Position numbers and translations under genes: made by a program. A stretch of 64,000 nucleotides of DNA, taken from the NCBI RefSeq assembly GCF_030052815.1, contig NW_026614806.1:3005953-3069952 (forward strand), read 5' to 3'. The notes beneath the pieces were generated by a model. The model had not been told where the DNA came from, did no database searches, and saw only the letters and a program-made list of their open reading frames with translations. Position 1 is the stretch's first letter; every line of letters starts with the position of its first letter. The DNA is from Hevea brasiliensis (taxonomy: Eukaryota; Streptophyta; Magnoliopsida; Malpighiales; Euphorbiaceae). Below are positions 1 to 64,000 of this stretch, piece by piece.

Positions 1-106
1 TTAATTATTATAATTATTAAATATAATAATTTTTATATAGTAAGTGTCACATGGCAGCACTAAAATTTAGAGTTCCACGTTTTAACAGTAAGGGAAAATC
101 TCTATT

Positions 107-172
<66 letters not shown>

Positions 173-250
173 AGATATAGATATGTAGTAATATAATTAG
201 TATATGTAGTAAGGCAATAAATTTAATTTAATATTGTCATTTAGTATATT
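1..250 (+). repeat. Direct repeat, copy 1 of 2
   Basis: This stretch matches 1091-1290 in the same orientation. Both begin TTAATTATTATAATT, continue through a TTTTTATATAGTA block, a GTCAC/CAGCACTAAAATTTAGAG block and GTAATATAATT, and end near a GCAATAAAT block. Copy 1 has gained a long AT microsatellite at 111-168. The spacing is about 1,090 bp. It probably reflects tandem Helitron-like copies. Confidence 0.7.
111..168. repeat. (AT)n microsatellite
   Basis: This is an uninterrupted AT dinucleotide run of about 29 units inside copy 1 of the direct repeat. The equivalent place in copy 2 (near 1200) holds only a short TATATATAGAGAGATATA stretch, so the run expanded after duplication. Confidence 0.95.
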
Positions 251-267
251 ACAATTTTCAGAAAATA

Positions 268-490
268 TAAAAAAAATAGTCATCAATAAATATAATTAAA
301 AATTATTAATTGGCATAAATATGATAGATTTAAAATCTTGTCCCCTCTAGAATTTATTTTATAAAAATATGGACCGCTTTTTTATCATAAAATAAAAATT
401 CAATATATATAAAATTAATATATGTTTTTATCAGGTAAAATTGATAATTTAATTTTTAATTTTTCCTTTCTCTAATTAAGTAAGGCACGT
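268..490 (+). repeat. Dispersed repeat, copy at left
   Basis: This matches 10444-10670 in the same orientation. Shared blocks include CATCAATAAAT/AGCAATAAAT, GGCATAAATATGATAGATTT, a CTTGTCCCCTCT/CTATCTCCTCT block, TTTATAAAAATATG and AATATATATAAAATT. The two copies are about 10 kb apart and clearly diverged. This is interspersed repeat DNA, probably the same Helitron-like family. Confidence 0.6.
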
Positions 491-1090
491 GTGTTTGTGT
501 GTCTATATATATACATATATATATATATAATTTTTCTAAATAATAATAAAACAATATAATATGATCAATTCTAATATTAGTTATTTATTAATTATACTAT
601 AAGGAATATCAAAAAAATAATAAAAATTGAAAATTAGCATAAATTTCTTATTTTTTGTTACTATGAAAATAAAATTTTATTTCATTTTTTCATAATTTAT
701 TTTATATATATATATATATATTTAAAAATATGTCTTTGTTAAATGTGTGTTAAAATAAAATAAAAGTAAATTAAAATTTATTAAATATATAAAAAGAGAG
801 AGATGATAAAATATTTAACTTCATATGATAATTTTTATAGTATAATTTTAAATTAATTTATTAATTTTAAGATGTATAATTCTTAAATTTTTATAATTAA
901 ATGAAATAATAAAAAATTTAAGAAACTTTAAATGAAAATTTTATAAAATTTTGAAATATATTTGCTATTTTTAATTAGTTAGCCATAAAAATTATGGTAA
1001 TATGGTAATAGTAAAGATATTTAAAAGGAAATTAGAATTAAATAAAAAATGAAATTAAATACTTAACATAAAAAATAATAATTACTTACA

Positions 1091-1290
1091 TTAATTATTA
1101 TAATTGTAAAATGTAATAATTTTTATATAGTACATGTCACGTAACAGCACTAAAATTTAGAGTGTCACATGGCAATATTAAGAGAAAACCTTCTTGCTTT
1201 ATATATAGAGAGATATAAATATATAGTAATATAATTGGTATATGTGGTAATGCAATAAATTCAAATTAATATTGCCATTTGGCATAAATG
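1091..1290 (+). repeat. Direct repeat, copy 2 of 2
   Basis: This is the second copy of the segment at 1-250. It holds GTCACATGGCA and TTGCCATTTGGCATAAAT boxes that recur around 1340-1400 (CCACGTGGCATAAATATG), near 300 and near 10,480. These boxes are the kind of subterminal motif repeated within plant Helitron families. No coding potential is visible. Confidence 0.65.
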
Positions 1291-1415
1291 TATTAGTTTT
1301 AGAATCTTATGTGATAACTCAAGAGAAAACTTGACTGTTTAAAATGTTGCCACGTGGCATAAATATGATGATTATAGAATCCCATGTGGCAGTACTAGGG
1401 GAAACATGTCTTCTT

Positions 1416-1458
<43 letters not shown>
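1416..1458. repeat. Compound (AC)n(AT)n microsatellite
   Basis: A CA/AC run of about nine units passes directly into an AT run of about twelve units. It lies beside a GCAGTACTAGGGGAAAC block that looks like a Helitron 5' region on the minus strand. Confidence 0.95.
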
Positions 1459-2462
1459 CATATGACATATTATATAAACAAACAAATAAAAACTATTTAA
1501 AGAAAAAAATAATTTATAATTAAATATTATTTAATTGAAAAAGGTAGAAAATATTGAAATTTAATTTTTATAACAGTAAAATGTTTTCTATTTACTTGGC
1601 TATTTCAATTAAATTGTCATAAGTTAGCCATAATGATAATAATAATAATAATAAGTATTAATTAATCTTAGAAAAGTGAAATAAAAAGAATATTAAATTA
1701 TTAACATAAAAAGCAATACAAACTAATTATAAATAAGTCAAATCTCTATTTTTTTTTTGTAAAATTAAAATAAATTTTTTTTTTGTAAAAAAATAGTTGA
1801 ATTGACATAAATTATGAATTAATTTAAAATAATCAAATAAAAATTAATATTATATTGTAGTCAATTAATATAAAGTCAACCTATATTCTCTATGTAAACT
1901 CACCCAAATACACATTTACACTCTTTTTTATAGTTAAAGTTGCAAGTTTTCACTATAAGGGTTTAGCAATCTTTTTTTTTTTTCATTTCCTTTTTATTTG
2001 CTTTTTTGCATTGGATTATTTTCCTATTTAGTTAAATAACTATATTTTTATACATAAAAATAGAACTACATTGAAAATTTGACTACAAGTAAGAATAATT
2101 GGAAATATTAGTTAAAGCCAAATAAAAGAATAGAATGTATACAATAATTTGGTCAATGAATCAAATGTTAAAATAGTTTAAGTGTGCAATCGGTAAATTT
2201 GACCGATAGCATCAGTAAATTTTAAATTATTTTTGTAAATAAAATAATGTTATTATATTTTAAATAAAGTAATTATCTAAACTATCATTAATTTATGTAT
2301 AAAAAGAATTAAAAATATAATTTTTAAATAATTTTGCCATAAATTAATTTAAAAAGTTACTATTGAAACAAAAGAAAATTTATTTAAATAAAATTATTTA
2401 AGAAAAAATTTTTAAAAAATAATTTAATAATAAAAATTTATTATTATTTAAATTATATACAC

Positions 2463-2494
2463 GTGTACTACCGTACACATAGGTATTTTGCTAG
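2463..2494 (+). mobile_element. Helitron 3' terminus
   Basis: The stem is GTGTAC (2463-2468) and GTACAC (2473-2478) around a TACC loop, then a 12-base spacer and CTAG (2491-2494), then T. A perfect stem, correct spacing and a CTRR end are the standard Helitron 3' signature. The element body must lie to the left. Its matching 5' TC end was not fixed because several TCTATATAT candidates exist. Confidence 0.6.
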
Positions 2495-5400
2495 TTAATG
2501 GATATAACAGCTAATAAATTGAAATAGTCCATACCAATTTAATTCTAGCATTAATTTGTCTTTTTACTCATTGCTTTAAATGTGGGTATATTAGCTAATT
2601 AAATTGTAAGATATATTTTGTGAACCACATTGGAACAAAATTCTTAACTATCCATATTTATTAGCCAATTAGACCTAATTGGTAATATATTGACTTATTT
2701 ATGGAGATTAAATTCTCAAATTTTGATATTGGGTAGTAAATAATTATAACATCGTTTGCTAGGAGCGAGCTAAATTAAAATTAACATATTCTATCATTTT
2801 AAATTAATGGGGCATTAATATGGTCATATTCTAATAATTTTTTATTCTAATGAGCTTCAAATCATTAGAATATGATCTCATTAAAATTTTTTATTTAATT
2901 AGGCTAATAAAAAAATTTTTAAATTATGTGGCTCATTCAACTGATTTAGATACCAAATTTAAAAACTAAAAATATTCTATTATAACACATATTTTAATTA
3001 AAAATTAATATTTAATCGTCTCTAATTAATATGGCCTAGCTAATAACACCTAGAACATTGGCTACTAATTCTAATAATTAATTAGAATATCTAAATCTAA
3101 TAAGCTTCAAATTATTGATTTAATAATGGTATATATAGTTTTTTACTTAGCCCATATTTTAATTCTAAATAAGCTTATTTTATTAAGATATTATTTAAAT
3201 TAACGACGTCATATTTTAATAATTTGAAACTTATTAGAATAAAAAATAATTAGAATATAAATGTATATATGGCCCAATTCAAAGTACTCTAATAATGTAA
3301 GGTTAATATTTTTAAATTAGGCAATAGCTAGGTCTAGCTGGAAATATTTAGAGTACTTTAACATATTTTTTTTTGAAAATAACGATTATAACATTTAAAT
3401 TTAAATGAACAATTAATTTAATGGACATAAGTGAGTACATAAAAAGAATATGGCCCCTAATAATAAATTTTAAGTGAGTATGTAAAAATTAATTGTTACT
3501 TTAAATGAGTACTCTAAAAAAAAATTAACATTAAGCTTCAATTTTAAAATTATCAATTAATGACTAATTAAATATCAATCCTAACTAAGTTTTAAATTCA
3601 TCTTTACAAATTTTTAAAAGGTTGTTTTTTTTTTTTTATTAGAGGCCATATTCTTTTTACTTACTCACTCAAAATTTATTGTAAATATTTAGACCACATA
3701 TTTAAACTTATTATTAAATTAATTGTCTTAATAACTTAAATGAGGTCCAATAAAAAAAAATTTAATGTACCAATATTTTAGTAATTTAAAAGTTTTTTTA
3801 TTAATTTAATTAAATAATAATTTATATAGGCTAAATTTGATTGTCTCTCATGTTGGCCAACTTACTAAATCATCATTAATGATTTAATTACCCACATTCA
3901 TTAATTGTCTGATATTTTAATAAGCTTCATAGTAAAATTTGAACATACCCATATTAATTATTAAAATTAACAAATTAATGTGGAGTAATTTTAAATTATG
4001 GGGCCCAAAATAAAAATGTTAATTAACTTAATGAGCTGAATAAAACTTATTTTGTAATTAATATTACTTAAGATCATTACATAGATTTTATGGTTAATAT
4101 TAGGTATTTTAATGGTCATCAATCATGGACAAATATTTAAATTATTAATAAAATTACTATAAAAAATTCTTAAAATTACTTAATATTAACCATAAGTAAA
4201 TTTTAAATTACTTAAAATAACACTTTATTAAAATGTTATATGGGAGCAATAATATTGGCATTTTAAATGGGTAAGAACGTATTACTAAATTCTTGACATT
4301 TTAAAGCAATTCGCCTCATTAAATTAAAAAAAAAAAAAAATTTAAATTATTAGAATATGAACTCATTAAATTTTTTATTTAATTGACTAATAAAAATTAT
4401 CAATTATTAAAAAAATAATGGGCCAATTAGTTTAGTTTAATAAAACATCACATATTTTAATATTCAAATTATTAGCATATGGTCTCATTAAATTTTTAAC
4501 TTAATTGGGTTAATAAAAAAAATCATTAAGATTTTTTTAGCAAAAACATGAGAGACAGTTAATAAATATATCCACATTTAAAGTACTCTAATTAAAAATT
4601 TAATTGATTATAAAAATTTAGATAAATATAAATTATCAAATATCACATTATATTTATATTTAAATATAACTAGAATATTGGCCAACTAAGTGACCTAATT
4701 TATTTTTAAATATAGCCCATTTTTAATTATGTTAGGTCACTTGCAAAAATATCTAATATTAATAATGTATTTTCAAAAATTTAGACTAGGTGTTTAAAAT
4801 TGTAACCTAAATGTTAACAAGTAACAGAATAGATATTGGCTGAAAAATAGAATTTAAAATTAGTACTTTAAGGTATGTTAAAATTATATTCTAAAAAATA
4901 TTTTGAATAATTTTAGTAGATAACACATTAATAAATAGGAAAATTTTTATAGTCAATTAACATTTTGAAATATTTTTAATTTAAAATTTTCAAAACTTAA
5001 ACAGCTCATTTTATTTTTTTTTTAAATATTTCTTTAGTGAGTTATTGTGGGGTCAATATATGGGCTAGGTCTAAAAGATTAGTTTTTAATAAAAAAAAAT
5101 TAAATATTACTTAGTTGAAAATTTTTTAAAGTACTTTTTATCTCAATAATTTTTAAAAAAATTTAAAGACTAAAATAAAAAAATATGTTTAAGTTACTCA
5201 ACTATTTAAAAATAATTTTATTACTAGTTGGTGGTCAATTAATATAATAAAAATTAAATTTAAATTAGTTGACCTGTATACAATAGCCAATTATCATACT
5301 TAAATTTTTTAATGGATTTAATATTAATGGCTAAAAAAGATATGGACTCACTAATTATAAGAAAATTTTAATTTAGAGTACTTTAAATGTGGTTAGCTTT

Positions 5401-6734
5401 TATGAAAAGTATGATTTAATAAACATATCCATAATAATTTGAAATATTTTTTTTATTAGCCTGACTTAGTTGGAAAAGTAATCATAGATATTTTTTTAAA
5501 TTTATTTTTAAGTAATAAAAAATATTTAAAAAGAAATAAATTAGGAGTGAGTACAGTTAGTTTAGACAATTAGAATATTCTTTTTTAATAAAATTTAATG
5601 GGACAATAAATATTAGCTCATATTTATGTTAGGTTGCTTAAAATTGATCGTGGATTTTAGCCCATATTAATTAAATAAAATAATTGCAACATTTGGACTA
5701 GATTTTTATGTATTTGACTCATAATTTAATATTAAGTACGTCAAACAATTTAATGAATTAAATTACGTACTATATTTGAATTAAGTTAAAAATGTATTGT
5801 GAGAACATATCTTTTTAAAATTTGTTAGCCCATTTAAATCTACCCCAATAATGTTTAAGGCAAGTACGCTAAATTTTAATATTTTAATTGTTATATAAGT
5901 TTTTTACAAGTGAGGGTCACTAATTTAAAAATTATTTTTGTGGACCACTATATTTAATAAAATTTTGAACCCATTTATATTTAAAGTTATGGGTTCTGAC
6001 TTTAGATAAGCTAGTTGATGACCTAAAATGAGGTCAATATGAATTACTCATTAATTTAACACCATCTAAGTAAATAATACTCAATAAAAACTAATTTTTA
6101 AAAATTATGTACATAAATAATTTTATCTGCCAACATAGGCATTTAAATTCATATTAATACTAATATAATAAAAGTAAGCTATTGTATGTACCTAAATTAT
6201 TAAAAGGAACTCATTTTTAATGTTAGAAATGTTGGGCCAATGAAGCAATGCCATTAAAACATACTAAATTCTTAGATGGGATAATTATATTGAAAAGTTA
6301 TTAATAAAAATTATTAGAATATTGACCTATAATAAAAAAAATTTTAATTTAAAATATTACCTTATTTATGAATTAAATCAGCTTTTTAAAACTTTGTTAA
6401 TATTTAAAAAATATTTATAGTTATAATTTTAAAAGTTAGTGTGTTTAAATTATTTAATTTAGAATATGACCTCATTAAAATATTTATATTCTTAACTTTT
6501 TATACGTTAACCAATTATTGATCATCTCTATACTAGTAAAAAAATTGAAAAAAAATAAGATTAGCTTATTTAACATATATCTATTAATCCATGTAATTGG
6601 CACAATTAAAGATATTTTTAAGTAATCGTCTAACTCTAAATATTTTAAAAAGATTTTCTTAATGATATGGATACTTAATCCGTGGCCTGACATATCTAGA
6701 TGTTATAATTGTCATTAATTAATATTTTTTTATA

Positions 6735-7040
6735 AGTTGGGCCACAATTTAATTCTTTTTAAATTCTTTTTTATTATTTAAAAATAAATTTAAAAAATAT
6801 TGACAACTAATTTTTCAACTAAGTTGGCCAATATAAAAATAAAAATAAACTTCAAATTATTAGAATATTAACATTTTTTATTCTACATTTTATGTTGTAA
6901 CTGTTTTATGTACCTCACTCAATTAATTCTTTTCAAATTCTTTTTAATTAATTAAAAATAAATTTTAAAAAATATAGATGATTAATTTTCCAATTAAATT
7001 GGGCAATAAAAAAATAAATTTTAAATTATTATAATATGGA
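6735..7040 (+). repeat. Two tandem ~170-bp diverged copies
   Basis: Two neighbouring segments, from about 6735 and about 6905, share the order TTAATTCTTTT(T/C)AAATTC, TTAAAAATAAATTT, AAAAAATAT, a TTTTCAA(C/T)TAA block, a GGCCAATA/GGGCAATA block and AAATTATTA.AATAT. The period is roughly 170-175 bp. Related words appear inverted near 7229 and 12440-12540. This is the clearest tandem pair in the decayed mosaic. Confidence 0.5.
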
Positions 7041-8253
7041 TCAATTACTAAATGTGATAAAATACGTGGTTTGTCACAATTGATGTGACTTAGACCTTGT
7101 CAAGTTAGGTCTAATTGAATTTAATATTTTAATTTAATTAAATATGCTTATTTTTAATATAACAATTCATAATTGATATACACATAAAACACCAATTAGA
7201 TATAGCTCCATATATAATATTTAATAAAAAGAATTAAATTGTGAGTGAAGTATGTAAAACAACTAATTCTATTGTAACATTTAGATATAAGGGTTAATTT
7301 AATTTAAATTAATTAAAAATAGATATATCAATTTTAAATTAAAAATAAATTTAATTGTTATCAATAAACTAGTAATTGCCAAGATTAATTTAACCCATTT
7401 GATTGATATAAACCAACCAGAATATTTGCTAGTAAAATATTTTTAATTTGTATTAAAATTTAAAAATGGGCCACATTCATAATGACTTAAACCAATATTG
7501 TAATAAGTTAATATATTTATTGGCCAACATATAACAATTAGACAGTTAAGAATATTTGAATAAGCTAACAACCCCTACAAATGATAATTATTTTTTTTCA
7601 TTAATTCCTGTCAATTTTATTTTTATTAATGTAATTTATTATCCGATATGATAGGCACAATTTGGCCACATTCTCATCGTCAATTATTATTACTTTTTAA
7701 ATTAAAAGAATAAATTTTAAATTATTAAAATATAGCTTCATTAATTTTTTTAATGGATCAATATTCTAATAATTTACAAATTTTTTATTAATCTAATTAA
7801 ATAAATATTTAATACTAATTTTTAAATAAACAAAATATTAGAATAATTTGGCCAAAAAAATTATTTACTTTAACTCACATTAATTATTTTGATAAAATTG
7901 GGCTAGAATAATTTTAAATGTGTACTTTAAAAAATTATAAAACAATTTTGGACACGTCATTTAAATTAATGACCAACTAGTTGGTCACTAATATTATTAA
8001 ACTTTTCAATTGACAGAATATAAATATGGCTAGTAATTAAAATTACATATTAATGGGCCATTAAATATTGGCCCAATATTTTAATTGAAAAATTATTATT
8101 AATTCTTTATAAAAATTACTGTCCGCAATTGAACTACTTTAAAATTCATATTATATTATGTATTATAACATTTTTAATTTAGAGTACTTTAAATATTAAT
8201 ATGTACATCTAAATTTTAATAGCAATTTAGTAGTAGAATATGTTGTTAGAATA

Positions 8254-8521
8254 TAAATAACAATGTGTTTGGCCATTACATTAGAGATTGATGAAACATT
8301 ATTTATATAAAAATTATTAGAATATTTTAAAAATATTAGCCACTAATTTTAAATTTTGTTAGATCAATAAAAATTAATTTTTAAAAATTAAATATGGACT
8401 CATTAATTTTTGTATGTAATTAGGCTAAATGAGATACAATTTGAAACAAAGCCTATTCACTTTTATTAATTGTGACAAAATTATCATGGCCATATACACT
8501 TATCAATTTATTAATTTGAAT
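8254..8521 (+). repeat. Long inverted repeat, left arm
   Basis: Read forward, this arm matches the reverse complement of 12118-12391 along its whole length. It runs from AAATAACAATG through GGCCATTA, GATGAAACATT, TAATTTTTAAA, GGACTCATTAATTTTT, TTAGGCTAAATGAG, ACAATTTGAAACA, GCCTATTCACTTTTATTAA and CATGGCCAT to TCAATTTATTAATTTGAA. The arms are diverged but collinear. They enclose about 3.6 kb of transposon-derived DNA. Confidence 0.75.
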
Positions 8522-8574
8522 CTTTAAAATTGGTTAATGAGGTTATTGGTTTATTTAATGGGTAAAATAACTAA

Positions 8575-8640
8575 TCTATCTATCTATATATATAAAGCAG
8601 CAAGAGTTTTTATTGGTGTTGTCATATATACAGTTTTCTT
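8575..8640 (+). mobile_element. Helitron-like 5' end
   Basis: The + strand reads TCTATCTATCTATATATATA, then AAAGCAGCAAG, a GTTTTC box at about 8630 and a GCCATGTGGCA box just beyond. Plant Helitrons commonly start with TC followed by a CTATATA-type stretch and AAAGCAG. The exact first base is uncertain because TCTA is repeated. A minus-strand 3' end lies only about 110 bp away, suggesting that one element inserted into another. Confidence 0.45.
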
Positions 8641-8685
8641 TTGATTTTGCCATGTGGCACTTGGAAAGATTATTATACTTTATAA

Positions 8686-8712
8686 CTAGTATAATACCCG
8701 TGCTACGCACAG
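8686..8712 (-). mobile_element. Helitron 3' terminus, minus strand
   Basis: Read on the minus strand, the sequence is a hairpin CGTGCGTAGCACG-like stem (GTGC/GCAC with loop, 8699-8712), a spacer of about nine bases (GGTATTATA-like) and CTAG followed by T. This is the canonical Helitron end, and the element extends to the right of it. Its 5' TC end was not identified with certainty. Confidence 0.6.
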
Positions 8713-8966
8713 TAGTATGTGTGTGTATCAAAAGAGCAAGAAAAATTTTATATCAGATTTAATTAGGTCATTAAATCATTATTAATTAAAAAAATATTAT
8801 TCTTTAATTAAAAAAAATTTAACATTACTATTTAAAATATTAAAATTCTAAAACATTAGCAATAAATTTTAACCAAATAAATTAGTAATCGCTTTCAAAT
8901 CAATGGCCTTAATGGCCATAAGTTGTTTTTTTTTTTCTTTTTAATGGTCATAAGTTATTCTTTGTT

Positions 8967-8967
<1 letters not shown>

Positions 8968-9027
<60 letters not shown>
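8968..9027. repeat. (ATA)n microsatellite
   Basis: This is a trinucleotide ATA run of about 20 units. On the minus strand it yields a frame with a long polytyrosine run, which is an artefact of the repeat and not a gene. Confidence 0.95.
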
Positions 9028-9196
9028 TTTTAAAATAATAAAAATAAAATAATATTGAAGTAGATTAAAAGTTATTAAACATATAAAAGGGAGAGAGAAA
9101 ACTTTTAAGTATTGATTTTCATTCAAAGTAAACATGGGTATTGATTTTACTATAAAAAATTAGGAAACATGATAATGTGTGATGACTATATTTAGT

Positions 9197-9206
9197 AATT
9201 GTATAA
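9197..9206 (+). repeat. Target-site duplication, left
   Basis: AATTGTATAA flanks the MITE. It matches AATTATATAA at 9962-9971 except at one base, as expected for an old Mutator-type insertion. Joining the two flanks restores an uninterrupted copy of the surrounding tandem repeat, which also carries ATTTAGTAATT at this place near 10320. Confidence 0.8.
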
Positions 9207-9961
9207 GGAATAAGGTTCAATTTGCCCCCTGTACTTATTGTGAAGATTCAGTTTAGCCCATTTTTAACTTTTGATCCAATTTAACTCATAACTTTTGATT
9301 TATGCTTAAATTATCCCGATTAACAAAAATGTGTAATTATTTAATTATTTTTTAAAATATTAAAATATTATTTTTATATTGTATATTTAATTAATTAATA
9401 AAAATAAAAATATTATTTTTATTATTCAATATTATTAATTAAACTGAAAATATAAAAAAAAAATATTTTTGTATTTTCATATAATTAATAAAAATTAAAA
9501 ATTATTACTATTCCAATTAATAATATTGAATAATAAAAATAATATTTTTATTTTTATTAATTATACAATATAAAAAATAATATTTTAATATTAAAAATAA
9601 TTAAATATTAAATAATTTATTTAAATAAATTATTTGATATATAAAGAAATTAATTAATTAATTATACAATATAAAAATAATATTTTAATATTAAAAAAGT
9701 CATTTTTTAATATTATTTAAACAAAATAATTAAATGTTTTAAAAATGATATTAAAATATTATTTTTATATTGTATAATTTGTATAATTAAAATATTAAAT
9801 AAATTATTTTTATATTATATTTTAATATTAAAAAATGATATTTTTGTTAATTAGGCTAATTTGAGCATAAATCAAAACTTATAGGCTAAATTGGACCAAA
9901 AGTTAAAAATGGACTAAATTGAACCTCCCCAATAAGTACGGGGAAAATTGAACTGTATTCC
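9207..9961. mobile_element. Mutator-like MITE with long TIRs
   Basis: This is a 755-bp non-autonomous DNA transposon. Terminal inverted repeats of about 125 bp (9207-9332 and 9837-9961) pair well. Both start GGAATA.GGTTCAATTT or a near match when read inward, then have CCCC.GTACTTATTG, CCCATTTTTAACTTTTG and GATTTATGCT. Flanks carry a 10-bp direct repeat, AATTGTATAA (9197-9206) and AATTATATAA (9962-9971), with one mismatch. Long inverted repeats plus a 9-11 bp duplication are typical of Mutator-like elements. The interior is almost pure A/T with further foldbacks and no transposase. Confidence 0.85.
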
Positions 9962-9971
9962 AATTATATAA
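9962..9971 (+). repeat. Target-site duplication, right
   Basis: AATTATATAA follows the last base of the right terminal inverted repeat and pairs with the left copy at 9197-9206. Confidence 0.8.
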
Positions 9972-10443
9972 ATACATAAAAAAATTTAATGTTGACTTTT
10001 CTATTTAAAAAAAATTTAAAAATTAATGCATTGGCATTACATTTAATAATTAAACATATTTAAAAGAAAATTCAATTATTAATTTCTCACAAAAATTTAA
10101 ATATCTGTTTGGTTCTAATTTGAAGTAGAAATTTTAAAGAAAATTAAATTAAACTAAATTTTATACTAAACGTCTTTTATTGATAAATTATCAGCAATTA
10201 AATATTGACGTAAATGTGTTTAAAATATTTTATTAAATACTTTTGATTTTCCTCTTGATTTTACTGCCATTAACGTTTTCAAATTAAAAATTAGAAAACC
10301 TCATAATGAATGATAATTATATTTAGTAATTAATACTTTTCCATCATTTAAATTTGAATGATCAAATTAATTAAGGATTGTATTTAGAAAATTAAATTTT
10401 ATAATAATTGTATATTATAACTATTTAAAAAATATAGAAAAAA

Positions 10444-10670
10444 TTGCTAGCAATAAATTCAATTAAAAATTGTCACTTGGCATAAATGTGATATATTTAA
10501 AATCCTATCTCCTCTTAAATTTTTTTTTATAAAAATATGAATCATCTTTTTATTAGAAAGTGAAAATCGAACATATATAAAATTGGCATATGTATTTGTT
10601 GAGTATAATTAATAAATTAGTCTAATTACCTCTTAGTTTTTTTCTATCTCTACATAAATTAAGCTTTTCA
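10444..10670 (+). repeat. Dispersed repeat, copy at right
   Basis: This is the partner of 268-490 in the same orientation. It includes TTGTCACTTGGCATAAATGT, a CTATCTCCTCT block and a TTTCAGGTGTTTG end. It interrupts the local tandem repeat between its second and third copies. Confidence 0.6.
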
Positions 10671-11090
10671 GGTGTTTGTAATAATTAAATAATAAGTAAT
10701 TAATACTTTTTCATTATTTAAATTTGAAAGATCAAATTAATTAAAGATTATATTTAAAAAATTTTAATTATATAATAATTATATATTATAACTATCTAGA
10801 AAATAAAGAAAAAATTTAATGTTCACATTTCTTTTTTTAAAAAAAAATTAAACATTAGTGGACAGACATTACCTTTAATAATTATACATCTTTTAAAAAA
10901 AATTTAATCATTAATTTTTCACAAAAATTCAAATATCCCCTGATTTTTTATTCTAATTTGAAGCATATATTTTAAAAGAAATTAAACCTAATTAATATTC
11001 GTTGAATTTTGAGATTAAACATTTTGAGTTGGCAAATTATCATCAATTAAACATTAAATATAATTAAAGTAAATGTGCTTGAAATTAAAG

Positions 11091-11156
11091 GTAACTATTT
11101 TCTAATTAAAAGAAGTAACTGTTTTCTAATTAAAAAAAGTAACTTTTTTCTAATGC
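11091..11156 (+). repeat. 24-bp minisatellite, ~2.7 copies
   Basis: Units start with GTAACT at 11091, 11115 and 11139, each followed by a TTTTCTAATTAAAA-type tail. The exact 24-bp spacing makes this a small tandem repeat. No function is evident. Confidence 0.85.
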
Positions 11157-11569
11157 TTTTCTTAAGAAAAGTACACATAAAAATTATTACGAAAATAAAT
11201 TATTTAACTATAATGAATAGAATTTTACTTAGTTTAGGATTATAAATTATTAAATTAAAATTAAAATAGTTTTTTTATTAATTAAAATGTATTCCTTTCA
11301 CACTTTCAAATTAAATCATCTCAACGAAAAAAAGGTTTATGAATTTTTTTCCTTTTTAGGAAATTAGGTTTCCACTCATTAAAATTTATTTTCTTTTTAG
11401 TTTGGAAATTTTCTTATAAGGTAAATTGTTTTCTTCATATTAAAAATATCATTATTTAGAAATTAAAATTTTATAAAAATTTAATTCAATTAATTTCTTT
11501 TTATCAGTTCTCATATTTAATCAAATCTGTCATTTATCAAGCACAGTTTCTTCATATTTCCTCGTCAAG

Positions 11570-12100
11570 GCTAGTAGCTAATGGTCCCTCTTATGAGTTT
11601 CTCTGCTAGACAACTTCCACGGATTTCTTAGCTAAATATTAGTTCTATTTCAACACCTGCATACACGAAGGTACTACTTCCTTTCTCTCCAAAATTGACA
11701 AATGAGAATGACAAAATTTATCCTTTTGGGGGAATTCACAATGTTAGTTAATCTCAAGAATACCTTATTTATCTCGAGAGCAGGAAGAGGAAGCATTAAG
11801 AAGCTTGAACTTGTGATATGAGGAAAATGGGTTATTAGATAATGTGAATGAAGTTAGATGCATGCCATTGGCTAGTGTAATCGATGTTCTTTTCAGTAAA
11901 AGAATGAAGAATAGATTATATGAATGGCTTGATGGGTTATTTAGGAATGGAAATGGGGGGTCTCAGTTATAGGGGACATCAAATCACTCTAGACAATAGT
12001 TCTAAACTATTTTCTATAATATGCGGTAGCTCTTTGTCTAAATGGTTTCACTTCTTTTCAGCTTAAGTTAATTCATTTGGTAATACGCTGCTTTGACTTA
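11570..12100 (+). pseudogene. Possible captured gene fragment, product unknown
   Basis: This stretch is noticeably less AT-rich than everything around it and has a protein-like look. One open segment (11817-11972, 51 codons) includes the residues VNEVRCMPLASVIDVLFS. A +1 shift continues open at 11968-12066 with LDNSSKLFSIICGSSLSKW. Upstream, other frames show short charged stretches before stops (about 11770-11816). The pattern suggests a frameshifted exon fragment, perhaps carried by the surrounding Helitron-like DNA, since these elements often capture gene pieces. I do not recognise the family. It could also be chance coding potential in less AT-rich non-coding DNA. Confidence 0.25.
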
Positions 12101-12117
12101 TTTTGTTTCAAATATGT

Positions 12118-12391
12118 TTCAAATTAATAAATTGATAGGTGTAAATGGCCATGATGATTCTGTTACAATTAATAAAAGTGAATAGGCTCTGTTTCAAATT
12201 GTACCTCATTTAGCCTAATTAAATAAAAAAATTAATGAGTCTATATTTTAATTTTTTTTTAAAAAATTAATTTTTATTAACCTAATAAAATTGAAAAATT
12301 AATAGCCAATATTTAAAAAAAATTCTAGTAATTTTTATCGAAAGAATGTTTCATTAATTTCTAATTAATGGCCCAACCCATTGTTATTTAA
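12118..12391 (-). repeat. Long inverted repeat, right arm
   Basis: This is the right partner of the arm at 8254-8521, in reverse orientation. Its left edge starts just inside TTCAAATTAATAAATTG and its right edge fades after CATTGTTATTTA. Beyond the arm the sequence returns to the AT-rich mosaic, here with several words inverted relative to the left block. The arms may be one mosaic unit present in both orientations rather than the ends of one element. Confidence 0.75.
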
Positions 12392-13809
12392 CGGAAAATG
12401 TTAGTTAACAAGTATTAAAAACCTCACAATGAGTGAATTAAATTGACTTAATTCTTTTAAATTAAGATTAGATCTAACTATAAAATTGAAAAAGAATTTA
12501 AAAAGAATTAAATTGTAAACAAGATACATAAACTTTAAAAATATATTCAATTTAAAACTATTCTAAATTTAGTCCTCAATTGATATAAATTTAGTGGGCT
12601 AATAAAAATTTTATTTATGTACTTACTTACAATTACTTAATTTAGATTAATTGGGTCATATTAGGTCTATTGGCCAAATAAAACCAAAAACTTTTGGGCC
12701 ATACTTAAAAACAATTTTAACTTTGGTAATATATTATAACATTCAGATATATAGGCTAATAATAGATAAAATAACTTGACCTAGGTGTTTTATGTATCTT
12801 GCTCACAATTTAAATGAGGTATATTTAAAAATTAAAATGTGATCAGTATTAATGTCATTGTGAACAAGGTATATTTAAAAATTAAAATATGATTTGGTGT
12901 TAGATGGATTATAACATTTAGATATATGGGGTTATAATTTACCCAATATTATAATAAAAAATATATTTAATTACATAATTTAATTCACTCAGTAAGGTCC
13001 AATTAATGTAATAAATTGAAAGCTTTTAATAATTAACAAAACTGGGGTTGTTTAGCGTATATTATTAAAAATAACAGATTCTTATAATATGACTAAATCT
13101 AAATGTGAAAATAAAAAATTAGTACAGCCCCCAAAAAAAAAGAATATCTACATAAAAATTAGTGAGCTCATATTCTAATAATCGGCATAAATTTTAATTT
13201 ATACACTAGGTACATGCACTAATATTTTATTATTAATAAAAATTTATTGGGCTCAAAATAAATTTACTTAAAAATAAATTTAAAATTTATTAGGGACTAA
13301 TTTTTATTAATTGAAAAAACTAGTGACCCATGTTTTTATTTTTATCGAAGATTAATATTTTTAATATTAATTTAAATTTAATAAAAAAATGTTATTTAAT
13401 GATAATATTTAATTGGCCCACGTATAGCTATTCATAATCAGCCTTTGATTATTAACTATAAAAAATAAATAAGTGATAGCCCCCATGATTTTTTAATTGA
13501 ATTAATGATATTAATTCAGAATCTAATATGTCTAACATAAAATATTCAAATTGTCAATTATTTAACCTTATTCATGTGATTAATGGTATTGCTCATTTTA
13601 AAATAATTTAGTTTAATTTATTGGCCACTTTAAATTAATCTTATTTTTTACTTAAAAATAAAATAAAAAATCTAAATTATAATTAGTATTCTAACTTTTA
13701 TAGACCTAATCTTATTAGCCAATTTTTGTGATATTAGGTCAATAAAATTGAGTACTAATTTTTTTTTTTAATTGTAACACACCCACATTTAAAATACTCT
13801 AAATTTATA
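12392..13809. repeat. AT-rich mosaic, second block
   Basis: No gene is visible. Diverged words of the 2495-8574 mosaic return here. Examples are TATTATAACATTTAGATATA near 12730 and 12910, CTCACAATTTAA near 12800, GAGCTCATATTCTAATAAT near 13165, and AAGAATTAAATTGTAAAC near 12505, which is inverted relative to 6740. Orientation is mixed. The block is bounded on the left by the inverted-repeat arm and on the right by a Helitron-like 5' end. Confidence 0.5.
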
Positions 13810-13960
13810 TTTATACTATATCTAAATGTGGGAATAGGGGAGAACATTAGCATTGCAAAAAATGCCCTCCATTCTTCAAATTAATTACAATTATATTTTT
13901 ATTATTTAAATTAATTTGAATGATTGAAAAAATTTAAAATTTTTAGTCCTACTGTCACAC
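13810..13960 (+). mobile_element. Helitron-like 5' end fragment
   Basis: The + strand reads TTTATACTATATCTAAATG, a GGGAATAGGGGAGAAC block, then AAAATGCCC and a TTAATTACAATTATATTTTT tail. This is the same order as the minus-strand 5' ends at 17561 and 18542 (TCTATACTATATATAAATTA, GGAAGAGG, AAAATGCCC), so it is a third copy in opposite orientation. The usual TC start is TT here. The homology stops at about 13960, where a different segment begins. Confidence 0.5.
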
Positions 13961-15690
13961 CCTACTCCTCGTAAGATATAACATGCTCCCGTAGTACACC
14001 TAATGAATTACCGTACTTCGCCTACCAGTAACCCATTAAATATACTACAAGGGATTTTAAAACAATTTTCGTTCATTTTTAAATTGGTGAGTAAATTTTT
14101 TTTTTTCAGATATTAAAAACCTTTATTTAAAGTCCAAACATAAATTAAATTTTTAGATATTTAAAATTTTCACAATTTTTACAAAAATTTCGGCAGAGTG
14201 CCGTATGTATTTGAGAAAACAGTTCTTCAAAACTTGAAAATAAATATACTCGCAATATATTTCTCAATCACAACTCCATTATTCAATCTCATTTCACAAA
14301 TCAGCACAAGCAACTCAATATACAGTTTAAATTAAATCAAATATTGAAACATCTCATTAAGGTAACAAAATTAATATTTACATTCATGGGAGCATTAAAA
14401 ATTTAGTAGTGCAAAACTTTATAAGTACATAAAATCTCAAAATAACCTTACAATAATTTGTATTTGATTACAATCCAAAAATATATTACAAAAGAGTTGG
14501 TACAACTGCTCAAAGGAAATTTCATTCATATAATTACAGAATTACATCAAAATCTAATGTACAAGGGTATACCTATGATATACCCGAAGATAGTCTTACT
14601 AAGTCTTTCCGTAATCTTGCTCAGCTACTTTATATTTTCTTTCACTTGCGACAGCATACAAAGCTATCGCTGAGTGGTGAACTCAATGGTGCACAAACTA
14701 ATAATTTAAAACTTAATACAATTTATGCTTTGACAACTCATAATAAATAAAAATTTAAAATTTCTAAATTCTTCAAAATTCATGCAAATTATTCATTTGA
14801 ATAACATTTTGATTAAGTAGTAACTATTTATCTACATTTCTTTTAAATCATGAAACAATATAAAAATTTTGGATCATTGACAAATTATTTATTTCAACCA
14901 CTATTTATCAACTATGCATAATTTACAGGGCGTTGTCAAAAATTCACACAGTTGGGCCCATGATACAAAATTCATAATAGATACCGTATTGTACACCACG
15001 ACATTTCAAACTCTCCCAATAATCGAGGATAAAAGGAAAGAACAAAGACTAACTAGTATATATGAGTACTCATCCAATCTCTTCCCCAACTGGCAAGCCA
15101 GAGAGGAAGGAATTCATCCCATCTAGTGGAGGAGATATCTTACTAGACAAGCTAATGAGAATTCAAAACATATTGCAATATCAACTGTGATTTCAAATCA
15201 TATTCAAAATAATTTCTATTTACAAAAATGTTTATAAACCATTAACATATTTAATCATTATAAATTCATACTCAAGGTTGGCAACACATCAAACTTAAAA
15301 TTTACAATCCTCAAAAGCATGCAATAAATTCTTAAATGGATAAGAAAATTTACAATTAATTTATACAATTTCATTCACAAATTAAAATTCTCAACACAAC
15401 AAAAATCATAAATCATTCAATAAACTTGTTCAAATCAATTTGGAAGTGAAAAATAACAAAAGAGTTAGTTGTGCACAAACCTTTTATCTAGACTTGTCTT
15501 GGTTATATATTGGATTTCCAAAAACAGCTTTATATAAATGTATAAAAGGGGAAGACAACAGGATTTCCCAAGATACCCTTCATAATTTCTATTATTTACA
15601 ATTATCTTATTTTTTATTATTTAAATTAATTTTAGAAACTATCCTATTAATAAATATAATAGTATTTAAATAAGACTTATAAATTCAATT
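13961..15690 (+). mobile_element. Unclassified transposon-like segment
   Basis: This segment of moderate base composition begins TGTCACACCCTACTCCTCG exactly where the Helitron-like homology is broken. It contains TTCGGCAGAGTGCCG near 14190, a TGGGCCCATGATACAAAA stretch near 14955, a CCAACTGGCAAGCCAGAGAG stretch near 15090 and a TTGTGCACAAACC stretch near 15470, with GTGCACAAAC also near 14690. Open frames of 70-77 codons exist (14458-14673, 14914-15126, 15440-15673), but none has a domain, and the sequence between them is non-coding in style. No long terminal repeats, polyA tail or polyprotein were found. I infer a non-autonomous inserted element. Its right limit is uncertain. Confidence 0.4.
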
Positions 15691-16631
15691 TTAATTAGAA
15701 CTAACTTATCTAGATAATTTAATTGGTTATTAATTAATTTTTTTTTTGGACTTATTAAGGATGGATGATGAACGATTAATTTTAATTGGTCATTAAAAAA
15801 TTAAAAAATGTTGAGTAAAATATGAATAGAAAATTATTAGTTTTAAAATATTTATTGCATTAGGATTCTAAATAGATTATAATAATTTTTATTAAAATTA
15901 TGAAAAAATAAGTATGAAAATGCAGGTGGAGGACATACAAAATGACTAAAAAAATATTACAAATTAAATACACTTATAAAATATGAAATTATAATAAAAT
16001 ATAATTAAGTTATGCATTTTAATAATATAAATGTCAGCATTAAAAAGTAAAGAAATCCTATCATAAGTTAACATCTTAATTTAATTAGACAAGTAATTTT
16101 AATCCAAATAAAATTATATTTACTAATAAATTTTGTCAATTAAATTTATATTTATTAGGTTAGATATATTGAAATTTTTTGAAATTAATATATATAACTT
16201 TAATTATTTATGTTAATTATGATAAACACAAAATTCAATGTCAAAATATATTATTGAGCTAAAAAACTTTTAAAAAAAATCAACCATTATAATTTTAATT
16301 TACTTTTATAATTATTTATTTATTTTAATTTCAATTTTTATAATTATTAAGTCAATTTATTTAATAAAATTCAATAAAAATTATTAGACTTCTAAAATAA
16401 CATGAGTGATATTATTATGGCAATTTTGGTGAAAGAAGAATTCTTTTATAAAAAGAAAAATCCAAAAAAAAAAGAAATATCTAATTATTAGTTTGGGAAT
16501 CTAATTGTTATTGACTTCTACTAAAGCAGTTAACATAACTAAAAAAAGCCAAGATCCTTAGTTTTATTTAATCAAGTTTTGGGGAATAAAAATGGAAAAA
16601 TGCTTCTATTGGATTCCATTAAAAACATGGT
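15691..16631. other. AT-rich sequence, nothing recognised
   Basis: I see no gene, clear repeat or terminus here. The stretch contains long A/T runs and short open frames only. It separates the unclassified segment from the duplicated cluster. Confidence 0.6.
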
Positions 16632-16880
16632 TAATATTAATATTGATAAAATTTTTAATTTAAATTAGTTATATATATATATTTTCAATTTTAGTGCAAA
16701 TTAGAGTTAGTTTTCTTAAAAAAAAAGTAAACATAATAAATTTTATATTTAATTGAATTAAGTATAAGTTGAACTAAGAATTTTAAATTTATACGAATTT
16801 TAAAATTAATAATTTAAAATTTATATAGACTTTAAAATTATTTAAATAATAAAAATATAATTATATTTAATTGGAAGAAT

Positions 16881-17202
16881 TATGTTAATTCATAATTATA
16901 TTTTTATCTTATAGTTAAATATTACATAATTAGTAAATAGTTAAAAGGTATATTATATGATATAATTATACTATTATATTATATAATATACTTAATTTGA
17001 AGTTATATATGCACCTTATAGTGAAAGAATATATTATTTGGATATAACTAAAAGATATATTATATGTAATACTAATTCAAGTATGACTTTTTAAGGAAAT
17101 AATTACATAAAATTATTTCAAGAACTAAGAATTGAACCGGAACCAAAGAATTGACAACCGTACTGAACCAGAACCGAAAAAATGAAAAACCAAACACCCC
17201 TA
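16881..17202 (-). mobile_element. hAT-like MITE, truncated inverted copy
   Basis: The reverse complement matches 19990-20290 in order: TCGGTTCTGGTTCAGTACG-type start, CTTGAAATAATT, ATTATTTCCTTAAAAA, ATAATATATCTTTTAG, TATTTACTAATTATGTAATA and ATGTTAATTC. Its outer end reads TAGGGGTGTTTGGTTTTTC on the minus strand, a typical hAT-family terminus. The other half is missing, so this is a truncated copy inserted in copy 1 of the duplicated segment. Confidence 0.65.
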
Positions 17203-17226
17203 ATAAATAAATAAATAAATAAATAA

Positions 17227-17292
<66 letters not shown>
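17203..17292. repeat. (AAAT)n(AT)n microsatellite
   Basis: An AAAT/TAAA tetranucleotide run of about seven units passes into an AT run of about 30 units. It starts directly at the outer end of the hAT-like MITE. Confidence 0.95.
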
Positions 17293-17296
<4 letters not shown>

Positions 17297-17508
17297 TTGA
17301 TTTTATTTTTCATTTTTCACTTATTAATTTCTTATTTTAATTAATTACTTTTTATAAAATTTTATATTTAATTAAAATTATAGTATAAGTAGGAGTAAGA
17401 ATTTTAGACTAATATGAGCTCTAAAATTAAGAATTTTAAATTTATTCAAACATTAAAACTAATTTAAATAATAAGAATATAATTGTAATTAATTTAAAGA
17501 ATGAAGGG

Positions 17509-17561
17509 CATTTTCGGTAAAGTCAATGTTCCCCCTCTTCCTAATTTATATATAGTATAGA
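17509..17561 (-). mobile_element. Helitron-like 5' end, minus strand
   Basis: Minus-strand reading starts TCTATACTATATATAAATTA at 17561, then GGAAGAGGGGGAAC and AAAATGCCC. TC plus an AT-rich stretch fits Helitron 5' ends. The same design is seen at 18542 (minus) and 13810 (plus). Confidence 0.5.
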
Positions 17562-18002
17562 CAAATAAATTAATATTAATTATTATAATAAACAATTAAT
17601 GACAATTGAAAGATACATTAATCGTAAGAATGTTAGTAAAGCAATTTGAGTAATTACGTTGAAGTATAAATAATTTTCTTTTAATTATCATTAATTTTTA
17701 GGAATTTCATCCCAAGATAATTGATTAATTTGAAATTTTATGTCTATTTAATTTACAGATTTTTTGTTTGTTTTACAAACTCTAAATTTACTATATCAAC
17801 TTCTTTTACTTATGGTTTTAATGATGAATATTCTTAAAAGTGATTATCTTTAATACATGCATTACAAATACTATTTATAAAAACAACATAATATGTGCAT
17901 TGCTAATAATAGTATAAGAGGATGGTATAACCTAAACTATATAAATATATATAAATAACAAAATCAAAGAAATTATAAATTATGTAAATAGTAAAAATAA
18001 AG

Positions 18003-18805
18003 AGGATTGGTTTATATTAATGTTTATAAATTTTTAATTTAAATTAATTTTATATATTATTTGTTAATTGCAGTGCAAATTAGAAGTAGTTTTATTTAAA
18101 AAAAATAAATGTAATTAATTTTATATTTTATTGAAGTTTAGTATAAGTAGAATTGAGAATTTTACATTTATTTGAATTCTAAAATTAAGAATCTAAAATT
18201 TATAGAAACTTTAAAATTAATTTAAATTATAAAAATATAATTGTAATTAATTGGAAAAATAAAAGGTATTTTTTGCAAAATCAATGTTCCCTCCCTTCCC
18301 ACACACACGTATATTAATTTTTTTTTTATTTTTCGCTTATTAATTTCTTATTTTAGTTAATCACTTCTTATAAAATTTTATATTTAAGTCAAGTTATAGT
18401 ATGAGCTCTTAAATTAAGAATTTTAGATTTATTTGAACATTAAAATTAATTTAAATAACAAAAATATAATTGTAATTAATTTGAACAATGAAGGGCATTT
18501 TTGATAGAGCAAATAGACTCCCCTTCCCACATATTGTATAGATAAATAAATGTAATATGAATTATTATAGTAAACAATTAAAGAAAGTTCAAAGATATAT
18601 CAATCTTAAGGATGTTAGCAAAACAATTTGAGTAATTAAATTGAAGTATAAATAATTTTCTTTTAATTATCATTAAATTTTATGAATTTCATTTCAAAAC
18701 TAATTGATTAATGTGAAATTTTATGTTTATTTAATTTATAGTTTTTTTTGCTTGATTTACAAACGTTAAAGTTACCATATCAACTTTTTTTAATTATGGT
18801 TTTAA
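18003..18805 (+). repeat. Duplicated segment, copy 2 (uninterrupted)
   Basis: The same two parts lie almost directly next to each other here (18003-18300 and 18318-18805). This shows what copy 1 looked like before the MITE and microsatellite insertion. Both parts end in a CCC(T/A)(C/T)CCCTTCCC-type block, consistent with two Helitron-like 5' ends in series on the minus strand. Confidence 0.65.
18490..18542 (-). mobile_element. Helitron-like 5' end, minus strand
   Basis: Minus-strand reading starts TCTATACAATATGTGGGAAG at 18542, then GGGAGTC and AAAAATGCCC. It is the duplicate of the end at 17561, carried in copy 2 of the duplicated segment. Confidence 0.5.
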
Positions 18806-19690
18806 GTATGACAAGACAGTTTTTTATTTGAATTAAAAAATCAAATCGATCTAAGTCATTTTGGTTTGATCTGTTCGATTTTTTAATTTAATTGATTTGA
18901 TCAATTATTATTTTCTATTTTTTTTTCTGTTTAGATCGGTTAATTAACCAAAATTTATGAAAAAAAACTGAACCAACTGATTATTTTTACTCACTCACAA
19001 TATTAGATGTTAAATCAAAACACGGACAAAATAAAATACTATATGTACCATTATTAAATTAATAAGTTGAAGCTTATTAAATTTAAATATTCTAATCAAT
19101 TATTAGAATTAGTGACCAACAAGTTATTGAATAAAATTATTTATTACATTAATATGATTATTAAATAAAAATATTTATATTGAAAACACATCCAATTCTG
19201 TTTTATAACAATGTAAAATAATATACTTACATCTTATGAAAAATTATCATCTATATCAATATTTATTAAAATCATTTAATAAATTCAATTGAAATAAAAT
19301 TTTAATCATCTACTTTAGTTGCGTCTTCAAGACCAATTAATATTAATATTATATTCAATATTCAATATAATTTTATAATAAAAAAATATTTAATTATAAA
19401 AATCTAATTATAAAAGAAGAAAATGAAATTATATTGGGTTAATATTATCCTTTCAAGATTTTGTTATTAAAAATAAATTAAATACATGAAATTATATAAA
19501 AACTTAAGAGTAAAATAAATTTATTATTTATTACATATATATCAAATTTACATATTTAGTAGACTAACAATTCTAATTATTTTTAAAATTTTATAATTAA
19601 AATATATTAAATTTGGTTTTAAATTATTTTAAATTAATATATTTAAAATTGCACATTTTTTCTCATTGTCTAAATAATAATGTCAAATGA
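18806..19690. other. AT-rich sequence with hAT-like scraps
   Basis: No gene is visible. Positions 18830-18990 carry short motifs such as TTGGTTTGATCTGTTCG and AACTGAACCAACTG, which resemble the TIR-proximal parts of hAT-like MITEs but lack a clear end. The rest is A/T-rich with nothing recognisable. Confidence 0.4.
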
Positions 19691-19866
19691 GAGATACAAT
19701 TGCATATTTATTCAATATTTAATGTATATTGAAAATACGAGATAATTCTCGTGAGATGACGGAATTGTAGACCAAAAACTGTCTCATTGGATCTTTTCCA
19801 ATGCAAAACAAAATTTTCACACTTACACAGCACCACGTGGGCTCGTCACTTTCCAAGCCCCACACA
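19691..19866. other. Less AT-rich island, unassigned
   Basis: This short stretch of higher GC contains an inverted repeat CGAGATAATTCTCG near 19738 and a G-box-like CCACGTGGGC near 19834. It may be captured non-coding gene sequence. No open frame or domain supports a gene. Confidence 0.3.
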
Positions 19867-20628
19867 TAGAGGTGTGTGGTTCCAATTTAGTTTAGGGTTT
19901 GTCTAAGAATCGAAATCGAATTGAAATTTCAATATAATTTCGATTGGGCTCTTCATTGTATCAATTCTGATTTGATATATTTCTCGATTCTTCGATTCCG
20001 ATTCGATATGATACGATTCCAGTTCGGTTCTCAATTCTTGAAATAATTCTATTTAATTATTTCCTTAAAAAAGTCATATTTGAATTAACATTTAAGTTTT
20101 GAATTGAGTTGTTAATAAATAATATATCATATAATATATCTTTTAGCTATTTTTAAATTATATGATCCTTAATTATAAAATGCATATATAATTTAGGATT
20201 AAATATATTATATAATATAAAATTTAACTATTTATTAATTATGTAATATTTAACTCTAAGATACTAATTGATTAGTGAATTAACATATATATAATATAAT
20301 AGTACATTTATAATTAAGAATTATAAAGTAATTTAATGTATATATAACTAAAATTATTAAGAAAATATAGAGAAATGAAATATAATATAGGTTGTGTTTA
20401 GTTTGTAATTAAATAGACATAGATAAATCTATATAATTATATTAAAAGTATATAATGCATCTAAAAAAATAGAGAAACACATATATAAATTTAGTTTTAG
20501 TTCGATTCTTAGTGAAAAATCAGAATCAAACTAAAGTATTAAAATAACTTCTATTTTGTATGATTTATATTGATTCGATATGATTTTCCAGTTTAATTTG
20601 GGACCCCTAAGAACCGTGTATAACCCTA
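19867..20628 (+). mobile_element. hAT-like MITE, full-length candidate
   Basis: The element is about 762 bp. The left end reads TAGAGGTGTGTGGTTCC and the right end, reverse-complemented, reads TAGGGTTATACACGGTTC, an imperfect pair of the plant hAT TAGGGGTGTNCA-GGTTC type. Subterminal GATTCGATATGAT words face each other near 20005 and 20575. The interior is A/T-rich without transposase. A clean 8-bp target duplication was not seen (CCACACAT and CCACATGC are only similar). An inverted truncated copy lies at 16881-17202. Confidence 0.6.
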
Positions 20629-23600
20629 CCACATGCATAAAAAAGTATAAAAAAGAGGACAAGATGGTATTTTTATTGTATCTTAGGAACAGTAAAAGTG
20701 TCTCTTATTTTAGTGTATAGTAATAATATTCTAGGCATTAATTAGAAATATTTTAAATAATTAAATAGAGCCAATAAAATTACTCAACCTAATTAGGCCT
20801 TTATATTAAAATTTAGTGGCCTATCAATTAATTCTAGTTTATTGGCTATACGATTAAAAAAAAAGTTTATTGGGCAACGTAAGACATAATTTTTATATGG
20901 ATAGTAGCCCATATCCGTTTTATATTGAATTTAAACATATTTAATTTTACTTACTTTAAGTTTTGGAAAACAAATTAAATTGTGAGCCCATATATTCTAG
21001 TACTTACAGTTTTCCATATTCTATATTTCAAATTATAAATTAGTAAGTTTAATTATTTTTTTAAGTAATTTGAAAATTTTTTATTAGTTTCATTAAAAAA
21101 ATTTAATGAGTTTATATTTTAATTTTAAAATATTAATTTTTAAATTTAAAGTGATATTTGATTGCTCAATTTGTACCATATCATTAATGTGATATAATAT
21201 TAAGATTAAAATATTTAAATGCAATCTTAATTGTTAGAATTGAATTTAAACCTTAATTGTGAATATTTTTAAACTATAATTTCAATTTATATTTTTTTAT
21301 TAAAATACATCTCAAATTATATTTTTATTTGGGTTATGATACTTATGGGTCAATATTTTAGTAATTTAAAAATTTTTTATTAGCCAAATTAAACAAACTC
21401 TTTAAATGTGGCCCATAGCATATTCTAATGAGATCAATAAAAATTAGGCATTATTTTTTTTTGTTAAGCTTAAAGGTTTATTTTAATTAATGTATTTTTG
21501 CATAAAATTAAATATTCAATAAAAAATAAACTTCAAATTATTATATTATATAAAAAATTCTTTTAATTGAGCTAGGCCAAATATCAAATTGAAACTTTTA
21601 ATATCCATAAGAATGTGAGGTTTCCTTTAACTAATAAAATTAGCGGGCCAATAATTCAAGCTTTTTTATTAGCTCAATTAAATAAAAAATTAATTTATAT
21701 TTAATTAGAAAAATTGGTTGCAATGATATTTATAACAACTAGACCTAAGTGCTTTATGAACTATTAAGTTTTTTACTTTATTAAAAAAACTAGACCAATA
21801 AAATTGTTTAATGTATTATTTGATTTAATAATTAAAAATTTTTTTATTAGGTCAATAAAACCCCAATTTAATATCTAGGTCTTATTCTCACATTTTACCA
21901 TATTCTTATTACTTGAAATATATAAAAAAAAAAATTATTAGTTAAAGGAAACTATTTAAAAACTAGTAGAGGGGATGGGCCGCAATTTCAACCTAGTTTT
22001 ATGTACTCATTATTTTTTAAATTCTAGTAATATTAATTAAATTTAAATGGTATTTTAGATTATTTTTATTAATTTTATGGCCAATAAATGTCCACAAATT
22101 TTTTAATTTTGTTACGTCAATAAAAATTAATTTTTAAAAATTAAAATATGGACTCATTATTTAAAAAATTAATGAGCTCATATTCTAATAATTTGAAACT
22201 TACTTTTTTTATAAATTTACTGTTAAATGTGGCCTAATTAAATTGAAGCTTATTATTAGTTGCTGAGCATCATAGTGTATCTACTTATGCACAAATTCTT
22301 ATTAGAAAATATCGATCCACATTAGATATATGGTCAATATTTTAGTAATTTAAAATATTTTTTACTAGCTTAATTAAAAAAAATAAATTTTCTCAGTATT
22401 TAAATATATCTAATAAAAATTAGGGCTGATAATTGATATTTTAGATTATATAATCATCATATATTAAAATGAACTAATCCTTTAATTTAAAAGATTACCC
22501 ATATTTCTAATTGTCACCAATGGATATTTTAATATGTTAATAAACTAATGACCGTTTAATATCTAAATGTTGGGCTAATAAAAAAATTTTAAATTACTAA
22601 AACATTGTCCATATATCTAATATGGGTTCATATTTTCTAAATAAAAAGATATTTTTTAGTGGTCCAATTTAGTTAAAAAAATTGTTATCAAAATAATTTT
22701 ATAGGCCATTAATTCCTTTTTAGATAACAAGTAATTAATTTTCTGAACTTTGAAAATATGGGCTAACCAATAAAAGTTTAAATTAATGGTCCATATATTT
22801 AATAATATGAACATTTATCTAAATAAGTGACTGATAAAGTATGATCCAGATTTTTTACTTGAATATTTTTAATTGGATTAAATTCTAAATTAATGATATA
22901 TTAAAAAATTTGGAACAATTAAAATATTTGAAATATGGCCATATTTTATGTGTCAATTTTTTTATTACTTAAAAATAAATTTAAAAAATATAATATGAAT
23001 TAAGTAAGCTTATTAGATTAAAAATATTAATTAATGAAAGTGATATTAAATTGTTATATCCATATAAAGTATAATTTCATTTCTAAATATTGAAAATGAC
23101 AATTAAAATATTGGCCCAAATGTTATAAATTCATGGTCTATATCCAACTAAAACTAGTATATTTTAATAAAGAAAATATTAATTGATGATTGGTAGTCAT
23201 ATAACTGATCTAATGACGGATGTAGTCGAATTTGGGCCATATTCAAATTATGACCCTATTCTTTTCTTTTTATGGGGATATCAATATTTTTATACGCTTA
23301 TTAATTTCTTTTTATGAAGTTAACTGTTAATTTTTTAATACCAATGAATATTGAGTTTTTATTAAATTCAATTTTTAAAAAGCTAGGTCATTGTTATATT
23401 TAAATAAGAAAATTAAGCAATTTTTTATAAATTAATATAAATTTATTTTAGTTAAAAGACAGTTCGCCCATAAAATTTTTAATTAATATTGACTTAATTT
23501 AAATTAATTAATCGTATACTAAATAAAAGGGCCACATTAACTTTAAATTAATGACTTTAAATTTTAAAATTTTTTATCTAACACCTAGGTCAATATTTTG

Positions 23601-24337
23601 GATCAATATTGATGGATATTTAAACAACATTTAAATAATAAAATATTGATCCAATATCTTCCTATTATATTAGTGGATAATTAACTAATAATAAATTCGT
23701 TGTAAAGGAATCCGACTCCGATTATATAGTGAATCAAACATAAATGAAAATTTATTATTTTGTTTCTGATTTTGCTTGATTCCAATTCAATACTGTTTTT
23801 GCTTTTAATATGGGAACCAAACGGAACCTAAATTGCTTTGCCCAACAAAATATTTTTTAGTGTTAAATCAATATTCGTTAGAATTATAAATAAACCAAAT
23901 AAATTAATATTTAACAATTTAATGGACTCATTATTATTGAATATTGTTAAATAAATGTTAAATTAGTATCATTAGTTAACCCATTAAAATACATTTGTTT
24001 TAATTCATTAGAATTAAAAAAAATAATTACAATTAATAGAATGATGATTATAATATGAAATTCTCAACTAATAAGAATTAACCACTTCAAAATAATAAGT
24101 TAGATACTGATAAATAATATTTTTTAAATATTATAGTTAATCACAAAAGGTCTTAATTTTTAAAAATTAAATTAAAAAAAATAATTTAAATCATAAATGT
24201 TAAGGTAGTATTATAAATAATAATGACAATTAAAAGATAAAAAAAATTAAATAATAATTAGTATAAAAAAAAATTATTTATGAAAATTGACCTATGATAA
24301 GCTCTTTAAAGAAAGTACTGCATAGTATTTATTTGGG
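20629..24337. repeat. AT-rich mosaic, third block
   Basis: No gene is visible. Words of the left mosaic recur: GAGCTCATATTCTAATAATT near 22175, facing ATATGGACTCATTA near 22146 as a foldback, with GGGCCAATA and TTTTTTATTAGC-type words elsewhere. Positions 23690-23830 carry GGAATCCGACTCCGATT and GGGAACCAAACGGAACC, hAT-like scraps. The block ends abruptly at the satellite junction near 24338. Confidence 0.5.
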
Positions 24338-24597
24338 AATCCTGCCCAAAATTCGTTCGAACTACGCAATCGCCACAGTTGCGTCCCAAATGGACTCCAT
24401 ATTAAATTTCACACCAAAATTACATGATTTGCCTAGTGATCTAAGATCTCACCCCAATCAACCTTTGGCTCCAGATCAGTATGAAACCTTTTCATATGTT
24501 TCCAAACCCTTTATTTTTCCTTTAATATAATTATTTTAGTGTTTTTAAATTGACTGATCATTTTTTTGAGCACTTGCTATTCATGATTTGTTTGGCT
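24338..24597 (+). repeat. Partial unit at left edge (subunit d, 3' part)
   Basis: The array begins inside subunit d with AATCCTGCCCAAAATTCG. To the left is unrelated A/T-rich DNA. About 260 bp of d are present. The break gives the exact left boundary of the satellite. Confidence 0.85.
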
Positions 24598-24855
24598 TTT
24601 GCCATTTCTTTGCCACTAAAATGATCCTAGTGGCTCGGAAAACACAACTAATAAGTTTTCCTTCGGTCAAAAGCAGCTTAAAAATATCCCAAATGTCGCC
24701 TCTATTCATTCCGATTGAATCTTTGGTTCCAAATCCGCATGAAACCCTGTCAAATCTTTCGAACCCTTTATTTCACCTTTAATATCATTATTTCACTGTT
24801 TTTATGCCGTCTGACTCTTATTTTAAACATTTCACTACTCATAACTTCTTTAGCC
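24598..24855 (+). repeat. Subunit a (reference, truncated type)
   Basis: This 258-bp subunit is about 200 bp shorter than the others. After ATATCCCAAAT it jumps straight to TCGCCTC(T)ATTC, missing the box TTTTAGGGGCTG and the CGTCCCAAATGG / ATTAAATTTCA part seen in b, c and d. Confidence 0.9.
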
Positions 24856-25317
24856 TTTGCCATTTCATTACCGCCAAAAAGATCTGTTACCTTGGTACCC
24901 TCGATAGCATATCAATTAACTTTTATTTTTGTCATAAAGTAATCCTTAAATATCCCAAATAACTTGTTTTAGCTTTCTGAAATGTCATCTTCAACCCTGG
25001 TTTTCCTTAAAACTTGTTTTAGGGGCTGTTTTAGCTAACTGACGGCGAACCTGCCCATAATTCTTTCGAACTTTACGATCACCTTAGCTGCGTCCCAAAT
25101 GAACATGATACTAAATTTCAGGTAGAACTTCCATCGGTTGCCCAGCGATCTAAAATCTCGCCTCAATTCGCCCCACTGGAACCTTTAGTTCCAAATCTGT
25201 TCGGAACGGTGCAAAATCATTCCTGTTCCTTGATTTTGCCTTTGATATCATTATTTTGGTGCTTTTAAATTGCCTGATCATGATCTTATGCGCTTGCTAT
25301 ACATAATTTCTTTAGCT
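24856..25317 (+). repeat. Subunit b (reference)
   Basis: This 462-bp full-length subunit begins TTTGCCATTTCATTACC. It has the distinctive words GTACCCTCGATAGCATATC, GAACATGATACTAAATTTC and TTCGGAACGGTGC. Confidence 0.9.
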
Positions 25318-25775
25318 TTTGTCGTTTCTTTGCCGCCAAAATGATCCTAGTGGCCCCAAAAGCACATGCAATGAGTTCTATTTTGGTAAAGAGCAACAAC
25401 CTTAAGATATCCCAAATAACCTTTTTTCAGCTCCTGCAAATGCGATCTTCAAGTCCGAACCTGATTTCCTATAAAAACACGTTTTGGGGGCTGCTTTAGT
25501 GAGCCCCGGTCAAACTTACATGGAATTTGTTCCAACTTTAGAATGACTTTAGCTGCATCCCAAATGGATCCCATATTAAATTTCACGTGAAAAATACATC
25601 ATTTGCCTGGCGAGCCAAAGTCTCGCCTCAATTCGCCCTAATTGAACTTCGGTTCCAAATCCGTATGAAACCTTGTCAAATCTTTCGAATCCTTTACTTT
25701 GGCTTTCATATCATTATTTCACCGTTGTTAAGTTTTCTAACTCTTCTTTTTTACTATTCATAACGTGTTCAGTCT
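25318..25775 (+). repeat. Subunit c (reference)
   Basis: This 458-bp full-length subunit begins TTTGTCGTTTCTTTGCC. It has CAGCTCCTGCAAATGCG, TTTTGGGGGCTGCTTTAGTG, CATGGAATTTGTTCCAAC and CTGGCGAGCCAAAG. Confidence 0.9.
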
Positions 25776-26230
25776 TTTATCGTGTCGTTGCCGCCTAAAT
25801 GATGTGCGACCTTAGTGCCTTCGATAGCACATCAATTAACTTTTATTTTCATAAAAAACGATTAAAATATCCCAAATAACTTGTTTTAGCTTCCAGAAAT
25901 GTGATCTTCATGTCCTAACCCAAGCTTTCCTTAAACCGTGTTTTAGGGGCCGTTTTAGTGAATGCTCATCAATCCTGCCCAAAATTCGTTCGAACTACGC
26001 AATCGCCACCGTTGCGTCCCAAATGGACTCCATATTAAATTTCACACAAAAATTACATGATTTGCATAGAGATCTAAGATCTCACCCCAATCAACCTTTG
26101 GCTCCAGATCAGTATGAAACCTTTTCATATGTTTCCAAACCCTTTATTTTTCCTTTAATATAATTATTTTAGTGTTTTTAAATTGACTGATCATTTTTTT
26201 GAGCGCTTGCTGTTCATGATTTGTTTGGCT
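25776..26230 (+). repeat. Subunit d (reference)
   Basis: This 455-bp full-length subunit begins TTTATCGTGTCGTTGCC. It has CCTTCGATAGCACATC, close to b's GCATATC equivalent, plus AATGCTCATCAATCCTGCCC and CTCCAGATCAGTATGAAACC. Confidence 0.9.
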
Positions 26231-27852
26231 TTTGCCATTTCTTTGCCACTAAAATGATCCTAGTGGCTCGGAAAACACAACTAATAAGTTTTCCTTCGGT
26301 CAAAAGCAGCTTAAAAATATCCCAAATGTCGCCTCTATTCATTCCGATTGAATCTTTGGTTCCAAATCCGCATGAAACCCTGTCAAATCTTTCGAACCCT
26401 TTATTTCACCTTTAATATCATTATTTCACTGTTTTTATGCCGTCTGACTCTTATTTTAAACATTTCACTACTCATAACTTCTTTAGCCTTTGCCATTTCA
26501 TTACCGCCAAAAAGATCTGTTACCTTGGTACCCTCGATAGCATATCAATTAACTTTTATTTTTGTCATAAAGTAATCCTTAAATATCCCAAATAACTTGT
26601 TTTAGCTTTCTGAAATGTCATCTTCAACCCTGGTTTTCCTTAAAACTTGTTTTAGGGGCTGTTTTAGCTAACTGACGGCGAACCTGCCCATAATTCTTTC
26701 GAACTTTACGATCACCTTAGCTGCGTCCCAAATGAACATGATACTAAATTTCAGGTAGAACTTCCATCGGTTGCCCAACGATCTAAAATCTCGCCTCAAT
26801 TCGCCCCACTTAAACCTTTAGTTCCAAATCTGCTCGGAACGTTGCAAAATCATTCATGTTCCTTGATTTTGCCTTTGATATCATTATTTCAGTGCTTTTA
26901 AATTGCCTGATCATGATCTTATGCGCTTGCTATACATAATTTCTTTAGCTTTTGTCGTTTCTTTGCCGCCAAAATGATCCTAGTGGCCCCAAAAGCACAT
27001 GCAATGAGTTCTATTTTGGTCAAGAGCAACAACCTTAAGATATCCCAAATAACCTTTTTTCAGCTCCTGCAAATGCGATCCTCAAGTCCGAACCTGATTT
27101 CCTATAAAAACACGTTTTGGGGGCTGCTTTAGTGAGCCCCGGTCAAACTTACATGGAATTTGTTCCAATTTTAGAATGACTTTAGCTGCATCCCAAATGG
27201 ACCCCATATTAAATTTCACGTCAAAATTACATCATTTTGCCTGGCGAGCCAAAGTCTCGCCTCAATTGAACTTAATTGAACTTCGTATGAAACCTTGTCA
27301 AATCTTTCGAATTCTTTACTTTGGCTTTCATATCATTATTTCACCGTTGTTAAGTTTTCTAACTCTTCCTTTTTACTATTCATAACGTGTTCAGTCTTTT
27401 ATCGTGTCGTTGCCGCCTAAGCGATGTGTGACCTTAGTGCCTTCGATAGCACATCAATTAACTTTTATTTTCATAAAAAACGATTAAAATATCCCAAATA
27501 ACTTGTTTTATCTTCCAGAAATGTGATCTTCATGTCCTAACCCAAGCTTTCCTTAAACCGTGTTTTAGGGGCCGTTTTAGTGAATGCTCATCAATCCTGC
27601 CCAAAATTCGTTCGAACTACGCAATCGCCACCGTTGCGTCCCAAATGGACTCCATATTAAATTTCACACCAAAATTACATGATTTGCCTAGAGATCTAAG
27701 ATCTCACCCCAATCAACCTTTGGCTCCAGATCAGTATGAAACCTTTTCATATGTTTCCAAACCCATTATTTTTCCTTTAATATAATTATTTTAGTGTTTT
27801 TAAATTGACTAATCATTTTTTTGAGCGCTTGCTATTCATGATTTGTTTGGCT
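26231..27852 (+). repeat. HOR unit 2 (1,622 bp)
   Basis: Subunit c is rearranged near 27265: the GCCCC...CGGTTCCAAATC section is replaced by a repeated TTGAACTT, which shortens the unit. The a and early b parts match units 1 and 3. Confidence 0.9.
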
Positions 27853-29486
27853 TTTGCCATTTCTTTGCCACTAAAATGATCCTAGTGGCTTGGAAAACAC
27901 AACTAATAAGTTTTCCTTCGGTCAAAAGCAGCTTTAAAATATCCCAAATGTCGCCTCTATTCATTCCGATTGAATCTTTGGTTCCAAATCCGCATGAAAC
28001 CCTGTCAAATCTTTCGAACCCTTTATTTCACCTTTAATATCATTATTTCACTGTTTTTATGCCGTCTGACTCTTATTTTAAACATTTCACTACTCATAAC
28101 TTCTTTAGCCTTTGCCATTTCATTACCGCCAAAAAGATCTGTTACCTTGGTACCCTCGATAGCATATCAATTAACTTTTATTTTTGTCATAAAGTAATCC
28201 TTAAATATCCCAAATAACTTGTTTTAGCTTTCTGAAATGTCATCTTCAACCCTGGTTTTCCTTAAAACTTATTTTAGGGGCTGTTTTAGCTAACTGACAG
28301 TGAAACTGCCCGTAATTCTTTCGAACTTTACGATCACCTTAGCTGCGTCCCAAATGAACATGATACTAAATTTCAGGTAGAACTTCCATCGGTTGCCCAG
28401 CGATCTAAAATCTGCCTCAATTCGCCCCACTGGAACCTTTAGTTCCAAAACTGTTCGGAACGGTTCAAAATCATTCATGTTCCTTGATTTTGCCTTTGAT
28501 ATCATTATTTCAGTGCTTTTAAATTGCCTTATCATGTTCTTATGCGCTTGCTATACATAATTTCTTTAGCTTTTGCTGTTTCTTTGCCGCCAAAATGATC
28601 CTAGTGGCCCCAAAAGCACATGTAATGAGTTCTATTTTGGTCAAGAGCAACAACCTTAAGATAACCCAAATAACCTTTTTTCAGCTCCTGCAAACACGAT
28701 CCTCAAGTCCGAACCTGATTTCCTATAAAAACACGTTTTGGGGGCTGCTTTAGTGAGCCCCGGTCAAACTTACATGGAATTTGTTCCAATTTTAGAATGA
28801 CTTTAGCTGCATCCCAAATGGACCCCATATTAAATTTCACGTCAAAATTACATCATTTTGCCTGGCGAGCCAAAGTCTCGCCTCAATTCGCCCCAATTGA
28901 ACTTCGGTTCCAAATCCGTATGAAACCTTGTCAAATCTTTCGAATCCTTTACTTTGGCTTTCATATCATTATTTCACCGTTGTTAAGTTTTCTAACTCTT
29001 CCTTTTTACTATTCATAACGTGTTCAGTCTTTTATCGTGTCGTTGCCGCCTAAGCGATGTGCGACCTTAGTGCCTTCGATAGCGCATCAATTAACTTTTA
29101 TTTTCATAAAAAAACGACTAAAATATCCCAAATAACTTGTTTTAGGTTCCAGAAATGTGATCTTCATGTCCTAACCCAAGCTTTCCTTAAATCGTGTTTT
29201 AGGGGCTGTTTTAGTGAATGCTCATCAATCCTGCCCAAAATTCATTCCAACTTTGCAATCGCCACAGTTGCGTCCCAAATGGACTCCATATTAAATTTCA
29301 CGCCAAAATTACATGATTTGCCTAGTGATCTAAGATCTCACCCCAATCAACCTTTGGCTCCAGATCAGTATGAAACCTTTTCATATGTTTCCAAACCCTT
29401 TATTTTTCCTTTAATATAATTATTTTAGTGTTTTTAAATTGACTGATCATTTTTTTGAGCGCTTGCTGTTCATGATTTGTTTGGCT
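27853..29486 (+). repeat. HOR unit 3 (1,634 bp)
   Basis: Subunit b has GACAGTGAAACTGCCCG and a one-base loss (ATCTGCCTC) near 28412, which opens a spurious 81-codon minus-strand frame. An extra A near 29108 in d opens a spurious 120-codon plus-strand frame. Confidence 0.9.
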
Positions 29487-31122
29487 TTTGCCATTTCTTT
29501 GCCACTAAAATGATCCTACTGGCTCGGAAAACACAACTAATAAGTTTTCCTTCGGTCAAAAGCAGCTTTAAAAAATCCCAAATGTCGCCTCTATTCATTC
29601 CGATTGAATCTTTGGTTCCAAATCCGCATGAAACCCTGTCAAATCTTTCGAACCCTTTATTTGACCTTTAATATCACTATTTCACTGTTTTTATGCCGAC
29701 TGACTCTTATTTTAAACGTTTCTTTACTCATAACTTCTTTAGCCTTTGCCACTTCATTACCGCCAAAAAGATCTGTTACCTTGGTACCCTCGATAGCATA
29801 TCAATTAACTTTTATTTTTGTCATAAAGTAATCCTTAAATATCCCAAATAACTTGTTTTAGCTTTCTGAAATGTCATCTTCAACCCTAGTTTTCCTTAAA
29901 ACTTGTTTTAGGGGCTGTTTTAGCTAACTGACGGCGAACCTGCCCATAATTCTTTCGAACTTTACGATCACCTTAGCTGCGTCCCAAATGGACATGATAC
30001 TAAATTTCAGGTGGAACTTCCATCGGTTGCCCAGCGATCTAAAATCTCGCCTCAATTCGCCCCACTGGAACCTTTAGTTCCAAATCTGTTCGGAACGGTG
30101 CAAAATCATTCCTGTTCCTTGATTTTGGCAATGATATCATTACTTCAGTGCTTTTAAATTGCCTGATCATGATCTTATGCGCTTGCTATACATAATTTCT
30201 TTAGCTTTTGTCGTTTCTTTGCCGCCAAAATGATCCTAGTGGCCCCAAAAGCACATGCAATGAGTTCTATTTTGGTCAAGAGCAACAACCTTAAGATATC
30301 CCAAATAACCTTTTCTCAGCTCCTGCAAACGCGATCCTCAAGTCCGAGGACCTGATTTCCTATAAAAACACGTTTTGGGGGCTGCTTTAGTGAGCCCCGG
30401 TCAAACTTACATGGAATTTGTTCCAACTTTAGAATGACTTTAGCTGCATCCCAAATGGACCCCATATTAAATTTCACGTCAAAATTACATCATTTGCCTG
30501 GCGAGCCAAAGTCTCGCCTCAATTCGCCCCAATTGAACTTCGGTTCCAAATCCGTATGAAACCTTGTCAAATCTTTCGAATCCTTTACTTTGGCTTTCAT
30601 ATCATTATTTCACCGTTGTTAAGTTTTCTAACTCTTCTTTTTTACTATTCATAACGTGTTCAGTCTTTTATCGTGCCGTTGCCGCCTAAACGATGTGCGA
30701 CCTTAGTGCCTTTGATAGCACATCAATTAACTTTTATTTTCATAAAAAACGATTAAAATATCCCAAATAACTTGTTTTAGCTTCCAGAAATGTGATCTTC
30801 ATGTCCTAACCCAAGCTTTCCTTAAACCGTGTTTTAGGGGCTGTTTTAGTGAATGCTCATCAATCCTGCCCAAAATTCGTTCCAACTATGCAATCGCCAC
30901 AGTTGCGTCCCAAATGGACTCCATATTAAATTTCACGCCAAAATTACATGATTTGCCTAGTGATCTAAGATCTCACCCCAACCAACCTTTGGCTCCAGAT
31001 CAGTATGAAACCTTTTCATATGTTTTCCAAACCCTTTATTTTTCCTTTAATATAATTATTTTAGTGTTTTTAAATTGACTGATCATTTTTTTGAGCGCTT
31101 CCTGTTCATGATTTGTTTGGCT
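29487..31122 (+). repeat. HOR unit 4 (1,636 bp)
   Basis: This is the longest unit. It is the first of three consecutive units with CCGAGGACCTG instead of CCGAACCTG in c (near 30346). Subunit a has CTTTAAAAAATCCC, shared with unit 6. Confidence 0.9.
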
Positions 31123-32757
31123 TTTGCCATTTCTTTGCCACTAAAATGATCCTACTGGCCCGGAAAACACAAATAATAAGTTTTCCTTCGGTCAAAAGGA
31201 GCTTTAAAATATCCCAAATGTCGCCTCTATTCATTCCGATTGAATCTTTGGTTCCAAATCCGCATGAAACACTGTCAAATCTTTCGAACCCTTTATTTCC
31301 CCTTTAATATCATTATTTCACTGTTTTTATGCCGTCTGACTCTTCTTTTAAACGTTTCACTACTCATAACTTCTTTAGCCTTTGCCATTTCATTACCGCC
31401 TAAAAGATCTGCTACCTTGGTACCCTCGATAGCATATCAATTAACTTTTATTTTTGTCATAAAGTAATCCTTAAATATCCCAAATAACTTGTTTTAGCTT
31501 TCTGAAATGTCATCTTCAACCCTGGTTTTCCTTAAAACTTGTTTTAGGGGCTGTTTTAGCTAAGTGACGGCGAACCTGCCCATAATTCTTTCAAACTTTA
31601 CGATCACCTTAGCTGCGTCCCAAATGAACATGATACTAAATTTCAGGTAGAACTTCCATCGGTTGCCCAGCGATCTAAAATTTCGCCTCAATTCGCCCCA
31701 TTGGAACCTTTAGTTCCAAATCTGCTCGGAACGGTGCAAAATCATTCCTGTTCCTTGATTTTGCCTTTGATATCATTATTTCAGTGCTTTTAAATTGCCT
31801 GATCATGATCTTATGCGCTTGCTATACATAATTTCTTTAGCTTTTGTCGTTTCTTTGCCGCCAAAATGATCCTAGTGGCCCCAAAAGCACATGCAATGAG
31901 TTCTATTTTGGTCAAGAGCAACAACCTTAAGATATCCCAAATAACCTTTTCTCAGCTCCTGCAAACGCGATCCTCAAGTCCGAGGACCTGATTTCCTATA
32001 AAAACACGTTTTGGGGGCTGCTTTAGTGAGCCCCGGTCAAACTTACATGGAATTTGTTCCAACTTTAGAATGACTTTAGCTGCATCCCAAATGGACCCCA
32101 TATTAAATTTCACGTCAAAATTACATCATTTGCCTGGCGAGCCAAAGTCTCGCCTCAATTCGCCCCAATTGAACTTCGGTTCCAAATCCGTATGAAACCT
32201 TGTCAAATCTTTCGAATCCTTTTACTTTGCCTTTCATATCATTATTTCACCGTTGTTAAGTTTCTAACTCTTCTTTTTTACTATTCATAACGTGTTCAGT
32301 CTTTTATCGTGCCGTTGCCGCCTAAACGATGTGCGACCTTAGTGCCTTTGATAGCACATCAATTAACTTTTATTTTCATAAAAAACGATTAAAATATCCC
32401 AAATAACTTGTTTTAGCTTCCAGAAATGTGATCTTCATGTCCTAACCCAAGCTTTCCTTAAACCGTGTTTTAGGGGCTGTTTTAGTGAATGCTCATCAAT
32501 CCTGCCCAAAATTCGTTCCAACTATGCAATCGCCACAGTTGCGTCCCAAATGGACTCCATATTAAATTTCACGCCAAAATTACATGATTTGCCTAGTGAT
32601 CTAAGATCTCACCCCAATCAACCTTTGGCTCCAGATCAGTATGAAACCTTTTCATATGTTTCCAAACCCTTTATTTTTCCTTTAATATAATTATTTTAGT
32701 GTTTTTAAATTGACTGATCATTTTTTTGAGCGCTTGCTGTTCATGATTTGTTTGGCT
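31123..32757 (+). repeat. HOR unit 5 (1,635 bp)
   Basis: It carries CCGAGGACCTG near 31981. Late c reads CCTTTTACTTTGCC, a variant found again in unit 7 but not in unit 6. Subunit a has GGCCCGGAAAACACAAATAA. Confidence 0.9.
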
Positions 32758-34380
32758 TTTGCCATTTCTTTGCCACTAAAATGATCCTACTGGCTCGGAA
32801 AACACAACTAATAAGTTTTCCTTCGGTCAAAAGCAGCTTTAAAAAATCCCAAATGTCGCCTCTATTCATTCCGATTGAATCTTTGGTTCCAAATCCGCAT
32901 GAAACCCTGTCAAATCTTTCGAACCCTTTATTTCACCTTTAATATCATTATTTCACTGTTTTTATGCCGTCTGACTCTTATTTTAAACGTTTCACTACTC
33001 ATAACTTCTTTAGCCTTTGCCATTTCATTACCGCCAAAAAGATCTGTTACCTTGGCACCCTCGATAGCATATCAATTAACTTTTATTTTTGTCATAAAGT
33101 AATCCTTAAATATCCCAAATAACTTGTTTTAGCTTTCTGAAATGTCATCTTCAACCCTGGTTTTCCTTAAAACTTGTTTTAGGGGCTGTTTTAGCTAACT
33201 GACAGCGAACCTGCCCATAATTCTTTCGAACTTTACGATCACCTTAGCTGCGTCCCAAATGAACATGATACTAAATTTCAGGTAGAACTTCCATCGGTTG
33301 CCCAGCGATCTAAAATCTCGCCTCAATTCGCCCCACTGGAACCTTTAGTTCCAAATCTGTTCGGAACGGTGCAAAATCATTCCTGTTCCTTGATTTTGCC
33401 TTTGATATCATTATTTCAGTGCTTTTAAATTGCCTGATCATGATCTTATGCGCTTGCTATACATAATTTCTTTAGCTTTTGTCGTTTCTTTGCCGCCAAA
33501 ATGATCCTAGTGGCCCCAAAAGCACATGCAATGAGTTCTATTTTGGTCAAGAGCAACAACCTTAAGATATCCCAAATAACCTTTTCTCAGCTCCTGCAAA
33601 CGCGATCCTCAAGTCCGAGGACCTGATTTCCTATAAAAACACGTTTTGGGGGCTGCTTTAGTGAGCCCCGGTCAAACTTACATGGAATTTGTTCCAACTT
33701 TAGAATGACTTTAGCTGCATCCCAAATGGACCCCATATTAAATTTCACGTCAAAATTACATCATTTGCCTGGCGAGCCAAAGTCTCGCCTCAATTCGCCC
33801 CAATTGAACTTCGGTTCCAAATCCTTATGAAACCTTGTCAAATCTTTCGAATCTTTTACTTTGGCTTTCATATCATTATTTCACCGCTGTTAAGTTTTCT
33901 AACTCTTCTTTTTTACTATTCATAACGTGTTCAGTCTTTTATCGTGTCGTTGCCGCCTAAACCATGTCCGACCTTAGTGCTTTCGATAGCACATCAATTA
34001 ACTTTTACTTTCATAAAAAACGATTAAAATATCCCAAATAACTTGTTTTAGCTTCCAGAAATGTGATCTTCATGTCCTAACCCAAGCTTTCCTTAAACCG
34101 TGTTTTAGTGAATGCTCATCAATCCTGCCCAAAATTCATTCGAACTACGCAATCGCCACAGTTGCGTCCCAAATGGACTCCATATTAAATTTCACACCAA
34201 AATTACATGATTTGCCTAGAGATCTAAGATCTCACCCCAATCAACCTTTGGCTCCAGATCAGTATGAAACCTTTTCATATGTTTCCAAACACTTTATTTT
34301 TCCTTTAATATAAATATTTTAGTGTTTTTAAATTGACTAATCATTTTTTTGAGCGCTTGCTATTCATGATTTGTTTGGCT
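32758..34380 (+). repeat. HOR unit 6 (1,623 bp)
   Basis: It carries CCGAGGACCTG near 33616. In d, GTGTTTTAGTGAATGC near 34099 shows loss of the GGGG(C)TGTTTTAG box, a deletion between two TTTTAG copies. Confidence 0.9.
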
Positions 34381-36013
34381 TTTGCCATTTCTTTGCCACT
34401 AAAATGATCCTAGTGGCTCCGAAAACACAACTAATAAGTTTTCCTTCGGTCAAAAGCAGCTTTAAAATATCCCAAATGTCGCCTCTATTCATTCCGATTG
34501 AATCTTTGGTTCCAAATCCGCATGAAACCATGTCAAATCTTTCGAACCCTTTATTTGACCTTTAATATCATCATTGCACTGTTTTTATGCCGTCTGACTC
34601 TTATTTTAAACGTTTCACTATTCATAACTTCTTTAGCCTTTGCCATTTCATTACCGCTAAAAGGATCTGTTACCCTGGTGCCCTCGATAGCATATCAATT
34701 AACTTTTATTTTTGTCATAAAGTAATCCTTAAATATCCCAAATAACTTGTTTTAGCTTTCTGAAATGTCATCTTCAACCCTGGTTTTCCTTAAAACTTGT
34801 TTTAGGGGCTGTTTTAGCTAACTGACGGCGAACCTGCCCATAATTCTTTCGAACTTTACGATCACCTTAGCTGCGTCCCAAATGAACATGATACTAAATT
34901 TCAGGTAGAACTTCCATCGGTTGCCCAGCGATCTAAAATCTCGCCTCAATTCGCCCCACTGGAACCTTTAGTTCCAAATCTGTTCGGAACGGTGCAAAAT
35001 CATTCCTGTTCCTTGATTTTGCCTTTGATATCATTATTTCAGTGCTTTTAAATTGCCTGATCATGATCTTATGCGCTTGCTATACAGAATTTCTTTAGCT
35101 TTTGTAGTTTCTTTGCCGCCAAAATGATCCTAGTGGCGCCAAAAGGACATGCAATGAGTTCTATTTTGGTCAAGAGCAACAACCTTAAGATATCCCAAAT
35201 AACCTTTTCTCAGCTCCTGCAAACGCGATCCTCAAGTGCGAACCTGATTTCCTATAAAAACACGTTTTGGGGGCTGCTTTAGTGAGCCCCGGTCAAACTT
35301 ACATGGAATTTGTTCCAACTTTAGAATGACTTTAGCTGCATCCCAAATGGACCCCATATTAAATTTCACGTCAAAATTACATCATTTGCCTGGCGAGCCA
35401 AAGTCTCGCCTCAATTCGTCCCAATTGAACTTCGGTTCCAAATCCGTATGAAACCTTGTCAAATCTTTCGAATCCTTTTACTTTGCCTTTCATATCATTA
35501 TTTCACCGTTGTTAAGTTTCTAACTCTTCTTTTTTACTATTCATAACGTGTTCAGTCTTTTATCGTGCCGTTGCCGCCTAAACGATGTGCAACATTAGTG
35601 CCATCGATAGCACATCAATTAACTTTTAGTTTCATAAAAAACGATTAAAGTATCCCAAATAACTTGTTTTAGCTTCCAGAAATGTGATCTTCATGTCCTA
35701 ACCCAAGCTTTCCTTAAATCGTGTTTTAGGGGCTGTTTTAGTGAATGCTCATAATTCCTGCCCAAAATTCGTTCGAACTACGCAATCGCCACAGTTGCGT
35801 CCCAAATGGACTCCATATTAAATTTCACGCCAAAATTACATGATTTGCCTAGTGATCTAAGATCTCACCCCAATCAACCTTTGGCTCCAGATCAGTATGA
35901 AACCTTTTCATATGTTTCCAAACCCTTTATTTTTCCTTTAATATAATTATTTTAGTGTTTTTAAATTGACTGATCATTTTTTTGAGCGCTTGCTGTTCAT
36001 GATTTGTTTGGCT
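34381..36013 (+). repeat. HOR unit 7 (1,633 bp)
   Basis: It shares the CCTTTTACTTTGCC variant in c (near 35475) with unit 5. Its b contains CGCTAAAAGGATCTG and CCCTGGTGCC, seen again in unit 12. Confidence 0.9.
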
Positions 36014-37632
36014 TTTGCCATTTCTTTGCCACTAAAATGATCCTAGTGGCTCGGAAAACACAACTAACAAGTTTTCCTTCGGTCAAAAGCAGCTTTAAAA
36101 TATCCCAAATGTCGCCTGTATTCATTCCGATTGAATCTTTGGTTCCAAATCCGCATGAAACCCTGTCAAGTCTTTCGAACCCTTTATTTTACCTTTAACA
36201 TCATTATTTCACTGATTTTATGCCGTCAGACTCTTATTTTAAACGTTTCACTATTCATAACTTCTTTAGTCTTTGCCATTTCATTGCCACCAAAAGGATC
36301 TGTTACCTTAGTACCCTCGATAGCATATCAATTAACTTTTATTTTTGTCGTAAAGTAATCCTTAAATATCCCAAATAACTTGTTTTAGCTTTCTGAAATG
36401 TCATCTTCAACCCTGGTTTTCCTTAAAACTTGTTTTAGGGGCTGTTTTAGCTAACTGACAGCGAACCTGCCCATAATTCTTTCGAACTTTACGATCACCT
36501 TAGCTGCGTCCCAAATGGACATGATACTAAATTTCAGGTAGAACTTCCATCGGTTGCCCAGCGATCTAAAATCTCGCCTCAATTCGCCCCACTGGAACCT
36601 TTAGTTCCAAATCTGTTCGGAACGGGAACGGTGCAAAATCATTCATGTTCCTTGATTTTGCCTTTGATATCATTATTTTGGTGCTTTTAAATTGCCTTAT
36701 CATGTTCTTATGCGCTTGCTATACATAATTTCTTTAGCTTTTGCTGTTTCTTTGCCGCCAAAATGATCCTAGTGGCCCCAAAAGCACATGTAATGAGTTC
36801 TATTTTGGTCAAGAGCAACAACCTTAAGATAACCCAAATAACCTTTTTTTCATCTCCTGCAAAACGATCTTCAAGTCCGAACCTGATTTTCCTATAAAAC
36901 ACGTTTTGGGGGCTGCTTTAGTGAGCCTCACAAACTTACGTGGAATTTGTTCCAACTTTAGAATGACTTTAGCTGCATCCCAAATGGACCCCATATTAAA
37001 TTTCACGTCAAAATTATATCATTTGCCTGGCGAGCCAAAATCTCGCCTCAATTGAACTTCGGCTCCAAGTCCGTATGAAACCTTGTCAAATCTTTCAATC
37101 CTTTACTTTGGCTTTCGTATCATTATTTCACCGTTTTTAAGTTTCCTAACTCTACTTTTTTATTATTCATAACGTGTTCAGTCTTTTATCGTGTCGTTGC
37201 CGCCTAAACGATGTGCCACCTTAGTGCCTTCGATAGCACATCAATTAACTTTTATTTTCATCAAAAATAATCTTAAAATATCCCAAATAACTTGTTTTAG
37301 CTTCCAGAAGTGTGATCTTCATGTCCTAACCCAAGCTTTCCTTAAACCGTGTTTTAGGGGCGATTTTAGTGAATGCTCATCAATCCTTCCCAAAATACGT
37401 TCGCACTATGCAGTTGCGTCCCAAATGGACTCCATATTAAATTTCGCACCAAAATTACATGATTTGCCTAGTGATCTAAGATCTCACCCCAATCAACCTT
37501 CGGCTCCAGATCAGTATGAAACCTTTTCATATGCTTCCAAACCCTTTATTTTTACCTTTAATATGATTATTTTAGTGTTTTTAAATTGACTGATCATTTT
37601 TTGAGCGCTTTCTATTCATGATTTGTTTGGCT
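36014..37632 (+). repeat. HOR unit 8 (1,619 bp)
   Basis: Subunit b has the 6-bp duplication GGAACGGGAACGGTGC (near 36617), shared with units 10 and 11. Its a/b region closely matches unit 10. Its d carries a variant set (GTGCCACC, CAGAAGTGTG, GGGGCGATTTTAG, CCTTCCCAAAATACG) shared with unit 24. A small deletion removes ATCGCCAC near 37410. Confidence 0.9.
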
Positions 37633-39246
37633 TTTGCCATTTCTTTGCCATTATAATGATCCTAGTGGCTCGGAAAGCACAACTAATAAGTTTTCCTTCA
37701 GTCAAAAGCAGCTTTAAAATATCCCAAATGTCGCCTCTATTCATTCCGATTGGATCTTTGGTTCCAAATCAGCATGAACCCTGTCAAATCCTTCGAACCC
37801 TTTATTTTACCTTTAATATCATTATTTCACTGTTTTTATGCCGTCTGACTCTTATTTTAAACGTTTCACTATTCATAACTTCTTTAGTCTTTGCCATTTC
37901 ATTACCACCAAAAGGATCTGTTACCTTAGTACCCTCGATAGCATATCAATTAACTTTTATTTTTGTCATAAAGTAATCCTTAAATATCCCAGATAGCTTG
38001 CCTTAGCTTTCTGAAATGTCATCTTCAACCCTGATTTTCCTTAAAACTTGTTTTAGGGGCTGTTTTAGCTAACTGACAGCGAACCTGCCCATAATTCTTC
38101 CGAACTTTACGATCACCTTAGCTGCGTCCCAAATGAACATGATACTAAATTTCAGGTAGAACTTCCATCGGTTGCCCAGCGATCTAGAATCTCGCCTCAA
38201 TTCGCCCCACTGGAACCTTTAGTTCCAAATCTGTTCGGAACGGCGCAAAATCATTCCTGTTCCTTGATTTTGCCTTTGATGTCATTATTTCAGTGCTTTT
38301 AAATTGCCTGATCATGATTTTATGCGCTTGCTGTACATAATTTCTTTAGTTTTTGTCGTTTCTTTGCCGCCAAAATGATCCCAGCGGCCCGAAAAGCACA
38401 TGTAATGAGTTCCATTTTGGTCAAAAGCAACAACCTTAAGACGTCCCAAATAACCTTTTTTCAGCTCCTGCAAACGCGATCTTCAAGTCCGAACCTGATT
38501 TTCTATAAAAACACGTTTTGGGGGCTGCTTTAGTGAGCCCCGGTCAAACTTACATGGAATTTGTTCCAACTTTAGAATGACTTTAGCTGCATCCCAAATG
38601 GACCCCATATTAAATTTCACGTCAAAATTACATCATTTGCCTGGCGAGCCAAAATCTCGCCCCAATTGAACTTCGGCTCCAAATCCGTATGAAACCTTGT
38701 CAAATCCTTTACTTTGGCTTTCATATCATTATTTCACCGTTTTTAAGTTTTCCAACTCTTCTTTTTTACTATTCAGAACGTGTTCAGTCTTTTATCGTGT
38801 CGTTGCCGCCTAAACGATGTGCGACCTTAGTGCCTTCGATAGCACATCAATTAACTTTTATTTTCATCAAAAACAATCTTAAAATATCCCAAATAACTTG
38901 TTTTAGCTTCCAGAAATGTGATCTTCATGTCCTAACCCAAGCTTTCCTTAAACCGTGTTTTAGGGGCGGTTTTAGTGAATGCTCATCAATCCTGCCCAAA
39001 ATTCGTTCGAACAATGCAATCGCCACAGTTGCGTCCCAATGGACTCCATATTAAATTTCACACCAAAATTACATGATTTGCCTAGTGATCTAAGATCCCA
39101 CCCCAATCAACCTTTGGCTCCAGATCAGTATGAAACCTTTTCATATGTTTCCAAACCCTTCATTTTTCCTTTAATATAATTATTTTAGTGTTTTTAAATT
39201 GATTGATCATTTTTTTGAGCGCTTGCTGTTCATGATTTGTTTGGCT
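37633..39246 (+). repeat. HOR unit 9 (1,614 bp)
   Basis: Subunit a has GCCATTATAATGATCC, shared with unit 14, and a one-base loss near 37777 that fuses two frames into a spurious 117-codon frame. d has CGTCCCAATGGAC (one A lost, near 39037). Confidence 0.9.
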
Positions 39247-40869
39247 TTTGCCATTTTTTTGCCACTAAAATAATTCTACTGGCTCGGAAAACACAACTAA
39301 TAAGTTTTCCTTCGTTCAAAAGCAGCTTTAAAATATCCCAAATGTCGCCTGTATTCATTCCGATTGAATCTTTGGTTCCAAATCCGCATGAAACCCTGTC
39401 AAGTCTTTCGAACCCTTTATTTTACCTTTAACATCATTATTTCACTGATTTTATGCCGTCAGACTCTTATTTTAAACGTTTCACTATTCATAACTTCTTT
39501 AGTCTTTGCCATTTCATTGCCACCAAAAGGATCTGTTACCTTAGTACCCTCGATAGCATATCAATTAACTTTTATTTTTGTCGTAAAGTAATCCTTAAAT
39601 ATCCCAAATAACTTGTTTTAGCTTTCTGAAATGTCATCTTCAACCCTGGTTTTCCTTAAAACTTGTTTTAGGGGCTGTTTTAGCTAACTGACAGCGAACC
39701 TGCCCATAATTCTTTCGAACTTTACGATCACCTTAGCTGCGTCCCAAATGGACATGATACTAAATTTCAGGTAGAACTTCCATCGGTTGCCCAGCGATCT
39801 AAAATCTCGCCTCAATTCGCCCCACTGGAACCTTTAGTTCCAAATCTGTTCGGAACGGGAACGGTGCAAAATCATTCATGTTCCTTGATTTGATATTATT
39901 ATTTCAGTGCTTTTAAGTTGCCTGATCATGATTTTATGCGCTTGCTATACATAATTTCTTTAGGTTTTGTCGTTTCTTTGCCGCTAAAATGATCCTGGTG
40001 GCCCGAAAAGCACATGTAATGAGTTCTATTTTGGTCAAAAGCAACAACCTTAAGATGTCCCAAATAACCTTTTTTCACCTCCTGCAAACGCGATCTTCAA
40101 GTCCGAACCTGATTTTCTATAAAAACACGTTTTGGGGGCTGCTTTAGTGAGCCCCGGTCAAACTTACATGGAATTTTTTCCAACTTTAGAATGACTTTGG
40201 CTGCATCCCAAATGGACTCCATATTAAATTTCACACCAAAATTACATCATTTGACTGGCGAGCCAAAATTCGCCCTAATTGAACTTCGGTTCCAAATCCG
40301 TATGAAACCTTGTCAAATCTTTCGAATCCTTTACTTTGGCTTTCATATCATTATTTCACCGTTGTTAAGTTTTCTAACTCTTCTTTTTTACAATTCATAA
40401 CGTGTTCAGTCTTTTATCGTGTCGTTGCCGCCTAAATGATGTGCGACCTTAGTGCCTTCGATAGCACATCAATTAACTTTTATTTTCATCAAAAACAATC
40501 ATAAAATATCCCAAATAACTTGTTTTAGCTTCCAGAAATGTGATCTTCATGTCCTAACCCAAGCTTTCCTTAAACCGTGTTTTAGGGGCCGTTTTAGTGA
40601 ATGCTCATCAATCCTGCCCAAAATTCGTTCGAACTACGCAATCGCCACAGTTGCGTCCCAAATGGACTCCATATTAAATTTCACGCCAAAATTACATGAT
40701 TTGCCTAGTGATCTAAGATCTCACCCCAATCAACCTTTGGCTCCAGATCAGTATGAAACCTTTTCATATGTTTCCAAACCCTTTATTTTTCCTTTAATAT
40801 AAATATTTTAGTGTTTTTAAATTGACTGATCATTTTTTTGAGTGCTTGCTGTTCATGATTTGTTTGGCT
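39247..40869 (+). repeat. HOR unit 10 (1,623 bp)
   Basis: The a and b subunits are nearly the same as unit 8, including GATTTTATGCCGTCAGACTC and the CGGGAACGG duplication. The end of b has a deletion, CTTGATTTGATATTATTA, shared with unit 11. Confidence 0.9.
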
Positions 40870-42491
40870 TTTGCCATTTCTTTGCCACTAAAATGATCCT
40901 AGTGGCTCGGAAAACACAACTAATAAGTTTTCCTTCGGTCAAAAGCAGCTTAAAAATATCCCAAATGCCACCTCCATTCATTCCGATTGAATCTTTGTTT
41001 CCAAATCCGCATGAAACCCTGTCAAATCTTTCGAACCCTTTATTTCACCATTAATATCATTATTTCACTGTTTTTATGCCGTCTGACTCTTATTTTAAAC
41101 ATTTCACTACTCATAACTTCTTTAGCCTTTGCCATTTCATTGCCACCAAAAGGATCTGTTACCTTAGTACCCTCGATAGCATATCAATTAACTTTTATTT
41201 TTGTCGTAAAGTAATCCTTAAATATCCCAAATAACTTGTTTTAGCTTTCTGAAATGTCATCTTCAACCCTGGTTTTCCTTAAAACTTGTTTTAGGGGCTG
41301 TTTTAGCTAACTGACAATGAACCTGCCCATAAGTCTTTCGAACTTTACGATCACCTTAGCTGCGTCCCAAATGGACATGATACTAAATTTCAGGTAGAAC
41401 TTCCATCGGTTGCCCAGCGATCTAAAATCTCGCCTCAATTCGCCCCACTGGAACCTTTAGTTCCAAATCTGTTCGGAACGGGAACGGTGCAAAATCATTC
41501 ATGTTCCTTGATTTGATATTATTATTTCAGTGCTTTTAAGTTGCCTGATCATGATTTTATGCGCTTGCTATACATAATTTCTTTAGGTTTTGTCGTTTCT
41601 TTGCCGCTAAAATGATCCTGGTGGCCCGAAAAGCACATGTAATGAGTTCTATTTTGGTCAAAAGCAACAACCTTAAGATGTCCCAAATAACCTTTTTTCA
41701 CCTCCTGCAAACGCGATCTTCAAGTCCGAACCTGATTTTCTATAAAAACACGTTTTGGGGGCTGCTTTAGTGAGCCCCGGTCAAACTTACATGGAATTTT
41801 TTCCAACTTTAGAATGACTTTGGCTGCATCCCAAATGGACCCCATATTAAATTTCACGTCAAAATTACATCATTTGCCTGGCGAGCCAAAATCTCGCCCC
41901 AATTGAACTTCGGTTCCAAATCCATATGAAACTTTGTCAAATCTTTCGAATCCTTTACTTTGGCTTTCATATCATTATTTCACCGTTGTTAAGTTTTCTA
42001 ACTCTTCTTTTTTACTATTCATAACGTGTTCAGTCTTTTATCGTGTCGTTGCCGCCTAAACGATGTGCGACCTTAGTGCCTTCGATAGCACATCAATTAA
42101 CTTTTATTTTCATAAAAAACGATTAAAATATCCCAAATAACTTGTTTTAGCTTCCAGAAATGTGATCTTCATGTCCAAACCCAAGCTTTCCTTAAACCGT
42201 GTTTTAGGGGCCGTTTTAGTGAATGCTCATCAATCCTGACCAAAATTCGTTCGAATTATGCAATCGCCACAGTTGCGTCCCAAATGGACTCCATATTAAA
42301 TTTCACGCCAAAATTACATGATTTGCCTAGTGATCTAAGATCTCACCCCAATCAACCTTTGGCTCCAGATCAGTATGAAACCTTTTCATATGTTTCCAAA
42401 CCCTTTATTTTTCCTTTAATATAATTATTTTAGTGTTTTTAAATTGACTGATCATTTTTTTGAGCGCTTGCTGTTCATGATTTGTTTGGCT
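40870..42491 (+). repeat. HOR unit 11 (1,622 bp)
   Basis: The late b and early c parts (41463-41830) follow unit 10 closely, including CTTGATTTGATATTATTA and GACTTTGGCTGCATCC. Confidence 0.9.
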
Positions 42492-44101
42492 TTTGACATT
42501 ACTTAGCAACTAAAATGATCCTAGTGGCTCGGAAATCACAACTAATAAGTTTTCCTTCAGTCAAAAGCAACTTTAAAATAACCCAAATGTCGCCTCTATA
42601 CATTCCGATTGAATCTTTGGTTCCAAATCCGCATGAAACCTGTCAAATCTTTCGAACCTTTATTTTACCTTTAATATCATTATTTCACTGATTTTATGCC
42701 GTCAGACTCGTATTTTAAACGTTTCACTAGTCATAACTTCTTTAGTCTTTGCCATTTCATTACCGCTAAAAGGATCTGTTACCCTGGTGCCCTCGATAGC
42801 ATATCAATTAACTTTTATTTTTGTCATAAAGTAATCCTTAAATATCCCAAATAACTTGTTTTAGCTTTCTGAAATGTAATCTTCATCCATGGTTTTCCTT
42901 AAAACTTGTTTTAGGGGCTGTTTTAGCTAACTGACAGCGAACTTGCTCATAATTCTTTCGAACTTTACGATCACCTTAGCTGCGTCTCAAATGAACGTAA
43001 TTCTATATTTCAGGTAGAACTTCCATCGGTTGCCCAGCGATTTAAAATCTCGCCTCAATTCGCCCAACTGGAACCTTTAGTTCCAAATCTGTTCGGAACG
43101 GTGCAAAATCATTCCTGTTCCTTGATTTTGTTTTTGATATCATTATTTCGGTGCTTTTAAATTGCCTGATCATGATCTTATGCGCTTGCTATACATAATT
43201 TCTTTAGCTTTTGTCGTTTGTTTGCCGCCAAAATGATCCTAGTAGCCCGAAAAGCAAATGTAATGAGTTCTATTTTGGTCAAAAGCAACAACCTTAAGAT
43301 ATCCCAATTAACCTTTTTTCAGCTTCTGGAAACGCAATCTTCAAGTCCGAACTCGATTTTCCATAAAACACGTTTTGGGGGCTGCTTTAGTGAGCCTCAG
43401 TCAAACTTGCATGGAATTTGTTCCAGCTTTAGAATGACATTAGCTGCATCTCAAATGGACCCCATATTAAATTTCACGTCAAAATTACATCATTTGCCTG
43501 GCGAGCCAAAATCTCGCCCCAATTGAACTTCGGCTCCAAATCCGTATGAAACCTTGTCAAGTCCTTTACTTTGGCTTTCATATCATTATTTCACCGTTTT
43601 TAAGTTTTCCAACTCTTCTTTTTTACTATTCAGAACGTGTTCAGTCTTTTATCGTGTCGTTGCCGCCTAAACGATGTGCGACCTTAGTGCCTTTGATAGC
43701 ACATGAATTAACTTTTATTTTCTTCAGAAACAATCTTAAAAAAATCCCAAATAGTTTTAGCTTCCAGAAATGTGATCTTCGTGTCCAAACCCAAGCTTTC
43801 CTTAAACCGTGTTTTAGGGGCGGTTTTAGTGAATGCTCATCAATCCTGCCCAAAATTCGTTCGAACAATGCAATCGCCACAGTTGCGTCCCAAATGGACT
43901 CCATATTAAATTTCACACCAAAATTACATGATTTGCCTAGTGATCTAAGATCCCACCCCAATCAACCTTTGGCTCCAGATCAGTATGAAACCTTTTCATA
44001 TGTTTCCAAACCCTTTATTTTGCCTTTAATATAATTATTTTAGTGTTTTTAAATTGACTGATCATTTTTTTGAGCGCTTGCTATTCATGATTTGTTTGGC
44101 T
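42492..44101 (+). repeat. HOR unit 12 (1,610 bp)
   Basis: Subunit a starts with the unusual TTTGACATTACTTAGCAAC. c has GACATTAGCTGCATCTC, shared with units 23 and 24. d has AAAAAAATCCCAAATAG with an indel that opens a spurious 162-codon frame (43546-44034). Confidence 0.9.
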
Positions 44102-45728
44102 TTTGCCATTTTCTTTGCCACTAAAATGATCCTAGTGGCTCGGAAAACACAACTAATAAGTTTTCCTTCAATCAAAAGCAGCTTTAAGATATCCCAAATG
44201 TCGCCTCTATTCATTCCAATAGAATCTTTGGTTCCAAATCCGCATGAAACCCTGTCAAATCTTTCGAACCCTTTATTTTACCTTTAATATCATTATCTCA
44301 CTGTTTTTATGCCGTCTGACTCTTATTTTAAACGTTTCACTATTCATAACTTCTTTAGTCTTTGCCATTTCATTACCACCAAAAAGATCTGTTACCTTAG
44401 TACCCTCGATAGCACATCAATTAACTTTTATTTTTGTCACAAAGTAATCCTTAAATATCACAAATAACTTGTTTTAGCTCTTTGAAATGTCATCTTCAAC
44501 CCTGGTTTTCCTTAAAAATTGTTTTAGGGGCTGTTTTTGCTACCAGACAGCGAACCTACCCATAATTGTTTCGAACTTTACAATCACCTTAGCTGCGTCC
44601 CAAATGAACATGATACTAAATTTCAGGTAAAACTTCCATCGATTGCCCAGCAATCTAAAATCTCGCCTCAATTCGCCCCACTGGAACCTTTAGTTCCAAA
44701 TATGTTCGGAACGGTGCAAAATCATTGTTGTTCCTTGATTTTGCCTTTCATATCATTATTTAAGTGCTTTTAAATTGTTTGATCATGATTTTATGCCCTC
44801 GCTATACATAATTTCTTTAGGTTTTGTCGTTTCTTTGCCGCTAAAATGATCCTGGTGGCCCGAAAAGCACATGTAATGAGTTCTATTTTGGTCAAAAGCA
44901 ACAACCTTAAGATGTCCCAAATAACCTTTTTTCACCTCCTGCAAACGCGATCTTCAAGTCCGAACCTGATTTTCTATAAAACACGTTTTGGGGGCTGCTT
45001 TAGTGAGCCCCGGTCAAACTTACATGGAATTTGTTCCAACTTTAGAATGACTTTAGCTGCATCCCAAATGGACCCCATATTAAATTTCACGTCAAAATTA
45101 CATCATTTGCCTGGCGAGCCAAAATCTCGCCCCAATTGAACTTCGGCTCCAAATCCGTATGAAACCTTGTCAAATCTTTCGAATCCGTTACTTTGGCTTT
45201 CAGATCATGATTTCACCGATTTTAAGTTTTCTAACTCTTCTTTTTTTACAATTCATAACGTGTTCAGTCTTTTATCGTGTCGTTGCCGCCTAAACGATGT
45301 GCGACCTTAGTGCCTTCGATAGCACATCAATTAACTTTAATTTTCATAAAAAACAATCTTAAAAATATCCCAAATAACTTGTTTTAGCTTCCAGAAATGT
45401 GATCTTCATGTCCTAACCCAAGCTTTCCTTAAACCGTGTTTTAGGGGCGGTTTTAGTGAATGCTCATCAATCCTGCCCAAAATTCGTTCGAACAATGCAA
45501 TCGCCACAGTTGCATCCCAAATGGACTCCATATTAAATTTCACACCAAAATTACATGATTTGCCTAGTGATCTAAGATCCCACCCCAATCAACCTTTGGC
45601 TCCAGATCAGTATGAAACCTTTTCATATGTTTCCAAACCCTTTATTTTGCCTTTAATATAATTATTTTAGTGTTTTTAAATTGACTGATCATTTTTTTGA
45701 GCTCTTGCTATTCATGATTTGTTTGGCT
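44102..45728 (+). repeat. HOR unit 13 (1,627 bp)
   Basis: Subunit b carries CACAAAGTAATCC, AAATATCACAAATAAC, GCTCTTTGAAATG and CTTAAAAATTG, a variant set shared only with unit 25 among those read. Confidence 0.9.
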
Positions 45729-47349
45729 TTTGCCATTTCTTTGCCATTATAATGATCCTAGTGGCTCGGAAAGCACAACTAATAAGTTTCCTTCAGTCAA
45801 AAGCAACTTTAAAATATCCCAAATGTCGCTCTATTCATTCCGATTGAATCTTTGGTTCCAAATCCGCATGAAACCTTGTCAAATCCTTCGAACCCTTTAT
45901 TTTACCTTTAATATCATTATTTCACTGTTTTTATGCCGTCTGACTCTTATTTTAAACGTTTCACTATTCATAACTTCTTTAGTCTTTGCTATTTCATTAC
46001 CACCAAAAGGATCAGTTACCTTAGTACCCTTTTTAGCATATCAATTAACTTTTATTTTTGTCATAAAGTAATCCTTAAATATCCCAGATAACTTGCTTTA
46101 GCTTTCTGAAATGTCATCTTCAACCCCGATTTTCCTTAAAACTTGTTTTAGGGGCTGTTTTAGCTAACTGACAGCGAACCTGCCCATAATTCTTTCGAAC
46201 TTTACGATCACCTTAGCTGCGTCCCAAACGAACATGATACTAAATTTCAGGTAGAACTTCCATCGGTTGCCCAATGATCTAAAATCTCGCCTCAATTCGC
46301 CCCAATGGAACCTTTAGTTCCAAATTGTTCGAACGTGCAAAATCATTCCTATTCCTTGATTTTGCCTTTCATATCATTATTTCAGTGCTTTTAAATTGCC
46401 TGATCATGTTTTTATGCTCTTGATATACATATTTTATTTAGTTTTTGTAGTTTGTTTGTTGCCAAAATGATCCTAGTGGCCCGAAAAGCACATGTAATGA
46501 GTTCCATTTTTGTCAAAAGCAACAACCTTAAGATGTACCAAATAACCTTTTTTCAGCTCCTGCAAACGCGATCTTCAAGTCCGAACCTGATTTTCTATAA
46601 AAACACGTTTTGGGGGCTGCTTTAGTGAGCCCCGGTCAAACTTACATGGAATTTGTTCCAACTTTAGAATGACTTTAGCTGCATCCCAAATGGACCCCAT
46701 ATTAAATTTCACGTCAAAATTACATCATTTGCCTGGCGAGCCAAAATCTCGCCTCAATTCGCCCCAATTGAACTTCGGTTCCAAATCCGTATGAAACCCT
46801 GTCAAATCCTTTACTTTGGCTTTCATATCAATATTTCACCGTTTTTTAGTTTTCTAACTCTTCTTTTTTACTATTCATAACGTGTTCAGTCTTTTATCGT
46901 TTCGTTGTCGCCTAAACGATGTGCGACCTTAGTGCCTTCGATAGCACATCAATTAACTTTTATTTTCATCAAAACCAATTTTAAAATATCCCAAATAACT
47001 TGTTTTAGCTTCCAGAAATGTGATCTTCATGTCTTAACCCAAGCTTTCCTTAAACCGTGTTTTAGAGGCGGTTTTAGTGAATGCTAATCAATCCTGCCCA
47101 AAATTCGTTCGAACTATGAAATCGCCACAGTTGCGTCCCAAATGGACTCCATATTATATTTCTCACCAGAATTACATGATTTGCCTAGTGATCTAAGATC
47201 TCACCCCAATCAACCTTTGGCTCTAGATCTGTATGAAACCTTTTCATATGTTTCCAAACCCTTTATTTTACCTTTAATATAATTATTTTAGTGTTTTTAA
47301 ATTTACTGATCATTTTTTTTAGCGCTTGCTATTCATGATTTGTTTGGCT
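45729..47349 (+). repeat. HOR unit 14 (1,621 bp)
   Basis: Subunit a has GCCATTATAATGATCC like unit 9 and single-base losses (AGTTTCC, GTCGCTC). b has ACCCTTTTTAGCAT in place of CCCTCGATAGCAT. Confidence 0.9.
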
Positions 47350-48959
47350 TTCGCCATTTCTTTGCCACTAAAATGATCCTAGTGGCTCGGAAAACACAAC
47401 TAATAAGTTTTCCTTCAGTCAAAAGCAGCTTTAAAATATCCCAAATGTCGCCTCCATTCATTCCGATTGGATCTTTGGTTCCAAATCCGCATGAAACCTT
47501 GTCAAATCTTTCGAACCCTTTATTTTACCTTTAATATCATTATTTCACTGTTTTTATGTTGTCTAACTCTTATTTTAAACGTTTCACCATTCATAACTTC
47601 TTTAGTCTTTGCCATTTCATTGCCACCAAAAAGATCTGTTACCTTAGTACCCTCGATAGCATATCAATTAACTTTTATTTTTGTCATAAAGTAATCCTTA
47701 AATATCCCAAATAACTTGTTTTAGCTTTCTGAAATGTCATCTTCAACCTGGTTTTCCTTAAAACTTGTTTTAGGGGCTGTTTTAGCTAAGTGACGGCGAA
47801 CCTGCCCATAATTCTTTCAAACTTTACGATCACCTTAGCTGCATCCCAAATGAACATGATACTAAATTTCAGGTAGAACGTCCATCGGTTGCCCAGCGAT
47901 CTAAAATTTCGCCTCAATTCGCCCCACTGGAACCTTTAGCTCCAAATCTGCTCGGAACGGTGCAAAATCATTCCTGTTCCTTGATTTTGCCTTTGATATC
48001 ATTATTTTAGTGCTTGTAAATTGTATGATCATGATTTTATGCGCTTGCTTATACATAATTTCTTTAGTTTTTGTAGTTTGTTTGTTGCCAAAATGATCCT
48101 AGTGGCCCGAAAAGCAAATGTAATGAGTTCTATTTTGGTCAAAAGCAACAACCTTAAGATATCCCAAATAACCTTTTTTCTGCTCCTGCAAACGCAATCT
48201 TCAAGTCCGATCTTGATTTTCTATAAAACACGTTTTGGGGGCTGCTTTAGTGAGCCCCGGTCAAACTTACATGGAATTTGTTCCAACTTTAGAATGACTT
48301 TAGCTGCATCCCAAATGGACCCCATATTAAATTTCACGTCAAAATTACATCATTTGCCTGGCGAGCCAAAATCTCGCCCCAATTGAACTTCGGCTCCAAA
48401 TCCGTATGAAACCTTGTCAAATCCTTTACTTTGGCTTTCATATCATTATTTCACCGTTTTTAAGTTTTCCAACTCTTCTTTTTTACTATTCAGAACGTGT
48501 TCAGTCTTTTATCGTGTCGTTGCCGCCTAAACGATGTGCCACCTTAGTGCCTTCGATAGCACATCAATTAACTTTTATTTTCATCAAAAATAATCTTAAA
48601 ATATCCCAAATAACTTGTTTTAGCTTCCAGAAGTGTGATCTTCATGTCCTAACCCAAGCTTTCCTTAAACCGTGTTTTAGGGTTTAGTGAATGCTCATCA
48701 ATCCTGCCCAAAATTCGTTCGAACAATGCAATCGCCACAGTTGCATCCCAAATGGACTCCATATTAAATTTCACACCAAAATTACATGATTTGCCTAGTG
48801 ATCTAAGATCCCACCCCAATCAACCTTTGGCTCCAGATCAGTATGAAACATTTTCATATGTTTCCAAAACCTTTATTTTACCTTTAATATAATTACTTTA
48901 GAGTTTTTAAATTGACTGCTCATTTTTTTGAGCGCTTGCTATTCATGATTTGTTTGGCT
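47350..48959 (+). repeat. HOR unit 15 (1,610 bp)
   Basis: The end of b and start of c (about 48003-48170) match unit 23. d carries GTGCCACC and CAGAAGTGTG like units 8 and 24, then GTTTTAGGGTTTAGTG, a short deletion also seen in unit 18. Confidence 0.9.
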
Positions 48960-50580
48960 TTTGCCATTTCTTTGCCACTAAAATGATCCTAGTGGCTCTG
49001 GAAAACACAACTAATAAGTTTTCCTTCAGTCAAAAGCAACTTTAAAATATCCCAAATGTCGCCTCTATTCATTCCGATTGAATCTTTGGTTCCAAATCCG
49101 CATGAAACCTTGTCAAATCTTTCAACCCTTTATTTTACCTTTAATATCATTATTTCACTGTTTTTATGTTGTCGACTCTTATTTTAAACGTTTCACTATT
49201 CATAACTTCTTTAGTCTTTGCCATTTCATTGCCACCAAAAGGATCTGTTACCTTAGTACCCTCGATAGCATATCAATTAACTTTTATTTTTGTCGTAAAG
49301 TAATCCTTAAATATCCCAAATAACTTGTTTTAGCTTTCAAATGTCATCTTCAACCCTAGATTTCCTTAAAACTTGTTTTAGGGGCTGTTTTAGCTAACTG
49401 ACAGGCGAACCTGCCCATAATTCTTTCGAACTTTACGATCACCTGAGCTGCGTCCCAAATGGACATGATACTAAATTTCAGGTAGAACTTCCATCGGTTG
49501 CCCAGCGATCTAAAATCTCGCCTCAATTCGCCCCACTGGAACCTTTAGTTCCAAATTGTTCGACGGTGCAAAATCATTCCTGTTCCTTGATTTTGCCTTT
49601 GATATCATTATTTTAGTGCTTTTAAATTGCCTGATCATGATTTTATGCGCTTGCTATACATAATTTCTTTATTTTTTGTCATTTCTTTGACGCCAAAATG
49701 ATCCTAATGGCCCGAAAAGCACATGTAATGAGTTCTATTTTGGTCAAAAGCAACAACCTTAATATATCCCAAATAACCTTTTTTCAGCTCCTGCAAACGC
49801 GATCTTCAAGTCGAACCTGATTTTCTATAAAACACGTTTTGGGCTGCTTTAGTGAGCCTGGTCAAACTTACATGGAATTTGTTCCAACTTTAGAATGACT
49901 TTAGCTGCATCCCAAATGGACCCCATATTAAATTTCACGTCAAAATTACATCATTTGCTGGCGAGCCAAAATCTCAATTTGCCCCAATTGAACTTCGGTT
50001 CCAAATCCGTATGAAACCTTGTCAAATCTTTCAAATCCTTTACTTTGGCTTTCATATCATTATTTCATCGATTTTAAGTTTTCTAACTCTTCTTTTTTAC
50101 TATTCATAACGTGTTCAGTCTTTTATCGTGTCGTTGCCGCCTAAACGATGTGCGACCTTAGTGCCTTTGATAGCACATCAATTAACTTTTAGTTTCATCA
50201 AAAATATCCCCAATCTTAAAATATCCAATAACTTGTTTTAGCTTCCAGAAATGTGATCTTCATGTCCTAACTCAAGCTTTCCTTAAACCGTGTTTTAGGG
50301 CGGTTTTAGTGAATGCTCATCAATCGTGCCCAAAATTCGTTCGAACTGTGCAGTCGCCATAGTTGCGTCCCAAGTAGACTCCATATTAGATTTCATACTA
50401 AAATTACATGATTTGCCTAGTGATCTATGATCTTGCCCAAATCAACCTTTGGCTTGAGATCAGTATGAAACCTTTTCATATGTTTCCAAACCTTTATTTT
50501 ACCTTTAATATAATTACTTTAGAATTTTTAAATTGACTGATCATTTTTTTGAGCGCTTGCTATTCATGATTTGTTTGGCT
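48960..50580 (+). repeat. HOR unit 16 (1,621 bp)
   Basis: Subunit b lacks four bases in AGCTTTCAAATG. d is strongly diverged (CCCAAGTAGACTCC, GATCTTGCCCAAATC, GGCTTGAGATC), with CAGTCGCCA like units 18 and 19. Confidence 0.9.
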
Positions 50581-52192
50581 TTTGCCATTTCTTTGCCACT
50601 AAAATGATCCTAATGGCTCGGAAAGCACAACTAATAAGTTTTCCTTCAGTCAAAAGCAACTTTAAAATATCCCAAATGTCGCCTCTATTCATTCCAATTG
50701 AATCTTTGGTTCCAAATCCGCATGAAACCCTGTCAAATCTTTCGAACCCTTTAGTGGACCTTTAATATCATTATTTCACTGTGTTTATGCCGTCTGACTC
50801 TTATTTTAAACGTTTCACTATTCATAACTTCTTTAGGCTTTGCCAGTTCATTACCACCAAAAGGATCAGTTACCTTAGTACCCTCGATAGCATATCAATT
50901 AACTTTTATTTTTGTCATAAAGTTATCCTTAAATATCCTAAATAACTTGTTTTAGCTTTCTGAAATGTCATCTTCAACCTGGTTTTCCTTAAAACTTGTT
51001 TTAGGGCCTGTTTTAGCTAATGACAGCGAACCTGCCCATAATTCTTTCGAACTTTACGATCACCTTAGCTGCATCCCAAATGAACATGATACTAAATTTC
51101 AGGTAGAACTTCCATCGGTTGCCCAGCGATCTAAAATCTCGCCTCAATTCGCCCAATGGAACCTTTAGTTCCAAATTGTTGAACGGTGCAAAATCATTCC
51201 TGTTCCTTGATTTTGCCTTTGATATCATTATTTTAGTGCTTTTAAATTTTCTGATCATTATTTTATGCGCTTGCTATACATAATTTCTTTAGTTTTTGTC
51301 GTTTCTTTGCCAAAATGATCCTAGTGGCGAAAAGCACATGTAATGAGTTCTATTTTGGTCAAAAGCAACAACCTTAAGATATCCCAAATAACCTATTTTC
51401 AGCTCCTGCAAGCGATCTTCAAGTCCGAACCTAATTTTCTATAAAACACGCTTTTGGGGCTGCTTTAGTGAGCCTCGGTCAAACTTACATGGAATTTGTT
51501 CCAACTTTAGAATGACTTTAGCTGCATCCCAAATGGACCCCATATTAAATTTCACGTCAAAATTACATCATTTGCCTGGCGAGCCAAAATCTCAATTTGC
51601 CCCAATTGAACTTCGGTTCCAAATCCGTATGAAACCTTGTCAAATAAATCTTTTCTTTACTTTGGCTTTCATATCATTATTTCACCGATTTTAAGTTTTC
51701 TAACTCATCTTTTTTACTATTCATAATGTGTTCAGTCTTTTATCGTGTCGTTACCGCCTAAATGATGTGCGACCTTGGTGCCTTCGATAGCACATCAATT
51801 AACTTTTATTTTCATCAGAAACAATCTTAAAATATCCCAAACAACTTATTTTAGCTTCCAGAAATGTGATCTTCATGTCCTAACCCAAGCTTTCCTTAAA
51901 CCGTGTTTTAGGGGCTTTAGTGAATGCTCATCAATCCTGCCCAAAATTCGTTCGAACTATGCAATCGCCACGATTGCATCCCAAATAGACTCCATATTAA
52001 ATTTCACACCAAAATTACATGATTTTCCTAGTTATCTAAGATCTCACCCCAATCAACCTTTGGCCCCAGATCAGTATGAAACCTTTTCATATGTTTCCAA
52101 ACCCTTTATTTTACCTTTAATATAATTACTTTATTGTTTTTAAATTGACTGATCATTTTTTTGAGCGCTTGCTATTCATGATTTGTTTGGCT
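50581..52192 (+). repeat. HOR unit 17 (1,612 bp)
   Basis: Early c has TCTTTGCCAAAATG, a 3-bp loss shared with unit 19 but not unit 18. Late c has GTCAAATAAATC. Confidence 0.9.
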
Positions 52193-53812
52193 TCTGCCAT
52201 TTCTTTGCCACTAAAATGATCCTAGTTGCTCGGAAAGCACAACTAATAAGTTTTCCTTCAGTCAAAAGCAGCTATAAAATATCCCAAATGTCACCTCTAT
52301 TCATTCCGATTGAATCTTTGGTTCCAAATCCGCATGAAACCCTGTCAAATCTTTCGAACCCTTTATCTTACCTTTAATATCATTATTTCACCGTTTTTAT
52401 ATTGTCTGACTCTTATTTTAAACGTTTCACTATATTCATAACTTCTTTAGTCTTTGCCATTTCATTACCACCAAGAAGATCTGTTACCTTAGTACCCTCG
52501 ATAACATATCAATTAACTTTTATTTTTGTCATAAAGTAATCCTTAAATATCCCAAATAACTTGTTTTAGCTTTCTGAAATATCGTCTTCAACCCTGGTAT
52601 TCCTTAAAACTTGTTTTAGGGCCTGTTTTAGCTAACTGACAGTGAACCTGCCCATAATTCTTTCGAACTTTACGATCACCTTGGCTGCATCCCAAATGAA
52701 CATGATACTAAATTTCAGGTAGAACTTCCATCGGTTGCCCAGCGATCTAAAATCTCGCCTCAATTCACCCCACTGGAACCTTTAGCTCCAAATCTGTTGT
52801 GAACGGTGCAAAATCATTCATGTTCCTTGATTTTGCCTTTGATATCATTATTTCAGTGCTTTTAAATTTTCTGATCATTATTTTATGCGCTTACTATGCA
52901 TAATTTGTTTAGTTTTTGTCGTTTCTTTACCGCCAAAATGATCCTAGTGGCCCGAAAAGCACATGTAATGAGTTCTATTTTGGTCAAAAGCAACAACCTT
53001 AAGATATCCCAAATAACCTTTTTTCAACTCCTGCAAACGCGATGTTCAAGTCCGAACCTGATTTTCTATAAAACACGTTTTGGGGGCTGCTTTAGTGAGC
53101 CCCGGTCAAACTTGCATGGAATTTGTTCCAACTTTAGAATGACTTTAGCTGCATCCCAAATGGACCCCATATTAAATTTCACGTCAAAATTACATCATTT
53201 GCTGGCGAGCCAAAATCTCAATTTGCCCCAATTGAACTTCGGTTCCAAATCCGTATGAAACCTTGTCAAAAAAATCCTTTACTTTGGCTTTCATATCATT
53301 ATTTCATCGATTTTAAGTTTTCTAACTCTTCTTTTTTACTATTCATAACGTGTTCAGTCTTTTATCATGTCTTTGCCGCCTAAACGATGTGCGACCTTAG
53401 TGCCTTCGATGGCACGTCAATTAACTTTTATTTTTATCAAAAACAATCTTAAAATATCCCAAATAACTTGTTTTAGCTTCCAGAAATGTGATCTTCATGT
53501 CCTAACTCAAGCTTTCCTTAAACCGTGTTTTAGGGTTTAGTGAATGCTCATCAATCCTGCCCAAAATTCGTTCGAACTGTGCAGTCGCCACAGTTGCATC
53601 CCAAAAAGACTCCATATTAAATTTCACACCAAAATTACATGATTTACCTAGTGATCTAAGATCTCACCCCAATCAACCTTTGGCTCGAGATCAGTATGAA
53701 ACCTTTCCATATGTTTCCAAACCCTTTATTTTACCTTTAATATAATTACTTTAGAGTTTTTAAATTGACTGATCATTTTTTTGAGCGCTTGCTATTCATG
53801 ATTTGTTTGGCT
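52193..53812 (+). repeat. HOR unit 18 (1,620 bp)
   Basis: Subunit a has CACTATATTCATAAC with a small AT insertion. c reads CATTTGCTGGCGAG with one base lost, shared with units 16, 19, 20 and 21. Confidence 0.9.
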
Positions 53813-55424
53813 TTTGCCATTTCTTTGCCACTAAAATGATCCTAGTGGCTCGGAAAGCACACCTAATAAGTTTTCCTTCAGTCAAAAGCTATTTTAAAAT
53901 ATCCAAAATGTCGCCTCTATTTATTCCGATTGAATCTTTGGTTCCAAATCCGCATGAAACCCTGTCAAATCTTTCGAACCCTTTATCTTACCTTTAATAT
54001 CATTATGTCACCGTTTTTATGTTGTCTGACTCTTATTTTAAATGTTTCGCTATTCATAACTTCTTTAGTCTTTGCCATTTCATTACCACCAAAAAGATCT
54101 GTTACCTTAGTCCCTCGATAGCACATCATTTAACTTTTTTTTTTGTCATAATGTTATCCTTAAATACCCTAAATAACTTGTTTTAGCTTTCTGAAATGTC
54201 ATCTTCAACCCTGGTTTTCCTTAAAACTTGTTTTAGGGCCTGTTTTAGCTAATTGACAGCGAACCTGCCCATAATTCTTTCGAACTTTACGATCACCTTA
54301 GCTGCGTCCCAAATGAACATGATACTAAATTTCAGGCAGAACTTCCATCGGTTGACCAGCGATCTAAAATCTCCCCTCAATTCGCCCCAGTGGAACCTTT
54401 AGCTCCAAATCTGTTCGGAACGGTGCAAAATCATTCCTGTTCCTTGATTTTGCCTTTGATATCATTATTTTAGTGCTTTTAAATTTTTTTATCATGATTT
54501 TATGCGCTTGCTATACATAATTTCTTTAGTTTTTGTTGTTTCTTTGCCAAAATGATCCTAGTGGCCAAAAGCACATCTAATGAGTTCTATTTTCGTCAAA
54601 AGTAGCAACCTTAAGATATCCCAAATAACCATTTTTCAGCTGCTGCAAACGCGATCTTCAAGTCTAACCTGATATTCTATAAAACACGTTTTGGGGCTGC
54701 TTTAGTGAGCCTCGGTCAAACTTAGATGGAATTTGTTCCAACTTTAGAATGACTTTAGCTGCATCCCAAATGGACCCCATATTAAATTTCACGTCAAAAT
54801 TACATCATTTGCTGGCGAGCCAAAATCTCAATTTGCCCCAATTGAACTTGGTTCCAAATCCGTATGAAACCTTGTCAAATCTTTGAAATCCTTTACTTTG
54901 GCTTTCATATCATTATTTCACCGATTTTAAGTTTTCTAACTCTTATTATTTAATATTCATAACGTGTTCAGTCTTTTATCGTGTCGTTGCCGCCTAAACG
55001 ATTTGAGAACTTAGTGCCTTTGATAGCACATCAATTAACTTTTATTTTCATCAAAAACATCTTTAAATATCCAATAACTTGTTTTAGCTTCCAGAAATGT
55101 GATCTTCATGTCCTAACTCAAGCTTTCCTTAAACCGTGTTTTAGGGGCTTAGTGAATGCTCATCAATCCTGCCCAAAATTCGTTCGAACTGTGCAGTCGC
55201 CACAGTTGCGTCCCAAATAGACACCATATTAAATTTCAAACCAAAATTACATAATTTGCCTAGTGATCTAAGATCTCACCCCAATCAACCTTTGGCTCGA
55301 GATCAGTATGAAACCTTTTCATATGTTTCCAAACCCTTTATTTTACCTTTAATATAATTACTTTAGAGTTTTTAAATTGACTGATCATTTTTTTGAGCGC
55401 TTGCTATTCATGATTTGTTTGGCT
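53813..55424 (+). repeat. HOR unit 19 (1,612 bp)
   Basis: Subunit b has CCTTAGTCCCTCG (two bases lost), shared with unit 20. c shares TCTTTGCCAAAATG with unit 17. Confidence 0.9.
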
Positions 55425-57014
55425 TTTGCCATTTCTTTGCCGCTAAATTGATCCTTTTGGCTCGGAAAGCACACCTAATAAGTTTTCCTTCAGTCAAAAG
55501 CAACTTTAAAATATCCCAAATGTCGCCTCTATTCATTCTGATTGAATCTTTGATTCCAAATCCGCATGAAACCCTGTCAAATCTTTCGAACCCTTTATCT
55601 TACCTTTAATATGATTATTTCACCGTTTTTATGTTGTCTGACTCTTATTTTAAACGTTTCGCTATTCATAACTTCTTTAGTCTTTGCCATTTCATTACCA
55701 CCAAAAAGATATGTTACCTTAGTCCCTCGATAGCATATCAATTAACTTTTATTTTTGTCATAAGGTAGTCCTTAAATTTCCTAAATAACTTGTTTTAGCT
55801 TTCTGAAATGTCATCTTCAACCCTGGTCTTCCTTAAAACTTGTTTTAGGGCCTGTTTTAGCTAATTGACAGCGAACCTGCCCATAATTCTTTCGAACTTT
55901 ACGATCACATTAGCTGCGTCCCAAATGAACATGATACTAAATTTCAGGCAGAACTTCAATCGGTTGCCCAGCGATCTAAAATCTCCCCTCAATTCGCCCC
56001 AATGGAACCTTTAGTTCCAAATCTGTTAGAACGTGCAAAATCAATCCTGTTCCTTGATTTTGCCTTTGATATCATTATTTTAGTGCTTTTAAATTTTCTG
56101 ATCATGATTTTATGCGCTTGCTATACATAATTTCTTTAGTTTTGTCGTTTCTTTGCCGCCAAAATGATCCTAGTGGCCCCAAAAGCACATGTAATGAGTT
56201 CTATTTTGGTCAAAAGCAACAACCTTAAGATATCCCAAATAACCTTTTTCAGCTCCTGCAAACGCGATCTTCAAGTCGAAACCTAATTTCTATAAAAACA
56301 CGTTTTGGGGGCTGCTTTAGTGAGCCCCTGTCAAACTTACATGGAATTTGTTCCAACTTTAGAATGACTTTAGCTGCATCCCAAATGGACCCTATATTAA
56401 ATTTCACGTAAAAATTACATCATTTGCTGGCGAGCCAAAATCTCAATTGCCCCAATTGAACTTCGTTCCAAATCCGTATGAAACCTTGTCAAATCCTTTA
56501 CTTTGGCTTTCATATAATTATTTCACCGTTTCTAAGTTTTCTAACTCTTCCTTTTTACTGTTCATAACGTGTTCAGTCTTTTATCGTGTCGTTGCCGCCT
56601 AAACGATGTGCGACCTTATTGCCTTCGATAGCACATCAATTAACTTTTATTTTCATCAAATAACTTGTTTTAGCTTCCAGAAATGTGAACTTCATGTCCT
56701 AACCCAAGCTTTCCTTAAACCGTGTTTTAGGGGTGGTTTTAGTGAATGCTCATCAATCCTGCCCAAAATTCGTTCGAACTATGAAATCGCCACAGTTGCG
56801 TCCCAAATGGACTCCATATTATATTTCACACCAGAATTACATGATTTGCCTAGTGATCTAAGATCTCACCCCAATCAACCTTTGGCTCTAGATCTGTATG
56901 AAACCTTTTCATATGTTTCCAAACCCTTTATTTTACCTTTAATATAATTATTTTAGTGTTTTTAAATTTACTGATCATTTTTTTTAGCGCTTTCTATTCA
57001 AGATTTGTTTGGCT
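55425..57014 (+). repeat. HOR unit 20 (1,590 bp)
   Basis: d lacks about 22 bp: TTTTCATCAAATAACTTG (near 56653) replaces the longer stretch with AATCTTAAAATATCCC. The same deletion is in units 22 and 23 only. Confidence 0.9.
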
Positions 57015-58617
57015 TTTGCCATTTCTTTGCCAGTAAAATGACCCTAGTGGCTCGGAAAACACAACTAATAAGTTTTCCTTCTGTCAAAAGCAGCTTTAAA
57101 ATATCCCAAATGTCGCCTCTATTCATTCCGATTGAATCTTTGGTTCCAAATCCGCATGAAACCTTGTCAAATCTTTCGAACCCTTTATTTCACCTTTAAT
57201 ATCATTATTTCACTGTTTTTATGTTGTCTAACTCTTATTTTAAACGTTTCACTATTCATAACTTCTTTAGTCTTTGCCATTTCATTGCCACCAAAAAGAT
57301 CTGTTACCTTAGTACCCTCGATAGCATATCAATTAACTTTTATTTTTGTCACAAAGTAATCCTTAAATATCCCAAATAACATGTTTTAGCTCTCTGAAAT
57401 GTCATCTTCAACCTTTGTTTACCTTATAACTTGTTTTAGGGATTGCTTTAGCTAATTGACAGCGAACCTGCCCATAATTCTTTCGAACTTTACGATCACC
57501 TTAGCTGCGTCCCAAATGAACATGATACTAAATTTCAGGTAGAACTTCCATCGGTTTCCCATCGATCTAAAATCTCGCCTCAATTCGCCCCACTGGAACC
57601 TTTAGTTCCAAATCTATTCAGAACAGTGCAAAATCACTCCTGTTCCTTGATTTTGCCTTTGATATCATTATTTCAGTGCTTTTAAATTGTCTGATCATGA
57701 TTTTATGCGCTTGCTATACATAATTTCTTTAGTTTTTGTCGTTTGTTTGCCGCCAAAATGATCCTAGTAGCCCGAAAAGCAAATGTAATGAGTTCTATTT
57801 TGGTCAAAAGCAACAACCTTAAGATATCCCAATTAACCTTTTTTCAGCTTCTGGAAACGCAATCTTCAAGTCCGAACCTGATTTTATATAAAAACACGTT
57901 TTGGGTGCTGCTTTAGTGAGCCACGGTCAAAATTACATGGAATTTGTTCCAACTTTATAATGACTTTAGCTGCATCCCAAATGGACCCCATATTAAATTT
58001 CACGTCAAAATTACATCATTTGCTGGCGAGCCAAAATCTCGCCCCAATTGAACTTCGTTCCAAATCCGTATGAAACCTTGTCAAATCCTTTACTTTGGCT
58101 TTCATATCATTTTAAGTTTCCTAACTCTTCTTTTTTACTATTCATAACGTGTTCAGTCTTTTATCGTGTCGTTACCGCCTAAACGATGTGCGACCTTAGT
58201 GCCTTCGATAGCACAACAATTAGCTTTTATTTTCATCAAAAACAATCTTAAAATATCCCAAATAACTAGTTTTAGCTTCCAGAGATGTGATCGTCATGAC
58301 CCAGCCCAAGCTTTCCTTAAACCGTGTTTTAGGGGCGATTTTAGTGAATGCTCATCAATTCTTGCCAAAATTCGTTCGCACTATGCAATCGTCACAATTG
58401 CGTCCCAAATGGACACCATATTAAATTTCACACCAAAATTACATGATTTGCCTACTGATCTAAGATCTAACCCCAATCAACCTTCGGCTCCAGATCAGTA
58501 TGAAAACTTTTCATATGTTTCCAAACCCTTTATTTTTACCTTTAATATGATTATTTTAGTGTTTTTAAATTGGCTGATCATTTTTTTGAGCGCTTTCTAT
58601 TTAAGATTTGTTTGGCT
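57015..58617 (+). repeat. HOR unit 21 (1,603 bp)
   Basis: Late c has lost TATTTCACCGTT (CATATCATTTTAAG near 58107). a has CCAGTAAAATGACCC, shared with units 22 and 25. d, with its 157-codon spurious frame (58166-58639), resembles unit 24. Confidence 0.9.
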
Positions 58618-60180
58618 TTTGCCATTTCTTTGCCAGTAAAATGACCCTAGTGGCTCGGAAAACACAACTAATAAGTTTTCCTTCTGTCAAAAGCAGCTTT
58701 AAAATATCCCAAATGTCGCCTCTATTCATTCCGATTGAATCTTTGGTTCCAAATCCGCATGAAACCCTGTCAAATCTTTCGAACCCTTTATTTTACCTTT
58801 AATATCATTATTTCACTGTTTTTATGTTGTCTAACTCTTATTTTAAACGTTTCACTATTCATAACTTCTTTAGTCTTTGCCATTTCATTGCCACCAAAAA
58901 GATCTGTTACCTTAGTACCCTCGATAGCATATCAATTAACTTTTATTTTTGTCATAAAGTAATCCTTAAATATGCCAAATAAATTGTTTTAGCTTTCTGA
59001 AATGTCATCTTCAACCCTGGTTTTCCTTAAAACTTGTTTTAGGGGCTGTTTTTGCTAACTGATAGCGAACCTGCCCATAATTCTTTCGAACTATACGATC
59101 ACCTTAGCTGCGTCCCAAATGAACATGATACTAAATTTCAGGTTGAACTTCCATCGGTTGCCCAGCGATCTAAAATCTCGCCTCAATTCACCCCACTGGA
59201 ACCTTTAGTTCTAAATCTGTTCGGAACTGTGCAAAATCATTCCTGTTCCTTGATTTTGCCTTTGATATCATTATTTCAGTGCTTTTAAAGTGTCTGATGA
59301 TGATTTTATGAGCTTGCTATACATACTTTCATTTGTTTTTGTCGTTTCTTTCTCGCCAAAATTATCCTAGTGGCCCGAAAAGCACATGTAATGAGTTCTA
59401 TTTTGGTCGAAAACAACAACCTTAAGATATCCCAAATAACCTTTTTTCAGCTCCTGCAAATGCGATCTTCAAGTCCGAACCTGATTTTCTATAAAACACG
59501 TTTTGGGGGCTGCTTTAGTGAGCCCCGGTCAAACTTACATGGAATTTGTTCCAACTTTAGAATGACTTTAGCTGCATCCCAAATGGACCCCATATTAAAT
59601 TTCACATCACAATTGCATCATTTGCCTGGCGACCCAAAATCTCGCCCCAATTGAACTTCGGCTCCAAATCCGTATGAAACCTTGTCAAATCTTTCAAATC
59701 CTTTACTTTGACTTTCTTATCATTATTTCATCGTTTTTAAGTTTCCTAACTCTTCTTATTTACAAATCATAACGTGTTCAGTCTTTTATCGTGTCGTTGC
59801 CGCCTAAACAATGTGCGACCTTAGTGCCTTGGATAACACATCAAATAACTTTTATTTTCATCAAATAACTTGTTTTAGCTTCCAGAAATGTGATCTTCAT
59901 GTCCTAACCCAAGCTTTCCTTAAACTGTGTTTTAGGGGCGGTTTTAGTGAACGCGCATCAATCCTGCCCAAAATTCGTTCGAACTATACAATCGCCGCTG
60001 TTGCGTCCCAAATGGACCCCATATTAAATTTCACACCAAAATTACATGATTTGCCTAGTGATATAAGATCTCACCCCAATAAACCTTCGGCACCAGATCG
60101 GTATGAAACCTTTTCATGTTTGTGTTTTTAAATTGAATAATCATTTTTTTAAGCGCTTGCTATTCATGATTTGTTTGGCT
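58618..60180 (+). repeat. HOR unit 22 (1,563 bp)
   Basis: d carries the 22-bp deletion of units 20 and 23. It also has a private deletion of about 45 bp near 60115 that removes the TTCCAAACCCTTTATTTT part. Confidence 0.9.
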
Positions 60181-61676
60181 TTTGCCATTTCTTTGCCATT
60201 AAAATGATCCTTGTGGCTCGGAAAACACAACTAATAAGTTTTCCTTCAGTCAAAAGCAGCTTTCAAATATCCCAAATGTCGCCTCTATTCATTCCGTTTG
60301 GATCTTTGGTTCCAAATCAACATGAAACCCTGTCAAATCTTTCGAACCCTTTATTTACCTTTAATATCATTATTTCGCTGTTTTTATGTCGTCTGACTCT
60401 TATTTTAAATATTTTCTTTAGCCTTTGCCGTTTCATTACCACCAAAAAGGTCTATTACCTTTGTTCCCTCGATAGCATATCAATTAACTTTTATTTTTGT
60501 CACTAATTAATCCTTAAATATCCCAAATAACATGTTTTATCTTTCTGAAATGTCATCTTCAACCTTTGTTTTCCTTATAACTTGTTTTAGGGATTGTTTT
60601 AGCTAACTGACAGTGAACCTGCCCATAATTCTTTCGAACTTTACGATCACCTTAGCTGCGTCCCAAATGAATATGATACTAAATTTCAGGTAGAACTTCC
60701 ATCGGTTTCCCAACAATATAAAATCTTGCCTCAATTCGCCCCACTGGAACCTTTAGTTCCAAATCTATTCAGAACAGTGCAAAATCACTCCTGTTCCTTG
60801 ATTTTGCCTTTGATATCATTATTTTAGTGCTTGTAAATTGTATGATCATGATTTTATGCGCTTGCTTATACATAATTTCTTTAGTTTTTGTAGTTTGTTT
60901 GTTGCCAAAATGATCCTAGTGGCCCGAAAAGCAAATGTAATGAGTTCTATTTTGGTCAAAAGCAACAACCTTAAGATATCCCAAATAACCTCTCACAAAA
61001 ACTTTGGAATTTGTTCCAGCTTTAGAATGACATTAGCTGCATCTCAAATGGACCCCATATTAAATTTCACGTCAAAATTACATCATTTGCCTGGCGACCC
61101 AAAATCTCGCCCCTATTGAACTTTGGTTCCAAATTCGTATGAAACATTGTCAAATCCTTTACTTTGGCTTTCGTATCATTATTTCACCGTTTTTAAGTTT
61201 CCTAACTCTTCTTTTTTACTATTCATAACGTGTTCAGTCTTTTATCGTGTCGTTGCCGCCTAAACGATGTGCGACCTTAGTGCCTTCGATAGCACATCAA
61301 TTAACATTTATTTTCATCAAATAACATGTTTTAGCTTCCAGAAATGTGATCTTCATGTCCTAAGCCAAGCTTTCCTTAAACCGTGTTTTAGGTGCGGTTT
61401 TAGTGAACGTGCATCAATCCTGCCCAAAATTCGTTCGAACTATGTAATCGCCACAGTTGTGTCCCAAATGGACCCCATATTTAATTTCACACCAAAATCA
61501 CTTGATTTGCCTAGTGATGTAAGATATCACCCCAATCAACCTTCGGCTCCAGATCGGTATGAAACCTTTTCATGTGTTTCCAAACCCTTTATTTTTACCT
61601 TTAATATAATTGTTTTAGTGTTTTTAAATTGAATAACCATTTTTTTAAGCGCTTGCTATTCATGATTTGTTTGGCT
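60181..61676 (+). repeat. HOR unit 23 (1,496 bp, shortest)
   Basis: c has lost roughly 85 bp near 60990, replaced by the short filler TCTCACAAAAACTTT. The end of a is shortened (AAATATTTTCTTTAGCC). d carries the 22-bp deletion. The b/c junction matches unit 15. Confidence 0.9.
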
Positions 61677-63286
61677 TTTGCCATTTCTTTGCCATTAAAA
61701 TGATCCTTGTGGCTCGGAAAACACAACTAATAAGTTTTCCTTCAGTCAAAAGCAGCTTTAAAATATCCCAAATGTCGCCTCTATTCATTCCGATTGGATC
61801 TTTGGTTCCAAATCAGCATGAAACCCTGTCAAATCTTTCGAACCTTTATTTTACCTTTAATATCATTATTTCACTGCTTTTATGTCGTCGACTCTTATTT
61901 TAAACGTTTCACTATTCATAACTTCTTTAGCCTTTGCCATTTCATTACCAAAAAGTTCTATTACCTTGGTACCCTCGATAGCATATCAATTAACTTTTAT
62001 TTTTGTCACAAAGTAATCCTTAAATATCCCAAATAACATGTTTTAGCTTTCTGAAATGTCATCTTCAACCTTTGTTTTCCTTATAACTTGTTTTAGGGAT
62101 TGTTTTAGCTAACTGACAACGAACCTGCCCATAATTGTTTGGAACTTTACGATCACCTTAGCTGCGTCCCAAATGAACATGATACTAAATTTCAGGTAGA
62201 ACTTCCATCGGTTTCCCAGCGATCTAAAATCTCGCCTCAATTCGCCCCACTGGAACCTTTAGTTCCAAATCTATTCAGAACAGTGCAAAATCACTCCTGT
62301 TCCATGATTTTGCCTTTGATATCATTGTTTTAGTGCTTTTAAATTGTCTGATCATGATTTTATGCGCTTGCTATACATAATTTCTTTAGTTTTTGTCGTT
62401 TCTTTGCCGCCAAAATGATGCTAGTGGCCCGAAAAGCACATGTAATGAGTTCTATTTTGGTCAAAAGCAACAACCTTAAGATATCCCAAATAATCTTTTT
62501 TCAGCTCCTGCAAACGCAATCTTCAAGTCCGAACTTGATTTTCTATAAAACACGTTTTGGGGGCTGCTTTAGTGAGCCCGGTCAAACTTGCATGGAATTT
62601 GTTCCAACTGTAGAATGACATTAGCTGCATCTCAAATGGACCCCATATTAAATTTCACGTCAAAATTACATCATTTGCCTTCCGAGCCAAAATCTCGCCC
62701 CTATTGAACTTCGGTTCCACATCCGTATGAAACCTTGTCAAATCCTTTACTTTGGCTTTCGTATCATTATTTCACCGTTTTTAAGTTTCCTAACTCTACT
62801 TTTTTATTATTCATAACGTGTTCAGTCTTTTATCGTGTCGTTGCCGCCTAAACGATGTGCCACCTTAGTGCCTTCGATAGCACATCAATTAACTTTTATT
62901 TTCATCAAAAATAATCTTAAAATATCCCAAATAACTTGTTTTAGCTTCCAGAAGTGTGATCTTCATGTCCTAACCCAAGCTTTCCTTAAACCGTGTTTTA
63001 GGGGCGATTTTAGTGAATGCTCATCAATCCTTCCCAAAATACGTTCGCACTATGCAATCGTCACAATTGCGTCCCAAATGGACTCCATATTAAATTTCGC
63101 ACCAAAATTACATGATTTGCCTAGTGATCTAAGATCTCACCCCAATCAACCTTCGGCTCCAGATCAGTATGAAAACTTTTCATATGTTTCCAAACCCTTT
63201 ATTTTTACCTTTAATATGATTATTTTAGTGTTTTTAAATTGGCTGATCATTTTTTTGAGCGCTTTCTATTTAAGATTTGTTTGGCT
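61677..63286 (+). repeat. HOR unit 24 (1,610 bp)
   Basis: Late c and d closely match unit 8 over about 480 bp. The d-to-a passage matches that between units 21 and 22. c has TTTGCCTTCCGAGCC as a private variant. Confidence 0.9.
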
Positions 63287-64000
63287 TTTGCCATTTCTTT
63301 GCCAGTAAAATGACCCTAGTGGCTCGGAAAACACAACTAATAAGTTTTCCTTCTGTCAAAAGCAGCTTTAAAATATCCCAAATGTCGCCTCTATTCATTC
63401 CGATTGAATCTTTGGTTCCAAATCCGCATGAAACCCTGTCAAATCTTTCGAACCCTTTATTTTACCTTTAATATCATTGTTTCACTATTTTTATGTTGTC
63501 TGACTCTTATTTTCAACGTTTCACTATTCATAACTTCTTTAGTCTTTGCCATTTCATTACCACCAAAAAGATCTGTTACCTTAGTACCCTCGATAGCACA
63601 TCAATTAACTTTTATTTTTGTCACAAAGTAATCCTTAAATATCACAAATAACTTGTTTTAGCTCTTTGAAATGTCATCTTCAACCCTGGTTTTCCTTAAA
63701 AATTGTTTTAGGGGCTGTTTTAGCTAATCGACAGAACCTGCACATAATTGTTTCGAACTTTACGATCACCTTAGCTGCGTCCCAAATGAACATGATACTA
63801 AATTTCAGGTAGAACTTCCATCGGTTGCCCAGCGATCTAAAATCTTGCCTTAATTCGCCCCACTGGAACCTTTAGTTCCAAATATGTTCGGAACGGTGCA
63901 AAATCATTGCTGTTCCTTGATTTTGCCTTTCATATCATCATTTCAGTGCTTTTAAATTGTTTGATCATGATTTTATGCGCTCGCTATACAAAATTTGTTT
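63287..64000 (+). repeat. HOR unit 25, cut by window end
   Basis: Subunit a (63287-63544) is complete and b is cut just before c would start. b shares the unusual variant set of unit 13 (AAATATCACAAATAAC, GCTCTTTGAAATG, CTTAAAAATTG). Confidence 0.9.

What the first reader, a model, noticed from the sequence alone, without database searches (positions are those of the whole stretch)
24338..64000. Long satellite with a four-subunit higher-order repeat of about 1.6 kb
At least 39.6 kb of head-to-tail units is seen. Each unit is four related subunits that align box by box and are more like the same subunit in other units than like their neighbours. Plant satellites are commonly described with monomers of roughly 150-180 bp or 300-400 bp. 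A regular 4-mer of ~460-bp subunits in one unbroken stretch is a good candidate for a major heterochromatin component of this genome.
Basis: partly seen in the sequence, partly recalled or inferred. Interest (0 to 1): 0.75.

Follow-up and report, generated by a model that had tools for sequence, protein, structure and literature searches.

The report
Plant four-part satellite repeat
This is a real stretch of plant satellite DNA built from a repeating block of about 1.6 thousand bases made of four related parts; wherever it was found on the long pieces of this genome it usually sits in one short region, so it probably marks centromere regions, but it is an ordinary kind of repeat and looks too scarce in the assembly to be a major part of the genome.

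Summary
From 24,338 to 64,000 the window is 24 complete units and one cut unit of a head-to-tail higher-order repeat (HOR; consensus 1,626 bp); the contig ends inside the array 4.8 kb further on. Each unit holds four subunits: A 359, B 349, C 463, D 455 bp. The same subunit in different units is 93.5-95% alike; different subunits are 67.5-78% alike. A groups with C and B with D, so the unit looks like a doubled dimer that lost about 200 bp across A/B.

CG and CHG sites carry excess transitions (plant-type methylation); linkage between variants decays within the unit (exchange).

The HOR tag was counted 258 times in 1.88 Gb: about 0.02% of the assembly, a lower bound, not a major component. Listed places fall in one short interval on nine of ten long contigs and two on C14. 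Contigs carry their own forms: A-shortB-C-D on C4, A-B-D on C14.

The clusters coincide with a caulimovirid-like element: 38 of 55 listed tags on eight contigs lie within 250 kb.

Best reading: a centromere-region HOR satellite, a new member of a known kind. CENH3 was not testable.

The parts
24338..64000 (+). Satellite array: 24 complete units and one cut unit of a 1.62-kb four-subunit HOR; continues 4.8 kb to the contig end
24338..24695 (+). Subunit A of unit 1 (consensus 359 bp; lacks the last part of the ~460-bp monomer)
24696..25044 (+). Subunit B of unit 1 (consensus 349 bp; lacks the first ~110 bp of the monomer)
25045..25507 (+). Subunit C of unit 1 (463 bp, full monomer)
25508..25969 (+). 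Subunit D of unit 1 (consensus 455 bp, full monomer)
24338..35754 (+). Units 1-7: most homogeneous block (97.4% mean pairwise), directly at the array edge
59959..61414 (+). Unit 23, the shortest complete unit: 1,456 bp with several deletions
1..24337 (.). AT-rich flank (19% GC) with CG and CWG depletion; no satellite similarity at the edge; related DNA lies elsewhere on the same contig

Best explanation
A plant satellite family of the centromere region. A ~460-bp monomer first formed a two-type dimer. The dimer doubled to A-B-C-D, about 200 bp were lost across the A/B boundary, and the resulting 1.62-kb unit became the unit of amplification. It then spread to a region on each of many chromosomes. 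Since then unequal exchange, gene conversion or break-induced copying have kept copies within one cluster alike (shown by linkage decay and by same-contig nearest neighbours; which of the three is inferred only) and have fixed local forms: a B deletion on C4, loss of C on C14, a shortened D on C1. The DNA behaves as densely CG/CHG-methylated heterochromatin (inferred from mutation context). Its likely role is structural: repetitive substrate of the centromere or pericentromere, rather than any coded product.
For: HOR structure and counts. AC|BD split of the subunit tree 99.3/100; site patterns AC|BD 16, AB|CD 4, AD|BC 2, the rest uninformative. Exchange: mean r2 falls from 0.098 to 0.056 with distance; near-minus-far difference 0.030 against a maximum of 0.013 in 200 permutations. 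Methylation signature: transitions at 43 of 84 CHG and 49 of 94 CG sites against 85 of 419 CHH sites; CHG against CHH transversions p 0.14. Listed places fall in one interval on C1, C2, C3, C4, C5, C9, C11, C13 and C18, two on C14. Local homogenisation: nearest neighbour on the same contig for 46 of 56 A and 44 of 52 D copies, against means of 7.4 and 7.2 and maxima of 19 and 17 in 1,000 label shuffles (overlapping locus L004 removed). Local HOR forms. No Pfam match at E 0.1 in the six frames of two units; no Rfam match at gathering score and no tRNA in the window.
Against: No CENH3, FISH, methylome or read-depth data. C14 has two places. The satellite is scarce for a centromere-wide satellite; C6, C7, C8, C10, C12, C16 and C17 (long contigs, judged by tag positions) show none among the listed places, of which only the exact D tag was listed in full. 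The window's own array is not homogenised overall (94.1% within for A, as between chromosomes; C1, C9 and C18 are similar at 93.4-94.8%). Transversions per cell are also raised at CG and CHG, 1.5-1.6-fold, though less than transitions at 3.5-4.2-fold. No CENP-B-box-like motif above chance and no 10-bp WW periodicity above shuffles (p 0.17). The window lies on an unplaced 3.07-Mb contig.
Confidence: 0.7

Rival explanations
1. Pericentromeric or interstitial heterochromatic satellite that lies beside, not in, the CENH3 domain. (This overlaps the best explanation, which says centromere region, so the confidences are not exclusive.)
For: Low copy number; clusters broken by retroelements and caulimovirid-like DNA; in poplars and willows many tandem arrays near centromeres carry little CENH3 (passages of PMC12046899).
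Against: Listed places fall in one tight interval on nine of ten long contigs.
Confidence: 0.4
2. The array or its sharp left edge is an assembly artefact, a satellite contig misjoined to AT-rich DNA.
For: The HOR reaches the edge at full homogeneity with no eroded monomers; the contig ends in the array; non-satellite GC is 15-23% in the C240 stretches against 32-39% in the 11 ten-kb stretches with non-satellite DNA from C1, C2, C3, C9, C11 and C14.
Against: No two units identical; the same HOR occurs on ten other long contigs; a second short array on C240 (2.8955-2.9000 Mb, reverse strand) also lies in AT-rich DNA.
Confidence: 0.1
3. The repeat is an internal or terminal part of a transposable element that was tandemly amplified.
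For: Retroelements abut it on several contigs; on C2 two breaks fall at the same unit position, about 478.
Against: No Pfam match in six frames; the other breaks fall at different unit positions; no satellite-like stretch in the 24-kb flank beyond short weak A/T matches.
Confidence: 0.07

Closest known systems
Higher-order repeats with shortened monomers in switchgrass (Melters et al. 2013, PMC4053949; passages seen)
   Same: A plant HOR that mixes complete and deleted versions of one monomer (792-bp and 1,131-bp units).
   Different: Monomer 175 bp there, ~460 bp here; here the shortening joins two subunits and the unit looks like a doubled dimer.
Alpha satellite HORs of humans (PMC8997354; passages seen)
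   Same: Two monomer types in alternation; monomers 50-70% alike within a unit while copies of a unit are nearly identical.
   Different: 171-bp monomers (PMC12046899 passage), CENP-B box, disordered monomers at array edges; none of these found here.
Centromeric tandem arrays of poplar and willow (PMC12046899; passages seen)
   Same: HORs with higher similarity within than between chromosomes; arrays on only some chromosomes; mixed with retroelements.
   Different: [quoted passage not shown] no relation in sequence was tested.
Forsythia centromeric satellites CentFs356/365/530/732 (PMC11374533; passages seen)
   Same: Plant centromere satellites of several hundred bp with phased CENH3 nucleosomes.
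   Different: The words HOR and higher-order do not occur in its main text.

Membership tests
Higher-order-repeat satellite | Head-to-tail array of multi-monomer units | tested here: met
Higher-order-repeat satellite | Same-position monomers more alike between units than different monomers within a unit | tested here: met
   93.5-95.0% against 67.5-78.2%
Higher-order-repeat satellite | Monomers cluster by position in a tree | tested here: met
   A 99.8/100, B 99.5/100, C 99.4/100, D 95.7/100
Plant satellite in CG/CHG-methylated chromatin | Transition excess at CG and CHG over CHH | tested here: met
   an indirect test, no methylome
Centromeric satellite | One region per chromosome | tested here: inconclusive
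   Among listed places nine of ten satellite-bearing long contigs have one interval and C14 two; other long contigs show none
Centromeric satellite | Bound by CENH3 | not testable with these tools
   no ChIP data
Alpha-like satellite with CENP-B box | CENP-B box (motif recalled) | tested here: not met
   one site with 2 mismatches in the consensus, 1.87 expected in shuffles
Major genome component | High copy number | tested here: not met
   258 HOR tags in 1.88 Gb; lower bound, no read depth

The most novel reading that the evidence does not exclude
In this plant the centromere domain is marked jointly by a rare chromosome-specific HOR satellite and by a caulimovirid-like (endogenous pararetrovirus-type) element that accumulates there in place of, or along with, the usual centromeric retrotransposons. 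Contigs without listed satellite but with tag clusters (C7 at 62.67-62.85, C16 at 3.80-4.00 and C8 at 70.24-70.32 Mb) would then hold centromeres marked by the element alone.
Probability: 0.25. Interest if true: 0.7.

Novelty: new member of a known kind. Interest (0 to 1): 0.42.

Why it matters
It gives one coherent series of HOR evolution in a plant: monomer, dimer, doubled dimer with a fused junction, spread, then loss or shortening of subunits chromosome by chromosome. The co-location with a caulimovirid-like element offers a direct test of whether viral elements without an integrase of their own (recalled trait of the family) can accumulate in plant centromeres.

Tried and rejected
Looked for the satellite in viral and prokaryotic collections (one 25-base exact pattern each: none) and six 20-22-base strings in the paper library (none). 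Text searches for a described ~460-bp or 1.6-kb plant HOR showed none that I recognised in the listed titles and abstract openings (9, 7, 20 of 84, 1 and 0 papers). A lead from recall, that repeats in the AT-rich flank look like those of Malvaceae, was not tested; okra satellites (PMC10809672, abstract and section 5) have monomers of 43-202 bp and do not fit. A holoparasitic plant source was considered for the 19% GC (listings only) and set aside: DNA beside satellites on C1, C2, C3, C9, C11 and C14 is 32-39% GC. Internal sub-repeats of the monomer: none above 40 shuffles. Rfam and tRNA: none. Similarity of the array to its flank: only short weak matches. One paper search for endogenous pararetroviruses with satellite and centromere listed one paper, a small-RNA review seen as a listing only.

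Results against my reading: A-C and A-D are equal in ungapped local identity (76.6 and 76.7%), so the A+C pairing rests on the tree, the site patterns and the multiple alignment. The window array is as diverse within as between chromosomes. The first printout of tree supports had labels shifted by re-rooting; the first nearest-neighbour count held two overlapping C18 loci. Both were redone.

Not answered: where else the AT-rich flank lies, a LEAFY family check for a land plant, and the distribution of the neighbouring Ty3-type element.
Full report
What is there. From 24,338 to the end of the window it is one head-to-tail array, 24 complete units of 1,456-1,636 bp and a cut unit of 976 bp. The contig runs only 4,801 bp further and that stretch is satellite throughout, so the right end of the array is an assembly end. 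Pairwise identity over all 300 pairs of units is 90.9-98.1%, and no two are identical.

The four subunits. Self-comparison of the consensus (1,626 bp) gives A 1-359, B 360-708, C 709-1171 and D 1172-1626. The six pairs align far above 60 letter shuffles each (scores 204-380, shuffle maximum 58). Mean identities are 93.5-95.0% for the same subunit in different units and 67.5-78.2% for different subunits. A and B lie 258 bp apart in register instead of about 460, so roughly 200 bp are missing across their junction (inference). A simple pattern for the junction matches 23 of the 25 units (units 11 and 19 were not matched), and B is 334-351 bp long in all 25.

Order of events. In a tree of 98 subunits (25 A, 25 B, 24 C, 24 D; C and D of the cut unit left out; 246 core columns) the AC|BD split has support 99.3/100, and A, B, C and D are each monophyletic (99.8/100, 99.5/100, 99.4/100, 95.7/100) (the supports printed were displaced by re-rooting). 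Four-subunit site patterns favour AC|BD 16 to 4 to 2, with 134 invariant and 72 other columns. The simplest history is monomer, dimer, doubled dimer, fusion deletion, then amplification of the 1.62-kb unit. Local identities separate B-D clearly but not A-C from A-D.

Exchange between units. Among 131 informative two-state sites in the 24 complete units, linkage falls with distance inside the unit (mean r2 0.098 within 25 bp, 0.056 beyond 500 bp), and the share of pairs with all four combinations rises from 0.146 to 0.270. The near-far difference of 0.030 exceeds all 200 permutations of positions (maximum 0.013). Recurrent mutation alone does not predict the distance effect. Variants carried by two to six units are shared by units lying closer together than expected (mean gap 4.4 units, null 7.0).

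A gradient. Mean pairwise identity in blocks of seven units falls from 97.4% at the left edge to 92.9% at the right. The local-identity trend has rho -0.76, p about 0.001 over 2,000 reorderings, and remains without units 23 and 25 (rho -0.76, p 0.0015). The unit therefore reaches the array edge in its most homogeneous form, unlike human arrays, whose edges are disordered (PMC8997354, passages). A recent expansion at the edge, a breakpoint through a once larger array, or a misjoin would each do this.

Methylation signature. Against the consensus, transitions are seen at 49 of 94 CG sites, 43 of 84 CHG sites and 85 of 419 CHH sites; CHG against CHH p = 3e-8 for transitions and 0.14 for transversions. 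Counted by cells, transversions too are somewhat higher at CG and CHG (2.5-2.6% against 1.65%), transitions far more (4.5-5.4% against 1.3%). The flank shows the same in its composition: CG 0.53 of expectation, CWG 0.65 while GWC is 1.17. CHG maintenance methylation is a plant trait (established knowledge), so this supports a plant nuclear source and a heterochromatic state without a methylome.

Genome-wide. The A/B junction (21 bases, up to 2 mismatches) occurs 258 times, 0 in the reversed control (100 places listed). A B/D box (24 bases, up to 3 mismatches) occurs 492 times, control 0 (100 listed). A D tag of 42 bases occurs exactly 86 times, control 0 (all 86 listed). The listed places fall, in Mb, at C1 56.49-56.50, C2 58.25-58.34, C3 44.15, C4 62.07-62.12, C5 23.05, C9 80.09, C11 66.46-66.73, C13 40.78-40.86, C14 31.18 and 58.53-58.61, and C18 21.46-22.09, besides C240 and C637. 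Nine of these ten long contigs are 52.7-128.6 Mb; the length of C5 was not shown. Nine of ten thus carry one interval among the listed places. The total is about 0.4 Mb, some 0.02% of the assembly, a lower bound.

Contig-specific forms. In the stretches fetched, C13, C11, C2 and C9 carry A-B-C-D. C4 carries A, a B cut to 137-145 bp, C and D (period 1.42-1.43 kb). C14 at 58.59 Mb carries A-B-D (period 1,163-1,164 bp), while the remnant at 31.18 Mb on the same contig still has A-B-C-D. C1 carries a D shortened to about 390 bp (period about 1,561 bp). For complete A and D copies from the fetched stretches (every third copy taken from the window), the nearest neighbour is on the same contig for 46 of 56 A and 44 of 52 D, against shuffled means of 7.4 and 7.2 and maxima of 19 and 17 (the first count, 50 of 59 and 47 of 55, held an overlapping locus). 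Within-contig A identity is 98.9% on C13, 99.4% on C14 and 98.7% on C4, but 94.1% in the window array, no more than between chromosomes; C1, C9 and C18 are similar (94.1, 94.8, 93.4%). The window array is thus older or less turned over than the C4, C13 and C14 arrays. Chromosome-wise homogenisation is in print for poplar (PMC12046899, passages).

Neighbours. Beside the satellite on C1, C2, C3, C9, C11 and C14 lie pieces of a mutually similar element. Among its open frames, scanned piece by piece, are Pfam matches to reverse transcriptase (C2, C9, C11), cauliflower mosaic virus peptidase A3 (C3, E 8.5e-05, with retroviral protease next at 1.7e-04), a caulimovirus coat domain (C2, E 1.3e-06) and a zinc knuckle (C14). 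One reverse transcriptase frame finds 1,002 proteins; among the 120 listed, rows named from plants are eudicots, four are called 'enzymatic polyprotein', and two are labelled prokaryotic, which I take for contamination. The caulimovirid label rests on these matches and not on a tree. C1 and C2 also carry Ty3-type reverse transcriptase or gag, with an integrase match just below its cut-off (31.6 against 32.6 bits). A 27-base tag of the first element occurs 134 times (up to 2 mismatches, control 0; 100 listed). Of 55 listed places on eight satellite-bearing contigs, 38 lie within 250 kb of satellite, with 0.34 expected under uniformity (left out there for want of lengths at the time: C5, 0 of 1 near, and C18, 1 of 1 near). 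The other 43 listed places lie on contigs where no satellite was listed. The tag was picked from satellite-side stretches and five of the 38 are in those stretches (33 of 50 without them). Heterochromatin is never uniform, and a control element could not be mapped because the search machine did not answer. The co-location is strong; its meaning is open.

The AT-rich flank. The 24 kb left of the array are 19% GC and free of satellite. Related DNA (7.4 kb of summed BLAST pieces at 82%) lies on the same contig at 2.905-2.915 Mb, about 5 kb beyond a second short array of two complete units and one cut unit in the opposite orientation. In the 11 ten-kb stretches with non-satellite DNA from C1, C2, C3, C9, C11 and C14 the latter is 32-39% GC; small remnants on C18 are 26-30%. 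C240 is therefore unusual, and its chromosome is unknown.

Precedent. HORs are widespread in plants and animals, and HORs containing shortened monomers are in print for switchgrass (PMC4053949, passages). HORs of unequal subunits are reported, with caution, for Vaccinium (PMC7290377, passages). Hence: a new member of a known kind.

Verdict. Observation confirmed, interpretation partly supported. Likely a centromere-region satellite; the strict centromere claim awaits CENH3 data. Interest 0.42, mostly for the series of contig-specific forms and the co-located caulimovirid-like element.

Noticed in passing
L022, L026, L027, L029, L030, L031, L033 (contigs C2, C2, C1, C3, C9, C14, C11): Caulimovirid-like element pieces lie beside the satellite; a 27-base tag is concentrated at the satellite intervals (38 of 55 listed places on eight contigs within 250 kb).
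   Followed up: partly
G000 C7 62.67-62.85, C16 3.80-4.00, C8 70.24-70.32 Mb: Clusters of the same tag (7, 7 and 2 listed places) on long contigs with no listed satellite; candidate satellite-free centromere domains.
   Followed up: no
G000 C116 105,585-134,880: Five exact element tags spaced about 7.3 kb apart on one strand: the caulimovirid-like element itself may be in tandem there.
   Followed up: no
L023 1017-4663 and L024 before 6574 (C2): Two places where foreign DNA breaks the satellite at the same unit position (about 478-486), as if a unit carrying an insertion had been copied.
   Followed up: no
window 1-24337 and L020 (C240:2905000-2914999): AT-rich DNA (19-20% GC) with related DNA about 100 kb away on the same contig at 82% identity, about 5 kb beyond a second, reverse-oriented short array.
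   Followed up: partly
window 11571-11711 (and to about 12,000): Decayed fragment with a weak CAF1-family match below the curated cut-off (21.9 against 24.2 bits); by recall it reads like plant PARN.
   Followed up: partly
window 9191-9980, 22302-22640, 2808-3276: Self-complementary AT-rich stretches (65-71% over alignments of 354-818 columns), like decayed fold-back elements.
   Followed up: no
window 16628-18811: Local AT-rich duplications (up to 81% over 538 bp) with an AT dinucleotide tract.
   Followed up: no
window 24338-64000: Constant strand asymmetry: 58-60% pyrimidine on the + strand along the array, against 47-51% in the flank (2-kb steps).
   Followed up: no
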